Source of the DNA: Azospirillaceae bacterium
GTDB lineage: Bacteria; Pseudomonadota; Alphaproteobacteria; Azospirillales; Azospirillaceae
Direction: 5' to 3'
Assembly (NCBI GenBank): GCA_035645145.1
Contig: DASQNC010000068.1
Coordinates: 1-64,000, forward strand
Length of the DNA stretch: 64,000 nt
Part shown: positions 1 through 64,000 of the stretch, piece after piece
How positions within the stretch are numbered: position 1 is the first letter of the stretch
Layout of the letters: each line of letters opens with the position of its first letter
The notes under the pieces: generated by a model
The model's database searches: none
The model's input: the letters and a program-made list of their open reading frames with translations, nothing else
What the model was told of the DNA's origin: nothing
Translations under genes and position numbers: made by a program

Positions 1-61
1 GGTCGCCGCCAGGCCCGCGAGGCGCCCCTTTCGTTCCTCTTGCGCATGCCCTTGGCCGGGA

Positions 62-139
<78 letters not shown>

Positions 140-158
140 CCAGTCCGACCGATGCCAA

Positions 159-184
159 CCCCGCCCGCAAGGCGGGGCGTTTTG
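159..184 (+). terminator. Rho-independent terminator after the tRNA
   Basis: Perfect 7-bp stem CCCCGCC / GGCGGGG with a 5-nt loop, followed by CGTTTT. It lies 20 bases after the tRNA CCA end and most likely ends its transcript. Confidence 0.8.
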
Positions 185-438
185 CGTTGGCCCCCGGCGC
201 ACGCCAACCGCCGGGCGCCCAAGCCCCGGTCCGGGACCGGAAGAGGGGAGGAAGGGCCGCCGCGTGAACCCCATGCGCACACGAACGGCCCGGCCGGTTC
301 GCGCACCGAAAAAACCGAGCTTTCCCGGGTGCCCGTCGACCGCCCCGCGGAAAGAGGGCCCGAACCACCGTCGGGTCGCGGCGGTTCGCGCAACCGCGGC
401 CGTTTGCCCGACGGGTGGAACGGCTTACAGTGCCGGGC

Positions 439-725
439 GTCGCGCCTCGCGGGAGCGTGGGTCGAAACCCTAGGGTTCCGCCGCACCGCGCAGCCCCACA
501 ACGTCGCTCCCTCGCGGGAGCGTGGATCGAAACTGCTCCGCCCGGACCACCGGCCGGTGGCGGCCGGGTCGCTCCCTCACGGGAGCGTGGGTCGAAACAC
601 GATCCAGCTTGTGCGCTACCACGACGACGGGGAGTCGCTCCCTCACGGGAGCGTGGATCGAAACCACGTGTTGGGCGCGATTGCCGAGTTTGAGCGGGCG
701 TCGCTCCCTCGCGGGAGCGTGGATC
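439..725 (+). CRISPR. Short CRISPR array, five repeats, type I-C-like repeat
   Basis: Repeats lie at 439-468, 503-533, 568-598, 634-664 and 700-725. The internal ones are 31 nt, start GTCGCTCCCTC and end GGATCGAAAC or GGGTCGAAAC. Each can form a 7-bp hairpin (CGCTCCC/GGGAGCG) with a TCGC or TCAC loop. Spacers are 34, 34, 35 and 35 nt and unrelated to each other. The first repeat is 30 nt with a damaged stem, and the last loses its 3' end after GGATC, so both ends are degenerate. Length, hairpin and the GAAAC end resemble type I-C repeats. No cas gene is seen in the whole window. Bases 185-438 upstream could be the leader; I see no gene there. Confidence 0.9.
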
Positions 726-837
726 CGTAACTGGGAGCCGTGGCCGCCCGCCCCGACAGACCGGGCACCGGATAAGGGGCGCCGCGGGAACGGTCCCGGG
801 AACCGGCCCGGCGTTCCCGCGCGACGGGGGGACGGGC

Positions 838-872
838 GGTGGCCGGCGCCCACCCTCCGGGTGCCGGCCACC
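838..872 (-). terminator. Strong inverted repeat downstream of the mcp remnant
   Basis: A perfect 10-bp stem (GGTGGCCGGC at 838-847, its complement at 863-872) encloses a smaller CACCC/GGGTG hairpin. It starts ten bases after the stop codon of the reverse-strand chemoreceptor remnant, so it is probably that gene's old terminator. It lacks a run of T on the reverse strand, so Rho-independent function is not certain. Confidence 0.45.
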
Positions 873-881
873 GCCGCCCGT

Positions 882-1043
882 TCAGACCGCCTTGCTTTCC
901 TCGACGTAGCGGTCCACCGCGCTCTTCAGGGCCTGGGCCTGGGTGCTCAGGTCCCTGGCCGCGCCCAGCATGTGTTCCGCCGACGTGCCCGCGACCTGCG
1001 CGGCGTCGGTGACGCCCGCGGTGTTGCGCGCGACCTCGCCCGT
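882..1043 (-). pseudogene. 3' remnant of a methyl-accepting chemotaxis protein gene
   Basis: Read on the reverse strand, this stretch encodes 53 residues starting TGEVARNTAG and ending YVEESKAV before a TGA stop. This is the C-terminal end of a chemoreceptor signalling domain: compare TGEISRAL and the heptad-rich tail of the intact receptor encoded at 9174-10736. No start codon and no upstream part of the domain are present. Homology stops about 20 bases from the end of the desaturase gene. It looks like the leftover of a receptor gene whose 5' part was deleted or replaced when the neighbouring segment arrived. Confidence 0.7.
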
Positions 1044-1064
1044 GCAAAAGGCCGGTTCCGTACG

Positions 1065-2171
1065 TCAGACGACACAGCCGCCGGCACCCTGCACGGAGGT
1101 CCGGCCGATGTGGTGGAACCCAACGAGCTTACGCGCATCCTCGTCCCAGAGCGCGAGCCGGACGCAGCGCAGGCTCTCGACCAGGGTGAGGCGGCCGACT
1201 TTCCCGAGAAGGTCGTGGCCCTCCAGGCATTCCTGGAGGCGGTAGTTCGGGATGCGGCTATTGAGGTGGTGAACGTGGTGCAGCCCGACGTTGCCCGTAA
1301 TCCACTGCAGGATGCGGGGTAGGACGTAGTACGAACTGCCACCCAATGCCGCGTGATGAAAGTCCCAGTTCTCCCCGCTGTCCCAGACGGTGCCCTCGTA
1401 CTGGTGCTGGACGTAGAACAGCCAGCCACCGATCCATGCCGCAACGCACACTGTCGGCAGGACCGCGCCGAGAACCGGTCCGACGCCGCCCGTCACATAG
1501 ACGAGAGCGCTGAACAGGGCGGCAAGGCCGAGATTGAGCGCGAGAACCTCCCTCCACGCCGAGCGCCAGGGTACGCCGATGCAGAAGGGAAGCCGCTGCA
1601 GGACGAGGAAGTTCAATGGTGACCCGAGGACGATGAGCACAAGGGGATTGCGATAAAGTCGATACATGAGCCGGCCCCGGCGGGGCAGGGCCAGGTATTC
1701 GCGAACCGTCAGCGTCTTGATGTCCCCCGTGCCGCGGCGGCTCAGGTTGCCGGTCGAGGCATGGTGGAGGGCATGGGCCCGCTTCCAGCTGTCGTACGGG
1801 GTGACCGTCAGAAGGCTGAGTGCGAGACCGAGGCGGTCGTTGGTGGCGGGCGAGCGCAGAAACGACCCGTGTCCGCAGTCATGTTGAATGATGAAGAGCC
1901 GGACAAGGAGCCCACCGGCCGGAACGGCGAGGAGGAGGACCAGCACCCAGTGCCCATTCGCGGCGCCCCAGAGCATGGCTGCGCAGGCGGCGAGGTAAGG
2001 CACCAGGGTGGTGGCGAGTTGCCGAATCGCGCGGGAGGGCATTGGCTCGCGGTAGGCCGCGCAGTGGCGCGCGATCTGCTTGGCAAGCGATGCAATGTTC
2101 TCTGGGGCGGCGTCGACAGGGGATGGCGGAGCCGAGACTCCGCCACCTTGATTCGGTGGATTTCGTGTCAC
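1065..2171 (-). CDS. Membrane fatty acid desaturase (DesA/omega-6 type)
   Basis: Predicted to insert a double bond into acyl chains of membrane lipids using a di-iron centre and electrons from a ferredoxin-like donor. The three histidine boxes of membrane desaturases are all visible: HDCGH near residue 104, HALHH near 142 and HHVHH near 317, separated by hydrophobic segments. 368 residues is normal for the family. The start is a GTG; an ATG at 2042 would remove the conserved LAKQIARHCAAYREP region, so the GTG is preferred. The gene stands alone, 20 bases from a truncated chemoreceptor gene. Regiospecificity (delta-12 or other) cannot be read from the sequence. Confidence 0.88.
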   Translation of the reverse strand: MTRNPPNQGGGVSAPPSPVDAAPENIASLAKQIARHCAAYREPMPSRAIRQLATTLVPYLAACAAMLWGAANGHWVLVLLLAVPAGGLLVRLFIIQHDCGHGSFLRSPATNDRLGLALSLLTVTPYDSWKRAHALHHASTGNLSRRGTGDIKTLTVREYLALPRRGRLMYRLYRNPLVLIVLGSPLNFLVLQRLPFCIGVPWRSAWREVLALNLGLAALFSALVYVTGGVGPVLGAVLPTVCVAAWIGGWLFYVQHQYEGTVWDSGENWDFHHAALGGSSYYVLPRILQWITGNVGLHHVHHLNSRIPNYRLQECLEGHDLLGKVGRLTLVESLRCVRLALWDEDARKLVGFHHIGRTSVQGAGGCVV

Positions 2172-2321
2172 GAGTTGGCCTGCGCCCTTCTCCAGTCGCC
2201 GGGAAAAGCGCGGCGACGTCCTACGGTAAGGGGTTTGCCGGCCACGAGTTCCCGGCTGGTCGCTCTAGCATCGCCGCAACATTACACCAGGGCGCCGGGA
2301 GTGCGACCTGTTCTTGAGGCG

Positions 2322-3542
2322 CTAAAGGGGCTTGGCCGCGGCCTGCGGGTGTTCGAGGAAGAAGCGCAGCATTTCCCGTCCGGCGTCCGGGCCCCGCGGG
2401 TCCGTGTAGGAGCCGGACGGGCTGCCCCCCGCCCAGGCATGCCCGGCCCCGTGGATGGTCCAGTGCTCACACAGCACCCGGCCGGAGGCATCGGCATGGA
2501 CCGCCCGGCTGTAGGCATGGCCGCCGGGTGCCTGGCCGCGCTGCGCCGTCGACCGTAGCCCCGCCGCGGACGACGTGGATTGGGCGGCGACCGCGTCGGC
2601 GTTGCGCGGATGGACGGTGGTGTCCCGGTCGCCGTGGAAGACGATCGTCGGAACACCATGGGCACCCGAACCGCCGCCCGCAGCGCCCTGGCGCATGGCG
2701 GCGAAGGCCGAGGGAAGATCCCGGGCCGCCCCGGCGGGCAGGCCGGAATGCACCCCGACCGCGGCGTACAGGTCGGGATACGCGGCACCCATGACGGCCG
2801 CCGCCGCCCCGCCGGCCGAGAGCCCGGCAATGTAGATCCGGCTCGGGTCCACCGGATGGTCGCGCATGATCTGCCGGGTGATCCCCGCAATCAGCGAGGG
2901 CTCACCCCGGTCGCGCCGCTGATCGTCCGGGCTGAACCAGTTCCAGCATCTCTGGGCGTTTGCCGAGGAGGGCTGTTCCGGGTAGGCGACCAGGCAGCCG
3001 TGCTCCTCGCCAAGCGCATTCATGCGGGTACCGGCGGCGAAGTCGTCGGACGACTGGGTGCAGCCGTGCAGCATCACGATCAGTGGCAGCGGCCGGCCGG
3101 CGGTGCGGCTGCCGGGGACATAAAGCTTATACGCACGCGTCCCGGCCGTACCGGTGTAGGACGCCGCCGTAAAGGACGCGCCCTCGGGCAGGGGATCGGG
3201 CGCAGGCCGCGCGGTGGCGCCCGATCCCCTGCCGTGCCCGGCGGGCATGACCCGGGCGGCAAGGCCGCGCAGGGTCTCCCCCAGGCCGGTCCTGGGCTTG
3301 GCATGCGGCCTGCGGTCGAACCGGGCCGGCTTGGCGGGTTCCATGGGTGGAAGGGTCTGCGTGGCTGCCGCGTCGAGTGTGACGAATTCCGCGTCTATGA
3401 CCGCGGGCCGGCCGGTGCCGGCCGGTTCGGCCGCGTCTCCGCCTTGGAGGAGGCGTTGGATGAGCGCGGTCGCCTCGGCGAGCTTGCCGGCGTTGGTGAG
3501 GCGGGTCGCCTCGGCCATCCCGGCGGGGAGTTTGAAAGCCAT
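2322..3542 (-). CDS. PHB depolymerase-family esterase (extracellular type 1 catalytic domain)
   Basis: An alpha/beta hydrolase of 406 residues of the esterase_PHB family, which cleaves short-chain polyhydroxyalkanoates or related esters. The lipase box GLSAG lies at residues 240-244 (nucleophile Ser242), a candidate acid is in HGDRD (303-307) and the catalytic His is in GAGHAW (His368). The oxyanion region VMLHGCTQ is at 156-163. The start with the Shine-Dalgarno GGAAAG (reverse strand) is at 3542; an upstream frame extension lacks homology. No signal peptide is seen: the first 35 residues form the amphipathic helix common to alphaproteobacterial members. It follows an RHH regulator gene on the same strand (gap 116 bp), a frequent pairing, so co-regulation is likely. 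Confidence 0.85.
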   Translation of the reverse strand: MAFKLPAGMAEATRLTNAGKLAEATALIQRLLQGGDAAEPAGTGRPAVIDAEFVTLDAAATQTLPPMEPAKPARFDRRPHAKPRTGLGETLRGLAARVMPAGHGRGSGATARPAPDPLPEGASFTAASYTGTAGTRAYKLYVPGSRTAGRPLPLIVMLHGCTQSSDDFAAGTRMNALGEEHGCLVAYPEQPSSANAQRCWNWFSPDDQRRDRGEPSLIAGITRQIMRDHPVDPSRIYIAGLSAGGAAAAVMGAAYPDLYAAVGVHSGLPAGAARDLPSAFAAMRQGAAGGGSGAHGVPTIVFHGDRDTTVHPRNADAVAAQSTSSAAGLRSTAQRGQAPGGHAYSRAVHADASGRVLCEHWTIHGAGHAWAGGSPSGSYTDPRGPDAGREMLRFFLEHPQAAAKPL

Positions 3543-3658
3543 GTCGGTCTTTCCATACGCGGAAGCGCGCCGGGCGACCTCGGGATGAGGCCCCGTCCGT
3601 CTTCCTTTGAAGGGGTGCGTCTGTGCGCGGTGCGGCGTCGTTGGCGCACCGGCAACGG

Positions 3659-4078
3659 TCACTGGATGCGGTCCGCGAGGGCGGCCTTGACGTCGGCGCT
3701 GGCGTGCAGCGCCCCCAGCACGGCAAGCGATGCGATGGTGGCGCGGGCGAGTTGAGGAGTGACGTCCGGGGCGATGCTGGCGAGGCCCAGGACGCGGATG
3801 TCGAGCATCTGTCCCGCATCCCGGGCCGCTTCAAGATCCGCGCGGTTGATGTGCTTGAGGCCGAGGTCCACGCTCTTGCGCGTCACCGCCTGCCGGACCG
3901 CGTCGGCATGCCTTTCGATCTGGTTGCGGATGGCGGTCCGGATGAAGTCGGTGCGGTTGGAGTAGAACCCCTCCTGCACCAGCAGGTCGATGTGGCCGAG
4001 GTCGACGAAGCCGAGGTTGATCGTGATCTTCTCGCTGTCCGCAGTCTTCGGCCGCGGGCCATGTGCTTTGTCGGCCAT
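3659..4078 (-). CDS. CopG/RHH-type regulator linked to PHB depolymerase
   Basis: 139 residues. An N-terminal ribbon-helix-helix segment (ITINLGFVDLGHIDLL, then EGFYSNRTDFIRTAIRNQIE) is followed by a C-terminal helical part containing RVLGLASI and a run of alanine-rich helices. The start at 4078 has AGGGA nine bases upstream; a second ATG at 4105 is in frame but has no ribosome-binding site. Such proteins bind DNA as dimers and often repress their own operon. The next gene downstream on the same strand is the PHB depolymerase-like esterase, its probable target. Tandem ATGGTA motifs lie directly upstream. Confidence 0.75.
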   Translation of the reverse strand: MADKAHGPRPKTADSEKITINLGFVDLGHIDLLVQEGFYSNRTDFIRTAIRNQIERHADAVRQAVTRKSVDLGLKHINRADLEAARDAGQMLDIRVLGLASIAPDVTPQLARATIASLAVLGALHASADVKAALADRIQ

Positions 4079-4107
4079 CCGGCGCCATCCCTTGACCATC
4101 TGCATGG

Positions 4108-4130
4108 ATGGTAAATGGTACGGTATGGTT
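4108..4130. promoter_or_regulatory. Candidate RHH operator (tandem ATGGTA motifs)
   Basis: Three near-identical hexamers, ATGGTA at 4108, ATGGTA at 4115 and ATGGTT at 4125, sit just upstream of the RHH regulator gene and overlap its likely promoter. Short tandem sites are what RHH dimers usually bind cooperatively. This is inferred from position and repetition only. Confidence 0.4.
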
Positions 4131-4285
4131 AAGTGTCAAGCGTCAAGCGTCGCGGAACGCGCCGGCGACCGCCAACATCCGGCGCGGGCATTCACCGGCC
4201 GTGATGCCGCCGCCGGCCTTTTTCGAGAAACCATCCCAAGGTGAACCGGTTGAGGGTTGGTCAAACGGCATCCGGAGGAGAGGAC

Positions 4286-4609
4286 ATGCGTACCATCCGT
4301 TGGGCCGCACTCGCAGGGGCGGTTCTCCTGTCAATGCCTGCGTGGGCACAGCAGGACCAGGGAGGCGTCCGAGGCGCGATCGACCAATTGAACCGCACCG
4401 TCAACCCCAACAGCTCACAGGATACCCGCAGCCAACGGCCGGATGACACCCGGCGCAGCGGCGAGGTCGGGCAACGGCGCGATTACCGTCGGTTCTCCGA
4501 CCGCGATTTGCAGGACGAATACGAGAATAACCGGCGGAACCTGAACGCGATGGCCAACGAGCAGCGCGAGATCGAGGAGGAAATGAGAAGCCGAGGCATG
4601 CGTCGGTAA
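4286..4609 (+). CDS. Small secreted hypothetical protein
   Basis: 107 residues with a clear Sec signal peptide (hydrophobic AALAGAVLLSMP, cleavage after AWA at about residue 20). The mature part is very polar, rich in Arg, Asp, Glu, Asn and Gln. It ends in a predicted helix carrying DLQDEYENNRRNLNAMANEQ and REIEEEMRSRG, which could form a coiled coil. The start is fixed by GGAGGAG eight bases upstream; a further in-frame ATG at 4241 has none. No known domain is recognised. It stands alone between the RHH regulator (divergent) and frmA. Confidence 0.7.
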   Translation: MRTIRWAALAGAVLLSMPAWAQQDQGGVRGAIDQLNRTVNPNSSQDTRSQRPDDTRRSGEVGQRRDYRRFSDRDLQDEYENNRRNLNAMANEQREIEEEMRSRGMRR

Positions 4610-4948
4610 GGTCGACGGTGCCGGCACGGCGGCGACCTGCGGGGCGGCTCCCCCCGCTGCTGCCATGCGGCCTGCGCTATGCGGTGCCCGGCCTCCGCAT
4701 CGGCATGCCATAAGATCGGGCTTTTGCCCGCGGGCCGGTTCATCAATGCCCGGCGCACGTTCCGCGGCAATGCGGTGAGGCCGGCCGACTGACCTTGCAC
4801 CAATGCACCACCCGACCGCGCATTCGGGCGGGCATTCGGGCGGGCATTCGGGGCTGGCCGTGGCCGCGCCGGCACACCACAATGGCCGCCGCAACGGGTT
4901 TGGCCCGGACCACCCGCGGCCCGAAAAGACGCAAGGGGACGACGCATC
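4610..4948. other. Intergenic stretch upstream of frmA
   Basis: No gene is supported on either strand. It contains a short tandem repeat at 4821-4853 and, at its right end, the region just upstream of frmA. The frmA start is preceded by AAGGGGACGACGCATC, with AAGGGG as ribosome-binding site. I see no clear promoter consensus. Confidence 0.5.
4821..4853. repeat. Tandem 12-bp repeat, 2.7 copies
   Basis: CATTCGGGCGGG occurs at 4821-4832 and 4833-4844, followed by a partial copy CATTCGGGG. It lies in non-coding DNA about 100 bp before frmA. Such a repeat may vary in copy number by slippage; no function is evident. Confidence 0.7.
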
Positions 4949-6061
4949 ATGAAGGTCAAAGCCGCGGTCGCGCGTGCCGCCGGTCGGCCGCTGGATATCG
5001 AGACGGTCGATCTTGAAGGGCCGCGCCTCGGCGAGGTTCTGATCGAGGTCAAGGCGACCGGCGTTTGCCACACCGACGCCTACACCCTGTCCGGCCTCGA
5101 CAGCGAGGGCCGCTTCCCGTGCATTCTGGGGCACGAGGGGGCCGGCGTGGTGGTGGACGTGGGGCCCGGCGTGATGAGCTTGAGGAAGGGGGACCACGTC
5201 ATCCCGCTCTACACGCCGGAGTGCCGGAACTGCGCCTTTTGCCTCAGTCGCAAGACCAACCTGTGCCAAGCCATCCGCGAGACCCAAGGGCGGGGTGTGA
5301 TGCCGGACGGGTCCAGCCGCTTCAGCCTGGGCGGCGAGCCGGTGTGGCACTACATGGGCACCTCCACCTTCGCCAACTACACGGTGCTGCCCGAGATCGC
5401 GGTGGCGAAAATCCGTGAGGACGCCCCCTTCGACAAGGTCTGCTACATCGGCTGCGGCGTCACCACCGGCATCGGGGCGGTGGTCTACACCGCGCAGGTG
5501 GAGCCGGGCTCGCGGGTGGTGGTCTTCGGCTTGGGCGGCATCGGCCTGAACGTCGTCCAGGGCGCACGCATGGTGGGGGCCGACATGATCGTCGGCGTCG
5601 ACATCAACCCGGCGCGCAAGGAACTGGCCGAGAAGTTCGGAATGACGCATTTCGTCAATCCGAACGAGGTCGAGGGCGATCTGGTCCCCTATCTGGTGAA
5701 CCTGACCAAGGGCGGCGCGGACTACAGTTTCGAGTGCATCGGCAATGTGACGACGATGCGCCAGGCCCTGGAGTGCTGCCACAAGGGCTGGGGCCAGTCG
5801 GTGATCATCGGGGTGGCGCCGTCCGGCCAGGAGATCGCGACCCGGCCGTTCCAACTGGTCACCGGCCGGGTCTGGAAAGGGTCCGCATTCGGCGGAGCGC
5901 GTGGTCGGACCGACGTTCCCAAAATCGTCGACTGGTACATGGAGGGGAAGATCAACATCGACGACCTGATCACCCACACCATGCCGCTGGCCCGCATCAA
6001 CGAGGCGTTCGACCTGATGCACGCGGGCAAGTCGATCCGCTCGGTCGTGACGTTCGACTGA
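4949..6061 (+). CDS. frmA: S-(hydroxymethyl)glutathione dehydrogenase / class III alcohol dehydrogenase
   Basis: Oxidises the formaldehyde-glutathione adduct to S-formylglutathione with NAD; cytoplasmic zinc enzyme. At 370 residues it has family length. Catalytic zinc ligands are Cys40 (GVCHTD), His62 (GHEGAG) and Cys169 (YIGCGVTTG). The structural zinc loop has Cys92, Cys95, Cys98 and Cys106. The nucleotide-binding motif GLGGIG is at 194-199. The S-formylglutathione hydrolase coding region follows immediately, so the two form the standard formaldehyde detoxification operon. Confidence 0.96.
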
Positions 6062-6161
6062 GTGTCGGGGGGGCGGACGCGGGGACCGGATCAAATCGCA
6101 CGCCAGCTTCGGCGGAACCCAGGCCGTTTACCGGCATGCGTCCCGCCTGCTGGGCTGCCCG

Positions 6162-6926
6162 ATGGAGGTTGCGGTCTACCTGCCCCCGCAGGCCACCGCC
6201 GGGCCCGTGCCGGTGGTCTGGTACCTATCGGGGCTGACCTGCACCTGGGCCAACTTCACCGAAAAGGCCGGGGCGCAACGCTATGCCGCCGAGCACGGCG
6301 TTGCCCTGATTGCGCCGGACATCAGCCCGCGTGGCACCGACCTGCCGGGTGAGCACGAACGATGGGATTTCGGATCCGGCGCCGGCTTCTATGTGGATGC
6401 CACCGCCGATCCCTGGGCCCGCCATTACCGCATGTACTCCTATGTGACCGAGGAGCTGCCGGCCGCCCTTGCGGGGGCCGGCCTTCCCTTGGACATGACG
6501 CGTCAGGGGATCTGCGGGCATTCCATGGGCGGCCACGGGGCCCTCGTCTGCGCGTTCCGAAACCCGGACCGCTACAGGTCCGTATCCGCCTTCGCCCCTC
6601 TTTCCGCCCCCTCGCAGGTGCCCTGGGGGGAGCGTGCATTCGGCGGTTACCTCGGCCCCGACCGGCGGGTTTGGCTTCAATACGATGCGGTGGCACTCGC
6701 GGCTTCGACCGGCTGGCGCAAGCCGGTCCTGGTCGATCAGGGAGTGGCCGACGAGTTCCTGGGTACGCAGCTGCGCCCGGATCTGCTGGAGGCCGCCTGC
6801 GCGTCCGCCGGCATTCCCCTGCGGCTACGGCGGCAGCCGGGCTACGACCGCAGCTATCACTTCGTCGCGTCGTTCATCGGCGACCATCTGCAACACCATG
6901 CGGAGCGGCTTCGCGGACCCGTGTGA
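6162..6926 (+). CDS. frmB: S-formylglutathione hydrolase, N-terminus out of frame or without a start codon
   Basis: Hydrolyses S-formylglutathione to formate and glutathione, completing the FrmA pathway. The serine-hydrolase motif GHSMGG (Ser121 of this frame), CTWANFTEKAGAQ near the N-terminus and YDRSYHFVASFI near the C-terminus identify the family. Family homology begins earlier than this ATG: bases 6090-6161 in the same frame encode IKSHASFGGTQAVYRHASRL, matching the usual N-terminus. However, no ATG, GTG or TTG lies upstream before a stop at 6048. A GTG at 6062 would be in frame if the run of seven G at 6067-6073 had one G fewer. The ATG used here has no ribosome-binding site and removes about 30 conserved residues. 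Confidence 0.85.
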   Translation: MEVAVYLPPQATAGPVPVVWYLSGLTCTWANFTEKAGAQRYAAEHGVALIAPDISPRGTDLPGEHERWDFGSGAGFYVDATADPWARHYRMYSYVTEELPAALAGAGLPLDMTRQGICGHSMGGHGALVCAFRNPDRYRSVSAFAPLSAPSQVPWGERAFGGYLGPDRRVWLQYDAVALAASTGWRKPVLVDQGVADEFLGTQLRPDLLEAACASAGIPLRLRRQPGYDRSYHFVASFIGDHLQHHAERLRGPV

Positions 6927-7054
6927 CCACCCGTCCGACGCGGAGAAATCGCAAGAAAAAATTGTTAAAATAAGTTCTAAACATGACTGGCATGTTATTT
7001 AATCCAGGGTGATACCTCTGCGAGTGCGTAGATTGGGTGGAGCACGCATTCGCA

Positions 7055-8350
7055 ATGACGAGGTATGGGATGCTGGGGTTTTGGACGTCGATCGCGCTCT
7101 GGAAGCGCGTGCTTGCCGGGCTCGTCCTTGGCATTGCTGCCGGCGCATATGCCGGCGAGGCTGCCACCATCTGGTTCAAGCCAATCGGCGACGTTTATGT
7201 TGCGGCGATCCGCATGGTGGTCGTGCCGCTGCTGTTCACCACCATCGTGGTCTCGGTCGCTTCCCTGCGCAACGCGACCGGTGCCACCCGTCTGGGGGCG
7301 CGGACGCTTGCCTGGTACGTGGCAACGGCCGCCATTGCCGCTCTTGTCGGGATCGGTACGGCCCTGCTGCTCCAGCCCGGCGAGACCGTCGGCCAACTGG
7401 CCAAGGGCACCTATCGGGCCCGCGAGATCCCCGGTTTCATCGACGTTCTGGTCGGCATTGTCCCCAGCAACCCGTTCCAGGCCTTCGCCGAGGGGAAGGT
7501 TCTCCAGATCCTGTTCTTCGCGGCCGTGGTCGGCGGGGCGTTGGCGGCGATGGGCGAGTCCGGTGCGCGGCTTCGGGGTGTCGTCGAGGATGCCAACGCG
7601 GTCGTCATGCGCATCGTCCGCGTCGTGCTGCAACTGACGCCGATCGGCACCTTCGGCCTGATCGCCTCGGTGGTCGGCGTCTACGGGATTGAGAAGCTGG
7701 CCCCGCTGGGCGATTTCATCATTGCCATGTATCTCGCCTGCGCCTTCATGGTGCTGGTGATCTACGGCGGGCTCGTGCGCGCCCACGGCCTCGGCTACCG
7801 GCGGTTCTTCGCCAACCTCTGGCCCGTCTTCCAAACCGGCTTCGTCACCTCCTCGTCCTATGCGACGCTGCCGGTGACCGAGGACACCATGGTCCGGCGC
7901 CTGGGCGTACCGAAGTACTATGCGGCCTTCGCGGCGCCCCTGGGGGCCACCATGAAGATGGACGCGTGCGGCGCAATCTACCCGGCCATCGCCTCGATCT
8001 TCATCGCCCAGTACCTGAACATCGATCTGAGCACGTCGGCGTACGTCGCGATCTTCCTGACCGCCACCCTGGGAACCCTGGCGACCGCCGGTGTCCCGGG
8101 CCCGGCCATCATCAGCATTACCATGACCCTGAACGCCGCCGGGCTGCCGCTGGAGGGGATCGCCTACATCATCGCAGTGGACCGGGTGATCGACATGATG
8201 CGCACGGCCACGAACACCACAGGCCAAGCGGTGGTGCCGGTGCTGGTGGCCGCAGAGGAGGGTATCCTCGACCGCGCGGTCTACAACGGTGCCCGTCCCG
8301 TGGGCGAGGTTGTCGATTCCTTGGCCCAACCGGTCTCGAAGGCCGCTTGA
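7055..8350 (+). CDS. Dicarboxylate/amino acid:cation symporter (DAACS family)
   Basis: Secondary transporter in the inner membrane that imports C4-dicarboxylates or acidic amino acids with protons or sodium. 431 residues with eight predicted membrane helices plus two re-entrant loops. The conserved serine-rich loop appears as FVTSSSYATLPVTE, the metal/substrate motif as ATMKMDACGAIYPA, and the second loop as AGVPGPAIISITM. Start choice: ATG at 7055 with GGTGGAG twelve bases upstream; GTG at 7037 and ATG at 7070 are in frame alternatives. The 110 bases upstream are AT-rich compared with the surroundings and probably hold the promoter. The substrate cannot be settled from sequence alone. Confidence 0.88.
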   Translation: MTRYGMLGFWTSIALWKRVLAGLVLGIAAGAYAGEAATIWFKPIGDVYVAAIRMVVVPLLFTTIVVSVASLRNATGATRLGARTLAWYVATAAIAALVGIGTALLLQPGETVGQLAKGTYRAREIPGFIDVLVGIVPSNPFQAFAEGKVLQILFFAAVVGGALAAMGESGARLRGVVEDANAVVMRIVRVVLQLTPIGTFGLIASVVGVYGIEKLAPLGDFIIAMYLACAFMVLVIYGGLVRAHGLGYRRFFANLWPVFQTGFVTSSSYATLPVTEDTMVRRLGVPKYYAAFAAPLGATMKMDACGAIYPAIASIFIAQYLNIDLSTSAYVAIFLTATLGTLATAGVPGPAIISITMTLNAAGLPLEGIAYIIAVDRVIDMMRTATNTTGQAVVPVLVAAEEGILDRAVYNGARPVGEVVDSLAQPVSKAA

Positions 8351-8417
8351 GGCCGGCCGCCGACCACCGCATCCACCCAGGTCGGCGGGGCCGGTTGTCC
8401 GGCTTCCTCCTCATCAC

Positions 8418-8454
8418 CGACAACCCCGCCGCGGACTCGTGGCGGGGTTTGTCG
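8418..8454 (+). terminator. Terminator after the symporter gene
   Basis: Stem CGACAACCCCGCC / GGCGGGGTTTGTCG with a 10-nt loop, followed by a T-containing tail (TTTCGG). It lies about 70 bases after the symporter stop codon. Confidence 0.65.
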
Positions 8455-9173
8455 TTTCGGGGGGGGGCGCTCGGGCCGTCCCGGCCTGTCACGTGCCCCT
8501 AGACGGTTCGAGTCTTCCCGAGGTTGGCGTTGTCGATGCTCAGGCTGGCCATCGGTTCTTCGACGTGACCTTCCGCTTCCCGGCACGGACGCCTTTCCAT
8601 TCGTGCGCAAAGTATACAATCCATCGCCCGATGGCTTGGGCCGCCCGGAAACTTGTCCGGCGTGTGGAAAGCAATGCCAATACATTCCGAATAGGAGAAA
8701 TTGACTTCTGAATACGCTCCTATGGGGGGCTTCCACGTGCTTTCCGTTGCACCCTCGGCATGAACCCGGACCGGGCCAGCCGGGAGATTTGCCGGGTGTC
8801 AGGTGGGGCAATGCGAAAGGTCCCCGGGGCACGCGCCTTGCCGAGGATAGGCAAGGCGCCGGACCGGCTGCATCCTCGGCCGTTCCCCGCCCCTTAAATG
8901 CTCGGAGAACCTATTCCTGGAGGCGAGCCAAGGCATTTTCCCGTCTGAAGCGACGCAACGCGAGGCGAGGTGTAGTATACATACCTGTACGAAAGTACAG
9001 GAAACCGGCTGGAAGGCCAACGCGCGGGAACGGATAAAATTTTAATCTATCATCAACTGATGGCGGTGATAGTAGGGGTCAGTGCGCCGCTCGGCCGTAT
9101 GGCTGGCGGAAAATGTTGTGCGGAATAGCCCCAATGGTGCCGTCGGAAATGCCGGCCCGACTGGAGTGACGTC
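8455..9173. other. Long intergenic stretch before the chemoreceptor
   Basis: No convincing gene. A 33-codon reverse reading frame ending near 8505 has no visible ribosome-binding site or homology. Two AT-richer patches (around 8610-8720 and 8975-9080) stand out and probably hold promoter elements for the chemoreceptor gene. A perfect hairpin lies at 8984-9001. Confidence 0.5.
8984..9001. promoter_or_regulatory. Perfect 7-bp inverted repeat with GAAA loop
   Basis: CCTGTAC, GAAA, GTACAGG. As DNA it could be an operator; as RNA it would be a stem capped by a GNRA tetraloop in the chemoreceptor leader. It sits about 170 bases before the chemoreceptor start, next to the palindrome GTATAC. Function unknown. 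Confidence 0.35.
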
Positions 9174-10736
9174 ATGCTTGTCCCGACGCCCCTTGCTCGT
9201 CTCGGTATCAAATGGCGAATCCTCGGCAGCTTGGCCATCGTGTTGATCGCCTTGTTCGCCGGCATCAATTTCTTCCAATTGCGATCCGCCGAAGCCGAGC
9301 GCGCGGAGATGATCGAAACGCGCGGCCGTTTGCTGGCGAACATCCAAGGCGCAGCCCTGGGGGCGCCGCTGTGGAACCTGGACGATGGCATCGTGCAGGG
9401 GCTTCTCGAAGGCTTGGCGTCGGACCCCGACTTCGCGGGGGTCCGGATCATCGATGCCAAGGGGGCTGTTTCTCACAAGCACGGTCGACAGGATCTTCCG
9501 GAAGACGAACGCATCCGGGTGTCGGCTGTGATCAAGTACAATGGGAAGGATCTCGGCCGGCTTGAGGTGGACCTGTCGCGCGAGGGGCTGCACGCCGCTG
9601 TGCGTGAGGGGGCGATCCAGGCAACCCTTGCCAACGCCGCGATCCTGGCGGTGGTCCTGATTGCCGTCTATGTCGCGCTGATGATGATCCTCAGGCCGAT
9701 GGCCACGTTGCAGCAGGCCATGGTCCGCGTGGCGGAAGGGGATCTGGCGACGGAGATCGTCGGCATTGCGCGCCTTGACGAGATCGGCGCCATGGCCCGG
9801 GCCGTGCAGACGTTCAAGACCAACGCGGAGGAGAAGCACCGGCTGGAGGAACAGCAGGCCGTCCTGGAGGCGGAGGCGGAAGCCAAGCGCAAGGCGGATC
9901 TCCACAGCATGGCCAACCGCTTCGAAAGCGACGTCCAGGGGGAACTGACCGGCGCCCGCGACACCGCCGGCAATATGACCCAATCCGCCAACCTGATGGC
10001 GGACAGCGCGGCCGACAACGCCCGCCTTTCGCAGGACACCGCCGACACCGCCGACCGCGTGTCCTCCAACGTGCAGACGGTTTCCGCCGCCGTCGAGGAA
10101 CTGGCTGCGTCGATCCAGGAGATCAGCCGGCAGGTTGCGACCTCCAATGGTGCTGCGGCCGATGCCACCCGGCGGGCGGAGCAGGCGGTCGAGATGGTTG
10201 GCAGCTTGGTTTCGACCGCCAGCCGCATCAGCGACGTCGTCACCCTCATCAGCGGGATTGCGAGCCAGACCAATCTGCTGGCACTGAACGCCACGATCGA
10301 GGCGGCACGGGCCGGTGAGGCCGGCAAGGGCTTCGCTGTGGTTGCCGGCGAAGTGAAGGCGCTTGCAAGTCAGACCGCCAAGGCCACCGACGAAATCGGC
10401 GGGCAGATCGCCAGCATTCAGGAGGCGACCCGGACCGCGGCGTCCGACATCAGCGAAATCGCCCGCGCCATTCAGGAGGTCAGCAGCATCAGCAGCTCGA
10501 TCGCCGCGGCGGTCGAAGAGCAGAATGCGGCGACGGGTGAGATCAGCCGGGCCCTGGCGGAGGCCGCGCAAGGCACGGCCGAGCTCAACCGCCATGTACA
10601 GACGGTGGCCGAGACGGCCCAGCGCTCGGGTGTGGCCGCAGGCGGCCTGCTCGGCGCCACCACTGAGCTCGAATCGCGCTTCGAAACACTCCAGGAGCGG
10701 GTTGGCCATTTCCTGGCGACAGTTCGATCCGCCTAG
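9174..10736 (+). CDS. Methyl-accepting chemotaxis protein
   Basis: Transmembrane chemoreceptor of 520 residues. A first membrane helix at about 15-34 is followed by a periplasmic ligand domain of about 110 residues (36-145) and a second membrane helix at about 148-172. Next come a HAMP domain ([10 protein letters not shown] through [11 protein letters not shown]) and a cytoplasmic signalling domain. The hairpin tip is recognisable as [20 protein letters not shown] and [18 protein letters not shown], which binds CheA and CheW. The start is ATG in GTGACGTCATG. The gene is monocistronic with its own terminator. Ligand unknown. No other chemotaxis gene is nearby. Confidence 0.93.
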
Positions 10737-11245
10737 GAAGGGCTTCGCAACGGTCCTCTCGGGGAAGGGCGTTTCAGCCCCGACCTCGTGGGTGCACCGG
10801 GCGATTTCAGGTGATCGGAAGGCCCGCCCCACGGCGGGCCTTTTCGATTCCGCCTGCGCGCTTCCGGGGCGGCAGGCTTCGTTGGCGCCCCGGCCGGCCT
10901 GGAGAAGCGGCTGTCCGCGGGGCGGTGCACCGTGGCGGACGGATGCCGCAAGGTGCTCCCCTGGCGCACCCTCGCGGCCAGGGGTTGGTGCTCATCTGGA
11001 CGGCGGATCGGCCACGTGGCCGGGAGGGGGCGGGCTGGCGGCCCAATCCTGCACATGGACGCACGGCCTGTTTGGCAGGATGGGCTATCATGGGGCCAAG
11101 CCCGACGGTGATTGCCGGCGTATGCTGACCGGTGCCGTTACGGTCGCCGAGAAGCGGGCTCGTTCCGGGGTGGCTGAGGGGGGATTCGGACTCCGCGGGA
11201 GTCCGCCCGTTTCCTGAATGGGGCAATGGGGTGCCGTCAGGGGCG
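10737..11245. other. Intergenic stretch between convergent chemoreceptor and kinase genes
   Basis: Holds the chemoreceptor terminator at 10819-10845. The remaining 400 bases contain no reading frame with a ribosome-binding site or recognisable protein motif on either strand. The region lies between two convergent genes, so no promoter is needed here. Confidence 0.5.
10819..10845 (+). terminator. Rho-independent terminator of the chemoreceptor gene
   Basis: GGCCCGCC, CCAC loop, GGCGGGCC, then TTTT. The perfect 8-bp stem is preceded by AA and followed by T, so it may work in both directions. Confidence 0.88.
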
Positions 11246-13348
11246 TCAGGCCGTTGCGGTCTCTTCCGTGGAAATTGCAACCAACCGATCCGTCGGCAGC
11301 CGGATGTCAATGGTCGTTCCCTTGCCCAAAGCGCTTCGGATGTGGAGTTCCCCGTCGTGCAGGCGGACGAGTGCATCGGTGATGGGAAGGCCCAATCCGA
11401 TCCCGTCCTGGTCGCGGGCGTGGGGCGAACCAACCCGTTCGAAGGGTTGGCGTACGCGTTCGAGATCCGCCGCGTCCATGCCGATCCCGGTATCCGCGAC
11501 CGTGACGAAGGGGTATCCCGCCCCCATGCCAGGGCCTGCGTCCGCGACACCGACGCGGATGTCGACCCGGCCGCCTTCCGGGGTGAATTTGATGGCGTTG
11601 CCCAACAGGTTGAGCAGGGCTTGGCGGATCTTGTCCCCGTCGATGCGCACTTGCACGCGTGCCGCGTTCTGGACGTAGGTCAGTTTCACCCCGGCCTTGC
11701 AGGCAAGCGGCTCGACCAACCGCAACGTTTCTTCGACCAGATGGATCAGATCCACCGTCTGCTCGGACAATATCAATTTGCCCGCTTCGATACGGCTGAT
11801 TTCCAGGATTGCGGAAATCAGGCCGAGCAGGTGCTGGCCCGCCCGCTCGATATCCGACAGATAATCCTTCTGCTTGGGCGAGACGGCACCGAAGTGACCT
11901 TCGCCCAGCGCCTGGGCAAAGCCGATGATGGCGTTGAGCGGGGTGCGCAATTCGTGGCTCATGGTGGCCAGGAAATTGCTCTTCGCCCGGCTTGCGGCTT
12001 CGGCCGCCTGTTTCGCGGCGGCGAGCCGGGCTTCGGATTGGCGGGCCACGGTGACGTCACGATGAACGCTGACGAGGCTCCCGTCCGGCGTCTCGGCCTG
12101 TGTGCTCTCCACGACCACACCCGACGGCAGCGCCATTTCCAACGCGCCGTCGCGATGGGCGGTCATCCGCCAAGCCACCCAGGCCCGCCGCTCCTCGTCC
12201 GTCGCGTCGGGCAGTACCGCCATCGCCGCACGGGTTGCGATCCGTTCGAACGGCGTACCAGGAACAAGCAGGTCCCCGAGGTGTGGGTACAGCTCCGCAT
12301 ACCGGCGGTTCGCCAGGACCAGCCTGCGGTCGGCGTCCAGCAGGACGAACCCATCGGTCATTGCGTCCAGGGCCTGGTCCAGGATTTTCTTCGATCTGCG
12401 GGTTTCCGCCGCCGCCCGCTCCCGCGCGTGCACCAGCCAAGCCGTGGAAAGGGCGAACGCGACAACAAAGAAGGCGAGCAGGGCCGAAACGGCCAGAATC
12501 GCCTTCCTCTCCTCCCGCCATGTCGCGAGTGCGTCCGCCTCGCGGATGCAGGCGACCACGGTCAGCCTCTCGTAAAGCAGCGGGGCGGCCGCGGTGATTA
12601 TCTTCAGCTTCTCGGTACGGCTGTCGATCTGCGCCCAGCGCCTGTCGGCGTTCAGACGCTCCGTGATCGGCGGCAGGCGCTCCCCGATCCGCAATGGCCC
12701 GTTGGGCACGCTTGCGAGAAGCCGCCCATCGGCGCGTTCCAGCGTTACGACCTGTGCGGCGGTCGCAGTGGTCGGCAGCAGCAGTGGCGCCAACCCGTGC
12801 AATGGGAATTCAGCCACCGCGACCAGTTGGCGTGCATCGTCCGTGCGCAAAAGCCGGCCGAGGTAGAGCACCCATTCGCTCGTCAAGGGGTTCCGGACGG
12901 GATCCCCGATCATCATCACGCCGGCCTGGGATTGCCCACGGGCCGGCACCAGCTTGTCGGGCAGGGGCGGTGGGCGTCGGCGGGTGGCGGGTTGGCCGGA
13001 CGCCAGAACGCGGCCATTGAAGTCCAGGATCATCAGGTCGCGGACCAGGAAGCTTTGGTCCGACAGCACCCGCAGGATGTGGTTGGTGGCTTCCGTGCCC
13101 ATGGGGTCGCCGCTGGCAGGGATCGAGATCAGCGCCTCCAGACCCGCCAGCAGTGCATCGATCTGGAGCAGACCCCGGTTCATGTTCGCCTCGGCGCCGG
13201 CGACGAGGCCCTCGACCGTCTTCCCGGCCTCCTGGAGTGCATCGTTCCGCCCATGCCGCAGGAGCGTCACGGTCGCATAGGCCTGGGCGGCCAGCAGGGC
13301 CGCTGCCGCGAGCAGGATGACCTGGGGGGTGCGCCGCGCGGGCTGCAT
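11246..13348 (-). CDS. Membrane sensor histidine kinase with Cache-like periplasmic domain and PAS domain
   Basis: 700 residues. Membrane helices lie at about 9-29 and 283-305 and enclose a periplasmic domain of roughly 250 residues of double-Cache character. A PAS domain at about 325-435 (ILDQALDAMTDGFVLLDAD) leads to HisKA with the phosphoaccepting His465 in SHELRTPLNAIIG. The HATPase domain has its N box (LLNLLGNAIKF) and G boxes (DTGIGM, GIGLGLPI). There is no receiver domain, and no response regulator gene lies in the neighbourhood. It starts six bases after the DctP-type binding protein gene ends, so the two are co-transcribed. I infer that the binding protein presents its ligand to the periplasmic sensor domain. 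Confidence 0.9.
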   Translation of the reverse strand: MQPARRTPQVILLAAAALLAAQAYATVTLLRHGRNDALQEAGKTVEGLVAGAEANMNRGLLQIDALLAGLEALISIPASGDPMGTEATNHILRVLSDQSFLVRDLMILDFNGRVLASGQPATRRRPPPLPDKLVPARGQSQAGVMMIGDPVRNPLTSEWVLYLGRLLRTDDARQLVAVAEFPLHGLAPLLLPTTATAAQVVTLERADGRLLASVPNGPLRIGERLPPITERLNADRRWAQIDSRTEKLKIITAAAPLLYERLTVVACIREADALATWREERKAILAVSALLAFFVVAFALSTAWLVHARERAAAETRRSKKILDQALDAMTDGFVLLDADRRLVLANRRYAELYPHLGDLLVPGTPFERIATRAAMAVLPDATDEERRAWVAWRMTAHRDGALEMALPSGVVVESTQAETPDGSLVSVHRDVTVARQSEARLAAAKQAAEAASRAKSNFLATMSHELRTPLNAIIGFAQALGEGHFGAVSPKQKDYLSDIERAGQHLLGLISAILEISRIEAGKLILSEQTVDLIHLVEETLRLVEPLACKAGVKLTYVQNAARVQVRIDGDKIRQALLNLLGNAIKFTPEGGRVDIRVGVADAGPGMGAGYPFVTVADTGIGMDAADLERVRQPFERVGSPHARDQDGIGLGLPITDALVRLHDGELHIRSALGKGTTIDIRLPTDRLVAISTEETATA

Positions 13349-13354
13349 CTGCGT

Positions 13355-14434
13355 TCAACCGCGCGGTGCCGGGATGGACAGCAGCGGGCCCAGCGACGTG
13401 TTCCATGCGGATATGCAACCGTCGCCGCAACGGCCCAGCCATCCCGGCAGGACGGTCCCGACGATGAGCGACCGGATCCGGTCGGCATCCGCGGGGGTTG
13501 TGGGGACGCGCACCATCCGGCCCTTGCGGCCCGACGCGCAGGCCGGCGCCCCCGTGTTGCAGGCCAAGCCCTCGTCGGTTTCGCGCTCGGCCGCGTCGAG
13601 GATTTCGGCTTCCAATTGGGCGATTTCGCGGCGCAGGAATTCGGCCACGGCGGGAGGCAGTGCCCGCCAAGCCGTCCCGTTGGCGGCGAATACCGCCACG
13701 CCCCACGTTATGGCAAGCTCGTGGATGTGGGTTGTCACCTCGTGCAGGCCGGCGCTGTTGCCGGACATCGTGCCCGTAATGGCGCACTCGACGGCGCCAC
13801 GACGGATGGACGGGACGACTTCGCCGAAGGACGTGACGATCGGTGTTGCGCCCAGTGCTTCGACGAGTTCCGACTGCGCCACGTTTGCGGTCCGAATCCG
13901 CCGGCCCGCGAGGCTGGCAAGATCCGTGAACGCGTTCCGGCAAAAGAGGACCTGCGCCGGATAGGCGTAGATGCCCAGGAGTTTCAAATCGTAGTGGTCG
14001 CGCAGATGGTCTTGGATGAACGGCCGGGACGCGGTCAGGGTGCGCCGAAGCGACGAGAAGTCGGGGCTGAGCAGCGGCAGGTCCAGCGCGCCGAGTTCCG
14101 GGGCGTCTATGACCATGTTGCTGAGCTGGGTCGTTCCGAATTGCACCACCCCCAGGCGGAGCAGGCGCATCATATCCCGCCCCAGGATTCCGCTCTGGTC
14201 GAACGGCGAGATTTCCGCCGTGACCTGCCCGCCGGACCGCTCGGCGATCCGGCGGGTCCAGAACGGCATCTCGTGGTTGGTGTACTGGTTGGCGTTGGCC
14301 AGGTTGCCAATGATGCGCAGGTGGGTTTTCGGGTATGCCGGCTCGACCGCTCCCGCCGCGTGAGTGAAGGCGAGCGTGAGGAGTACGGCACACACCGACA
14401 GGAGCCGCAACCGCCGGAGACGATTTGGCGACAT
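13355..14434 (-). CDS. Orphan DctP-family (TRAP-type) periplasmic solute-binding protein
   Basis: 359 residues with a Sec signal peptide (LLSVCAVLLTLAF, cleavage near AGA-VE at about 29). The DctP fold is recognisable in ISPFDQSGILGRDMMRLLRLGVVQFGTT, in LKLLGIYAYPAQVLFCRNAF and in the conserved arginine stretch LASLAGRRIRTAN. TRAP transporters need DctQ and DctM membrane proteins; neither is present here. The only partner gene is the histidine kinase immediately downstream, six bases away. It is therefore probably a sensory binding protein rather than an import component. Two cysteine pairs (CNTGAPAC and CGDGC) in the C-terminal part may form disulphides. Ligand unknown. Confidence 0.85.
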   Translation of the reverse strand: MSPNRLRRLRLLSVCAVLLTLAFTHAAGAVEPAYPKTHLRIIGNLANANQYTNHEMPFWTRRIAERSGGQVTAEISPFDQSGILGRDMMRLLRLGVVQFGTTQLSNMVIDAPELGALDLPLLSPDFSSLRRTLTASRPFIQDHLRDHYDLKLLGIYAYPAQVLFCRNAFTDLASLAGRRIRTANVAQSELVEALGATPIVTSFGEVVPSIRRGAVECAITGTMSGNSAGLHEVTTHIHELAITWGVAVFAANGTAWRALPPAVAEFLRREIAQLEAEILDAAERETDEGLACNTGAPACASGRKGRMVRVPTTPADADRIRSLIVGTVLPGWLGRCGDGCISAWNTSLGPLLSIPAPRG

Positions 14435-14737
14435 GGTTCCACCAGCTGCGAATTACCTTCGAAGGGTGTAGCACAAAAGTATTATGTTTTTGCAAACCGG
14501 AAGTTGCTTTGCCATTCCGAAGCTTGCGCGGATGGGTGGTCCCCCGTCGCCGATGGTTGACCAACCTTGCCCCTTTCCCGGCCAGCGTTCGCAAGCTGTG
14601 ACTCGGGCGGTTCCCGACCCGATGGATTTATCCGCGAACAATCGGTGGGGCTGCGCAAGGGTGGCGCCCATGCAGGGGGATTCCACGTTCATTGGATTGG
14701 AATGAGATCCCCGCCCTCATAGCCGGCCTGGAATCCA
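14435..14737. other. Divergent promoter region
   Basis: Lies between the DctP-type gene (left, reverse) and the first membrane protein of the glycan island (right, forward). An AT-rich patch at 14468-14520 (TATTATGTTTTTGC) probably holds the promoter of the binding-protein/kinase operon. No gene is seen. Confidence 0.45.
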
Positions 14738-16471
14738 ATGGTCCCGTCCTCCATCCAGGATGCAATCACCAGTGATGTCGTGCGCTGCCGGGCGCATTCG
14801 GGTCCCCTGCTCTGGACGGCCGCGCTTTTGATGCAGCTGCTGGCCGCGGTGCCTGTTCTGCTGGCCGAAACGCCGCCGTTGTTCGACTACCCGAACCATC
14901 TGTCCCGTGTGCATGTCCTGTTGGCGTGGGATCGGGTTGCCGAATTCCGGGTCTGGTTCGCGCAATCCAGTTTCCTGATCCCCAACGTTCTGTCCGACCT
15001 GATTCTGATCGGCCTTTCCAGTCTCGTCGGCGTCGAGACGGCGGGGCGCTGCCTGCTGGTTCTCATTCAGGCATTGACACTCGGCGGGATCGTCACGCTC
15101 GGCCGTGCGGCGACCGGGCGGGCGGAGGTGTGGCCGCTGTTCGGCGCGTTGTTGCTCCACAACGAAATGAGCGCCTGGGGTTTCCTGAACTATGGGCTTG
15201 GCCTTGCGGGCCTGCTTTGGGGGATGGCGGCGTGGCTCGGCACCGAGGGCCGGTCGCGCCGGATGCAGCTCGCCCTCGGTGCTGTTGCGGCAATGACGAC
15301 CTTCGCGGCGCACCTTGTGGCGTTCGGTCTGTTCGCCGCCGCCGTTGCGGCGTTGGAGGCCCGGTGGGCATGGTCGACGGCGAGGGCCCGCGGCATTGCC
15401 ACCGTGTCGGGACGGCTGGCGGCTTCCGGAGCGATCCTGCTGCCCCCCATGCTGGTGTTCTTCCTGGCCAGTCCGACCGGCGGTCTGGCTCCGGCCCTGA
15501 TGTTCGACCCGTCCCCGTTCGCCAAGCTGTCCCCCTATACCCGGCTGCTGGCATCCGGTGTGCCTGCGGCGGATCTGGCGGTTGCGATCCCCGCCTTGGT
15601 GTTGCTGGGGGGATTGGCCGTGGCCGGGCGTCTGACCATCGATCCCCGCCTGGGCACCGTGGCCGGCATCTTCGTACTGGCCCAACTGCTGCTGCCCCAC
15701 TCGGCGCTGGGGTCGTATTTCCTGGACGCCCGCATCGCCGTGGCGGTTGCTCTGGTCGCGGTGGCCGGTCTGCGGTCCCGTACGCGAGCCGGGGATGCCC
15801 GCGGCACGCGGGACCCGGCCGCCCCGGCCACCGCCCCGGCCGTCGTGTTGAGCGCTCTGGTCGTCCTGGTCGGCCTCCGGTCCGCGCTGCTGACCATGCA
15901 ATGGCAGGCGGTGGAGGGGTTGGCCCGCCCGCTGCTGGCCGCCCTCGACCGCGTTCCCCCCGGCAGCCTTGTCGTCGGCACCTCGACCGTTCCGTTGGAG
16001 GAGGGGCGGACATGGCTGCGCTCCCGCGCCGGATATCCCCCCGATGGTCATGTGGTGTCCTATGCCACCATCCGGCGCGATGCCGTCACCCCGAACATCT
16101 TTGCCCGTGAGGGCCAGAACCCTCTGGTGTTCCGGTCGCCCGTGGCGAACCTCGCCGAGGTCGGCTTGCCGGTGGACGGCCGGGGGGCCCCTCCCGGCCC
16201 GCCGATGGAACAGGACGTGCTTGACATGATCGCGGCGGCAGCTTCGGTCAGGTCCGACCTGGACCGGGTCGGGCTGAGGCATCAGGCCCTGTTCGTCGCG
16301 GTCCTGCATATCGGTTGCCGGGATTGGCCGGCGGACCTCTCCCATGGTTTCGGCACACCGGTCGAAATGGCCGCGTGCGGCGACCATTTTTCGCTGATCC
16401 GGATCCGTGCGGCCGGTGCCCACGGGTCCCAACCATCGGGCGATCCGTACTGGGACGAGGGAACCCAATGA
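14738..16471 (+). CDS. Multi-pass membrane protein, GT-C-like, paralogue of the next gene
   Basis: 577 residues with about ten to twelve predicted membrane helices and a C-terminal soluble domain of about 150 residues. Just after the first helix comes PPLFDYPNHLSRVHVL. An acidic residue at this place is where GT-C glycosyltransferases carry their catalytic Asp/Glu. The protein is clearly paralogous to the product of the next gene: GRAATGRAxVWPL, GFLNYxLGL, LPxSALGSxFLDARI, LDRxPPGS and PNxFAR-GQNPLV are shared. No exact family is recognised. I infer a polyprenyl-phosphate-sugar-dependent glycosyltransferase because of its place in a glycan island; a transport role is not excluded. Confidence 0.7.
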   Translation: MVPSSIQDAITSDVVRCRAHSGPLLWTAALLMQLLAAVPVLLAETPPLFDYPNHLSRVHVLLAWDRVAEFRVWFAQSSFLIPNVLSDLILIGLSSLVGVETAGRCLLVLIQALTLGGIVTLGRAATGRAEVWPLFGALLLHNEMSAWGFLNYGLGLAGLLWGMAAWLGTEGRSRRMQLALGAVAAMTTFAAHLVAFGLFAAAVAALEARWAWSTARARGIATVSGRLAASGAILLPPMLVFFLASPTGGLAPALMFDPSPFAKLSPYTRLLASGVPAADLAVAIPALVLLGGLAVAGRLTIDPRLGTVAGIFVLAQLLLPHSALGSYFLDARIAVAVALVAVAGLRSRTRAGDARGTRDPAAPATAPAVVLSALVVLVGLRSALLTMQWQAVEGLARPLLAALDRVPPGSLVVGTSTVPLEEGRTWLRSRAGYPPDGHVVSYATIRRDAVTPNIFAREGQNPLVFRSPVANLAEVGLPVDGRGAPPGPPMEQDVLDMIAAAASVRSDLDRVGLRHQALFVAVLHIGCRDWPADLSHGFGTPVEMAACGDHFSLIRIRAAGAHGSQPSGDPYWDEGTQ

Positions 16472-16554
16472 GACGGGCCGGCTAATCCCATTGCGAACAT
16501 GCCGGGCAGCGGGGTGCAGCTGTTCTAACGAACGGAACAGCCCATCCTCCGGTC

Positions 16555-18255
16555 GTGACGATCAGCGTACTTTCCACCCGACCTGCCCCCGGGGTCCGCC
16601 CGGAGGCCCCGATCGGCGCCCTCGGGGTACGCGCCGGCCTGCTACTCTGCCTTGTGCTGGTGGCCGTGCCGCTGCTCGCCTCCGGGACGCCGCCGCTGTT
16701 CGACTATCCCAACCATCTCGCCCGCGTGCACATCCTGCACCATTGGGACCGGCTGGCGCTGTTCCAGGCCCATTACGGGATTTCCAGCTTCCTGGTCCCG
16801 AACGTGCTGTCGGATCTGGTGCTGCTGGGGTTCATGGGGCTCGGGGATGCCCATGTCGCCGGGCGCGCGCTTCTGCTGGTCATCGCGTGGGGCACGCTGA
16901 CGGGCGTGCTTGCCTTGAACCGTGCCGCGACCGGCCGGGCATCGGTCTGGCCTTTGCTGGGTGCCCTGCTGGTCTTCAACGAAATGTTCGTCTGGGGATT
17001 CCTGAACTACCTGCTGGGGCTTGTCCTGCTGCTGTGGGGGATGGCGGCCTGGCTTTGGCTGGAGCGGCGCCCGCGGGCCGTCCAGGTGGCCGTCGGCACC
17101 GCCTTCGCCCTGTCGCTGTTCCTGTCGCATCTGGTCGCCTTCGGCCTGTACGGGGTCGCGATCGCCATCCTGGAGCTGCGGCGCGTCTGGCGCGCGGGCA
17201 CCCTTTGGCGGGCGGAGGGCGTCGGACGCCTGGCGGTCTCCGCCACGCAGTTCGTCCCGGCGTTGGCCCTGTTCCTGTGGGTCAGCCCGTCGAGCGGGCT
17301 GCCGGTCGATCTGCGATTCGACTACAGCCTGTGGGGCAAGCTGTCGCCGTTCGCCCGGCTGCTGTCGACCGGCAATCCGATCGCCGACACGGGAACGCTC
17401 GTCCTTGTGGTGGCCATCGTCGCCATCGGCTTGGCCACACGCCGCGTCGGGCTGCACAGGGATCTGGCGCTCGTGGCCGGTGCCGACCTGCTGCTGGTTC
17501 TCGTATTGCCCTACTCGGCGCTCGGGTCCTTTTTCCTGGATGCGCGCATCGTCATTGCCACCGCCCTGGTGGCCGTCGCGGCGGTCACCCCGCGCGTCGT
17601 GGTCGGTGCCAACGACGTGACGGGCCGCAGGGCCGGCGCAAGGTGGTGGGGCCGATGGCCTCTGCTGGCGGTCATCCTGGTCCTGGTCGGAGTCCGGACG
17701 GTTGTCCTGGTCCGGGATTGGCATGCCCAGTCCGAGCAGTACCGGCCCGTGCTGGCAGCGCTCGACCGCCTGCCGCCCGGCAGCATCCTCGTCGCAGGCT
17801 CGGCCGCCCCGTTCGAGTTGGGGGACTGGTTCTCGACACGGCGGATCCGCCCCCCGCGCGAGCATGTCGCCACCTACGCCACGGTGGATGCCGATGTGCT
17901 GGTGCCCAACGTCTTCGCCCGAGCGGGGCAGAATCCGCTGGTCTACACCCCCGCCCAGGAAGAGATGGCACCGTTGGGCCGCAACCCGATCCTGCGGCTG
18001 TTCGGGCCGGACGGCCTGCGCCACTTGGCGACCGAGGCGGCCCGTGTGGCCAGCCGCCGCAACGTCATGGATCCGCCCCCCACCGGTGTCTTCGTGATCG
18101 CCCACCATGTCCGGTGCGACGCGTGGCCGGCGGACGTGCCGGTGCGGGCCGCCGCCTGCGGGCCGGACTTCTCGTTGATGGAGGTGGTGCCGGTGGCCGC
18201 GGGCCCGGCACCCGACACCAGGGGCGGAACCGCCGAGGAGACCAGGATGCCATGA
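16555..18255 (+). CDS. Multi-pass membrane protein, GT-C-like, second tandem paralogue
   Basis: 566 residues starting at a GTG. The architecture is the same as the preceding gene: first helix, PPLFDYPNHLARVHIL, a series of membrane helices, then a soluble C-terminal domain with LPPGSILVAG and VPNVFARAGQNPLVY. Identity with its neighbour is spread over the full length, which indicates tandem duplication followed by divergence. The stop overlaps the start of the GT87-like gene (ATGA), so these two are translationally coupled. Probable membrane glycosyltransferase of the glycan island; donor and acceptor are unknown. Confidence 0.7.
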   Translation: MTISVLSTRPAPGVRPEAPIGALGVRAGLLLCLVLVAVPLLASGTPPLFDYPNHLARVHILHHWDRLALFQAHYGISSFLVPNVLSDLVLLGFMGLGDAHVAGRALLLVIAWGTLTGVLALNRAATGRASVWPLLGALLVFNEMFVWGFLNYLLGLVLLLWGMAAWLWLERRPRAVQVAVGTAFALSLFLSHLVAFGLYGVAIAILELRRVWRAGTLWRAEGVGRLAVSATQFVPALALFLWVSPSSGLPVDLRFDYSLWGKLSPFARLLSTGNPIADTGTLVLVVAIVAIGLATRRVGLHRDLALVAGADLLLVLVLPYSALGSFFLDARIVIATALVAVAAVTPRVVVGANDVTGRRAGARWWGRWPLLAVILVLVGVRTVVLVRDWHAQSEQYRPVLAALDRLPPGSILVAGSAAPFELGDWFSTRRIRPPREHVATYATVDADVLVPNVFARAGQNPLVYTPAQEEMAPLGRNPILRLFGPDGLRHLATEAARVASRRNVMDPPPTGVFVIAHHVRCDAWPADVPVRAAACGPDFSLMEVVPVAAGPAPDTRGGTAEETRMP

Positions 18256-19442
18256 CCGGCCATTCCAGGCGCATCGTTCCCGGCCTTTCCGCACTGCTGG
18301 CGGCTCTGCTCGCCTACCTTGTCTTCCTGGCACTGGGGAGATCGCTACCAGGGCCGGACCTGATGGATTTCGGGTCGTTCGTCGCTTCGGGCCGTGCGGC
18401 GGCGGAGGGGCAGAACCCGTACGGCGTGTACCCGCTCACCTTCCATGTGGTGCTGCCGAACTTCGAGTCCTGGAACCCGAATCTCAATCCGCCGATCTCG
18501 GTTCCCGTCTTCGCGTGGATCGGGCAGTTCGATCCGCACGAGGGATTCCGCTCCATGTGGGCCTTTTCCTTCGTCGGCTACGCGGTTGCGGTTGCCCTTC
18601 TGGCGCGGCGCTACACGCCGGATCGTTGGGTGCTGCCGGTCGCGTGGGCGTTCGCGTTGGCCGGCTTCTGGGACACGCTGGTCCTGGGCCAGATCTACGT
18701 GCCGCTCGTGCTGGCGACGGTTTGCGCCTGGCTGGCGCTGGATCGGGATCGGCCGGTGGCCGCCGGGGTGCTGATCGGCATCGTGGTCGCGGTGAAACCC
18801 AACTTCCTGGTCTGGCCGGGCCTGCTCTTCCTGGCGGGCCACCGGATTCCGGCCTTGGTGTCGGTCGCCACGGCGGCGGTGCTGAGCGCCATCCCCGTCG
18901 CGATCTATGGGCCCGGCATCTATGGCCAGTGGATCGAATTGCTGGCGTCCGATAGGGAACGGGCGGTCTTCCTGACCAACGCGTCCCTCTCGGCCTTGGC
19001 CCTGCGGGCGGGTTCCGGCACGGCCGGCCTGGCTCTGAGCGTGCTGGTCCTGGGCGGCATGGCCCTGTGGTCCTGGCGGGCCCGGCCCGCGGCGATGGCC
19101 GCGAGCGTCTATGGATTGATCGGTGCCCTGCTGGCCTCGCCGATCGCATGGGTCCAGTACACGATGTTCCTGTTGCCGGTGTTCTTCGCCCGGCCCCTGA
19201 CATGGCCGATGCTGGTTTCGGCCGGGCTGCTGGTGGTGCCGGTGCCCACCATCCTGGGCTATCTCGATGCGCCTTTGTGGATGCGGCTGACCGTCGGATC
19301 CTGCTACGGCTGGGCGGTCGTGCTGTGCCTCGTGGGAACCCTGGCCGGATACGCGGGTCGCGGTGCGGGGGCGCCCGGCGGACCGTTCCGCGCCCGGCGT
19401 CCGGCCATCAATGTCAAGGCGGGCGGCGTCAAAGCAGGTTGA
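18252..19442 (+). CDS. GT87/DUF2029-type membrane glycosyltransferase
   Basis: 396 residues with about ten membrane helices. DFGSFVASGRAAAEGQNPY after the first helix is the typical opening of DUF2029 (GT87) proteins, with Asp in the expected catalytic position. NPNLNPPISVPVFAWI and GVLIGIVVAVKPNFLVWPGLLF are further family features. GT87 members such as the mycobacterial mannosyltransferase PimE transfer a sugar from a polyprenyl-phosphate donor on the outer face of the membrane. The start overlaps the stop of the previous gene. The 3' end overlaps the convergent PAP2-like gene by 14 bases. The sugar transferred here could be arabinose, given the neighbouring pathway, but that is inference. 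Confidence 0.78.
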   Translation: MTGHSRRIVPGLSALLAALLAYLVFLALGRSLPGPDLMDFGSFVASGRAAAEGQNPYGVYPLTFHVVLPNFESWNPNLNPPISVPVFAWIGQFDPHEGFRSMWAFSFVGYAVAVALLARRYTPDRWVLPVAWAFALAGFWDTLVLGQIYVPLVLATVCAWLALDRDRPVAAGVLIGIVVAVKPNFLVWPGLLFLAGHRIPALVSVATAAVLSAIPVAIYGPGIYGQWIELLASDRERAVFLTNASLSALALRAGSGTAGLALSVLVLGGMALWSWRARPAAMAASVYGLIGALLASPIAWVQYTMFLLPVFFARPLTWPMLVSAGLLVVPVPTILGYLDAPLWMRLTVGSCYGWAVVLCLVGTLAGYAGRGAGAPGGPFRARRPAINVKAGGVKAG

Positions 19443-19839
19443 GCACCAGGGCGCACACACCGCCCGTCGCAACCCCCGCCAGCACCTCCACCGGACTGTG
19501 GCCCATGCGCTCGCGCAGGGCCTGCACGACGGGATCCGCGGGGTACAGCGTCTTCAACGCGGCGGCATGGAGCCCAACCTTCCGGCGCAGGTCCATGGCG
19601 TCGATCATCACGATCACCGCCAGCGTCAGCGCCACCGCGAACCAGGGTGTGCCGAAGCCGACCTTGAGGCCGAGCAGCCAGCAGGTGGTCCACACGATCG
19701 TCGTATGCGTGCTGGGAATCCCGCCGAGGCCAATCCGCCCGAAGGCGAGGCGGCCCTCCTTCAGGGTGTTTATGGCGAATTTCAACGACCCGGCGGCGAG
19801 GTAACCTGCCACCGGCGCCAGTGGATAGGCGATGTCCAT
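19429..19839 (-). CDS. Divergent PAP2-family (DUF212) membrane phosphatase
   Basis: 136 residues, with the start chosen by AAGGAAGG upstream (reverse strand). LAFGRIGLGGIPSTHTT carries the Ser-x-His core of the PAP2 superfamily, and LTLAVIVMIDAMDLRRKVGLHA is the conserved second block of DUF212 proteins. Four short membrane helices. In mycobacteria a PAP2-type protein beside the arabinogalactan genes is proposed to dephosphorylate decaprenylphosphoryl-5-phosphoribose. This gene occupies the matching position, 50 bases after the DprE2-like gene on the same strand, so that role is plausible here. Confidence 0.75.
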   Translation of the reverse strand: MDIAYPLAPVAGYLAAGSLKFAINTLKEGRLAFGRIGLGGIPSTHTTIVWTTCWLLGLKVGFGTPWFAVALTLAVIVMIDAMDLRRKVGLHAAALKTLYPADPVVQALRERMGHSPVEVLAGVATGGVCALVLNLL

Positions 19840-19889
19840 TCCCACACCCCTTCCTTGGAACCGGGTGCCGCGTCGGAAGACGCCACCCG

Positions 19890-20678
19890 TCAGATCGACA
19901 GCCGTTTGAAGATCGGTTCCGGCACGGCCCGGATCGCCATCATCACCGGCCGCCAGAACCCCGGGAAGTAGACCACCTCCGTCCCCCGCCGCGCGGCTTT
20001 CAAGCAGGCCCTGGCGCACGCTTCGGGCGAGGCGACCAGGAACATGCCCGGCAACCCCCAGGTCATGGCGGTGTCCAGGAAACCCGGTTTGACCGTGACC
20101 ACCCGCACGCCGGCGTCGGCCAGATGGCTGCGCATCCCCTGAAGGTAGGCGTGCAGGCCCGCCTTGGCCGAGCCGTAGATGAAGTTCCTGCGCCGACCGC
20201 GGTCGCCGGCGACCGAGCCCAGCACCACCACGGACCCGCCGCCCTGCCGGCGCAACCCCGGCTCCAACCGGTTGAGCACGGACATGACGCTGAGGAAGTT
20301 CACCTCCACGACCCGCCGGGCGATGGCCGGGTCGGCCAGCGAGGCCGCCTGGTCGGGCATGCTGCCGACCGCATAGAACAGGTTCAGCCGCCGGCCCCGG
20401 GCGCCGTCCCAGCAGGCGGCCACGAAGTCGTCATGGCTGCGGTCGTCGGCGGCATCGAAGGGCAGGACCGTCACTTGCCGCCCGGTGCGCAGCCGCAGGT
20501 CCGAGGCGGTCGCCGACATGTCTTCCCGGTCCCGTCCGGCAAGCACCAGGTCGGCGCCGGCCTGCGCCGCCTCCCGCGCGAAGGCCCGGGCGACCGACGA
20601 CGTGGCCCCCACCACGACCCAAAGGTCGTCGGCGGGGCCGGAAGGCAGGGTGGCGGAAGACAGGGGCGGGGTGGTCAT
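19890..20678 (-). CDS. dprE2: DprE2-like SDR: decaprenylphosphoryl-2-keto-ribose reductase
   Basis: Short-chain dehydrogenase of 262 residues. The nucleotide-binding motif is GATSSVA (24-30), and the catalytic residues are Ser155 (GSVAGD), Tyr168 and Lys172 (IYGSAKAG). The C-terminal part has KPGFLDTAMTWGLPGMFLVASPE, the family's substrate-loop pattern. With DprE1 it epimerises polyprenylphosphoryl-ribose to polyprenylphosphoryl-D-arabinose by reducing the 2-keto intermediate. The start overlaps the DprE1-like stop (ATGA), showing translational coupling with its partner. Confidence 0.85.
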   Translation of the reverse strand: MTTPPLSSATLPSGPADDLWVVVGATSSVARAFAREAAQAGADLVLAGRDREDMSATASDLRLRTGRQVTVLPFDAADDRSHDDFVAACWDGARGRRLNLFYAVGSMPDQAASLADPAIARRVVEVNFLSVMSVLNRLEPGLRRQGGGSVVVLGSVAGDRGRRRNFIYGSAKAGLHAYLQGMRSHLADAGVRVVTVKPGFLDTAMTWGLPGMFLVASPEACARACLKAARRGTEVVYFPGFWRPVMMAIRAVPEPIFKRLSI

Positions 20679-22027
20679 GCGGCCTCCCGGATGCGCAGGC
20701 GGCGGGACATGTCCGATCCCAGGCGGCGGTCCGGATCCACGCGGTCGAGCACCGCCCGGAACTCGGGCAGGCGCGGGTACATGCGGCGGAATCCCTCGGG
20801 CGACAGGCTCGCGTCCTTCGCCAGATAGATTCGGCCGCCATGGGCCAGCACGAGCCGCTCGAGGCGCGCCATCAGCTCGGCCGTCCCGGCGCGGACCGGG
20901 AAGTCGAGCGCCAAAGTGAACCCCGACATGGGAAACGACAGGTGTCCACGCCCCGGCCCGCCCAGCGTTTTCAGAACTGCCAGGAAGGAGGCCGATCCGG
21001 CACCGGCGATGGCTTCGACCAGCGCCGGAATGCCGCGTTCGGCCTCGCCATCGGGGATCACGCACTGGAACTGGTGGAAGCCGTTCTTCCCGTACATCCG
21101 GTTCCAATCCCGGATCGCATCCAGCGGATAGAGGAATTTCCCGGCGGGCTGGACCCGTTCCCGCCCGTCCGCCGGCACGCGGGTGTAATAGAGATGGTTG
21201 AACAGGCCGATGCTGTGGCGGTTGAGCACGATGCCCGGCAGATCCACTGGCAATCGCATTTCCCGCGGACCGGCCCCGGATGCCGGGGCGGCCTGGTCGG
21301 CGGATGCGAAGTCCGCGGTTTGCAGGATGCCGCGGCCGAGCCCGGCGCCCTTCGCCACGGCGTCGATCCAACCGACCGAATAGGCCGCGCTCCGGCGGGC
21401 CTCGACCAAGGCGGCCATGAACGCGCCGATGTCCGGCAGCCTTTGTTCCCGGACCACCATGTGGCCCGAGGGCACCCGCTTCATCCGGAACGCGACGGCC
21501 ACCATCAGTCCGGTCAGTCCAATGCCGCCAATGGTGGCGGCGAACAGGCCGGGGTTTTCCTGCGGGGATGCGCGGACGATTTCGCCCGAAGGAAGCGCCA
21601 GGTCCACCCAGGCCACATGGTCGCCGAAGCTGCCGACCCGGTCGTGGTTCTTGCCGTGGACGTCGTTGGCGACGGCGCCGCCGATGGTCGCAAAGGCGGT
21701 ACCGGGCGAAACCGGGGCGATCAGGCCGCGGGGCAGGAACGCGGCCTCGATCTGCCGGAAGGTGACGCCGGGCTCGCACACCAGAAGATCGCCTTCCGGG
21801 TCGAAATCCAGGAACCGGTCGAGCCGTCCGGTCAGGATCGTGGCACCGCCGTCGTTCAGGGCGGTGTCGCCGTAGCTGCGTCCGGCCCCGAACGGAATTA
21901 TGGAGGGCCGGGCTTCCCCGGACAGCAGCGCGGCCAGGGCTTCGGACCGGCGTTCCGGCCGGAACGCGCGGGTGTTCGCGCGTATGGCCCGGCCCCAGCC
22001 GGTCAGGACAAGCGGCTTCGCCCTCAT
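20675..22027 (-). CDS. dprE1: DprE1-like FAD oxidoreductase: decaprenylphosphoryl-ribose 2-oxidase
   Basis: 450 residues. The FAD-binding VAO-type domain shows GAGRSYGDTALNDGG (47-61) and TIGGAVANDVHGKNH (114-128), both diagnostic of DprE1. The C-terminal substrate part has YGKNGFHQFQCVIP and the ending HGGRIYLAKDASLSPEGF. It oxidises C2 of the ribose on a polyprenyl phosphate carrier, the first half of the epimerisation to D-arabinofuranose. It lies between the flippase-like gene and dprE2 with ATGA overlaps on both sides. Outside Actinobacteria this enzyme is known from a few arabinosylating Proteobacteria. Confidence 0.88.
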   Translation of the reverse strand: MRAKPLVLTGWGRAIRANTRAFRPERRSEALAALLSGEARPSIIPFGAGRSYGDTALNDGGATILTGRLDRFLDFDPEGDLLVCEPGVTFRQIEAAFLPRGLIAPVSPGTAFATIGGAVANDVHGKNHDRVGSFGDHVAWVDLALPSGEIVRASPQENPGLFAATIGGIGLTGLMVAVAFRMKRVPSGHMVVREQRLPDIGAFMAALVEARRSAAYSVGWIDAVAKGAGLGRGILQTADFASADQAAPASGAGPREMRLPVDLPGIVLNRHSIGLFNHLYYTRVPADGRERVQPAGKFLYPLDAIRDWNRMYGKNGFHQFQCVIPDGEAERGIPALVEAIAGAGSASFLAVLKTLGGPGRGHLSFPMSGFTLALDFPVRAGTAELMARLERLVLAHGGRIYLAKDASLSPEGFRRMYPRLPEFRAVLDRVDPDRRLGSDMSRRLRIREAA

Positions 22028-23025
22028 GCGGGCGCCCCCCGGCGGGCCAGCCGCAGGGTCGGGGGCAATGCGACGAACCCGAGCGCCACCGCGAACCACA
22101 GCGTGGTGACCCGGACCACGGCGGTCGCCGGGATCGCAAGATCCAATCCCACACCATGCGCCGCGAGAAGGGCGAGCATCGCCGCCTCCGTTCCGCCGAG
22201 CCCGCCCGGCAGGAACGACAAGGCCCCGGCCAGCATTGAGGCGGTGAAGACGAAGACCGCGGCCTTGAACCCGATGTCCGCCCCCAATGCCTCCAGGATC
22301 AGGGCGAACGCCGTGCATTCGGCCAGCCAGCCGGCCAGCGTCAGTGCCATGGCGACCAGCATGATCCGCGGGGCGAACAGCTCGGCCGTCCCGCGGAGGG
22401 CGCTGCGCGTCCTGCCGAACAGGCGCGGCCACCGCCCGACCGCCCGGTAGGCGGCCCCGATCCCGCCGAGCGCCAGCCGTGGCCGCAGGCCGAGCAGCAG
22501 CATCCCCGAAACCACCACCGCAGCCGCCGCGGCAATCCAGACCCCGGCCCAGCCCCCGGCCGAAAGCGACGCGAGGCTGAGCATCAGAAGCAGGCCCATG
22601 GCACCGAGGTCGGCAACCCGGTCGGCGATGAACAGCGGCATCGTCCGGGCGTAGCGGTAGCCGTGGCACCGCTCCATCAGCCACAGGCGCAGGGCTTCAC
22701 CGACCTTGCCGGGCGTGGTGGTCAGCGCGAAGCCCGCCGTGAAGTAGAGCGCCGTCCGGGGGAACGGCACAGGGACGCCCAGGTGGTTGCCGTAGATCTG
22801 CCAGCGCACGGCGCGCAGGACGTAGTTCAGCAGCGACAGTCCCAGCAATGCCGCCACCAGCGGCAGGTTCAACCGGGAAAGGTGGATCCAGACCCCGGGC
22901 CCGCCGGCGGCGACCGCGGCAACGGCCATGCCGGCCGCGAACACGACCACCGACAGGACCACCATTCCTTCCAGCCGGCGCACGTCCAGTCCGGTCCCGC
23001 GGATTTCCGGCACGGGCGGCCTCAC
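22024..23025 (-). CDS. Lysylphosphatidylglycerol-synthase TM / UPF0104 flippase-like membrane protein
   Basis: 333 residues and about eight membrane helices. LNYVLRAVRWQIYGNHLG, FALTTTPGKVGEALRLWLM, FIADRVADLGAM and LSFLPGGLGGTEAAMLALL are the conserved blocks of this family, whose members include membrane parts of lipid flippases. A GTG at 23025 overlaps the UbiA-type stop (GTGA) and is taken as the start; an ATG at 22965 is an alternative. Embedded in the arabinose-donor operon, it could move polyprenyl-phosphoryl-arabinose or a glycan intermediate across the membrane. That role is inferred from context. Confidence 0.78.
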   Translation of the reverse strand: MRPPVPEIRGTGLDVRRLEGMVVLSVVVFAAGMAVAAVAAGGPGVWIHLSRLNLPLVAALLGLSLLNYVLRAVRWQIYGNHLGVPVPFPRTALYFTAGFALTTTPGKVGEALRLWLMERCHGYRYARTMPLFIADRVADLGAMGLLLMLSLASLSAGGWAGVWIAAAAAVVVSGMLLLGLRPRLALGGIGAAYRAVGRWPRLFGRTRSALRGTAELFAPRIMLVAMALTLAGWLAECTAFALILEALGADIGFKAAVFVFTASMLAGALSFLPGGLGGTEAAMLALLAAHGVGLDLAIPATAVVRVTTLWFAVALGFVALPPTLRLARRGAPA

Positions 23026-23969
23026 AGATGGACGAGCAGGGCGAAGGACACGGCCCACAGCCCCATGGCCGCGATCAGGAAGCGATCGGTCAGCACGATG
23101 GCCGTCGGGGTGCCGGACCTCTCCTCGACCAGGGCGATCTGCAGATAGCGCAGGATGCCGGCCAGCACGAACGGGATGGTGACGTAGAGCCGCGGGTGGC
23201 CGAGCTGGTCCACCACCGCCGGATCCGTGGTGAAGATGGTGTACGAGATCAGCAGGGCCGCCAGCACGATGGAGATGGACGCGTCCAGAAAGGGGAGCGA
23301 ATAGCCCTCCAGGCTGCGCCGGTGCCCGCCGCCCAGGGATTTCGTCAGGTCGTCCCGCCGCTTCGCCAGGGCCAGGAACATGGCGACCAGGCCGGTGCAG
23401 ACCACGATCCAGACGCTGGGCTCGACCTTGATCAGGGCCGCACCGGCGCAGACGCGCAGCATGAACCCCATGGTGATGATCATCACGTCGATGATCGATA
23501 CGTGTTTGAGGCCCAGCGAATAGCCGATGTTCATGACGAAATAGACCACCGCGATGGCCCCGAAGACCGGGGACAGCGCAAATGCAAGGCCCAGGCCGGC
23601 GGCCAGCGCGACCGACAGGAGAAACAGCGCCGTCCCGCCGGTGACCTCCCCGCTGGCGATGGGCCGCTTGCATTTGGTTGGATGCAGGCGGTCGGCCTCG
23701 CGGTCCATGTAGTCGTTGAGCACATAGACGGCGCTTGCGAGCAGGGAGAACGCCAGCACGCCCAGCAGCACCGTCCAGATCCCGCCCCATGTGACCGTCG
23801 AGGGGGTCAGGAACAGCGGGGCGGCGACAAAGGCGTTCTTGACCCACTGGTGGGGACGGAGCAGGCGCAGCCATGCCGGCGGGCGCAGCAGGCCGTCCAC
23901 ATCGACGGCCGGCTTGCGTGTGGTGGTCAAGCCGATGCGGTTCGCCCGTTCTTGTGTGGTTTCCGTCAT
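23022..23969 (-). CDS. ubiA: UbiA-type decaprenyl-phosphate phosphoribosyltransferase
   Basis: 315 residues and nine membrane helices. NDYMDREADRLHPTKCKRPI (85-104) is the DPPR-synthase form of the UbiA signature, with the Asp-rich metal site followed by HPTK-x-x-RPIASG as in mycobacterial Rv3806c. A second Asp-rich loop appears as AKRRDDL. The enzyme couples PRPP to a polyprenyl phosphate, the entry step to polyprenylphosphoryl-D-arabinofuranose. The start at 23969 has GGAGGG upstream; a longer frame lacks support. First gene of the operon UbiA - flippase-like - dprE1 - dprE2 - PAP2-like. Confidence 0.88.
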   Translation of the reverse strand: MTETTQERANRIGLTTTRKPAVDVDGLLRPPAWLRLLRPHQWVKNAFVAAPLFLTPSTVTWGGIWTVLLGVLAFSLLASAVYVLNDYMDREADRLHPTKCKRPIASGEVTGGTALFLLSVALAAGLGLAFALSPVFGAIAVVYFVMNIGYSLGLKHVSIIDVMIITMGFMLRVCAGAALIKVEPSVWIVVCTGLVAMFLALAKRRDDLTKSLGGGHRRSLEGYSLPFLDASISIVLAALLISYTIFTTDPAVVDQLGHPRLYVTIPFVLAGILRYLQIALVEERSGTPTAIVLTDRFLIAAMGLWAVSFALLVHL

Positions 23970-24271
23970 CCGCCCTCCGAACCCTTGTCTCGGGCAAGCG
24001 GCCAACCCCGGAGGAGGCCGTTGCGCCACGCACGGAACAGCCTGTCGATTCGCGGCCTGCAGCTTCTGCCAAACAGCGAAGTGCGTCAAAGACGGTGCAA
24101 ATCTTTGGTCGTGCCGCCATCGACGCCCTATCGCCGCGATCTCACCGAAGGCGCGGCCTCTTCCGCATGAGTGCGGTGCCCTGGCGATACGGGGCGGGCA
24201 TTTGCCTGGAGCTGGGACAATCCAGGCGTGGTAAGTCCCCGTTAACCACGTTACGCCAGCATCCCGGCGCG
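23970..24271. other. Divergent intergenic region inside the glycan island
   Basis: Separates the reverse-strand arabinose-donor operon from the forward-strand secreted DUF4185-like gene. It must hold promoters for both. I see no obvious palindromic operator and no gene; reading frames here are extensions of the flanking genes without homology. Confidence 0.45.
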
Positions 24272-25621
24272 ATGAACGCCCGACATTCCCTCGTGCGCGC
24301 CGGCCTGATGCTGTTTGCCATGGCCGCAGCCGCGCTGTTCGATCCGGCCCCGCACCCTGCGGGCGCTGTCGGTTGGTTGCCCCCGTCCGGTCCGCATCCG
24401 GTGGGGACCGGAACCGTGTCTGCGTTGCCCGCCCGCAAGATCTGCCAGGTCATGGGCGAGGTGGATCGGGAAACCGGGCAGCCGGCGATCAACCGCACGG
24501 TCACCCGCCACAGGTTCTGGGGGACGGATCTGGGCGCCTCGTTCGAACACCGGGGACGCCTCTACTTCCTGTTCGGCGACACCCATACGTCCGCTGGCCT
24601 CAGGCGCCCCGCCGACAGCGACTTCATCGCGGTGTCGGACGACGGCGACCCCGAGGACTGCCTGGCGATGGACGTGGCCTCGGAGGCCGACGGTGGCTTC
24701 CGGCCTTTGACGATCCCGGGCATCCATTCGGGTGCGTTCGCCGTCCCCACCGGCGGGTTCAGCGTCGATGGCCGGATGTATGTGTTCGCAACCACCGACC
24801 ATACCCCGGCGAATCCCATGGGCCGGTCCGTGCTGGCACGTTCGAACGACGACGGGGGGAGCTTCGAGCTCCGCCGCGACATGTCGCGGACGCATTTCAT
24901 CAACGTGGCGCCCGTGGTGGCCGATACCCGGACCATTGGCGCCATTCCGGGATTACCGGATGCCGGCACGACGGTCCTGTTATGGGGGAGCGGCCGATAC
25001 CGTGCCAGCGATCCCCGGTTCGCCATCGTTCCGGCGGACCGGGTCGAGGATCGGGATGCCATCCGCTATTTCGCGGGAATGGACGCCGCGTCCGGCGAGC
25101 CCCGATGGTCCGCGCGGGAGGAGGACAGCGCGCCTCTCTTCCAACAGCCCTGCCTGGGCGAGCTGTCGGTCGCCTACCTGGCTCCCCTGGGCAAGTGGGC
25201 GATGCTTTACAATTGCGCGGAACCCGGCAGCCGCATCCTGATCCGCACGGCCGACCGGCCATGGGGCCCTTGGTCCGAACCGTCGGTCCTGTTCGATCCA
25301 GAGCGGGACGGCGCCTTCTGCCGCTACATGCACCCGGGCCCCCTGATGCGGGTGCGCGCCGACGGCTGCCGGATGGTTTCCGATCCCCACAGCATCGGCA
25401 CCGCCGGCGACGTCTACGCCCCGTACATCGTCTCCCGCTTCACCCGTTCCAACCCCGACGGGTCCGCGGACATCTATTTCCTGATGTCGACGTGGAATCC
25501 CTACACCGTCGTCCTCATGAAGGCGACGCTGCGCCCGGACGCCCCGCACCCGCCCGCCATGCCCGGATCGCGGCTGGCCGAGACCGAGACCGGGGTCGGG
25601 GCGGGCGTCCCGGCGAACTGA
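24272..25621 (+). CDS. Secreted DUF4185-like protein, putative endo-D-arabinanase (GH183-like)
   Basis: 449 residues with a signal peptide (LMLFAMAAAALF; cleavage around 32). Blade-like repeats suggest a five-bladed propeller. RFWGTDLGASFEHRGRLYFL followed by FGDTHTSAG is the characteristic DUF4185 opening. SGAFAVPTGGFSVDGRMYVF, SVLARSNDDGGSFELR and a Cys-containing AMLYNCAEPGSRI block follow. DUF4185 members from Dysgonomonas and mycobacteria were shown to be endo-D-arabinanases (family GH183). Finding one beside a complete D-arabinose donor pathway supports a turnover or trimming role on an exported D-arabinan. Assignment to DUF4185 is by eye; catalytic acids are not identified. Confidence 0.65.
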   Translation: MNARHSLVRAGLMLFAMAAAALFDPAPHPAGAVGWLPPSGPHPVGTGTVSALPARKICQVMGEVDRETGQPAINRTVTRHRFWGTDLGASFEHRGRLYFLFGDTHTSAGLRRPADSDFIAVSDDGDPEDCLAMDVASEADGGFRPLTIPGIHSGAFAVPTGGFSVDGRMYVFATTDHTPANPMGRSVLARSNDDGGSFELRRDMSRTHFINVAPVVADTRTIGAIPGLPDAGTTVLLWGSGRYRASDPRFAIVPADRVEDRDAIRYFAGMDAASGEPRWSAREEDSAPLFQQPCLGELSVAYLAPLGKWAMLYNCAEPGSRILIRTADRPWGPWSEPSVLFDPERDGAFCRYMHPGPLMRVRADGCRMVSDPHSIGTAGDVYAPYIVSRFTRSNPDGSADIYFLMSTWNPYTVVLMKATLRPDAPHPPAMPGSRLAETETGVGAGVPAN

Positions 25622-25693
25622 TCGGACGGTCATCTTCCGGGCGCGCCTTCCGGGTTGAATTCCCTGTTCGACCGGCCTCCGGAGGGCGCCCCG

Positions 25694-27373
25694 CTACCCG
25701 GGCGCCCCCGCCCGGGCCGCGTGCAGGGCCTTCCCGGGCTCGCAGGGGTCGTTCGCCGACCTTTCGTCCGCGATGCGGTTGCGTGTGGACGAGAGGAGGT
25801 AGGTGGGCGTGTCGGCGCGCTCCACCAGCAGAAGATCGGTTCCGATCCGGCTGACGCGCCAATCGTCCGAGTAGCGGAGCCGGACATCCACCCAGCGCAG
25901 GCCCCTTTCCTCGGCCACCAGGAAGCGGGAATGGGTCGCCAGGAAATCCGCACTGTCCACGATGTTGAAGTGCGGGACGTGTTCTTTGAAGTTGCGCAGG
26001 ATCTTGAAGTCGTTGCTGTCGTGCAGCGCCGTACCCGGATCCATGGCCGCATCCCAGTCCAGCACGTAGGTGTAGCGTTCCCGGTCGGCCAGATACTGCT
26101 GCGTCTGCATGAACTTCAGGGCGTGCATGACCACCACCGGGAGGTCGCGGCAGGCCCGGACCGCGTATTGCTGCGGGGATTGGACCGGCTGCACCAGCAC
26201 CGCCGCGGGTGGCAATGCCAGCAGGCCCGCGACGTAGGTGGCCGCGGTTCCCTGCGCGATGCGCTGCCAAGGGGGCGCCGGTACGGCGTGTGCAGGCACG
26301 GCGAGGTGCCGGTCGAAGTCGAACCATGCGGCGACGAAGGTGAACAGGACGCCCCATCCGATCACCGAAGCCAGAAGGTATCGCGGCATGAAGATCGGTT
26401 CGGCCACATGGGACAACACGAACGAGGCGAAGGGGACGCAGGCCAGCGCGACGGCGCCGACCACCAGATTCCGGCGCATCCGTGTCCGGCCGGGGTCCGG
26501 CGGCAGGTGCGCGTCCGCCTTTCCGGCCGTCCGTTGGCCCTGGGCCTGACCGACCAGCGTGGCCAGCACGACCAACGCAAGGACGATGAACGCCATGCTG
26601 GTCACGATCCCGCCCATCGTCGCGGTGAGATCCTTGGGCGTGGGCGGTTGCATCCAGGCGTGCGGCTTCACCACGTCGCCTTGCCGATGGAACGCGGGCA
26701 GCCAACCGATGAAAGCCGCCCATCCCATTGGGAAGCTCAGGTACGACAGGGGCCGGAACCGCCGTTCCATCACGTCGACCGCCAGCAGGGCGCCGAGCAG
26801 GGCCGCCCCGTAGACGCCGCCGTAGACGTGGGTCATGACCAGGAACGCCTGGACGACCGCGTTCGCCGCCAGCAGCAGCGCCGATGGCCGCCCGTCCGCG
26901 GCAAGCGCCACGTACAGGCGGAATGCCAGGGCAACGCCCGCGGTCAGCACGCCGTAGTACCGGATTTCGGGGATCTGCCCGATGACCGTCCATGAGGTGC
27001 AGAAGGCGGCGAGCAGGCCGAATGCGGTCGACCAGAATCCGAAGCCCCGCCGTGTCGTGGTCCAGACGACGGCGAAGGCGAGCACGAACGACAGGGTCGT
27101 CAGCAGCCGCAACGTGGTTTCGTCGGTGCCCAGCAGCGCCCGCCAGCCGGCGGCCAGCAGGAAGTAGACGGGCGGACCGCCGATCAGGTCCGAAACCGCC
27201 GCCCACATGGAGCCGAAATCCGGCCGGTTCAGGATCTGCCAGGAAATGATCTCGTCGTACCACATGTAGCCGCGGGCGACGCTGATCAGGCAGGTGGCGA
27301 CGAACGAGGCGAGCACCGCGGCCAGCAGGGCCGCATCGGCCATCCGGTGGAGACGGAGGGGTTGACGGCGCAT
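25694..27373 (-). CDS. GT39/ArnT-like membrane glycosyltransferase
   Basis: 559 residues with about eleven membrane helices. After the first helix comes ARGYMWYDEIISWQILNRPD; the Tyr-Asp-Glu is the catalytic motif position of the PMT_2/ArnT class of GT-C enzymes. A C-terminal soluble part of about 130 residues (from DLPVVVMHALKFMQTQQYLA) resembles the periplasmic cap of such enzymes. It uses a polyprenyl-phosphate sugar donor in the inner membrane. The GT2 gene is upstream on the same strand (gap 56 bases), so the pair may make and use one donor. The acceptor is unknown. Confidence 0.8.
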   Translation of the reverse strand: MRRQPLRLHRMADAALLAAVLASFVATCLISVARGYMWYDEIISWQILNRPDFGSMWAAVSDLIGGPPVYFLLAAGWRALLGTDETTLRLLTTLSFVLAFAVVWTTTRRGFGFWSTAFGLLAAFCTSWTVIGQIPEIRYYGVLTAGVALAFRLYVALAADGRPSALLLAANAVVQAFLVMTHVYGGVYGAALLGALLAVDVMERRFRPLSYLSFPMGWAAFIGWLPAFHRQGDVVKPHAWMQPPTPKDLTATMGGIVTSMAFIVLALVVLATLVGQAQGQRTAGKADAHLPPDPGRTRMRRNLVVGAVALACVPFASFVLSHVAEPIFMPRYLLASVIGWGVLFTFVAAWFDFDRHLAVPAHAVPAPPWQRIAQGTAATYVAGLLALPPAAVLVQPVQSPQQYAVRACRDLPVVVMHALKFMQTQQYLADRERYTYVLDWDAAMDPGTALHDSNDFKILRNFKEHVPHFNIVDSADFLATHSRFLVAEERGLRWVDVRLRYSDDWRVSRIGTDLLLVERADTPTYLLSSTRNRIADERSANDPCEPGKALHAARAGAPG

Positions 27374-27429
27374 CGGGGTTGGTTCTCGGTGCGGGTTGAG
27401 GGTGTCGCAGGGCGGTTGGGCGCGCGGCC

Positions 27430-28560
27430 TCAGGCGGCGACCGGATCCGCCGGCGAACGCGAACGGTCGAGGCGCGGCAGGACCGGGGGGGTGAACTCGG
27501 CCGACCACAACGCCTGCCGCTCGGTCACATCGAGATGGGCGAAGAAGGGCGGGACGGGCAGTTCGCGGTTTCCGGCCGCCACCTTGTCGATCAGGAACAG
27601 CGGACGGCGCCGGGCTTCCGTGACCAGGCGACCGAGGTATTCGCCCATGATGCCCAGGACCAGGAGCTGGACACAGGCGAAGAAGGACATGGTCCCCATG
27701 AGGCTCGTCCATCCGGCGATCGCGTCGTCGACCATCCAGCTGTACAGCGCGTAGCCCATGAGCCCGAAGGTCACGGGGGCCAGCAGCAGCGCGAGATGGC
27801 TGGCGACGCGCAACGGCACCGTCGAGAAGGACGTCACCGCGTCGGCGGCAAGACGCAGCATCCGCCGCAGCGTATACGTCGTGGACCCGGCGAACCGTTC
27901 GCACCGCGCATAGGGGAGCGGCACCTGCCGGAACCCGACCCAGCTCACCATGCCCCGCAGGTAGCGGTGCTGCTCGGGCATGCTGGCCAGCGCGTCGGCC
28001 ACGCGGCGGCTGATCATGCGGAAATCGTTGGCGCCCGACGGCATGTGGGTGTCGGTGATGGCGCCGATCAGGCGGTAGAAGGCACGGGCCGACACATTCT
28101 TGAACCACGACTCCGAATCGTCGTCGATCCGCTGCCCGTACACGACTTCGGCGCCGTCCTCCATCAGGCGCAGCATGTCGGGGATGACCTCCGGCGGGTG
28201 CTGCAGGTCCGCATCCATCATCAGGATGCGCCGTCCCCTGGCCACCGCCAGGCCGGCCGTCAGGGCCAATTGCTGTCCGTGGTTGCGCGCCAGCCGCACG
28301 CCGAGCACCTGCTCGTCCCCTTGGGCGAGTCCGGCGATCGCGTTCCACGTCCCGTCCTTCGACCCGTCGTCGACCAGGATGAGTTCGTAGGACGAGCCGA
28401 GGATGGGCCGGCAGACGTCCGTCACACGGCGGTGGAGTTCCGCGAGGTTCCCGCTTTCATTGTAGCAGGGAACGACGATCGACAGCTCGGGTGGGCACGC
28501 GGCGGCAGGGCGTGTGTCGGACTTGTTCTGCAGGTCGAAGATCATGTCCATGACCGCCAT
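27430..28560 (-). CDS. GT2 polyprenyl-phosphate glycosyltransferase (DPM1/GtrB/ArnC type)
   Basis: 376 residues. The GT-A domain starts with ELSIVVPCYNESGNLAELHR and has ILVDDGSKDGT, the DxD-like MMDADLQHPPEV and the NDFRMISRRV block. Two C-terminal membrane helices (about 240-262 and 275-300) anchor it. Such enzymes load glucose, mannose or a related sugar from a nucleotide donor onto a polyprenyl phosphate at the cytoplasmic face. It is upstream of and co-oriented with the ArnT-like gene, and divergent from the GtrA-type gene, its usual functional partner. Confidence 0.88.
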   Translation of the reverse strand: MAVMDMIFDLQNKSDTRPAAACPPELSIVVPCYNESGNLAELHRRVTDVCRPILGSSYELILVDDGSKDGTWNAIAGLAQGDEQVLGVRLARNHGQQLALTAGLAVARGRRILMMDADLQHPPEVIPDMLRLMEDGAEVVYGQRIDDDSESWFKNVSARAFYRLIGAITDTHMPSGANDFRMISRRVADALASMPEQHRYLRGMVSWVGFRQVPLPYARCERFAGSTTYTLRRMLRLAADAVTSFSTVPLRVASHLALLLAPVTFGLMGYALYSWMVDDAIAGWTSLMGTMSFFACVQLLVLGIMGEYLGRLVTEARRRPLFLIDKVAAGNRELPVPPFFAHLDVTERQALWSAEFTPPVLPRLDRSRSPADPVAA

Positions 28561-28773
28561 ACCTTTCGATAGAGGTTGGCGGCATCATGGAATCGAATTC
28601 GCACGGAACCTTATCTTATTGGGGGTTAAATTCCCGGAATTCGTGGGTGTGGCTTGCCAGAGCAGTGCAACCCTTGCGGACAGGGTGTCCCCCTTCGGGA
28701 GTTTTCGAATGTGGATTTGCCCGTCCTGATCGCGCGGCGGCATACATGGCGCACACGCTGCCCCGGTGCCGCC

Positions 28774-29190
28774 ATGACGACAGGCTCCATCCCTTATCCC
28801 CCGCGCCTGCCCCGTTCGTTGATCCGTTTCGGAACGGTCGGCGTGGCCAATTCCGCCACCGATTATTTCCTGTTCATGGCATTGCGGGCCGCCGGGTTCG
28901 GCCTGGTTCCCGCCAATGCCCTCGCCTACGGCTTGGCGACGGTGCAGAGCTTTGCGCTGAACAAGCGGTGGACCTTCGGTGACGATGCCGCGGGGGCGGC
29001 GGCGTTGCGTCAGTTCGGGCTGTTTGCCGGGATCAATCTGGTCAGCCTCGGGATCTCGACCCTTACCGTCTGGAATGCATCGCAGGTGGTGTCCGAAGGG
29101 GCCGCGAAGCTCCTGGCGATCGCCGCCGGTTTCGTCTGGAACTATGTGTTCAGCCGCCTGCTGGTCTTCCGCGGGGGCCGTGGCCAATGA
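28774..29190 (+). CDS. GtrA-family membrane protein
   Basis: 138 residues with four membrane helices. LIRFGTVGVANSATDYFLFM and the conserved QSFALNKRWTF, then GFVWNYVFSRLLVF near the end, are GtrA signatures. GtrA proteins are thought to flip polyprenyl-phosphate sugars, or to anchor complexes as proposed for mycobacterial Rv3789 in the arabinan pathway. The start at 28774 is the first ATG before the homology. The stop overlaps the ChbG-like start (ATGA). Likely partner of the divergent GT2 gene. Confidence 0.85.
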   Translation: MTTGSIPYPPRLPRSLIRFGTVGVANSATDYFLFMALRAAGFGLVPANALAYGLATVQSFALNKRWTFGDDAAGAAALRQFGLFAGINLVSLGISTLTVWNASQVVSEGAAKLLAIAAGFVWNYVFSRLLVFRGGRGQ

Positions 29191-30083
29191 CGCACGCGGT
29201 CCTCGGCGCGCCGACCGGCACGGCCCCCCATGCGCGGTCCGGGCGGGCGGGCATTCCGTTCGTCCTGTGCGCGGACGATTACGCCCTGTCGCCCGGTGTC
29301 AGCCGGGCCATCCTGGATCTGCTCGAACGCGGGCGGCTGTCGGCGACCTCCTGCATGTCCATCCGCCCGGAATGGGCGCGGCATGCATCCTGGCTGCGTT
29401 CGTACGTGGGACGGGTGGATCTCGGCCTCCACTTCACGCTGACGGACCACCGCCCCCTTGGCCCCATGCCCCGCCTCGCCCCCGGCGGACGGTTGCCGAC
29501 GCTTGGCGGACTGCTCCGCCTCGCCTTCGCCGGTCGGTTGGATCCCGAGGAAATCGCCGCGGAACTCGACCGGCAGCTTGCGGCGTTCGTGGCGCACCTG
29601 GGGCATCCGCCCGACTATGTCGATGGCCACCAGCACGTCCACCAGCTTCCCGTGGTGCGCGACGTCCTGGTCCGCCGTTTGGCCGGCAGCGGGAGCTATG
29701 TGCGCCTGTGCGCGGAACGGCCCGCCACCATCGTGCGCCGCGGCGTGGCGGTGCCGAAAGCCCTGTTCATCGCCGGATTGGGCTTGGGTTTGCGGCGCCT
29801 GCTGGTCCGCCATGGGATCCGGCACAATGCGGGATTCGGCGGGGTCTACGCTTTCGATACGCGGGCGTCGTTCGGGCACCTGTTCGAGCGCTTCGTCCAT
29901 GGCATTGGACCGGGTGCACTGGTGATGTGCCATCCCGGCTTTCCCGACGACGTATTGCGCGAGGTGGACCGGCTGGTGGAGCCGCGACTGCCGGAGCACC
30001 GCTGGCTCGCCGGGCCCGGCTTCCGGGACCTGCTCGACCGTCACGGGTTGCGCTTGGCGCGATTGGTGGATTGCGGACGATAG
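29187..30083 (+). CDS. ChbG/HpnK (YdjC)-family carbohydrate deacetylase
   Basis: 298 residues. The metal-binding and catalytic pattern is visible: VLCADDYALSPGVSRAI (N-terminal Asp pair), VDLGLHFTLTDHRPL (His) and DYVDGHQHVHQLP (His pair). The end has GALVMCHPGFPDD. The family removes acetyl groups from N-acetylated sugars and also includes hopanoid-side-chain and glycolipid deacetylases. It is translationally coupled to the GtrA-type gene, so its substrate is probably a polyprenyl- or lipid-linked aminosugar of the same glycan. Confidence 0.85.
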   Translation: MTHAVLGAPTGTAPHARSGRAGIPFVLCADDYALSPGVSRAILDLLERGRLSATSCMSIRPEWARHASWLRSYVGRVDLGLHFTLTDHRPLGPMPRLAPGGRLPTLGGLLRLAFAGRLDPEEIAAELDRQLAAFVAHLGHPPDYVDGHQHVHQLPVVRDVLVRRLAGSGSYVRLCAERPATIVRRGVAVPKALFIAGLGLGLRRLLVRHGIRHNAGFGGVYAFDTRASFGHLFERFVHGIGPGALVMCHPGFPDDVLREVDRLVEPRLPEHRWLAGPGFRDLLDRHGLRLARLVDCGR

Positions 30084-30426
30084 GTATGTCGGAGCGGTCG
30101 AGCCCCGGCGTTCGTTCGCGCCCTTTGAGGTACCCTGTCCATTTCCCCTGCAACCGTTTTGATCCGCCCATGAACGCGCCGCATGTTTCCGCGGCGTCAA
30201 ATCGGATGTAGGATTCAAAAAATATTGGCGCGGATCCGGCCGGCCATAGGGCTGCGTGTGCAAGTGACCCTGATGGCCACGGTTCGATGCCCTGTCGACC
30301 GGCTCCTGGGCCGCCGCACGGTGTGCGTATCAACTTTTATCTTGTTCGGGGACCCCGAGCCCCGAAACCGCGCCACGCCCGTGGAATGAGGTGAGCGTAC
30401 CGAAACCCAAGCAAGGGAGCATTGCC
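30084..30426. other. Intergenic stretch after the glycan island
   Basis: No gene is supported. A small hairpin (CGCCGC at 30177-30182 with GCGGCG at 30191-30196) may end the deacetylase transcript. An AT-rich patch at 30197-30225 and another near 30330 (TCAACTTTTATCTTG) may be promoter elements for the DUF1326 gene. Confidence 0.4.
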
Positions 30427-31059
30427 ATGGCACAGGTTGATTGGCGCCTGGAAGGTGAATGGATCAAGAATTGCACCTGTGCCTTCGGTTGTCCTTGCGA
30501 CTTCAATGCGAGACCTACGAACGGCGATTGCAAGGGCTTTCTGGGGATGCGGATCACCAGGGGGAATTTCAACGAGACGAAGCTCGACGGCTTGGGTTTC
30601 TTCGTCACGGTCCGGTTCCCCGGCCCCCTTCACGAAGGCAACGGCGAGGTGCAGCCGATCATCGACGAGCGGGCCACTCCGGAGCAGCGCGAAGCGCTCC
30701 TCGGCATCCTGTCGGGGCAGAACTCGGCCGAAGGTACGCTGTTCCACATCTTCAGCCTGATCGTGACCAAGATGCACGACCCGATCTTCGCGCCCATGGA
30801 ATTCCGCTTCGACAAGGAAGGCCGGACGGCGCGCCTGACCGTTCCCGGGGTGTTGGAGAGCGAGGTCCAACCGATCCGGAATCCCGTCACGGGCGCGGAG
30901 CACCGTATCCGGGTGGTGATGCCCGAGGGCTTCGAGCATATCGAGGGCGAGGTCGCCGCGTGCGACATCCGCAGCACGGGGGCGATCAAGTTCGAGACGA
31001 AGGGGACGCACAGCACACTCGCGCACGTCGTCCAGACCCCCCAGGGGGTCGCCGCCTAG
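30427..31059 (+). CDS. DUF1326 domain protein
   Basis: 210 residues, a soluble protein with no signal peptide. It opens with VDWRLEGEWIKNCTCAFGCPCDFNARPTNGDCKG; the closely spaced Cys residues (CTCAFGCPC and a later Cys) are the DUF1326 hallmark and suggest metal or redox binding. The start has AAGGGAG upstream. DUF1326 genes are very often next to DUF2182 genes, as here (74-base gap), implying a joint function. The biochemical role is unknown. Confidence 0.88.
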   Translation: MAQVDWRLEGEWIKNCTCAFGCPCDFNARPTNGDCKGFLGMRITRGNFNETKLDGLGFFVTVRFPGPLHEGNGEVQPIIDERATPEQREALLGILSGQNSAEGTLFHIFSLIVTKMHDPIFAPMEFRFDKEGRTARLTVPGVLESEVQPIRNPVTGAEHRIRVVMPEGFEHIEGEVAACDIRSTGAIKFETKGTHSTLAHVVQTPQGVAA

Positions 31060-31132
31060 AGCGCCGCCCCCTCCTTCTGCCGGTTGCCGGCCGGGAGAGG
31101 GGAGGCATCCCAAGTCCGGCGGGGGATTTGCG

Positions 31133-31915
31133 ATGTCCGACGTCTCCACCCTCGAACACGTGCTGCGCCGGGATCGCGTCGTCGTGACCGGCGGTCTGGC
31201 CGGTGTCGTCCTGCTGTCGTGGCTCCATCTCGTCCGGGGCGCCGGCATGGACATGCACGCCATGGGCGACATGGTCATGCCGATGGCCATGTCGGCATGG
31301 ACACCCGGTTACTTCATGCTCGTCGCCTCCATGTGGGCGGTGATGATGGCCGCGATGATGCTGCCGAGTGCGGCGCCGATGATCCTGCTCTATGCCACCG
31401 TCGCGCGCCGGCGCCGGGCACGGGGCGAGGTCGTGGCGGCCACCGGCGTGTTCGCGCTCGCCTATCTCGCCGTATGGGCGGCATTCAGCGTCGGTGCCGC
31501 GGCGTTGCAATGGGGGCTGGACGCGGCGGCCCTGCTGTCGCCCATGATGGCGACGACGAGCGTCGCGGTCGCCGGCCTCGCGCTCGTCGCGGCCGGCGCC
31601 TACCAGTTCACGCCGCTCAAGCAGGCCTGCCTTCGCCAGTGCCGTTCACCCCTGGATTTCGTCATCGGCCACTGGCGCGAGGGTGCGCGCGGCGCCTTCG
31701 TCATGGGGGGGCGCCACGGGCTGTTCTGTCTCGGCTGCTGCTGGATGCTGATGCTGGTGCTGTTCGTCGGCGGCGTGATGAACCTGCTGTGGGTCGGGGG
31801 AATCGCCCTCCTCGTCCTGGCGGAGAAAACGGCACCGGGGAACCGTTGGCTCAGCGCGCTCGTTGGCGCCGGCCTGTGCGTCTGGGGGGGCGCAACCTTG
31901 CTGTCGCTGGCCTGA
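31133..31915 (+). CDS. DUF2182 membrane protein (putative metal-binding)
   Basis: 260 residues with six or seven membrane helices. The N-terminal loop after helix one is rich in Met and His (GMDMHAMGDMVMPMAM), and helix two begins MWAVMMAAMMLPSAAPMILLY, the conserved motif of DUF2182. Further on are CLRQCRSPL and GLFCLGCCWMLM. Methionine, histidine and cysteine clusters point to copper or another soft metal. It pairs with the preceding DUF1326 gene. No experimental function is known to me. Confidence 0.87.
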   Translation: MSDVSTLEHVLRRDRVVVTGGLAGVVLLSWLHLVRGAGMDMHAMGDMVMPMAMSAWTPGYFMLVASMWAVMMAAMMLPSAAPMILLYATVARRRRARGEVVAATGVFALAYLAVWAAFSVGAAALQWGLDAAALLSPMMATTSVAVAGLALVAAGAYQFTPLKQACLRQCRSPLDFVIGHWREGARGAFVMGGRHGLFCLGCCWMLMLVLFVGGVMNLLWVGGIALLVLAEKTAPGNRWLSALVGAGLCVWGGATLLSLA

Positions 31916-31976
31916 TGGGGCGTCCGTACCGCCACGGCTCTCGACGGGTTTGTCCCGCGGACCCTAGACTCCGCCC

Positions 31977-33095
31977 ATGCGGCTGGTCCTTCTCGGCGCG
32001 GGGCACGCGCACCTCTACACGCTGAAGCGGCTGTCCCGGATCACCGGGCGCGGCCATGATGCCGTGCTCGTGGCGCCGGATGCGTTCTGGTATTCGGGCC
32101 TTGCGACGGGAATGCTGGGCGGGCGGTATCCGCCCGCCCTGGATCAGGTGGATGTCGCCACCCTGGCCCGCCGCGGCGGCGGGCGGTTCGTCCAGGCCCG
32201 CGCCGTGGCGATGGATCCCATGGCGCGTCGGGTCCACCTGGATGGGGGCGGCACCATCCCCTTCGACGTGTTGTCGGTGGCGCTCGGCAGCGAACCGCCG
32301 GAGCTGCCGGGGGGCGCCGATGATCCCCGCGTCTACCCTGCGAAGCCGATCCCGCGCCTGCGCGATCTGCGGGCGGATCTGGAGGCTCGCTTCGCCGATG
32401 CCCGGGGCCGCCGGCGTGCCGTGCGGGTCGTGGTGGCGGGCGGCGGGGCGACGGCGTTCGAAATCGCGGCGAACATCGCCCGGCTGGCGGAAGTCGGGGA
32501 CGGTTGCGCCGATATCGCCATTCTCGCAGGAGGACGCCCTCTTGCGCAGCTTCCCGCCCCCGCGGCCGCGGCCGTGATCGCGAACCTGCGGGGGCGTGGC
32601 ATCACGGTCCGCGCGGATGCGCGGGTTGCGCGGATCGAGCCCGGCGGCGCCGTGCTGACCGATGGGACGCGTGTCCCCTTCGACGTGCTGGTGAACGCCA
32701 CCGGCCTTCGGCCGAATCCGCTGCTTGCGGCGGCCGGCCTGCCGGTGGACGGACGGGGCGCCATGGTGGTGGACGCGTGCCTGCGGTCGCCTGCCGACCC
32801 GGGCATCCTCGGCGCTGGGGACTGCATCGCATTGCAAGGTCACGAACTGCCGAAGGTCGGCGTTTACGCCGTCCGTGAAGCGCCGGTGCTGTTTGCGAAC
32901 CTGCTGGCCGCCTTGGGGGCCGGATCGCCAAGGCCGTTCCGTCCGCAGCGGGTCTATTTGTGGATCATGAACCTGGGCGACGGCACCGGCCTGGCCGTGC
33001 GGGGTGGTTTTTGGTGGCGGGGCCGCACGGCCTTGCACCTGAAGGATTGGCTCGACCGGCGTTTCCTGTCCACCTACCGGCCGGGCCCGACGTGA
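31977..33095 (+). CDS. FAD-dependent pyridine nucleotide-disulfide oxidoreductase, NDH-2/SelD-N-like
   Basis: 372 residues. The FAD motif is LVLLGAGHAHLYTL at the N-terminus, a second Rossmann motif is VRVVVAGGGATAFEIAANIA, and FAD-binding GILGAGDCIAL lies near 280. GAGHAH with a histidine, and the C-terminal RVYLWIMNLGDGTGLAVRGG, match the group related to type II NADH dehydrogenases and to the flavoprotein domain fused to some SelD proteins. There is no redox-active CxxC. It lies 61 bases after the DUF2182 gene, so it may supply electrons to the same system. Substrate unknown. Confidence 0.8.
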   Translation: MRLVLLGAGHAHLYTLKRLSRITGRGHDAVLVAPDAFWYSGLATGMLGGRYPPALDQVDVATLARRGGGRFVQARAVAMDPMARRVHLDGGGTIPFDVLSVALGSEPPELPGGADDPRVYPAKPIPRLRDLRADLEARFADARGRRRAVRVVVAGGGATAFEIAANIARLAEVGDGCADIAILAGGRPLAQLPAPAAAAVIANLRGRGITVRADARVARIEPGGAVLTDGTRVPFDVLVNATGLRPNPLLAAAGLPVDGRGAMVVDACLRSPADPGILGAGDCIALQGHELPKVGVYAVREAPVLFANLLAALGAGSPRPFRPQRVYLWIMNLGDGTGLAVRGGFWWRGRTALHLKDWLDRRFLSTYRPGPT

Positions 33096-33298
33096 CGCAT
33101 CCGCCGCACGGAGGGGCCAGGCCATGGCAGACCGGCACCGACCCGATCTACCCTTTGGTCTATATGCTGAAAGAGGAGGCCCCTACCCATAACGTCGATC
33201 TGCGAGCGGTTGCAAAAATAGGTACAACTGCCATGAAGCGTTAGTCTACCATCCCTTAGAGTCCTCCCCACTGTGGGGAAACGGACCGAAGGCCGTCC

Positions 33299-34336
33299 AT
33301 GCCGAAGCCCTGTCCTGGCTTGTCCGCTCAAAACGTACGACGCACGGCCCGTGCCGGTGCGCTCGCCGGTTTGTTTGCGGCTGTCCTTCTCGCCGCCCTG
33401 CCGCCGCGCCCTGCCGTCGCGTCCGATACCCTCTTGCGCATCGGCTCGGGCGGAGTCGGCGGGACGTACCATCCCATTGCGGTTCTGCTGGCCCGTGGTT
33501 TGAGTGGCATCGATTGCCCCAGCTCCGCGGATTGCGGCATTCCCAACGTGCTCGCGGTCGCGCAGGCGTCGAATGGATCGGTCGCCAACGTCGAAGCGCT
33601 TGCCGGCAAGCGGATCGAGCTGGGCATCGCACAGGGCAACGTGGCCCACCACGCGTTCAACGGCACGGGCCCCTTCGCGGGCCGCCCGGCGAACGACCTC
33701 CGCGCCATCGGCGCCCTGTACATCGAGGCGCTGCACGTCGTCGCCCGGCGCGACAGCGGGATCAGCCGCTTCGAGGATCTGCGCGGTCGGCGTGTTTCCT
33801 TGGACGAACCGGGATCGGGAACCCTGGATGACGCCCGGCTCGCGCTCGGCGTCCACGGCATGGCCGAGGGCGACGTTTCCGCGGAATACATGAAGCCCGA
33901 CCTGGCGCTGGCCCGGATGCGGGACAACCGCCTGGATGTGTTCTTCATCATGGCCGGCGCACCGGTTCCGGCCATCGCGTCCGCCGCCGACGAGGTTCCG
34001 TTGACGCTGGTTCCGATCGCCGGCCGGGCCGCCGACGCACTGGTCGCCCACTCGCCCTACTACGCGAAGACCACGATCCCGGCATCCGCGTACCAGCTGG
34101 ACGCGGATGCGCCGACGGTGGGAACGGGGGCCCTCCTGCTGGTGCGCGCCGATCTGCCGGATGCCCTGGTCGAGGCCGTGACCCGTATGCTTTGGTCGGA
34201 GCGCATGCTGGCGCTCCTCGTGGAGGGACACCCCAAGGGCCGGGAAGTCCGGCCCGAGCGCGCGCTGGACGGCGTGTCGATCCCCCTCCATGCGGGGGCG
34301 GAGCGCTACTATCGCGAAATCGGCCGCTGGCGATGA
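33299..34336 (+). CDS. Orphan TAXI-family (TRAP-associated) solute-binding protein
   Basis: 345 residues with a signal peptide (GALAGLFAAVLLAALPP, cleavage near AVAS-DT at about 42). LRIGSGGVGGTYHPIAVLLARGL is the TAXI family signature, and LRGRRVSLDEPGSGT another conserved block. The usual fused TRAP membrane subunit is absent. The stop codon overlaps the start of a histidine kinase gene (ATGA), so the two are translated together. This is strong evidence for a sensory rather than a transport role. The Cys pair in IDCPSSADCG may form a disulphide. Ligand not predicted; known TAXI members bind glutamate or similar. Confidence 0.87.
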   Translation: MPKPCPGLSAQNVRRTARAGALAGLFAAVLLAALPPRPAVASDTLLRIGSGGVGGTYHPIAVLLARGLSGIDCPSSADCGIPNVLAVAQASNGSVANVEALAGKRIELGIAQGNVAHHAFNGTGPFAGRPANDLRAIGALYIEALHVVARRDSGISRFEDLRGRRVSLDEPGSGTLDDARLALGVHGMAEGDVSAEYMKPDLALARMRDNRLDVFFIMAGAPVPAIASAADEVPLTLVPIAGRAADALVAHSPYYAKTTIPASAYQLDADAPTVGTGALLLVRADLPDALVEAVTRMLWSERMLALLVEGHPKGREVRPERALDGVSIPLHAGAERYYREIGRWR

Positions 34337-35901
34337 CCGACCGGCCCGTCGACACCCTGGACCGGACTTTGGGGCTGGGGGACCACACCGTGCGTCCCCG
34401 GTCCAAGACCGTGTCCATGGAGGCCTCCACGCAGCCTGCCGGGGGGGGCGCCTTCGGCGGGGTGGTGGACTTCGGCGCGGCACTGGGGTCGTGGCGCCGG
34501 CTGTTGACGCGATACCCCAGGCGGCTCGCCGCCGCCGCCACGGCCGTCTTCTGCGCCATCCTCGTTCTCATGTCCGGCCTGAGCGTCTGGTACGTGGACA
34601 GCCGTCTGAGCACGGTTGCCGATCGGTTGCCCGTCGCCATCCTCGAACAGCAACGCGTCATCATGAGCGCCATCGCCGGGTTGGAAGACCTGGCGCTTGC
34701 ATTGCGCAGCGCACGCCATGAGAGGACGCCGGTGGCGTTGGAGCGCGCCGGCCGGACTTTGGCCACGGCCGAGCAGAACATCGCCGCGCTGCGCGACTCC
34801 TTCAATTTCGACAATCTGGTGGGCGCGGCCTCGGTGCATGCGACCGCCAACCCGGCCCTGATCGACGTACGCCTGTGGCTGCGCCAGGGCGTCGGGGGAA
34901 TGGCTCCGAACCATCCGACGGTGCTGGCGCTGGCCGACATGCGGATCGAAGAGGCGCTGCACCTGTCCCGATCGAGGCTCGGCCAGGCGCAGGGCCGCGC
35001 GATCGAGGCGTTGCGCAACCAGTCCGAGGAGCTGCGCACCTTCGAACGGGGCGCGACGGCGGCCATCGTCCTCGCCGGCGGCTTGGCGGTCCTGTCCACG
35101 CTGCTCGTCTTCCTGCGGTCGGAGGAACGGCGGCGGACGGAGGCCCTGCTCCGCCGGGCCAAGAACCAGGCCGAGGAGGCGAGCCGGGCGAAATCGCGCT
35201 TCCTCGCGAACATGAGCCACGAGCTGCGGACGCCTTTGAACGCCATCCTCGGGTTTTCCGAAATCATCCGCGACGGGTTGGGGGGAGCGGGGGAGCTGGA
35301 ACGATGCCGTTCCTACGCCGGCGACATCCACACCTCGGGCCGGCACCTGCTGGCGATCGTCAACGACGTGCTGGATCTGGCGAAGATCGAGGCCGGCAAG
35401 TACGAGGTCGAGTGCCGCCCGATCCAGCTCGAGACCGCGGTGCGCGCCGCCATCCGGACGGTGGCCCCCCGCGCCGAGAAGGAAAAGATCGTCCTGGCCG
35501 CGGATGTGGATCCTGCGCTGGCCGTCTCCGGCGACGAGCGGGCCCTTCGCCAGATCCTCATCAACCTGCTGGGCAATGCGGTCAAGTTCACCCCCTCCGG
35601 TGGGGCGGTCAGCGTATCGGCCTGCATGGACGAGGTCGGGCATGTGGTCCTGAAGATCACGGACACCGGCGTCGGCATTCCCGAGGACGACCTGGACCGC
35701 GTGCTGGCCCCCTTCGAACAGGCGGACGTCGGAACGGCGCGCCGCTACGATGGCACCGGCCTGGGGCTGCCGCTGTCGAAGTCGTTGACCGAACTGCAGG
35801 GCGGCACGCTCTCCCTGGCGTCCAAGCCCGGCGCCGGGACGTGCGTGCAGATCCGCCTGCCCGGCGCCGAGGCCGTGCCGCAGGCCTCCCTGGTATCCTA
35901 A
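34333..35901 (+). CDS. Membrane sensor histidine kinase coupled to the TAXI binding protein
   Basis: 522 residues. Membrane helices at about 65-88 and 241-261 enclose an all-helical periplasmic domain of about 150 residues. The cytoplasmic part has HisKA with His296 in SHELRTPLNAILG, the N box ILINLLGNAVKF and G boxes DTGVGI and GTGLGLPLSK. No PAS and no receiver domain. The start is the ATG overlapping the binding-protein stop. No response regulator gene is nearby. The first 60 residues form an unusually long cytoplasmic N-terminus. Confidence 0.9.
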   Translation: MTDRPVDTLDRTLGLGDHTVRPRSKTVSMEASTQPAGGGAFGGVVDFGAALGSWRRLLTRYPRRLAAAATAVFCAILVLMSGLSVWYVDSRLSTVADRLPVAILEQQRVIMSAIAGLEDLALALRSARHERTPVALERAGRTLATAEQNIAALRDSFNFDNLVGAASVHATANPALIDVRLWLRQGVGGMAPNHPTVLALADMRIEEALHLSRSRLGQAQGRAIEALRNQSEELRTFERGATAAIVLAGGLAVLSTLLVFLRSEERRRTEALLRRAKNQAEEASRAKSRFLANMSHELRTPLNAILGFSEIIRDGLGGAGELERCRSYAGDIHTSGRHLLAIVNDVLDLAKIEAGKYEVECRPIQLETAVRAAIRTVAPRAEKEKIVLAADVDPALAVSGDERALRQILINLLGNAVKFTPSGGAVSVSACMDEVGHVVLKITDTGVGIPEDDLDRVLAPFEQADVGTARRYDGTGLGLPLSKSLTELQGGTLSLASKPGAGTCVQIRLPGAEAVPQASLVS

Positions 35902-36006
35902 CCGGTCCCGCATCCGTTTACCCGGTGGACCGGGCACCCGCCGGGCACCCGGGGCGGTGCCACGGGCCGGCGGCCGGCACGTCAAGAAGCTTGGACCGGT
36001 TCCACC

Positions 36007-36432
36007 ATGGCTGGCGAAATCCGCGTCACCCCCCGCATCACCCTGGACGCCGCAGAATTGCACGAGGAATTCGTGCGGGCGTCCGGGCCCGGGGGGCAGC
36101 ACGTCAACAAGACGGATACAGCCGTCCAACTGCGTTTCGACGTGGCCGCATCGCCGAATTTGCCGTCCGATGTCAAAGCCCGGCTCGTCCGGTTGGCGGG
36201 GTCCCGCATGACCTCGGACGGTGTTCTGATCATCGTTGCCGACCGGTACCGGTCGCAACGCCGGAACCGTGACGACGCCCTGGAACGGCTCATTGAATTG
36301 ATCCGGGATGCATCCGTGCCGCCAAAGCCGAGACGCCCGACCAAGCCGACATTCGGATCCCAGCAGCGGCGGCTGGAGGGCAAATCCCAACGGTCGGAGG
36401 TCAAGAAGATGCGGGGCAAGCCGGTGGATTAA
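36007..36432 (+). CDS. arfB: Alternative ribosome-rescue factor, aminoacyl-tRNA hydrolase ArfB
   Basis: 141 residues. The catalytic GGQ lies at 29-31 within SGPGGQHVNKTDTAVQLRF, and the lysine/arginine-rich tail (PRRPTKPTFGSQQRRLEGK and onwards) is the part that enters the empty mRNA channel of stalled ribosomes. Length and both domains match ArfB. The gene overlaps the convergent enoyl-CoA hydratase gene by four bases. Confidence 0.93.
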   Translation: MAGEIRVTPRITLDAAELHEEFVRASGPGGQHVNKTDTAVQLRFDVAASPNLPSDVKARLVRLAGSRMTSDGVLIIVADRYRSQRRNRDDALERLIELIRDASVPPKPRRPTKPTFGSQQRRLEGKSQRSEVKKMRGKPVD

Positions 36433-37247
36433 GGGCGGCCCGTGAAGCGGGGCGGGCGCTTTTCCAAAAAGGCGGTGACACCCTCGGCGAAATCCCGGCC
36501 AAATCCCGCTTTCCGCTGAAGCCGGCGCTCGAGATCCAGTTGGGCGGCCAGATCGTTCGACCAACTGCGGTCGAAGGCCTCCTTCATCAGGGCCAGCGCG
36601 CCGGTCGGTGCCTGGGCGAACTGGGCGGCCAAACGCTTGGCGGCCGGCATCAGTTCGGCATCGTCGACCGCGCGCCAGATCATGCCCCAGGCTTCGGCCC
36701 GGTCCGCATCCACCGGCTCGCCGGTCATGGCGAGGTACCGGGCCCGCGCCTCCCCGACCAGACGCGGCAGGGTCCATGTGCCGCCCGCATCGGGAACCAG
36801 GCCGATCTTGACGAAAGCCTGGATGAAGCTGGCGGAGCGGGCGGCCAGGACGATGTCGCAGGCCAAAGCCACATTGGCACCGGCTCCGGCGGCGACACCG
36901 TTGACCGCGGCAACGACCGGCATCGGCATGGCGCGGATGCGGCGGATCAGCGGGTTGTAGTGGGTTTCCAGGCTGGCGCCGAGATCGGGCGGACCGTCGT
37001 CCCGGGTGCCGGCGCGATCGGTCAGGTCGGCGCCGGCGCAAAAACCCCGCCCGGCGCCCGTGAGGACCACGCACCGTGTCGCGCGGTCCTCTTCGGCCTC
37101 GGCCAGCGCGGCCGCCAGCGCCTTGTGCATGTCCTCGGTGAAGGCGTTCAGCCGGTCGGGGCGGTTCAGCGTCAGGATGCGGTAGCCGTCGCACCGTTCC
37201 ACCAGCACGGGGTCCGCTTGGGACGGTTGGACGGTGTCGGTTGCCAT
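36429..37247 (-). CDS. Enoyl-CoA hydratase/isomerase, PaaG-like
   Basis: Crotonase-fold protein of 272 residues. GRGFCAGADL (67-76) forms the oxyanion hole with NGVAAGAGANVALACD. The acid in VKIGLVPDAGGTW is an Asp, as in PaaG (ring-1,2-epoxyphenylacetyl-CoA isomerase) rather than the Glu of classical hydratases. YNPLIRRIRAMPMPVVAAVNG and WGMIWRAVDD also match PaaG closely. No other phenylacetate gene is in the window, so the pathway assignment rests on similarity alone. The start chosen is the ATG at 37247 preceded by GGGGGAGC. Confidence 0.82.
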   Translation of the reverse strand: MATDTVQPSQADPVLVERCDGYRILTLNRPDRLNAFTEDMHKALAAALAEAEEDRATRCVVLTGAGRGFCAGADLTDRAGTRDDGPPDLGASLETHYNPLIRRIRAMPMPVVAAVNGVAAGAGANVALACDIVLAARSASFIQAFVKIGLVPDAGGTWTLPRLVGEARARYLAMTGEPVDADRAEAWGMIWRAVDDAELMPAAKRLAAQFAQAPTGALALMKEAFDRSWSNDLAAQLDLERRLQRKAGFGRDFAEGVTAFLEKRPPRFTGRP

Positions 37248-37355
37248 GGCACGCTCCCCCGGTTGTCGTTCGTGGGATGCTTGCATCATCACCCGGTTCC
37301 GTCACCACCCACCGTCGCGGCGCCCCCGATGGGACGGGGGCCGCTGCCTCCCCCG

Positions 37356-37850
37356 CTACCTCGACGCGCCGTCCGCCCAGCTGACCTCGGCGTTGTGCAG
37401 CGGCACGGTCGAGACCGCCATCTTGGCGCTGCCTTCCTTGATCTGCCGCGAGTGGGAAACATAGACCAGGGTATTGTTCCTGCGGTCGAAGATCCGGCGG
37501 ACCGACAGGGCCTTGAAGATCAGGCTGCGGCGCTCGCTGAACACCTCTTCGCCGTTGGCGTCGGTTTCGATGCGCCCGATGCGGATGGGGCCGGTCTGGC
37601 GGCACGCGATCGAGGAGTTGGACGGGTCCTCGAACCAGTTGCCCTGCCACAACCGGTCGATCAATCCGCGCGAGAAATAGGTCAGGTGGCAGGTGACGCC
37701 CTCGACCTTGGGATCGGCAATGGCTTCGACCACGATGTCGTTGCCGGTCCAATCGGTGCCGATCCGGCCGACCTCCTCGGCCCCGGCCGGACTGGATGAC
37801 ACGGTGGACAACAGGACCGCGAGAACGAGTGCCGGGGTGTGCAAATTCAT
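37356..37850 (-). CDS. creA: CreA family periplasmic protein
   Basis: 164 residues with a signal peptide (cleavage near AGA-EE, about 24). EEVGRIGTDWTGNDIVVEAIADPKVEGVTCHLTYFSRG and the later RRSLIFKALSVRRIFDRRNNTLVYVSHSRQ are diagnostic of CreA. Two Cys (VTCHL and IACRQ) are conserved. The ribosome-binding site is AGGGAGG, six bases before ATG. The protein is widespread but its function is unknown. Confidence 0.92.
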   Translation of the reverse strand: MNLHTPALVLAVLLSTVSSSPAGAEEVGRIGTDWTGNDIVVEAIADPKVEGVTCHLTYFSRGLIDRLWQGNWFEDPSNSSIACRQTGPIRIGRIETDANGEEVFSERRSLIFKALSVRRIFDRRNNTLVYVSHSRQIKEGSAKMAVSTVPLHNAEVSWADGASR

Positions 37851-37971
37851 TACCGCCTCCCTGTGCGATTTGGTGGCAACCCTTTCGCTATCCCCTTGGT
37901 TCCATTACACACGCGGTCGATCCCCCTCCTTTTGAGCGCCGTCAAGCCCTGGCAAAACGTGCGGTCCATGA

Positions 37972-38000
37972 TTGACCGCGGCCCCGCTTGCGCTTATTTG
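37972..38000 (+). promoter_or_regulatory. Candidate sigma-70 promoter of the cold-shock gene
   Basis: TTGACC at 37972-37977 and TATTTG at 37995-38000, spaced 17 bp, 36 bases before the start codon. A matching spacing and position, but the -10 is weak. Confidence 0.4.
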
Positions 38001-38035
38001 GCGTTGGTGTCGTTGACTCTCGTTAGGCTTTCACT

Positions 38036-38629
38036 ATGCCGCCGTATGACCGCTTCGGTCCCCCCCGCAATAGCTTCCGCGATGACGATCGCGGGCCGCG
38101 CCCCTCTGCCGCACCTCACACGCGTTCGATCGATGTGGTTGTGAAGTGGTACAATCCGACGAAGGGGTTCGGGTTCGTCACTCCCGAAGGCGGCCGTCCC
38201 GACGCCTTCCTGCCCGGCTCGCTGGTGCAATCGGCTGGCTACGACGAGTTGCCCGACGGCAGCCGCATGGTCGTGGATCTGGGCGCCGGTAAGAAGGGCG
38301 ACCAGGTCGTCGCCATCCACTCCGTGGAGCTGGCCGCGGCTGCCCCGCGCCGTTCTTCCCCGATGGGCAGCGCCCCCCGTGCCCCGCGCGCGATGTCGGC
38401 GCCGGAGTTCGAGGGTCCGACGGAAACCATCCAGGGCACGGTGAAGTGGTTCAACCCCGACAAGGGGTTCGGCTTCGTGGCTCCGGACAGCGGTGGCAAG
38501 GACGTGTTCGTGCACGTGTCCGCCCTCCAGCGTTCGGGCCTCGCCACCGTGACCGAAGGGGAGCGGGTGAGCGTCGAGGTCGGCCAGGGCCGCAAGGGTC
38601 TGGAAGCCGTCCGCCTCGAGCGCGTGTAA
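38036..38629 (+). CDS. Cold-shock protein with two cold-shock domains
   Basis: 197 residues. The N-terminal CSD (VVVKWYNPTKGFGFVTPEGG) and C-terminal CSD (IQGTVKWFNPDKGFGFVAPD then KDVFVHVSAL) are joined by an Ala/Pro/Arg-rich linker. RNP1 and RNP2 motifs are intact in the second domain; the first is more divergent (DAFLPGSL in place of DVFVH). The double-CSD layout is typical of alphaproteobacteria. Binds single-stranded RNA or DNA; single transcription unit with its own terminator. Confidence 0.93.
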   Translation: MPPYDRFGPPRNSFRDDDRGPRPSAAPHTRSIDVVVKWYNPTKGFGFVTPEGGRPDAFLPGSLVQSAGYDELPDGSRMVVDLGAGKKGDQVVAIHSVELAAAAPRRSSPMGSAPRAPRAMSAPEFEGPTETIQGTVKWFNPDKGFGFVAPDSGGKDVFVHVSALQRSGLATVTEGERVSVEVGQGRKGLEAVRLERV

Positions 38630-38656
38630 GCGCCCGCGGCATCGCAGGTTGCGAAT

Positions 38657-38690
38657 GGGGCGGCCGGGTTTCCGGCCGCCCTTTTCGTTT
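38657..38690 (+). terminator. Rho-independent terminator of the cold-shock gene
   Basis: GGGCGGCCGG, GTTT loop, CCGGCCGCCC, then TTTTCGTTT. Perfect 10-bp stem. Confidence 0.92.
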
Positions 38691-38721
38691 GCGCCCCTTT
38701 CGCTTACGGCCCTGTCCGCCG

Positions 38722-40242
38722 CTACGCCACCGCGAACAGGTCGCCGCCGTCGGGCGTGGTGTCGGGGGCGTTGGGGTCGCCCGCCGCGGTCTCCCACCCC
38801 AATTCCGGCAAGGCGATGATGCGGCGGCCCGCACGGTCGGCACGCTGCACGATGAAGCCCCGCTGTTCCATGTAGGTCAGCAACCGGCGGGCGCGGCCCG
38901 GCGAGCGGCTGCCGCACGCCCGCGCCACTTCGGCGTCGGACGGACAGGGGCGGCGCTCGAACGCGGTCCGGGCCAGCAGCAGGAACACCCCCTGGATGTC
39001 CTCGGGCAGGTCGGCGGCGGCCGAGGTGGCCCGCTCCCAATCGGGGTTGTCCGCCGTGTCGGCATCCACGCCGGCGCGCAGGGTCGCCAAGCGCCGCCGG
39101 AAGGCCGCCAAGTCCAACGGCTGCCCGCCGATGCGCAGGATCCGGCAGCGGACCAGGAAATCCTGGTACAGGACCGCCACGGATCGGAACGCGGAGTCCG
39201 GGTCTTCCAGCACTTGGCGCAATGCGTCGTCCAGCAAGGCGTTGCGTTCCGCTTCCGGCATTTCGGGCTCGGGCGGAGCGGCGGGGGCGGGCGACGGCAT
39301 CGGCCGTGCGCGGGCCAGTTGCGCCAGCAGGTCGGCGGTGGGCGGCGGCGTGCGCCGGACCGGGGCGGGCCGGGGCGGCGGCTCGTTCTCGCCGGGCTTG
39401 AAGATCAGCTCCCGCATGTTTTCGGCCTGGACGTCCGGCAGGGGCATCAGCTTCGGGCTGCCGGCGCGGCCATGGGTCTCCACGTCGCCGATGCGGATGG
39501 GCAGCGGCCGGCGGGACAGGGCCGGGCCCAACGCCACGAAATGCCCGCGCTCCAGGTCGCGGAACATCTCGGCCTGCCGCCGCTCCATGCCCAGAAGGTC
39601 CGCGGCACGGGCCATGTCGATATCCAGGAAGGTGCGGCCCATCAGGAAGTTGGAGGCCTCGGCCGCCACGTTCTTGGCCAGCTTGGCCAGGCGTTGGGTC
39701 GCGATGACACCGGCGAGCCCGCGCTTGCGGCCGCGGCACATCAGGTTGGTCATGGCGCCCAGGGACGCCTTGCGCGCCTCGTCCGACACCTCGCCGGCGG
39801 CGGCGGGGGCGAACAGTTGCGCCTCGTCCACCACCACCAGCATCGGGTACCAGAAATCCCGGTCGGCATCGAACAGGCCGCCCAGGAAGGCGGCCGCGCG
39901 CCGCATCTGCATCTCGGCGTCCAACCCTTCCAGGTTCAGGACGACGGAGACGCGGTGCTGGCGCACCCGGTCGGCGATGGTCTGGAGTTCCGCTTCGGTG
40001 TGGTCGTCCGCCTCGACCACCACATGGCCGAACCGGTCGGCGAGGGTCACGAAGTCGCCTTCGGGGTCGATCACCGCCTGCTGCACCCAGGGGGCACTTT
40101 GCTCCATCAGACGGCGCAGCAGGTGCGATTTGCCGGACCCCGAGTTGCCCTGCACCAGAAGACGGGTGGCCAGCAGCTCCTCCAGGTCCAGTGACGCCGG
40201 CGCACCCGCCTGCGTCGTCCCCATGACGATGCCGACCTTCAT
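38722..40242 (-). CDS. HerA-like/DUF87 ATP-binding protein
   Basis: 506 residues. Walker A is VQGNSGSGKSHLLRRL near residue 31, Walker B is MLVVVDEAQLFAP near 135, and the sensor region is GVIATQRLAKLAKNVAAEASNFLMGRTF. These are features of the HerA/FtsK-type hexameric ATPases. A Pro-rich linker (about 280-330) leads to a C-terminal domain of about 170 residues with a winged-helix-like end (ARRLLTYMEQRGFIVQRADRAGRR). No nurA or restriction gene is nearby, so this is a solitary housekeeping-type member rather than part of a defence operon. Function unknown. Confidence 0.82.
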   Translation of the reverse strand: MKVGIVMGTTQAGAPASLDLEELLATRLLVQGNSGSGKSHLLRRLMEQSAPWVQQAVIDPEGDFVTLADRFGHVVVEADDHTEAELQTIADRVRQHRVSVVLNLEGLDAEMQMRRAAAFLGGLFDADRDFWYPMLVVVDEAQLFAPAAAGEVSDEARKASLGAMTNLMCRGRKRGLAGVIATQRLAKLAKNVAAEASNFLMGRTFLDIDMARAADLLGMERRQAEMFRDLERGHFVALGPALSRRPLPIRIGDVETHGRAGSPKLMPLPDVQAENMRELIFKPGENEPPPRPAPVRRTPPPTADLLAQLARARPMPSPAPAAPPEPEMPEAERNALLDDALRQVLEDPDSAFRSVAVLYQDFLVRCRILRIGGQPLDLAAFRRRLATLRAGVDADTADNPDWERATSAAADLPEDIQGVFLLLARTAFERRPCPSDAEVARACGSRSPGRARRLLTYMEQRGFIVQRADRAGRRIIALPELGWETAAGDPNAPDTTPDGGDLFAVA

Positions 40243-40544
40243 CCGCTGCGTCGCCTCTGCCCGATTGCGCTCGATCCCCTGCCCTGCGCCGGGGGGCGGG
40301 GCGGGATCGTCCGTGCCTCCTATACCCTATCCGCTCGGGCCTGGACGAGACCCGCCGGCGCGGGGCAGGGGCGCACCCCGCGCCGGAGGTGGGCAAACCG
40401 CCCTGAAGTCCAGTGGGCGCGCCATGCCGCGTCCGATCGGGTTCTTCGGGCAGGCGGGCCCGTCCCCGTCACGGGACGTGCGATGACGCTCCGGCCGACG
40501 GGCGGAACAGGCGAATCGCCTGCCCCGGCCCATCGGGCTTGCCG
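40243..40544. other. Intergenic gap between thrC and the HerA-like gene
   Basis: About 300 bases on the shared reverse-strand direction. No gene, repeat or clear terminator is seen. It should contain the promoter of the HerA-like gene. Confidence 0.4.
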
Positions 40545-41786
<1,242 letters not shown>

Positions 41787-42302
41787 GCTGATCCTCCCCG
41801 GTATGTTTTGGCTTGTTCGACCATAGAGAAGCACAGGACGCGCACCTCTGGACATTCCCGCCGAGTGGGGCTGGTTCTCCGTTCGCGCCGAGAGGCATGT
41901 GCGGGCAAGTCGCCCGGCCCGCACGGGGCAGTCCAGTCTATTATCCAGAAGAGGAAGGTGCGACGGAGAAAGACGATTGTTTTGATTGTTTTTCGATCGC
42001 GCGACGTCGCCCCAATGGATGCTAGGCAATGCACGTGCCGATGCATCACAAGGGTCTGGCATGAAAATCAGATTTGATTTCGAATTTTCGTTGAGCGTTT
42101 TTGCCGTGTTCCCGGGATCCGCCCTAAACCTGCTTTCTCTGGTCGGCTTCGGTCTCAGGCAAGGGCGGGTTCAGGCGAGCGCCTCATGGCGGTCCCTCGT
42201 GATGCCTTCGGCGGCGAGGTGGCCGACCTCGCCGCCATCCCCGAAGGGTTCTTCAAAGAGGATGGGAACCCCCGTACGGCCGCTGAGTCGGTCCGGGGAC
42301 GG
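41787..42302. other. Long intergenic stretch between thrC and glpD
   Basis: Upstream of thrC (reverse strand) and downstream of glpD (reverse strand). It contains a notably AT-rich patch at 41965-42110 (for example TTTGATTTCGAATTTTCGTTG). No gene is supported: reading frames here lack ribosome-binding sites and homology. No classical threonine leader-peptide attenuator was recognised. Confidence 0.45.
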
Positions 42303-43841
42303 CTAGTCGGACGATGCCCGCGCGGCGGCGGCGGGCCGTGCCGGCTGGCCTGCCAGATAGGCTTCCAACGCCTCCCGCGTGCCTTTGGGCACGTGCAGCC
42401 CCAGCTTGGAGCGGCGCCACAGAATGTCGTCGGCGGTTTCGGCGAACTCGTGCCGCCGCAGGTGGTCCACCTCGGCGGTGTGCAGCCCGCCGCCGAGGTC
42501 CGGGCCGAGACCGGCCAAGTCCGTGGCGGTGCCGATCAGCTTCTCGGTCCAGGTGCCGTACGCGCGTGCGTAACGGTGGGCGAGCCCGGCCGGAAGCCAG
42601 GGATGGCGGGCCTTGAGCGCGGCCAGGAAGCGGCCGAAGTCGGCATCCGGCAGGTCGCCCCCGGGCAGGGGGGCGGTCCCGGTCCACGCCTTGCCGGCCT
42701 CCGGGAAATGGGGGGCCAGCTTGTCCATCGCCTGCTCCGCCAGTCGGCGGAACGTGGTGATCTTGCCACCGAACACCGACAGGACCGGCGGCGCACCGTC
42801 CGGGGCCTCCAGGTCGAGGACGTAGTCGCGGGTCACCGCCGACGCGTTGTCGGCCGCGTCGTCGTACAGCGGGCGGACGCCCGCATAGGCCCACGCCACG
42901 TCGTCGGGGCCGACCGCGGCTTTGAAGTAGCGGTTCACGATCCGGCACAGGTACGTGGTCTCGTCCGCGCTGATTTCGACCTTGGCCGGGTCGTCCTCGA
43001 ACGGCACGTCGGTGGTGCCGACCAACGTGTACGCGCCCTCGTACGGGATCACGAAGACGATCCGGCGGTCCTCGTTCTGGAGGATGTACGCCTGGTCGCC
43101 CTCGTACAGCCGCGGCAGAACGATGTGGCTGCCCTTGACCAGCCGGACCTGCCGGGCGTCGTTGCGGCCCATCTGCTCGCGCAGGAATTTGGTCACCCAG
43201 GGGCCGGCCGCGTTCACCAGCCCGCGCGCCGTGACGCGCGCAGTGCTTCCGTCGCGCAGGTCCTCGAGGTCGGCCACCCACACCCCGCCCTCGCGCCGGA
43301 TCCGGGTGACCCGGGTGCGGGTGCGGATGTCGGCACCGCGGGCATGGGCGTCCATGGCGTTCAGGGCGACCAGCCGGGCGTCCTGGACCCAGCAGTCGGA
43401 ATAGACGAAGCCCTTGCGGAAGTCGTCGCGGAGCGGGCGGCCGACCGGATCGCGGACCAGATCGACCCCGTGCGAGCCCGGCAACGTCCTGCGGCCGCCG
43501 ATGGTGTCATAGAGGAACAGGCCCATCCGGATCATCCAGGCCGGGCGCAGCCCGTCGTCGTGGGGCAGGACGAAACGCAGGGGCCAGATGATGTGCGGCG
43601 CCACGCGCAGCAGCCGCTCGCGCTCCTGCAACGCTTCGCGCACCAGCCGGAATTCGTAATGTTCCAGATAGCGCAGGCCGCCGTGGATCAGCTTGCTGCT
43701 GGCCGACGAGGTGGCGCTGCCGAGGTCCGACTGTTCCGCCAGGATCACCGACAGGCCACGCCCCACCGCATCGCGGGCGATGCCCGCGCCGTTGATGCCG
43801 CCGCCGACGATCAGCAGGTCCGCATGCTCGCGCTGCGCCAT
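42303..43841 (-). CDS. glpD: Aerobic glycerol-3-phosphate dehydrogenase
   Basis: 512 residues. The FAD motif is LLIVGGGINGAGIARDAVGRG at the N-terminus, followed by SSASSKLIHGGLRYLEHYEF, the DAO-family signature of GlpD. C-terminal features are VFGGKITTFRRLAEQAMD and the GlpD C domain (HEFAETADDILWRRSKLGL). It oxidises sn-glycerol-3-phosphate to dihydroxyacetone phosphate and feeds electrons to quinone at the membrane. Follows glpR on the same strand, with a GlpR operator in the gap. Confidence 0.95.
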   Translation of the reverse strand: MAQREHADLLIVGGGINGAGIARDAVGRGLSVILAEQSDLGSATSSASSKLIHGGLRYLEHYEFRLVREALQERERLLRVAPHIIWPLRFVLPHDDGLRPAWMIRMGLFLYDTIGGRRTLPGSHGVDLVRDPVGRPLRDDFRKGFVYSDCWVQDARLVALNAMDAHARGADIRTRTRVTRIRREGGVWVADLEDLRDGSTARVTARGLVNAAGPWVTKFLREQMGRNDARQVRLVKGSHIVLPRLYEGDQAYILQNEDRRIVFVIPYEGAYTLVGTTDVPFEDDPAKVEISADETTYLCRIVNRYFKAAVGPDDVAWAYAGVRPLYDDAADNASAVTRDYVLDLEAPDGAPPVLSVFGGKITTFRRLAEQAMDKLAPHFPEAGKAWTGTAPLPGGDLPDADFGRFLAALKARHPWLPAGLAHRYARAYGTWTEKLIGTATDLAGLGPDLGGGLHTAEVDHLRRHEFAETADDILWRRSKLGLHVPKGTREALEAYLAGQPARPAAAARASSD

Positions 43842-43890
43842 GGCAACCCGTTCCTTCCGTTTCCCCGTCCGAACTTAGTCAGCCGGCACA

Positions 43891-43918
43891 ATGTTCGCAA
43901 GCGAACACGGATGTTCGC
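43891..43918. promoter_or_regulatory. GlpR operator upstream of glpD
   Basis: ATGTTCG, CAAG, CGAACA at 43891-43907 closely matches the known GlpR operator pattern (WATGTTCGWTWWCGAACATW). A further half-site TGTTCGC follows at 43912-43918. It lies 50 bases before glpD and just after the glpR stop, as expected for a repressor-controlled internal promoter of glpD. Confidence 0.75.
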
Positions 43919-43940
43919 AGATGCGGGCGGCCCGGTGGGG

Positions 43941-44801
43941 TCAGCCACCCGCCGGGCCGTCCGCGATGTGCAGCCGGACCCCCTTGGCCTGCAGCAGTCG
44001 GACGAAACCGTCCGGCGGGGGGCGGTCGGTGAAGAAGTCCGAGACTTCGGCCACGGAGCCGAGCCGGACCATGGGCTTGCGCCCGAACTTCGAGTGGTCG
44101 GCCACCAGCCAGACCCGGCGGGCGTTGCGCATGATCGCGCGTGCGGCGCGCACCTCGCGGTAGTCGAAGTCGAGCAGGGTTCCGTCGGCATCGATCCCGC
44201 TGATCCCGATGATCCCCAGGTCGACCCGGAACTGCTCGATCATGTCGATGGCGGACTCGCCCACGATGCCGCCGTCGCCGGGCCGGACGATGCCGCCCAC
44301 GACGATCACCTCGAACGTGGTCTGGCGCGCCAGCATGCCGGCCACGTTCAGGTTGTTGGTGATGACCCGCAGGCCCCGGCGGTGCACCAGTTCCCGGGCC
44401 ACCGCCTCGGTGGTGGTCCCGATGTTGATGAACAGCGATGCGTCGTCGGGGACCTGCGCCGCCACCATGCGGGCGATGCGCTCCTTCTCGGCCAGGTTCA
44501 TGACCTGACGGGCGCCGTAGTCCAGGTTGCGCACGCTGCCGGCCAGGCCCGCCCCGCCGTGATAGCGGGCCAGGCGGCCCTGCGTGCCCAAAAAGTTCAG
44601 GTCGCGCCGGAGGGTCTGCGGGGTGACCCGGAAATGCCGCACCAGGGTGTCGATGGTGACGAAGCCGCGCTCGCGGACCAGCGCAAGGATCTGGTCGTGC
44701 CGCTGGGCTGCCGCGGCACCCGGGCGGGGGGGCTCGGGTGCCGGCTCGTCCCGTTGGTCGTTCCGGTCCGCGGCTTGGTTGAGGGCGAGGGGGTCGGCCA
44801 T
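43941..44801 (-). CDS. glpR: DeoR-family repressor GlpR
   Basis: 286 residues. The N-terminal winged helix (RHDQILALVRERGFVTIDTL then HFRVTPQTLRRDLNFLGTQG) is of DeoR type. The C-terminal sugar-phosphate-sensing domain has FINIGTTTEAVARELV, NNLNVAGMLA and VADHSKFGR. It precedes glpD on the same strand, and the glpD promoter contains a matching operator, so it most likely represses glycerol-3-phosphate use. An unusual feature is an N-terminal extension of about 35 polar residues (to about AAAAQRHDQ) before the DNA-binding domain. Confidence 0.85.
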   Translation of the reverse strand: MADPLALNQAADRNDQRDEPAPEPPRPGAAAAQRHDQILALVRERGFVTIDTLVRHFRVTPQTLRRDLNFLGTQGRLARYHGGAGLAGSVRNLDYGARQVMNLAEKERIARMVAAQVPDDASLFINIGTTTEAVARELVHRRGLRVITNNLNVAGMLARQTTFEVIVVGGIVRPGDGGIVGESAIDMIEQFRVDLGIIGISGIDADGTLLDFDYREVRAARAIMRNARRVWLVADHSKFGRKPMVRLGSVAEVSDFFTDRPPPDGFVRLLQAKGVRLHIADGPAGG

Positions 44802-44869
44802 GGGCTTTCGGTCATGGGTGGTCCTGCCTGGCGCGATCATCGCCCAGGCGGCGGTTCGATGCCAGCGCG

Positions 44870-44887
44870 ATTTTCGAAACCGAAAAT
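44870..44887. promoter_or_regulatory. Palindrome resembling a second GlpR-type operator
   Basis: ATTTTCG, AAAC, CGAAAAT: a perfect 7-4-7 inverted repeat with the same CG-N4-CG core as the glpD operator. It lies in the divergent region between glpR and the amidohydrolase gene, where it could serve autoregulation of glpR or control of both directions. Confidence 0.5.
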
Positions 44888-44993
44888 GTCTGCGAGGTTG
44901 GGCCCTGTCCGGGGGTGCATTGACTTGGCCTCCGGCCTGCCGCAGCCTGACCCGAGGAAAGCCGGCGGAAGAGACCGGCGACGGGAGGATCGG

Positions 44994-46229
44994 GTGGCGC
45001 GGACGATTTTCGCAAACGCTCGCATCGTGGATGGCGGCGGCCCGGAGCCGCGGAAGGGGCACGTCCTGGTGGAGGGGGACCTCATCCGCGAGGTGTCCGA
45101 CCGTCCGATCGCCACGTCCGCCGACCGGATCCTGGATCTGCGCGGGCGGCTGACGCTGATGCCGGGCCTGATCGACTGCCACGTCCATGTGGCTTCGGTG
45201 GTGGTCAACCCGGCCGGCAATGCCGCCCTGCCCACCACGCTCACGGCGCTCCGGGCGGTGGGTGTCCTGCGCGCCATGCTGATGCGCGGGTTCACGACCG
45301 TGCGCGACGTCGGCGGTGCGGACCTGGGGCTCAAGCTGGCCGTGGAGGAGGGCACCCTGGACGGGCCGCGGCTGGTCATCGCCGGTCGTGCGTTGAGCCA
45401 AACGGGCGGGCACGGCGATATCCGGGGACGCTTCGACGACCGGCCCTTCTGCCAGTGCCATGCGCGCCTGGGGGCGCTGTCGCGGGTGGTGGACGGGGTG
45501 GACGCGGTGCGGCTCGCCGTGCGCGAGGAGATCATGGCCGGCGCCGACCATATCAAGATCATGGCCTCCGGAGGCGTGGCGTCCCCCACCGACCCGGTCC
45601 ATCGCCTGGGCTTCTCGGTGGACGAGATCCGGGCCATCGTGGACGAGGCGGCGAACGCCGGCACCTATGTCTGTGCCCACGCCTACACCGCCAGGTCCAT
45701 CGCCCGCGCTGTCGAATGCGGTGTCCGCAGCATCGAGCACGGCAATCTGGTCGATGCCCCGGCCGCCGGGTTGATGGCCGAGCGTGGCGCCTTCGCCGTG
45801 CCCACCCTGGTCACCTACGAGGCCCTGGCCAACGAGGGGGCGTCGCTGGGCCTGCCGCCGGAATCCGTCGCCAAAATCGAAGATGTGCGCGGCGCCGGCC
45901 TGCGGTCGCTGGAAATCTTCCGGGAAGCCGGCGTGCCGATGGCCTACGGTTCGGACCTGCTGGGCGACATGCACCGCCACCAGTCCGAGGAGTTCGTCCT
46001 TCGCGGCCGCGTCCTGCCCGCGCACGAGGTGATCGCGTCCGCCACCTCGGTCGCGGCCAGGCTGCTGCGCATGGAGGGGCGGATCGGGACCGTCGTCCCG
46101 GGGGCCTTTGCCGACCTCCTCGTGGTGGACGGTGACCCGCTGGCCGATTTGTCCCTGCTGACGGGCCAGGGGCGGCACATGCCCGTCATCATGCGGGCCG
46201 GCCGTTTCGTGAAGGACCGGATGCGGTGA
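44994..46229 (+). CDS. Metal-dependent amidohydrolase (imidazolonepropionase/ochratoxinase-like)
   Basis: 411 residues from a GTG with GGGAGG upstream. The metal-binding HxH is His63/His65 in PGLIDCHVHVAS. A lysine that may be carbamylated is in GADHIKIMASGG. Further ligands are His in VCAHAYTARS and VRSIEHGN, and Asp in AYGSDLLGDMH. The C-terminal part returns to the beta-sandwich (GTVVPGAFADLLVVDGDPL). The family hydrolyses amide bonds in peptides, N-acyl amino acids or cyclic imides. A complete ABC importer follows on the same strand, so the enzyme probably acts on the imported compound. Confidence 0.85.
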   Translation: MARTIFANARIVDGGGPEPRKGHVLVEGDLIREVSDRPIATSADRILDLRGRLTLMPGLIDCHVHVASVVVNPAGNAALPTTLTALRAVGVLRAMLMRGFTTVRDVGGADLGLKLAVEEGTLDGPRLVIAGRALSQTGGHGDIRGRFDDRPFCQCHARLGALSRVVDGVDAVRLAVREEIMAGADHIKIMASGGVASPTDPVHRLGFSVDEIRAIVDEAANAGTYVCAHAYTARSIARAVECGVRSIEHGNLVDAPAAGLMAERGAFAVPTLVTYEALANEGASLGLPPESVAKIEDVRGAGLRSLEIFREAGVPMAYGSDLLGDMHRHQSEEFVLRGRVLPAHEVIASATSVAARLLRMEGRIGTVVPGAFADLLVVDGDPLADLSLLTGQGRHMPVIMRAGRFVKDRMR

Positions 46230-46332
46230 GGCCGTCTACGGCTTGTGACGGCCGGAAGGGCGGTGCTACCGTGCCTGCACCTGTGGACGGGAGGTGGCCG
46301 GGCACCCGCTGTGCCTGTGGGGGGAGGTCGGG

Positions 46333-47175
46333 TTGACGACGGTCAGGGCGGTTCCGAGCGGTGCGCCGGCGGGCATCAACCTTCCCCGCCTGGCATACCG
46401 TGGCCTTGTGGTTCTGGTGTTCGCGTTCCTATTGACGCCGGTGCTGTTCGTCGCCTGGGTCAGCTTCTTCGCGAACGAGGTCATCGTCTTTCCGCCCAGT
46501 GGATACACGACCCGCTGGTATGTGAACGCCTGGGCGAACCCGGCCTTCTCCAACGGTTTCGTGACCTCCGTCCAGGTCGCGCTGTTCGCCATGCTGGCGG
46601 GTCTGGCGCTGGGCATTCCGGCCAGCTTCGCGCTGGTGCGCGGGCGTTTTCCGGGCCGGGATGCGCTGAGCGGGCTGCTGCTGTCGCCGCTGGTGGTTCC
46701 GGGCGTCGTCGCGGGCACGGCCATCTACGTCTATTTCATCCAGCTCGAGATCTGGACCGGGGCACGGTTCGTCGCGACCCTGCCGGGCCTGGTGGCGGCG
46801 CACGTCATGCTCACCATCCCGTGGACCGTCCGCCTGGTCTCGGCCAGCCTAATGGGCGTGGACCGGGCGGTGGAGGAGGCGGCCATGAACCTGGGCGCCG
46901 GGCCGGTCACCACCTTCATGCGGATCACGTTGCCGGTCATCCGGCCGGGCGTCGTCGCCGCCGCGATCTTCAGCTTCATCGCCTCGTTCGAAAACCTGGA
47001 GATGACGCTGTTCCTGATCGGACCCGGCCGGTCCACGCTGCAGATCGCGCTGCTGCAATACCTCGAGTGGAAATTCGATCCGACCGTCGCGGCGGTGTCC
47101 TTCATCCAGATCCTGATCGTCGGTGCGGGGCTGCTGATCACCGACCGCTTCGTGAAGCTGTCCAAGGTGGTGTGA
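46333..47175 (+). CDS. ABC transporter permease, PotC-like
   Basis: 280 residues from a TTG start (46333) with GGGGGGAGG upstream; the longer frame from 46294 has no such signal. Six membrane helices. The EAA loop is VEEAAMNLGAGPVTTFMRITLPVIRPGVV, which docks to the ATPase. SFIASFENLEMTLFLIGPG matches the spermidine/putrescine permease II group. First gene of a permease - ATPase - binding protein - permease operon. Confidence 0.87.
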   Translation: MTTVRAVPSGAPAGINLPRLAYRGLVVLVFAFLLTPVLFVAWVSFFANEVIVFPPSGYTTRWYVNAWANPAFSNGFVTSVQVALFAMLAGLALGIPASFALVRGRFPGRDALSGLLLSPLVVPGVVAGTAIYVYFIQLEIWTGARFVATLPGLVAAHVMLTIPWTVRLVSASLMGVDRAVEEAAMNLGAGPVTTFMRITLPVIRPGVVAAAIFSFIASFENLEMTLFLIGPGRSTLQIALLQYLEWKFDPTVAAVSFIQILIVGAGLLITDRFVKLSKVV

Positions 47176-47177
47176 GG

Positions 47178-48257
47178 ATGTCCGAGGTGGTGCTGAGCCG
47201 CGTGTCCAAGCAGTACGGGGCGGTGGCGGCGGTCAGGGATTTCTCGCTCACCGTCCGGCAGGGCGAACTGGTCGCGCTGCTGGGCCCGTCGGGCTGCGGC
47301 AAGACCACGACGTTGCGGATGATCGCGGGGTTCATCCCGGTGTCCGGCGGACGCATCACCATCGGCGACCGCGACGTGACCCACATGCCGCCCCATCGCC
47401 GCAACACCGGCATGGTGTTCCAGGGCTACGCGCTGTTCCCGCATATGACGGTTGCGCAGAACGTCGCCTTCGGCCTGGAGATGCGGAAGGTTCCCAAGGC
47501 CGAGGCCGCCCAGCGGGTGGCTCGGGCGCTGGATCTGGTTCGGCTGGGCGGCTACGGCGAACGCTACCCGCGGCAGTTGTCCGGCGGGCAGCAGCAGCGG
47601 GTGGCGCTGGCCCGTGCCCTCGTCGTCGAGCCCGAGGTGTTCCTGCTGGACGAGCCTCTGTCCAACCTGGACGCCAAGCTGCGCCATGACGTGCGGCTGG
47701 AGATCCGCCAACTGCAGCAGGAGCTGGGCCTGACCACGGTGTTCGTGACCCACGACCAGGAGGAGGCGCTGACCGTCGCCGACCGGCTGATCGTCATGAA
47801 CAAGGGCGTGGTCGAGCAGATCGGCACGCCGGAGGAGCTGTACGACCGGCCCCGGACCCATTTCGTGGCGGATTTCATCGGCAAGTCGAATTTCCTCCGC
47901 GGCCGGGTGGCCGGGCCCGGGGAATTCCGGACGGCCGGTGGCGCGGTGGTGCGCTTCGACGGCGATGCGCCGTCCGGGGCGGACATCCTGGCCGTCCGCC
48001 CGGAGAGGATCCGGCTGGTGTCCGCGGACGCGCCGCAGGGGGCGGCCAACCGCCTGCCGGGTCGGGTCGATCTGGTCACCTTCCTGGGGGCGACCATCGA
48101 AACCCTGGTTACGCTGGACGACGGCACCCGGGCCGTGATCCACGCACAGAACGCGGACGGTGCCGGCCGCGCGGTGCCCGGTGCCCGTGTGGCCCTCGAG
48201 TGGGATGCGGCGGCGAGCCTCGTGCTGGAACCGGACCGGGTGCCGGAACCGGCGTGA
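47178..48257 (+). CDS. ABC transporter ATP-binding protein, PotA-like
   Basis: 359 residues. Walker A is LLGPSGCGKTTTLRMI, the signature is LSGGQQQRVALARAL, Walker B is VFLLDEPLSNLDAKLR, and the switch His is in FVTHDQEEALTVADR. A C-terminal TOBE domain (LAVRPERIRLVSADAPQG onwards) is present. It starts two bases after the permease stop. CUT/PotA-type, energising import. Confidence 0.92.
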   Translation: MSEVVLSRVSKQYGAVAAVRDFSLTVRQGELVALLGPSGCGKTTTLRMIAGFIPVSGGRITIGDRDVTHMPPHRRNTGMVFQGYALFPHMTVAQNVAFGLEMRKVPKAEAAQRVARALDLVRLGGYGERYPRQLSGGQQQRVALARALVVEPEVFLLDEPLSNLDAKLRHDVRLEIRQLQQELGLTTVFVTHDQEEALTVADRLIVMNKGVVEQIGTPEELYDRPRTHFVADFIGKSNFLRGRVAGPGEFRTAGGAVVRFDGDAPSGADILAVRPERIRLVSADAPQGAANRLPGRVDLVTFLGATIETLVTLDDGTRAVIHAQNADGAGRAVPGARVALEWDAAASLVLEPDRVPEPA

Positions 48258-48294
48258 TCGAACAAGGCATAAGCAAAACAAACAGGAGGCAGGG

Positions 48295-49371
48295 ATGAGG
48301 AACAACCGGACAGTGACGCGCACCGCGCTGGCGAAGGCAGGTGGCATCGACCGCCGTGAGCTGCTGATCGGTGCCGGTGCGGCCGTCGGCGCCGCGGCCC
48401 TGTGGTCGCGCGGGGCGCTGGGCCAGACCGGCAACCTGAACGTCGGCCTGTGGGGCGGCGACTACCAGAACCTGTTCGATGCCAACGTGACCAAGCCGTT
48501 CCTGGCGTCCAAGGGCCTGAACGTCCAGTACGAGGCCGCCAGCGGCGCACCGCGGAAGAACAAGCTGCTGGCCGAGCGGCGCCTGCCCCGCGGCACCATG
48601 GACGTGGCCTGCCTCAACGACATCGAGTCCTACGAGATGCAGCAGGCGGGGGTGATCGACCAGCTCGATCCCTCAAAGATCCCCAACTCGAAGAACGTCA
48701 TTCCGGCACTGGCCAAGCCCTATTCCATGCCGCACATCGTCAGCGGCATGGTGCTGGTCTTCAACCCGGCGCACATGGATCCGAAATCCTTCGCCGACGT
48801 CTGGGATCCGAAGTACGCGAACAAGATCGGCCTCGCCGACGGCAACTACAGCTCCAACATCCTGTTCGCCACGCTGGCGGCCGGCGGAAACGTCTCGGAC
48901 CTCGAGCCGGGCAAGAAGAAGCTGATGGAGCTGAAGAAGCTGGGCGTACGCGTCTATCCGACCAACGAGGGGCTGGCCCAGGCGCTGCAATCGGGCGAAA
49001 TCTGGTTCACGCCCATGTGGCGTGCCCGTGCCAACCAGTGGCGCAACGCGGGCATTCCCGTGGTCGACCGCGTGGCGACCGAGGGCATCTATCCCATCAC
49101 CTTCGAAGTGGTCCTGCCGAAGAACTCGCAGAACAAGGAAGGCGCCTACGCGCTCATGAACGCCATGCTGGAACCGGCGGCCCAGGTGGGCTTCGCGGAA
49201 AAGATGGGCTATGTGCCGACGGTCACGAACGCCGAGCTGCCCGCGAACCTGCGCGAGCGCCTGGCCTTCTCGGCGGAGGAGCAGAAGAAGTTCCTCAAGC
49301 CGGATCTGGACTACATGGCCCGGAACAACAATGCCTTGAAGGACTGGTGGGACCGCGAGTTCCTGGGCTGA
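48295..49371 (+). CDS. Periplasmic substrate-binding protein, PotD-like (extracellular solute-binding family 1)
   Basis: 358 residues. The N-terminus has a twin-arginine-like signal (DRRELLIGAGAAVGAAALW, cleavage near ALG-QT), so export by Tat is likely. LNVGLWGGDYQNLFDANVTKPFLA is the polyamine/iron-type binding-protein opening. TMDVACLNDIESYEMQQAGVID and IYPITFEVVLPKNSQNKEGAY are further conserved stretches. AGGAGG precedes the ATG. The acidic pocket residues of true polyamine binders cannot be confirmed by eye, so the ligand is open. Confidence 0.88.
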   Translation: MRNNRTVTRTALAKAGGIDRRELLIGAGAAVGAAALWSRGALGQTGNLNVGLWGGDYQNLFDANVTKPFLASKGLNVQYEAASGAPRKNKLLAERRLPRGTMDVACLNDIESYEMQQAGVIDQLDPSKIPNSKNVIPALAKPYSMPHIVSGMVLVFNPAHMDPKSFADVWDPKYANKIGLADGNYSSNILFATLAAGGNVSDLEPGKKKLMELKKLGVRVYPTNEGLAQALQSGEIWFTPMWRARANQWRNAGIPVVDRVATEGIYPITFEVVLPKNSQNKEGAYALMNAMLEPAAQVGFAEKMGYVPTVTNAELPANLRERLAFSAEEQKKFLKPDLDYMARNNNALKDWWDREFLG

Positions 49372-49410
49372 TGCGGGAACCCTGACGGCATCCGGGGAAG
49401 GGGTGGGGCG

Positions 49411-50304
49411 ATGACGGCGGCGGCCGAACCGGCAACGGCCGGCATGTCGGAAGGCGTGCCGGGGCAGCGTGCGAGGGCACCGTGGCTCGTGGTGCCGGCG
49501 ATGCTGCTGGTCGCCGTCATCCTGCTCTTCCCCCTGGTGCTGCTGTTCCGGTACAGCCTGAACAGGTACGACCGCCTCGAATTCATGATCGAGGCGGTTT
49601 CGGTGGAGAACTACGTCCGTTTCTTCACCGACGATTTCTATCGCAGCGTCTTGTGGCGGACGGTGGAGGTGGCGGCCATTTCCACGGCCGTCACGCTGGT
49701 CCTGGCCCTGCCGGTGGCCTATTTCGTCTCCCGCGCGCCGGCGAGATGGAAGAGCATCCTCATCATCCTGACCGTCTTCCCGCTGTTCGTCGGCAATGCC
49801 GTGCGGGCGGCCGGGTGGATGGCGGTCCTGGGCTCGCGCGGCTTTCTGAACGAGACGCTGGTCTCCACAGGCCTGATCGGCCAGCCGCTGGAACTCCTCT
49901 ACACCAAGACGGCGGTGATCGTCGGCATCGTGGCCGTCGTCCTGCCCTTCATGATCCTGTCCATCCAGAGCGTGATGGAGGGCGTGGACGTGTCGCTGGA
50001 GGAGGCGGCGCAGAACCTGGGCGCGTCGCCGCTCACGGCCTTCCGCAAGGTGGTTCTGCCCTTGGCCCTGCCGGGCGTCATCGCCGGGTCGCTGCTGGTG
50101 TTCATCTTGTGCATGAACGCCTACGCGACACCGGTGCTTTTGGGCGGGCCGCGGTTCCACGTCATGGCGCCGAAGGTGTACGAACAGATCACCGGCCAAT
50201 CCAACTGGCCCTTCGGCGCGGCCATGGCCTTCATCCTGATGACCGCCACCCTGGTCCTGACGGTCCTGTCCACCTGGCTGCTCCAACGCCGGTACGCGCG
50301 TTAG
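49411..50304 (+). CDS. ABC transporter permease, PotB-like
   Basis: 297 residues, six membrane helices. The EAA motif is LEEAAQNLGASPLTAFRKVVLPLALPGVIAG. LVLLFRYSLNRYDR and VFILCMNAYATPVLLGGPRFHVMAPKVYEQI match permease I of the spermidine/putrescine group. It follows the binding-protein gene by 39 bases and completes the importer. The order (permease, ATPase, binding protein, permease) is unusual because the binding-protein gene sits between ATPase and second permease. Confidence 0.88.
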   Translation: MTAAAEPATAGMSEGVPGQRARAPWLVVPAMLLVAVILLFPLVLLFRYSLNRYDRLEFMIEAVSVENYVRFFTDDFYRSVLWRTVEVAAISTAVTLVLALPVAYFVSRAPARWKSILIILTVFPLFVGNAVRAAGWMAVLGSRGFLNETLVSTGLIGQPLELLYTKTAVIVGIVAVVLPFMILSIQSVMEGVDVSLEEAAQNLGASPLTAFRKVVLPLALPGVIAGSLLVFILCMNAYATPVLLGGPRFHVMAPKVYEQITGQSNWPFGAAMAFILMTATLVLTVLSTWLLQRRYAR

Positions 50305-50344
50305 GGGCCGTCGGGATCACGACCGGTTCCCCGAGGATACAAGC

Positions 50345-51238
50345 ATGAGGACGACCTTTTCAAAAACGCATGCGGGCCGCCTCGCCGCCGTTGCGCTGGT
50401 CGCCTTCACCGTCGGGTTCGCCGCCCGCCCGGAGGCCGCCGAGACCCTGGCGGTCGCCGATCTTCCGCGCCACACGCACATTCACGGCCTTGCGGTGGAT
50501 CGGCAGGATCCCTCGAAGCTCCTGATCGCCACGCACCACGGCTTGTTCCTGGCCGGGCCGGACGGCAAGGCCGAGCGCATTTCCGTGGTCCAGGACTTCA
50601 TGGGCTTCAGCCCGCACCCGAGGGATCCGGGCACGCTCTATGCGAGCGGCCATCCGGCGCAGGGCGGCAATCTGGGCTTCATCGCCTCGACCGACCGGGG
50701 CCGGACCTGGACGCAGGTGTCCCCCGGCGTGGGCGGGCCGGTGGATTTCCATCAGATGACGGTCAGCCCCGCCGACCCGAACACCGTCTATGGCGCCTAC
50801 AGGGGGCTTCAGATCAGCCGTGACGCGGGCAGGACCTGGCAGTTGGTCGGGCCGGCGCCCGAGGGGCTGATCGGCCTTGCCGCCTCCGCAAAGGACGCCA
50901 ACACGCTCTATGCCGCGACCGAAACCGGTCTGCTGGCCAGCAAGGATGCCGGCAAGACCTGGAGCCCGGTTCTCGGGGGCGCACCGGTCAGCCTCGTCCA
51001 GGTGGCTCCCGACGGCACGCTCTACGCCTTCGTTGTCGGTCGCGGGCTGGTGCGTTCGATGGAAGGGGCGACGACGTTCGCGGAGGTTGGCGGTGGCCTC
51101 GGCGGGAATGTCCTGCTGCACCTTGCGGTCGATCCCACGAACCCGAACCGGCTGTTCGCCTCCACGAGCCGAAGTCAGGTGCTGACCAGCACCGACCAGG
51201 GCCGAACCTGGACGGCTTTCGGCTCCTCGGGTTCGTAG
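50345..51238 (+). CDS. Secreted BNR/sortilin-type repeat protein (F510_1955-like)
   Basis: 297 residues with a signal peptide (AAVALVAFTVGFAARPEAAE). Repeated Asp-box-like motifs are visible: STDRGRTWTQV, SRDAGRTWQLV, SKDAGKTWSPV and STDQGRTWTAF. They indicate a beta-propeller. HTHIHGLAVDRQDPSKLLIATHHGLF is characteristic of the F510_1955 family, often found with copper or heavy-metal genes. It is 40 bases after the ABC permease gene and could be co-transcribed. Enzymatic activity is not established. Confidence 0.82.
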   Translation: MRTTFSKTHAGRLAAVALVAFTVGFAARPEAAETLAVADLPRHTHIHGLAVDRQDPSKLLIATHHGLFLAGPDGKAERISVVQDFMGFSPHPRDPGTLYASGHPAQGGNLGFIASTDRGRTWTQVSPGVGGPVDFHQMTVSPADPNTVYGAYRGLQISRDAGRTWQLVGPAPEGLIGLAASAKDANTLYAATETGLLASKDAGKTWSPVLGGAPVSLVQVAPDGTLYAFVVGRGLVRSMEGATTFAEVGGGLGGNVLLHLAVDPTNPNRLFASTSRSQVLTSTDQGRTWTAFGSSGS

Positions 51239-51362
51239 GGCCGCCGGGGCAACAAAATCGGGCGGGTCATCGCCTTCCGATGCCGCCGGCCTGCGCGGGA
51301 GGGGGATTCCCTCGTGGGCGGGCGTCCGCTACGCTCCCGGGTGAGCATTGCAGGGGGCCGCC

Positions 51363-51611
51363 ATGGCATTCCCGAGCCTCGCCCACTGGCGTCCGCACGT
51401 CTTGTCGCGGACCCGGGATTTGATCGTCGCCCGGACACATCCCGGCCCCGCGGCGGATGGGGGCGCCAAATGCCCTCTGTGCGATGGCGAGATCGCCGCA
51501 TCCCTGGATGCCGCCCTGGCCGGGGCGCCGGTCTGCGGCCAGGACCTTTGGCTGTTCGCCTACGGTCCGTTGATGGGGAAAACCGAGCTCGACTTATCCG
51601 TGCGCCGGTGA
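51363..51611 (+). pseudogene. 5' remnant of a ChaC-type gamma-glutamylcyclotransferase gene
   Basis: An 82-codon frame whose second half reads GEIAASLDAALAGAP and QDLWLFAYGPLMGKTEL. This is the beginning of the ChaC fold (normally lead-in, then Asp-x-Trp-x-Phe-x-Tyr-Gly-Ser-Leu-Met). It then stops. The glycine-serine of the YGSL loop reads YGPL. The catalytic Glu and the remaining roughly 130 residues are missing; 55 bases later comes the end of glgX. A Cys pair CPLC in the middle is not a ChaC feature. Either a degraded gene or a short ORF with chance similarity. Confidence 0.45.
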
Positions 51612-51666
51612 TGCCCTTCATCCCGAGGCCCGGTGCGAACGACCGCTTGGCCCCGGGATCAGGGCC

Positions 51667-53946
<2,280 letters not shown>

Positions 53947-54026
53947 GCGGTCTCCTGGTTGGGTTGCACGTCCAGCAACGCACGGAGATACGGAAAGTTC
54001 GCGCGCCCCGTGTCCCCGTTGCCCGG

Positions 54027-57000
54027 TCAGCCGGGCCGGTTCCGCCGCTTCCCCTGTGGTGGCTTGCCCAGTTGGCGCACCTTGTCCGCGGCCTCGGCCA
54101 AAGTGCCATCGGGGTCGGTGGCCTCCACCGGCGCCAGCATCCGGCCTTCGCCCTCGCGCCAGGGCGGCGGTGCGGCACGGGCCGTCACCGGCCGCGCAGC
54201 CATGCCGGATGGGCCGACGGCCAGGGTCGCCAAACCCGCCTCGCGGCACAGGCAGCGCAGACGGGCGATCCCCAGGAACCAGTCCACCTCCTGCGGGGGT
54301 GGGCCGAAGCGGTCGGACACCTCCTCGGCCAAGTCGTCCACCTCTTCGGTTGTACGCGCGCGCGCCGCGCGGCGGTGCAGGCCGATGCGCAACTCCTCTT
54401 CCGCCAGGTAGGCGGGCGGGATCGTCTGCGGCACCGCCATGCGGACATCGGGGTCGGGGCCGGGGTCGGGTTCGCCCCTCGCCCGCCGCAGTGCCCCTGC
54501 CAGCAGGTGCTGGTACAGCTCGGTCCCGACCAGATTGACGTGCCCGGTCTGGCCGGTGCCCGTCAGCTCGCCGGCGCCGCGCTGGTCCATGTCCGCAAGC
54601 CCGATGGCGAAGCCGCCGCCCAGGCTTTCGATGGACTCGATCGCACCCAGGCGCTTGGCCGTGCGCTCGGGCAAGGGGATGTCAGGATCGGTCAGAAGAT
54701 ACCCATAACCCTGGGCCGCGCCGCGCCCCACCCGCCCGCGCAACTGGTGGAGCTGGGCCAGGCCGAACAGGTCGGGGCGCATCACCAGGATCGTGTTCGC
54801 CCGCGGCACGTCGATCCCGCTCTCGATGATCGGGGTGGCAACCAGCACGTCGAACCGGCCGTCGGCGAAGCCGACCATGGCTTCGTCCAGGTCGGCCGCC
54901 TTCATCCGTCCGTGGGCGACCGCGATCCGCGCGCCCCGCAGCACCCGCCGCACCAGGGACGCCGCCCCGTCCAGATCCGCGATGCGCGGGACCACGACGA
55001 AGCTCTGCCCGCCGCGCGACCGTTCGCGCCGCAACGCCCGGGCGACCGCCGCCTCCTCGACAGGTTGGATGAAGGTCCGCACCGGGCGGCGGCGGACCGG
55101 CGGCGTGTCGATCACGCTCAGGTCCCGCAAGCCGACCAGGGCGCTCTGCAAGGTGCGGGGGATCGGCGTGGCGGTCATCGCCAGCGTGTGCACACCCTGC
55201 GCCCGGCCTTCCTGCGCAAGCCGGCGCAGGGCCTGCTTCTGCCGCGCGCCGAACCGCTGCTCCTCGTCGATCACCACCAGCCCCAGGCGCTGGAACGCGA
55301 CGCCCTTGCCCAACACGGCGTGGGTCCCGACGACGACCTGCACCGACCCGTCCGCCAGCCCGGCCGCGACCCTGGCCCGGGCCGTCGTGGACTGGCTGGC
55401 GGTCAGCGGCTCGACCGTCACGCCCAGGCCGGCGAACCGGCGGCGGAACACCTCCAGATGCTGACGCGCCAACACCGTGGTCGGCGCGACCACCGCCACC
55501 TGGTAACCGGCGAAGGCCGCGGCGGCGGCGGCGCGCAGGGCGACCTCCGTCTTGCCGTAGCCGACATCGCCGCACACCAGCCGGTCCATGGGATGACCGC
55601 TGGCAAGATCGGCCAACACCGCGCCAATGGCTTCGGCCTGGCCCTCGGTCTCGGTGAATCCGAACCGGGCGGCGAACCGCGCCATGCGGTCCCGCGGCGG
55701 CTCGATCGTCGGCGCCGATGCCTTGGCCCGGGCCTTCGCCCGTCGCACGAGGTCGCGGGCCGCCACGGCGATCTCGGCCGCCAGGGCGTCGCGCCGGGCG
55801 GCCCAGGCGTCGCCCCCCTTCAACCGGTCCAGCCGGACTTCCGCCCCCTCGCCGCCGTAGCGCCAGATCCGGTCGAAATCGGCGGCCGGAACCAGAAGCC
55901 GGTCGCCCTGTGCATATTCCAGCACCAGCACGTCGGCGGGCACGCCGTCGGTCTCCACCGTCTCCAGCCCCTGCACGACACCGATGCCGTGGTCCAGGTG
56001 GACGACATGGTCGCCCGTGGCGATTTCCGCCGGCAGGACGGCCGGCCGCCGGCCGCGGGCACCGGCGCCGGCCAGTGCCGCCCGGCCCGGCGCCAAAACC
56101 CGGATCCTGTCCAACTCGAAGTCGGACGCGACCCGCAGCACCATCATGCCGACCTGTCCGGGCGCGATCCCGTCCGGCCCCGGCCATCCATCGACCGCCT
56201 TCACCCGGCCGGCATCCGCCAACCCTTGGGCACGGCGCAGCACCTCGTCTCGGGCATGGGGTGACTCCAGGGCAAGCACCACCCGCTGCCCGGCCCCCGC
56301 GATCTCCAGCGCGCGGCGCAGGCGGGCCGGCAAACCCAGGGCCCTCGGTGCGGCACCGGTGGATGGGGCCGCACCCTCTTCTCCCCCGATCCGGTGCACC
56401 TCGCGTCCGGCCAGCGCCGCAGTCCATCCCCCCTCGTCCAGCATCAGGCCCGAGCCGTCGGAGCCGGCGCCGTTCCCGGACCGGGCCTCGACCCCCGCCT
56501 CCTCGGCGTACAGGCGCAGCCGGTCGGCAATCCGGTTCTCGGCCCCCCGGTCGAACAGGATGGGCGCGCCCGGCATGTAGGCGGTCAGCGGCACCAGCCG
56601 TTCATGCGCGTGGGACAGCAGCAATTCCATCCCGCGGGGACGGCCGCCATCGGCCAACAGCTCTTCCAGCTCCGCCTGCGCATCGGATCCATGGGCAAGA
56701 CGGCCTGCAAGATCCTTCAGGATGTCCGGGCTCGCCAGCAGTTCGGACACGGGATGCACGCGCAAGACGGTGGCTTCGTCCAGGGTCCGCTGGCTGGCGG
56801 CGTCGTAGCGGCGGATGCTCGCAACCACGCCGTCGGCGATCTCGATGCGGTAGGGGTGTTCGGCGTCGCCGGGGAACAGTTCCAGGACGGCACCGCGGAT
56901 GGCGGCCTCGCCCGGCTCATCCACCCGCTCATCCAGGACGTAGCCCGCGAAGGCGAACCAACGGCGCCAGTCCGCCTCGTCGAACGGATCGCCGGGGGCC

Positions 57001-57410
57001 ACCCTGCGCACGGTGCTGCGCCACGCGACCGGCGGCACCTGGGCCTCGGGTGCGGCCTCCGCCGCCAGCACCAGCAGCCGCCCGCCGGGGGCCACGGGTT
57101 CGGACAGGGCCGACAGTGCCTTGGCACGCCGTCCCAGCACCCCGGCGGACGGCGGTGCACGGTCGCCGGGCAGCCAGTCGCGGGCAGGCAGCAGCACGAC
57201 CTCCAGCCCCGGATGGGCATCCGCGGCGGCGGCGGTCAGCCGTTCGGCGCGCGCCTCGCTGCGGGCAATGAAAACCAGACCGTCCGGCAACCGGCCGGCG
57301 GCCCGGCCCAGCACGACGGCCAGCGCCCCTTCGGGCAGTCGGCCGAGCAGGCCGCCGGACGGAAGGACGGAGGATTGGAACGCGTTGCTCGTTGCGAGTG
57401 TATCGGGCAC
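54027..57410 (-). CDS. Mfd-like (transcription-repair coupling) helicase, divergent paralogue
   Basis: 1127 residues from a GTG. The layout follows Mfd: a UvrB-like N-terminal part, a CarD-like RNA-polymerase interaction domain (IATGDHVVHLDHGIGVVQGL), two RecG-like helicase domains (Walker A in VCGDVGYGKTEVAL, DEEQRFG for the DEAH box, TATPIPRT, QLHQLRGRVGR), the TRG-like motif QRGAGELTGTGQTGH and a C-terminal domain. Compared with canonical Mfd, the stretch after motif Ib reads EPLTASQST where Mfd has SRFRS. The box is DEEQ rather than DEEH, and the CarD-like domain is altered. I think it is the second Mfd-type helicase known from some alphaproteobacteria, though the canonical role is not excluded. 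Confidence 0.85.
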   Translation of the reverse strand: MPDTLATSNAFQSSVLPSGGLLGRLPEGALAVVLGRAAGRLPDGLVFIARSEARAERLTAAAADAHPGLEVVLLPARDWLPGDRAPPSAGVLGRRAKALSALSEPVAPGGRLLVLAAEAAPEAQVPPVAWRSTVRRVAPGDPFDEADWRRWFAFAGYVLDERVDEPGEAAIRGAVLELFPGDAEHPYRIEIADGVVASIRRYDAASQRTLDEATVLRVHPVSELLASPDILKDLAGRLAHGSDAQAELEELLADGGRPRGMELLLSHAHERLVPLTAYMPGAPILFDRGAENRIADRLRLYAEEAGVEARSGNGAGSDGSGLMLDEGGWTAALAGREVHRIGGEEGAAPSTGAAPRALGLPARLRRALEIAGAGQRVVLALESPHARDEVLRRAQGLADAGRVKAVDGWPGPDGIAPGQVGMMVLRVASDFELDRIRVLAPGRAALAGAGARGRRPAVLPAEIATGDHVVHLDHGIGVVQGLETVETDGVPADVLVLEYAQGDRLLVPAADFDRIWRYGGEGAEVRLDRLKGGDAWAARRDALAAEIAVAARDLVRRAKARAKASAPTIEPPRDRMARFAARFGFTETEGQAEAIGAVLADLASGHPMDRLVCGDVGYGKTEVALRAAAAAAFAGYQVAVVAPTTVLARQHLEVFRRRFAGLGVTVEPLTASQSTTARARVAAGLADGSVQVVVGTHAVLGKGVAFQRLGLVVIDEEQRFGARQKQALRRLAQEGRAQGVHTLAMTATPIPRTLQSALVGLRDLSVIDTPPVRRRPVRTFIQPVEEAAVARALRRERSRGGQSFVVVPRIADLDGAASLVRRVLRGARIAVAHGRMKAADLDEAMVGFADGRFDVLVATPIIESGIDVPRANTILVMRPDLFGLAQLHQLRGRVGRGAAQGYGYLLTDPDIPLPERTAKRLGAIESIESLGGGFAIGLADMDQRGAGELTGTGQTGHVNLVGTELYQHLLAGALRRARGEPDPGPDPDVRMAVPQTIPPAYLAEEELRIGLHRRAARARTTEEVDDLAEEVSDRFGPPPQEVDWFLGIARLRCLCREAGLATLAVGPSGMAARPVTARAAPPPWREGEGRMLAPVEATDPDGTLAEAADKVRQLGKPPQGKRRNRPG

Positions 57411-57481
57411 CGGGAGCCTCGTCGGAGGGGACTGGTGCAACACCCCCCCGGAATGGCCGTTCCCCGGTGCGACCGCCCACC

Positions 57482-59260
57482 CTAGCGCAACGGCCAGACC
57501 CATGCGATCAGCAGGGTCCCCAGGCCTAGGACGATCAGGCTCAAGGGCAGGCCGAGTTTCCAGTAATCGCCGAACCGGTAGCCACCCGGCCCCATGACCA
57601 GCGTGTTGCACTGGTGCCCGATGGGGGTCAGGAAGTCGCACGCGGCCCCGACCGCGACCGCCATCAGGAACGGGTCGGGTGACAGGCCCAGCCGCGCGGC
57701 AAGGCCCGCACCGATGGGCGCCATCACAAGCACCGTCGCAGCATTGTTCAGGAACGGCGTGATCGCCATGGCCGCGAACATGGTCAGCCCCAGCGCCCAC
57801 AACGTCGGCAGACCGCCCGCCCCGCTCGCCAGCCATCCCGCGATCAGGTCCGTTGCGCCGGTCGCCCGCAGGGATTCGCTGACCGGAATCAGCGCGCCCA
57901 GCAGCAGGATCACCGGCCAGTCGACCGCACGGTAGGCGTCGTCGAGCGTCAGGGCCCCCGCCAGCACCATGGCCACCGCGGCGCCGAAGAACCCCACCGA
58001 AACCGGCACGATCTGGACCGAAACCAGAGCAACGGCCACCGCGACGATCACCGTCGGCAGCAGAATGCGCTGCGGTTTCCCCAGGGGGATCCGGCGTTCG
58101 GCCAGGGGCAGGCAGCCCAGCGCCTGGAGCGTTTCCGGCATGGTTTCCGCCGCCCCTTGCAGGACGATCAGATCGCCCGGCTGGATACGGATGCGCCGCA
58201 ACCGCTGACGAAGGCGGGCGCCGCGCCGGCTCACCGCCAGCAGGTTCACGCGGAAACGGTCGCGCAACCCGAACTGCTCGACCGAGTTGCCGATCAGGGG
58301 CGACCCCGGGGCGACCACCACCTCGGCCACCGTCACGTCGCGTGCACCGGTTTCGGCCGGGTGGGGCAGAACCTCGTTCGCCAGTTCCAGGCCCGTGGTG
58401 TGCAGCAATTTGTGAATGGCGGCGGCGTCGCCCTGCACCACCAGGATGTCGTCGGCGAAAATCCACCAATGCCCGGCGGGCACATAGCGGCGGAAGCCCT
58501 CGCGGATGATCGCGACGACCGTGATCTCGCCGTCCGCCTTCCGTTCCAGTTGGGCGACGGTCTGGTTGACGGTGGGCGACTGCACCGGCACCCGCAGCTC
58601 GAAGGTGTAGTCCTCGATCGAGAACTGGGCATCGGGGGCCAGGGTGCCCGTGCGGCTGCGGGGCAAAAGGCGCCAGCCGACCGCCAGGAACAGCACGCCC
58701 GCGATGGCGAGGCCGGCCCCAACGGGTGCGAAATCGAACATCCGGAACGGTTGCCCCAGGATTTCGGCCCGCATGCGGGACACGATGATGTTGGGCGAGG
58801 TGCCGATCAGCGTCACCAATCCGCCGAGAAGCGAACCGAACGACAGGGGCATCAGCAGATAGGCGGGGCTGTGCCCGCTGCGCCGCGCCACCTGCGAGGC
58901 GACCGGCAGAAGCATGGCGAGCGCCGCGATGTTCTTGATGAACCCCGACGCGGCGGTGACCAGGGCCGTCAGAACCAGCACTTGGGTCGTCTGGCTCCGC
59001 AGCAGGGGTCGGATCGGCCGGATCGCCCATTCGACGACGCCCGACCGCCCCAGGCCGGCGCTCACCACCAGCGCCGAGGCGACGGTCACCACGATCTCGT
59101 CCCCGAAACCGGTGAAGGCCCGGCCGGCCGGAACAATGCCGATGGCGACGCCGGCCAGGAGCGCCAAGGCGGCGACCACGTCGTAGCGCAACCGTCCCCA
59201 CACCAGGAGCGCGATGACGCCCACGACAAGGGAAATGGCGAGGCCTTGATCGATGGTCAT
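57482..59260 (-). CDS. SLC13-family permease with two RCK_C (TrkA-C) domains
   Basis: 592 residues. Two transport halves, each with a conserved loop: LIGTSPNIIVSRM in the first and FLNNAATVLVMAP plus LTPIGHQCNTLVMGPGGY in the second. Two RCK_C domains (about 205-290 and 295-385; GDLIVLQGAAETM marks the end of the second) lie in the central cytoplasmic insertion. This is the divalent-anion/sulfate class of SLC13-like proteins. The exact anion is not predictable. The start is ATG 59260; a longer frame has no homology. Upstream of and co-oriented with the Mfd-like gene (gap 71 bases). Confidence 0.88.
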   Translation of the reverse strand: MTIDQGLAISLVVGVIALLVWGRLRYDVVAALALLAGVAIGIVPAGRAFTGFGDEIVVTVASALVVSAGLGRSGVVEWAIRPIRPLLRSQTTQVLVLTALVTAASGFIKNIAALAMLLPVASQVARRSGHSPAYLLMPLSFGSLLGGLVTLIGTSPNIIVSRMRAEILGQPFRMFDFAPVGAGLAIAGVLFLAVGWRLLPRSRTGTLAPDAQFSIEDYTFELRVPVQSPTVNQTVAQLERKADGEITVVAIIREGFRRYVPAGHWWIFADDILVVQGDAAAIHKLLHTTGLELANEVLPHPAETGARDVTVAEVVVAPGSPLIGNSVEQFGLRDRFRVNLLAVSRRGARLRQRLRRIRIQPGDLIVLQGAAETMPETLQALGCLPLAERRIPLGKPQRILLPTVIVAVAVALVSVQIVPVSVGFFGAAVAMVLAGALTLDDAYRAVDWPVILLLGALIPVSESLRATGATDLIAGWLASGAGGLPTLWALGLTMFAAMAITPFLNNAATVLVMAPIGAGLAARLGLSPDPFLMAVAVGAACDFLTPIGHQCNTLVMGPGGYRFGDYWKLGLPLSLIVLGLGTLLIAWVWPLR

Positions 59261-59448
59261 TCGGGTGGGACCGGAACGGGCATGTTGGGCCGTCGCTCGG
59301 GCACGGTCGGCACGCGAACGGCCACGACGGTTGACCGTTCCCCAAGACCATGACCGGACCGAGATGTAAAGCCACCGTGCCGGTCCGAACACCGACCCGC
59401 ACTTGCCTCAGGCTCACCCCGCGCTACCATGGGTGGGTTGGAAACCCA

Positions 59449-60213
59449 ATGACCGCGGGCGGTGCGATGACGGACGCCAACGGGCGGATGCAGACGGGTT
59501 ATGGCCGACGGCCGCCCGATCCGGGCTGGCCCGGGGGCGCCCGCATCGCCGTGCAGTTCGCGCTGATCGACGCCGTGGACGACGGGGCGGATGGAATCTA
59601 CGGCCGGCGGGCCGGGCTGTGGCGCCTGCTGCGCCTGTTCGAGGAGCGGCGGCTGCCGCTGACCTGGTTCGCCGCACCGGACACACTGGCGGCCTGCGGC
59701 GAGGCCGTTTCGGCCGTGCGGGACCTTGGCCACGAGATCGCCAGCCACCCGCGTGCAAATCCGTCCGGCTCGCCTGGGGATCTGGCGGCGGCCTTCGCCG
59801 CACATGCCCGGGCCGTGGGCGAACCGCCGGCAGGCTGGTACGGCGGACCGGAGGGTGGCGCCGCCGACGGCAGCGGCCTGCTCTACCGGGCAGCGCCGTT
59901 CCTGGACGACCTCCCCTTCTGGACCTCGACGCAGGGGGGCACCCGCTTGGTCCTGCCGGTCTGGACCGTATCGATCGGCACCGCGGCGGATGGATTCGAT
60001 CAGCTCCATGGCGAGGGGCAGGATGGGGCGCCCAAGCTGATGATGGCCGGGTTGACCATGGGAACCCTGGGCCGCCCCGACACCGCGTCGCATCTGGCCC
60101 GGTTCCTGGACCATGTCCTTGGCTTCGAGCAGGTCTGGATTTGCCGGGCCGTGGACCTGGCCCGGCACTGGCACGACCGGTTCCCGCCGCCGGCCCGGTC
60201 CGGATCCGGATAG
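59449..60213 (+). CDS. Degenerate PuuE/allantoinase-type polysaccharide deacetylase, likely inactive
   Basis: 254 residues against about 300 for the family. The frame is recognisable: GWPGGARIAVQFALIDAVDD, YGRRAGLWRLLRLFEERRLPLTWF, LGHEIASHP, GWYGGPEG, LDDLPFWT, GRPDTASHLARFLDHV and the final ICRAVDLARHWHDRFPP. The expected catalytic and metal residues are gone: the family SHGWRW reads SHPRAN, the LDTND block reads VSIGTAADG, and the GLHxRxxGRP His is Thr (GLTMGTLGRP). A short deletion follows SHP. It looks like a pseudoenzyme or a gene under relaxed selection. The ATG at 59467 is an alternative start. Confidence 0.75.
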   Translation: MTAGGAMTDANGRMQTGYGRRPPDPGWPGGARIAVQFALIDAVDDGADGIYGRRAGLWRLLRLFEERRLPLTWFAAPDTLAACGEAVSAVRDLGHEIASHPRANPSGSPGDLAAAFAAHARAVGEPPAGWYGGPEGGAADGSGLLYRAAPFLDDLPFWTSTQGGTRLVLPVWTVSIGTAADGFDQLHGEGQDGAPKLMMAGLTMGTLGRPDTASHLARFLDHVLGFEQVWICRAVDLARHWHDRFPPPARSGSG

Positions 60214-60220
60214 CGCCCCC

Positions 60221-61195
60221 CTATTGCGCGGCGGCGCGCCGGACGGAGTCGCCGAAGTCCTGTATGGCCGCGTGGTACTCACGCTCCAGCCGGTCGACCA
60301 GCTCGTCGACCGAAGGGATGTCATCGATCTGGCCGCAGCCCTGCCCGGCCGACCAGATGTGCTTCCACGCCTTCATTTCCTGTTCCTGGCCGATGTTCAT
60401 CTTCGGCTTCGTCGTCGGCATGTTGTCGGGGTCGAAGCCGGCCGCGACCAGGCTGGCACGAAGGAAGTTGCCGTTCACACCGGACACCGCCGGCGTGTAC
60501 ACGATGTCGGCGGCCGTCGAATGCAGGACCATCCACTTGAAGGCATCATCGGCGCGGCTTTCACGGGTGACGATGAAGCGGGTGCCCATGTAGGCGATGT
60601 CGGCACCCAGCATCCGGGCGGCCGCGACGGCCCGGCCGTCGGACAGCGCCCCGGCAAGGGCGATGGTCCCGTGGAAGAACCTGCGCACCTCCGGCAGCAG
60701 GGCAAATGGGCTCAGCGTGCCCGCATGACCACCGCCCCCCGCGCACACCAGGATCAGACCGTCGACCCCGGCCTGTGCCGCCTTGCGGGCTTGGCGGACG
60801 TCGATCACGTCATGGAAGACCAGCCCGCCGTAGCGGTGGACCTCCTGCACCACCTCCGGCACCGCCCCCAGCGAGGTGATCACCAGCGGGACCCTGTGCT
60901 TGACGCACAGCGCCAGGTCGGCCTCAACCCGCGCATTGGACCGGTGGACGATCAGGTTGACGCCGTATGGCGCAATGGGGGTGCCGGGTGACACCACCTG
61001 CGCCACCTCCAAGGCGGCCTTGATCATCACAAGCCAATCTTCGAAGCCCTCGCTGGTGCGTTGGTTGAGGGATTGGATCGTCCCCACCACGCCCGCACGA
61101 CATGCCGCGATGGCAAGCTCCGGGCCGGAGACCAGAAACATCGGCGCCGCGATCACCGGCAATCGAAGCCGGCCTTGGAAGCTCGCAGGCAGCAT
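60221..61195 (-). CDS. NAD(P)H-dependent flavin oxidoreductase, nitronate monooxygenase-like
   Basis: 324 residues. FMN-binding TIM barrel: RLPVIAAPMFLVSGPELAIAACRAGVVGTI at the start, CAGGGGHAGTLSPFALLPEV (phosphate loop and catalytic His region) and GADIAYMGTRFIVTRES. The ending EYHAAIQDF is typical of the 2-nitropropane dioxygenase family. It oxidises nitronates or related substrates; the class is broad. GAGGAGGGG lies before the ATG. Convergent to the deacetylase-like gene, eight bases apart. Confidence 0.85.
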   Translation of the reverse strand: MLPASFQGRLRLPVIAAPMFLVSGPELAIAACRAGVVGTIQSLNQRTSEGFEDWLVMIKAALEVAQVVSPGTPIAPYGVNLIVHRSNARVEADLALCVKHRVPLVITSLGAVPEVVQEVHRYGGLVFHDVIDVRQARKAAQAGVDGLILVCAGGGGHAGTLSPFALLPEVRRFFHGTIALAGALSDGRAVAAARMLGADIAYMGTRFIVTRESRADDAFKWMVLHSTAADIVYTPAVSGVNGNFLRASLVAAGFDPDNMPTTKPKMNIGQEQEMKAWKHIWSAGQGCGQIDDIPSVDELVDRLEREYHAAIQDFGDSVRRAAAQ

Positions 61196-61380
61196 GGCCC
61201 CTCCTCAGGTCCATCGGATACGGTCCCACGATGGCGTGCGTCCCGCACCGCGTCCAGTTGGAACCGAACAGCTGTTAGGTCCCGGATGTGCCCGCGCCCC
61301 AACAGGATTAAACCGAAGGGATTTGCCCCGGCGCCTCCACGACACATCTTAAGGGGCGGCCGCAACCGGACCGGATCCGC

Positions 61381-62451
61381 ATGCCCCTCGACACATCCCT
61401 TCTCACGCCGCCGGCCCCCTTGCCTGCCGTTCCGCCGGATCATCCCCCGATGTCGGCTCACGGCCGTGTCGGGGTCCTGCTGCTGAATCTCGGTACGCCG
61501 GACGGCACCGACTTCTGGTCGATGCGCCGCTACCTGCGGGAGTTCCTGAGCGACCGGCGGGTGATCGAGGTCAATCCCGTCCTGTGGCAGCTCATCCTCA
61601 ACCTCATCATCCTGAACACCCGGCCCAGGCGCAGCGGCCGTCTATACGCGGCGATCTGGAACAAGGAACGGAACGAAAGCCCTCTTCGGACCATCACCCG
61701 CGAACAGGCCGAAGGTCTGGCCGGCGCACTGGCGGCCCGTTACGGCGACCGGATCGTGGTGGACTGGGCCATGCGCTATGGAACGCCATCCACGGCCGCG
61801 GGTATCAAGGCGCTCCAGGCGGCGGGCTGCCAGCGGATCCTGCTGTTCCCGCTCTACCCGCAGTACAGCGCGGCGACCACGGCCACAGCCTGCGATGCCG
61901 CGTTCCGGGCCTTGATGAAGATGCGTTGGCAGCCGGCGGTCCGGGTCGCCCCTTCGTACCACGATGAACCCGCCTACATCGAAGCCCTGGCGGTCTCGAT
62001 CGAACGGCACTTGGCCGGGTTGGATTTCGAGCCCGAGGTGGTGCTGGCCTCCTATCACGGGCTGCCGAAGGCGTACCTGCTGAAGGGCGACCCCTACCAT
62101 TGCTTCTGCGTGAAGACGACGCGGCTGCTGGGGGAACGTCTGGGCTGGCCCGAAGGGCGGCTGCGCATGTCCTTCCAGTCGCGCTTCGGCAGCGAGGAAT
62201 GGCTCAAGCCCTACACCGACGAAACGGTGACGGCCCTGGCGCGGTCGGGCGTCAAGCGGCTCGCCGTCGTCGCGCCGGGGTTCGCCGCCGACTGCCTGGA
62301 GACGCTGGAGGAGCTGGACGTGCAGATCCGCGAGGCCTTCACGGAAAATGGGGGTGAACGTTTCGCCTATCTTCCGTGTTTGAACGCGCAGGCCGGGCAC
62401 ATCGAGATGATGGCCGACCTGATCAGCCGGGAACTTTCGGGCTGGATCTAA
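61381..62451 (+). CDS. hemH: Ferrochelatase
   Basis: Inserts ferrous iron into protoporphyrin IX, the last step of haem synthesis. 356 residues. VGVLLLNLGTPDGTDFWSMRRYLREFLSDRRVIE is the typical N-terminus. The metal-site His is in LASYHGLPKAYLLKGDPYHCFC, and the conserved Glu in VVAPGFAADCLETLEELD. A 28-residue Pro-rich N-terminal extension precedes the core. No other haem gene is nearby. Confidence 0.95.
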   Translation: MPLDTSLLTPPAPLPAVPPDHPPMSAHGRVGVLLLNLGTPDGTDFWSMRRYLREFLSDRRVIEVNPVLWQLILNLIILNTRPRRSGRLYAAIWNKERNESPLRTITREQAEGLAGALAARYGDRIVVDWAMRYGTPSTAAGIKALQAAGCQRILLFPLYPQYSAATTATACDAAFRALMKMRWQPAVRVAPSYHDEPAYIEALAVSIERHLAGLDFEPEVVLASYHGLPKAYLLKGDPYHCFCVKTTRLLGERLGWPEGRLRMSFQSRFGSEEWLKPYTDETVTALARSGVKRLAVVAPGFAADCLETLEELDVQIREAFTENGGERFAYLPCLNAQAGHIEMMADLISRELSGWI

Positions 62452-63021
62452 TGGCCCGTCGCGCCAGAGTCGGTCGCACGGGCGCCCCCTTCTGCGCGGA
62501 TAGTATTAGGCTCGAATTTCTCAATATTCGACGGCGGTTTTAGCACTTCCGCCAAGCCTGGACTTCCTTTCCCTTTCATTTCAAGCAGATGCAGCCATTC
62601 GCCGAAAGGTGGGGCACGACCGAGTGTGGCGACATTGCCGCGTACGGACAGATCATTGCCCCAGAGGCGACAAAAGATCGCCACTGGCGATAGTGCATGC
62701 TGCCGATATCGGAGTATCGTTTCCTTGGCGGGTCCAAGAGGCCCCGGACCCGCCCGATGACGGCGAAGGAACGTCCCACCGGGGGACTGCCGCGAAAACC
62801 GGCCGGCGGACGACCACTGCCGGTGGCAAATGGCCAATGCGGTGGAGGGGCCGCGTAAACGGGCGATGGATGATCGTCCCGGGCGTAATTCGACGAAGGT
62901 GCAGAACCTTCAAGGGTCTTGATCCTGTTTACATACCGAGGGCGGTGCTGCGCCGACGGCGCGCGGATGGTCGCCCGACGGAATTCCGGCACATGTCGCG
63001 CGCGTGGGTTTGGAGGAGCAG
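62452..63021. other. Long intergenic stretch between hemH and prkA
   Basis: 570 bases without a supported gene on either strand. The first 140 bases are AT-richer (for example CGAATTTCTCAATATTCGAC). No intrinsic terminator with a T tract is seen after hemH. No sigma-54 or heat-shock consensus is recognised before prkA. The last bases contain the prkA ribosome-binding site GGAGGAG (63012-63018). A small regulatory RNA or long 5' leader is possible but unsupported. Confidence 0.4.
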
Positions 63022-64000
63022 ATGGCCGACGGCAGCCTTGCGGAACTCTACAGGCAGCGTTTCGAGGATCGTCGGGAGGCGGAAATGTCTCTCGGCGACT
63101 ATCTGGACGGGTGTCGAAGCGACCCGACGATGTACGCTTCGGCCGCCGAGCGCATGCTCGCGGCGATCGGCGAACCGGAGGTGGTGGACACCTCGCGGGA
63201 TAGCCGCCTTGGTCGGATCTTCATGAACCGGACGATCAAGGTCTACCCGGCATTCAACGACTTTTACGGGATGGAAGAGACGATCGAGCGGATCGTCGGC
63301 TTCTTCCGCCATGCCGCCCAGGGATTGGAGGAGCGCAAGCAGATCCTCTACCTGCTGGGGCCGGTGGGCGGCGGCAAATCCTCGCTGGCCGAACGGCTGA
63401 AGACGTTGATGGAAAAGCAACCCGTCTACGTCCTGAAGGCGGGCAAGGAGATGAGCCCCGTCTTCGAAAGCCCGCTCGGGCTGTTCGACCCGCTGGAAAT
63501 GGGCGCGCTGCTGGAGAAGGAATACAAAATTCCCCGCCGGGCGCTGACCGGGCTGATGAGCCCGTGGGCGGCCAAGCGGCTCGAGGAGTTCCGCGGCGAC
63601 ATCAACCGCTTTACCGTCTGCAAGGTCTATCCCAGCAAGCTCCGGCAGATCGGCGTTGCCAAGGTCGAGCCCGGCGACGAGAACAACCAGGATATTTCCA
63701 GCCTGGTCGGCAAGGTCGACATCCGCAAGCTCGAGGCCTACAGCCAGAACGATCCCGACGCCTACAGCTTCTCCGGCGGCCTGAACCGCGCCAACCAGGG
63801 CATCCTCGAGTTCGTCGAGATGTTCAAGGCGCCGATCAAGATGCTGCACCCCCTGCTCACCGCGACGCAGGAGGGCAACTACATCGGCACCGAGAACATC
63901 GGTGCGATCCCCTACCAGGGCTTGATCCTCGCCCACTCCAACGAAGCGGAGTGGCAGACCTTCAAGAACAACAAGAACAACGAAGCCTTCATCGACCGCA
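63022..64000 (+). CDS. prkA: PrkA family serine protein kinase (5' part, runs off the window)
   Basis: The visible 326 residues are about half of the normal length of roughly 640. The AAA domain has Walker A GPVGGGKSS (113-121), FNDFYGMEETIERIVGFFRHAAQG just before it, and the PrkA-specific stretch SGGLNRANQGILEFVEMFK. GGAGGAG precedes the ATG by a few bases. PrkA is a serine kinase linked to stationary-phase and stress responses; its gene is usually followed by yeaH and a spoVR-type gene, which would lie beyond the edge. Confidence 0.93.
   Translation, partial: MADGSLAELYRQRFEDRREAEMSLGDYLDGCRSDPTMYASAAERMLAAIGEPEVVDTSRDSRLGRIFMNRTIKVYPAFNDFYGMEETIERIVGFFRHAAQGLEERKQILYLLGPVGGGKSSLAERLKTLMEKQPVYVLKAGKEMSPVFESPLGLFDPLEMGALLEKEYKIPRRALTGLMSPWAAKRLEEFRGDINRFTVCKVYPSKLRQIGVAKVEPGDENNQDISSLVGKVDIRKLEAYSQNDPDAYSFSGGLNRANQGILEFVEMFKAPIKMLHPLLTATQEGNYIGTENIGAIPYQGLILAHSNEAEWQTFKNNKNNEAFIDR

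Follow-up and report, generated by a model that had tools for sequence, protein, structure and literature searches.

D-Arabinan is usually regarded as characteristic of mycobacteria and related bacteria. What might an alphaproteobacterium make with genes for a D-arabinofuranose donor that lie among glycosyltransferase genes? The question is posed by a contig of an Azospirillaceae bacterium (GCA_035645145.1, DASQNC010000068.1), whose first 64,000 nucleotides were analysed and are referred to here as the window. Comparison of its genes with solved enzymes, protein families and related loci suggests that the island quite probably serves to build, and also to edit, an envelope polymer of D-arabinofuranose.

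The island and its relatives

Annotation of the window by open reading frames and profiles found all of the genes named in an initial annotation where that annotation had placed them (Table 1). The donor operon (19429-23969) encodes a UbiA-type phosphoribosyltransferase, a UPF0104 protein, DprE1, DprE2 and a DUF212 protein in close packing. It had been described as one tightly coupled operon, which is borne out by 4 bp overlaps between the UPF0104 gene and dprE1 and between dprE1 and dprE2; a GTG at 23013 is a possible earlier start for the UPF0104 gene. The gtc1, gtc2 and GT87 genes lie on the opposite strand, facing the operon, and the gene for the DUF4185 (GH183) protein adjoins it.

Table 1. 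Features of the conserved island, with window coordinates
Feature	Coordinates	Strand	Basis
gtc1, GT-C membrane glycosyltransferase, candidate arabinofuranosyltransferase, gtc2 paralogue	14738..16471	+	44-45% identity to gtc2
gtc2, GT-C membrane glycosyltransferase, candidate arabinofuranosyltransferase	16555..18255	+	AlphaFold fold, island orthologues
GT87 glycosyltransferase, PimE fold (predicted), candidate second arabinofuranosyltransferase	18252..19442	+	PF09594 3.6e-24
DUF212 divergent-PAP2, candidate polyprenyl-phospho-5-phosphoribose phosphatase	19429..19839	-	PF02681 3.3e-27 (Pfam), PSTH motif
dprE2, SDR reductase, predicted to convert 2-keto intermediate to polyprenyl-P-D-arabinofuranose	19890..20678	-	NF053786, YxxxK
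dprE1, predicted FAD oxidase of polyprenyl-P-ribofuranose	20675..22027	-	NF053785, PDB DprE1
UPF0104 / LPG_synthase_TM flippase-like protein	22024..22965	-	PF03706 1.4e-44, TIGR00374
ubiA, predicted polyprenyl-phosphate phosphoribosyltransferase (DPPR synthase)	23022..23969	-	NF008977, 8j8j
Predicted secreted DUF4185 / GH183, endo-D-arabinanase candidate	24272..25621	+	PF13810 3.6e-44, 8hhv 3.6e-15

Synteny, which had been proposed as a means of defining the conserved core, delimits it as the GT-C, GT87 and GH183 genes, usually with the donor operon beside them. This core occurs in at least 11 loci from several families and orders, the 10 further loci being from Azospirillaceae, Telmatospirillum, Pseudoroseomonas, Chthonobacter and Aurantimonadaceae, and all 10 carry gtc2 orthologues. 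Culturable carriers include Indioceanicola profundi, Pseudoroseomonas aestuarii and Antarcticirhabdus aurantiaca. A full-length DUF4185 protein was present in 1 of 385 sampled genomes of the class, and 2 of 385 carry this GT87 subfamily; the recurrence of one core across so many loci, despite such rarity, shows that the clustering of these genes is not due to chance. In the DprE1 tree the dprE1 genes that are linked to DUF4185 occupy separate branches, and well-supported branches force 5 changes; GH183 has therefore been paired with D-arabinose donor synthesis repeatedly. Among these separate contexts is that of Tateyamaria, where a DUF4185 protein of 28.8% identity accompanies HAD-UbiA, GtrA, DprE1, DprE2 and unrelated GT-C-like genes. 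Counting against the D-arabinan reading, Skermanella has the gtc-GT87 genes without DUF4185, and its donor operon is elsewhere in the genome.

The conserved island spans approximately 14738-25621. It is narrower than the 14738-30083 first assigned to it; no related island contains the genes of the remainder (25694-30083). The window also carries genes for an ArnT-like protein (PMT_2, just over the cut-off), a GT2, a GtrA and a YdjC/ChbG protein, formerly counted as island members. As these are missing from every related island (0 found) they were rejected as part of the system, and probably constitute a separate neighbour.

Synthesis of the donor

The UbiA protein scores 260 bits against NF008977 (decaprenyl-phosphate phosphoribosyltransferase; NCBIfam cut-off 234), has a match at 4.3e-33 to 8j8j, a solved enzyme from Mycobacterium, and contains the motif NDxxDxEADRxHPTK. 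DprE1 and DprE2 fall below their NCBIfam equivalog cut-offs (408 bits against 500 for NF053785, and 193 against 250 for NF053786, respectively), a point against the D-arabinan reading. In a PDB sequence search DprE1 matches solved DprE1 structures at about 1e-78, and alignment shows that it keeps the catalytic and FAD residues Y60, H132, K134, W230, Q334, Q336 and K418, with C387 replaced by Ala and N385 by Thr; the YxxxK catalytic motif is present in DprE2. These matches to mycobacterial enzymes, with their catalytic residues retained, uphold the earlier assignment of a D-arabinofuranose donor pathway. Covalent DprE1 inhibitors would be a poor test of this reading, because the cysteine that they target, Cys387, is the one replaced by Ala.

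Among the donor loci compared, DUF212 is restricted to those where UbiA has no fused HAD phosphatase domain, and UPF0104 and GtrA never occur together in one operon. Taken with the protein families, their folds and the retained catalytic residues, the conserved linkage suggests a route in which UbiA would join PRPP to polyprenyl phosphate, removal of the 5-phosphate would fall to the DUF212 protein, and DprE1 would oxidise and DprE2 then reduce C2 to give polyprenyl-P-D-arabinofuranose, which the UPF0104 protein may move to, or keep available at, the periplasmic side. DUF212 and UPF0104 are in this way suggested as the phosphatase and flippase for two poorly defined steps.

The donor chemistry is expected to be that of mycobacterial arabinogalactan and LAM arabinan (Rv3806c, Rv3807c, DprE1, DprE2, Rv3789, Emb/Aft). 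As would be the case for the island, the mycobacterial GT-C transferases face the periplasm, and GH183 proteins (Rv3707c, Rv1754c) are encoded in the same genome as the synthesis genes. However, the island has UPF0104 in the place of GtrA and a DUF212 protein where mycobacteria have a classical PAP2 protein, its hydrolase gene lies within the synthesis island, and the cell is Gram-negative.

Candidate transferases and hydrolase

The gtc1 protein has no match in Pfam or NCBIfam; its first outer loop contains an invariant Asp (FDYPNHL). Neither gtc1 nor gtc2 has a Pfam match, and PDB searches gave no sequence match of the two to the mycobacterial Emb, AftA, AftB and AftD; the similarity observed is one of fold only. 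As PDB sequence searches returned nothing meaningful, either for GT87 by itself or for profiles of GT87 and gtc, structures were predicted. The AlphaFold model of gtc2 (pLDDT 84.6, pTM 0.87) gives a VIA Z of 18.1 with ArnT (416 residues), 15.6 with AftD and 14.9 with both AftB and AftA, while the GT87 protein (86 bits against PF09594, cut-off 25; Pfam) yields a model that superimposes on PimE with a VIA Z of 25.1 (353 residues, rmsd 3.9). The predicted folds thus agree with the original GT-C call. Homology of the gtc proteins to the second GT-C-like family of Rhizobium, Paracoccus and Tateyamaria was tested and not found, and the same outcome was obtained for the ArnT-like protein of the window. 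The gtc proteins appear to form an unclassified GT-C family and are likely arabinosyltransferases.

Two observations on the transferases count against the D-arabinan reading. Distant gtc relatives (200-250 bits) are mostly in genomes where dprE1 was not detected, so membership of the gtc family does not by itself fix the sugar, and the solved structure closest to the GT87 protein is that of a mannosyltransferase. For an arabinosyl rather than a mannosyl donor, the argument is genomic linkage to dprE1 only: the GT87 subfamily lies 5-7 kb from dprE1 on Rhizobium and Paracoccus plasmids, in clusters without gtc genes.

The initial annotation had also noted a candidate degrading enzyme. Its DUF4185 domain is full-length (positions 3-309 of 309), its N-terminus is signal-like, and DUF4185 corresponds to GH183, a family of endo-D-arabinanases defined by experiment, the characterised members of which act on D-arabinan (PMC10115798, PMC10509167). 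Alignment with 8hhv places D86, D103, E297 and R244 at EndoMA1 D33, D51, E243 and R198, where D33 is the nucleophile and D51 the acid/base, and all four residues are invariant across 11 relatives. The conservation of this set supports a putative arabinanase.

The product and its alternatives

A D-arabinan would be assembled if gtc1, gtc2 and GT87 transfer Araf to an acceptor outside the inner membrane, building at least two linkages, and the secreted GH183 enzyme would then cut alpha-D-Araf linkages so that the chain is trimmed, released or remodelled. The CPS-1 of the alphaproteobacterium Devosia submarina is a polymer of D-Araf only, with alternating alpha-1,2 and alpha-1,5 linkages, and the accessible text of its description gives no genes for it (PMC8707391). 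With two linkages, such a chain requires two or more transferases, and it would suit the island enzymes.

A shorter product is conceivable. Both proteobacterial precedents with known products, the type IV pilins of Pseudomonas paraeruginosa and the Nod factors of Azorhizobium, involve oligo-arabinosylation, in which a protein or small molecule receives one or a few residues of Araf and a long polymer is not formed. The pilin system (PSPA7_6245-6251, TfpW) is expected to use the same donor, with a GT-C enzyme outside the membrane, and the donor genes of the island resemble noeCHOP of S. alkalisoli; in noeCHOP loci (Azorhizobium, S. alkalisoli), as here, the UbiA-type, DprE1 and DprE2 genes share one operon. 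However, noeCHOP has GtrA where the island has UPF0104, lacks GT87 and GH183, and is followed by a single 401-aa protein without a Pfam match; no nod genes lie beside the island. Nor does the island contain a pilin gene, and PilT gave no match in its genome in a search where 13 of 14 controls were positive, and modification of type IVa pilins was therefore set aside as the main reading. The short pilin glycan is attacked by only a subset of GH183 enzymes, the account consulted describes no hydrolase with the pilin cluster, and an endo-acting arabinanase with three GT-C genes fits a polymer better. Oligo-arabinosylation is accordingly rather unlikely.

It is less probable still that the GH183 protein is a foraging or predation enzyme for actinobacterial arabinogalactan, its place beside the donor genes being incidental. 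Dysgonomonas and Microbacterium do carry GH183 in loci for the utilisation of D-arabinan, but neither transporter nor D-arabinose catabolism genes were seen within the island, GH172 gave no match in a genome search that had no positive control, and linkage of GH183 to donor and GT-C genes recurs across DprE1 types from separate branches. Just as improbable is a lipid-linked D-ribofuranose or other furanose, with some other carrier-linked sugar as the substrate of the DprE1 and DprE2 homologues; the sub-threshold scores and the pocket changes C387A and N385T would be in keeping with this, but UbiA suits phosphoribosyl transfer, the catalytic residues of DprE1 and DprE2 are kept, and the islands link a D-arabinanase to the donor genes. 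A D-arabinan thus remains the preferred product.

The suggestion of an undescribed D-arabinose polymer holds in part: the polymer class is known chemically from Devosia submarina, whereas the genes are apparently undescribed. Literature searches found no paper assigning genes to a Gram-negative D-arabinan, nothing in full text that joins D-arabinan with both alphaproteobacteria and LPS and, for DprE1 in proteobacteria, one passing mention with D-arabinofuranose and nothing on point for alphaproteobacteria; the accessible literature on arabinose in Azospirillum EPS gave no usable D- or L-configuration. As a portable set of genes for Gram-negative D-arabinan, the island would offer candidate genes for such polymers, including one known only from chemistry, and it suggests both possible natural substrates for gut-bacterial GH183 enzymes, the targets of which are uncertain, and environmental bacteria where the D-arabinose pathway could be studied. 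More tentatively, it may be a Gram-negative D-arabinan system that recurs but has gone unrecognised, with an unclassified arabinofuranosyltransferase family of its own (gtc1/gtc2), a DUF212 phosphatase, a UPF0104 flippase and a retaining GH183 enzyme that serves synthesis through release, length control or transfer. The precedents listed in the initial annotation omit the Devosia submarina D-arabinofuranan.

A conserved island of transferases, hydrolase and donor genes

All of the genes named in the initial annotation are present in the window (see table). Within the donor operon, dprE1 overlaps both UPF0104 and dprE2, by 4 bp in each case, and the operon is faced by three glycosyltransferase genes, the paralogues gtc1 and gtc2 and a GT87 gene that overlaps gtc2 by 4 bp and DUF212, tail to tail, by 14 bp. 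The DUF4185 gene starts 302 bp from ubiA and is oriented away from it.

Features of the window and of comparison loci (locus coordinates are internal)
Feature	Location	Coordinates	Strand
ubiA, UPF0104/LPG_synthase_TM, dprE1, dprE2, DUF212, in that order	window	23969 down to 19429	minus
dprE1	window	20675-22027	minus
gtc1 (577 aa), gtc2 (566 aa), GT87 (396 aa)	window		plus
ArnT-like GT-C, GT2, GtrA, YdjC/ChbG	window	25694-30083	
DUF1326, PpoB2/DUF2182, FAD/NAD oxidoreductase	window	30391-33095	
DctP, PAS histidine kinase	window	11246-14434	minus
~520-aa family, 1-3 copies adjoining dprE1/dprE2	L147	10044-13250	
Same family	L148	10972-15688	
Same family	L075	2055-3650	
Second donor operon, own genome	L033 (G000:C4:9000-28999)	7622-11872	
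noeCHOP cluster, S. alkalisoli	L149	5422-10262	

A scan of species genomes with a gtc profile gave 11 loci. The gtc-GT87-DUF4185 module itself is present at 11 loci, the window included; the other carriers are Telmatospirillum sp. J64-1, Chthonobacter rhizosphaerae, Pseudoroseomonas aestuarii, Pseudoroseomonas vastitatis, Antarcticirhabdus aurantiaca, an Aurantimonadaceae MAG, two Rhodospirillales/Rhodospirillaceae MAGs, Aerophototrophica crusticola and Indioceanicola profundi, where the island lies on a 1.18-Mb plasmid record. A complete donor operon (ubiA-dprE1-dprE2) lies within or adjoins the module in nine of the 11. In Aerophototrophica (L064), UPF0104 is the sole donor gene visible within the limits of the 16-kb contig, whereas UPF0104 and HAD-UbiA are present at the island of the bin98 MAG (L065); in both, dprE1 is on another contig. 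Comparison of the islands found no additional recurrent genes except between close pairs. Three genomes of the Skermanella group retain gtc-GT87 but no DUF4185 and carry UPF0104-dprE1-dprE2 at another site, and the sister species in the window organism's genus lacks the island. The island is real, conserved and mechanistically coherent.

Nor is the clustering of gtc, GT87, DUF4185 and donor genes due to chance. Among 385 genomes of the class, dprE1 is present in 47, the window's GT87 subfamily in two and a strong DUF4185 of full length in one, that of the window itself; strong DUF4185 occurs in 4/59 genomes (the window's and relatives), each time a few kb from gtc. When mapped on a 54-sequence DprE1 tree, linkage to DUF4185 needs five changes, each forced by well-supported branches, and the link has therefore been gained or lost repeatedly. 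In Tateyamaria omphalii, DUF4185 (28.8% identical) adjoins HAD-UbiA, GtrA, DprE1, DprE2 and GT-C-like genes of a family unrelated to gtc, and on Rhizobium and Paracoccus plasmids the GT87 subfamily (53-58% identity) is linked to dprE1 in clusters with two or three copies of this second, unannotated family. This family, of no detectable relation to gtc, replaces gtc in all three genera.

The second donor operon of the window's own genome comprises HAD-UbiA, GtrA, a DprE1 of ~44% identity and DprE2. Upstream of it, on the opposite strand, lies an open frame of 550 aa without annotation; GT87 and DUF4185 were not detected in the neighbourhood.

Donor synthesis

The window UbiA scores above the curated cut-off of the decaprenyl-phosphate phosphoribosyltransferase model and aligns with the solved mycobacterial enzyme, NDYMDREADRLHPTK included. 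DprE1 aligns along its length with M. tuberculosis DprE1 (165/436 aligned residues identical), of which Y60, H132, K134, W230, R325, Q334, Q336, K367 and K418 are unchanged. DprE2 is a short-chain reductase that reaches 193 bits with the DprE2 model, below the cut-off of 250, and is outscored by one broader SDR model. Judged by family, it is nearly certain that the operon would synthesise the donor. In the window DprE1, N385 is replaced by Thr and C387, the covalent attachment site of benzothiazinones, by Ala (window residue 373). Covalent DprE1 inhibitors would thus be expected to be ineffective, and the inhibitor test proposed initially would probably be negative for this trivial reason.

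Across ~53 loci, searched with custom profiles and counted by hand from the table, DUF212 is present in five donor operons, and in each of them UbiA lacks a HAD domain. The HAD domain is fused to UbiA in >20 others (Pfam-confirmed for five) and never accompanies DUF212. UPF0104 (18 loci) and GtrA (11) likewise never occur together in one donor operon. Read most simply, DUF212 and the fused HAD domain would be alternatives for the 5-phosphatase role, as UPF0104 and GtrA would be for the flippase step; all DUF212 loci fall in one DprE1 clade, and several loci show neither alternative. The gene order of the S. alkalisoli noeCHOP cluster (UbiA, GtrA, DprE1, DprE2) points to NoeH as a probable GtrA protein.

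Transferases and hydrolase

All three transferases are of GT-C type, a fold class that uses lipid-phosphate sugar donors outside the membrane. TRANSFERASES: gtc1 and gtc2 have no match in Pfam or NCBIfam. The gtc2 structure predicted from 14 sequences (pLDDT 84.6, pTM 0.87) has a GT-C fold, matching ArnT (Z 18.1 over 416 residues, rmsd 4.4), AftD (Z 15.6) and AftB and AftA (Z 14.9), with oligosaccharyltransferases and Pmt4 in a similar range; these model-based matches identify a GT-C enzyme rather than the sugar it would transfer. The predicted GT87 structure (pLDDT 77.3) is nearest PimE (Z 25.1 over 353 residues).

DUF4185 is CAZy family GH183, whose Dysgonomonas, mycobacterial, phage, myxobacterial and Microbacterium members cleave D-arabinan, with a retaining mechanism in those examined for it (PMC10115798, PMC10509167). 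The window protein keeps its initial description as a candidate degrading enzyme and matches EndoMA1 (8hhv) at 3.6e-15; residues counted along the printed alignment equate D33, D51, E243 and R198 of EndoMA1 with D86, D103, E297 and R244, positions invariant in 11 island members. Its N-terminus, judged by eye, resembles a signal peptide.

Product and neighbouring genes

It is likely that the island makes a D-arabinan with a dedicated hydrolase, a polymer being likelier than a single decoration because a predicted endo-D-arabinanase accompanies the transferases. D-Araf might instead decorate type IV pilins, a reading weakened because PilT was not detected in the genome by a search in which 13 of 14 controls were positive. 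GH183 could also serve foraging rather than synthesis of the cell's own polymer; this too is weakened, since GH172 was not detected in the genome (a search without positive control) and the linkage of DUF4185 with donor synthesis recurs. For a D-arabinan product, the closest chemical model would be the 20.7-kDa polysaccharide of alternating alpha-1,2/alpha-1,5 D-Araf reported from the alphaproteobacterium Devosia submarina (PMC8707391). The polymer class, initially suggested to be undescribed, has precedents in mycobacteria and Devosia; what appears new in the literature searched is the gene set, the unclassified transferases and the hydrolase built into the island.

The ArnT-like, GT2, GtrA and YdjC/ChbG genes, which the initial annotation had counted in the system, are excluded from it, since none of the related islands has equivalents of them next to its core. 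GT2-GtrA pairs adjoin distant gtc relatives elsewhere in Azospirillaceae (L036, L038), suggesting a separate lipid-linked sugar module; the family is put to another use in the small GtrA proteins that some donor operons encode. A row of DUF1326, PpoB2/DUF2182 membrane protein and FAD/NAD oxidoreductase genes also adjoins the island, and just upstream lie genes for DctP, a solute-binding protein of the TRAP type, and for a PAS histidine kinase, possibly a single sensing unit.
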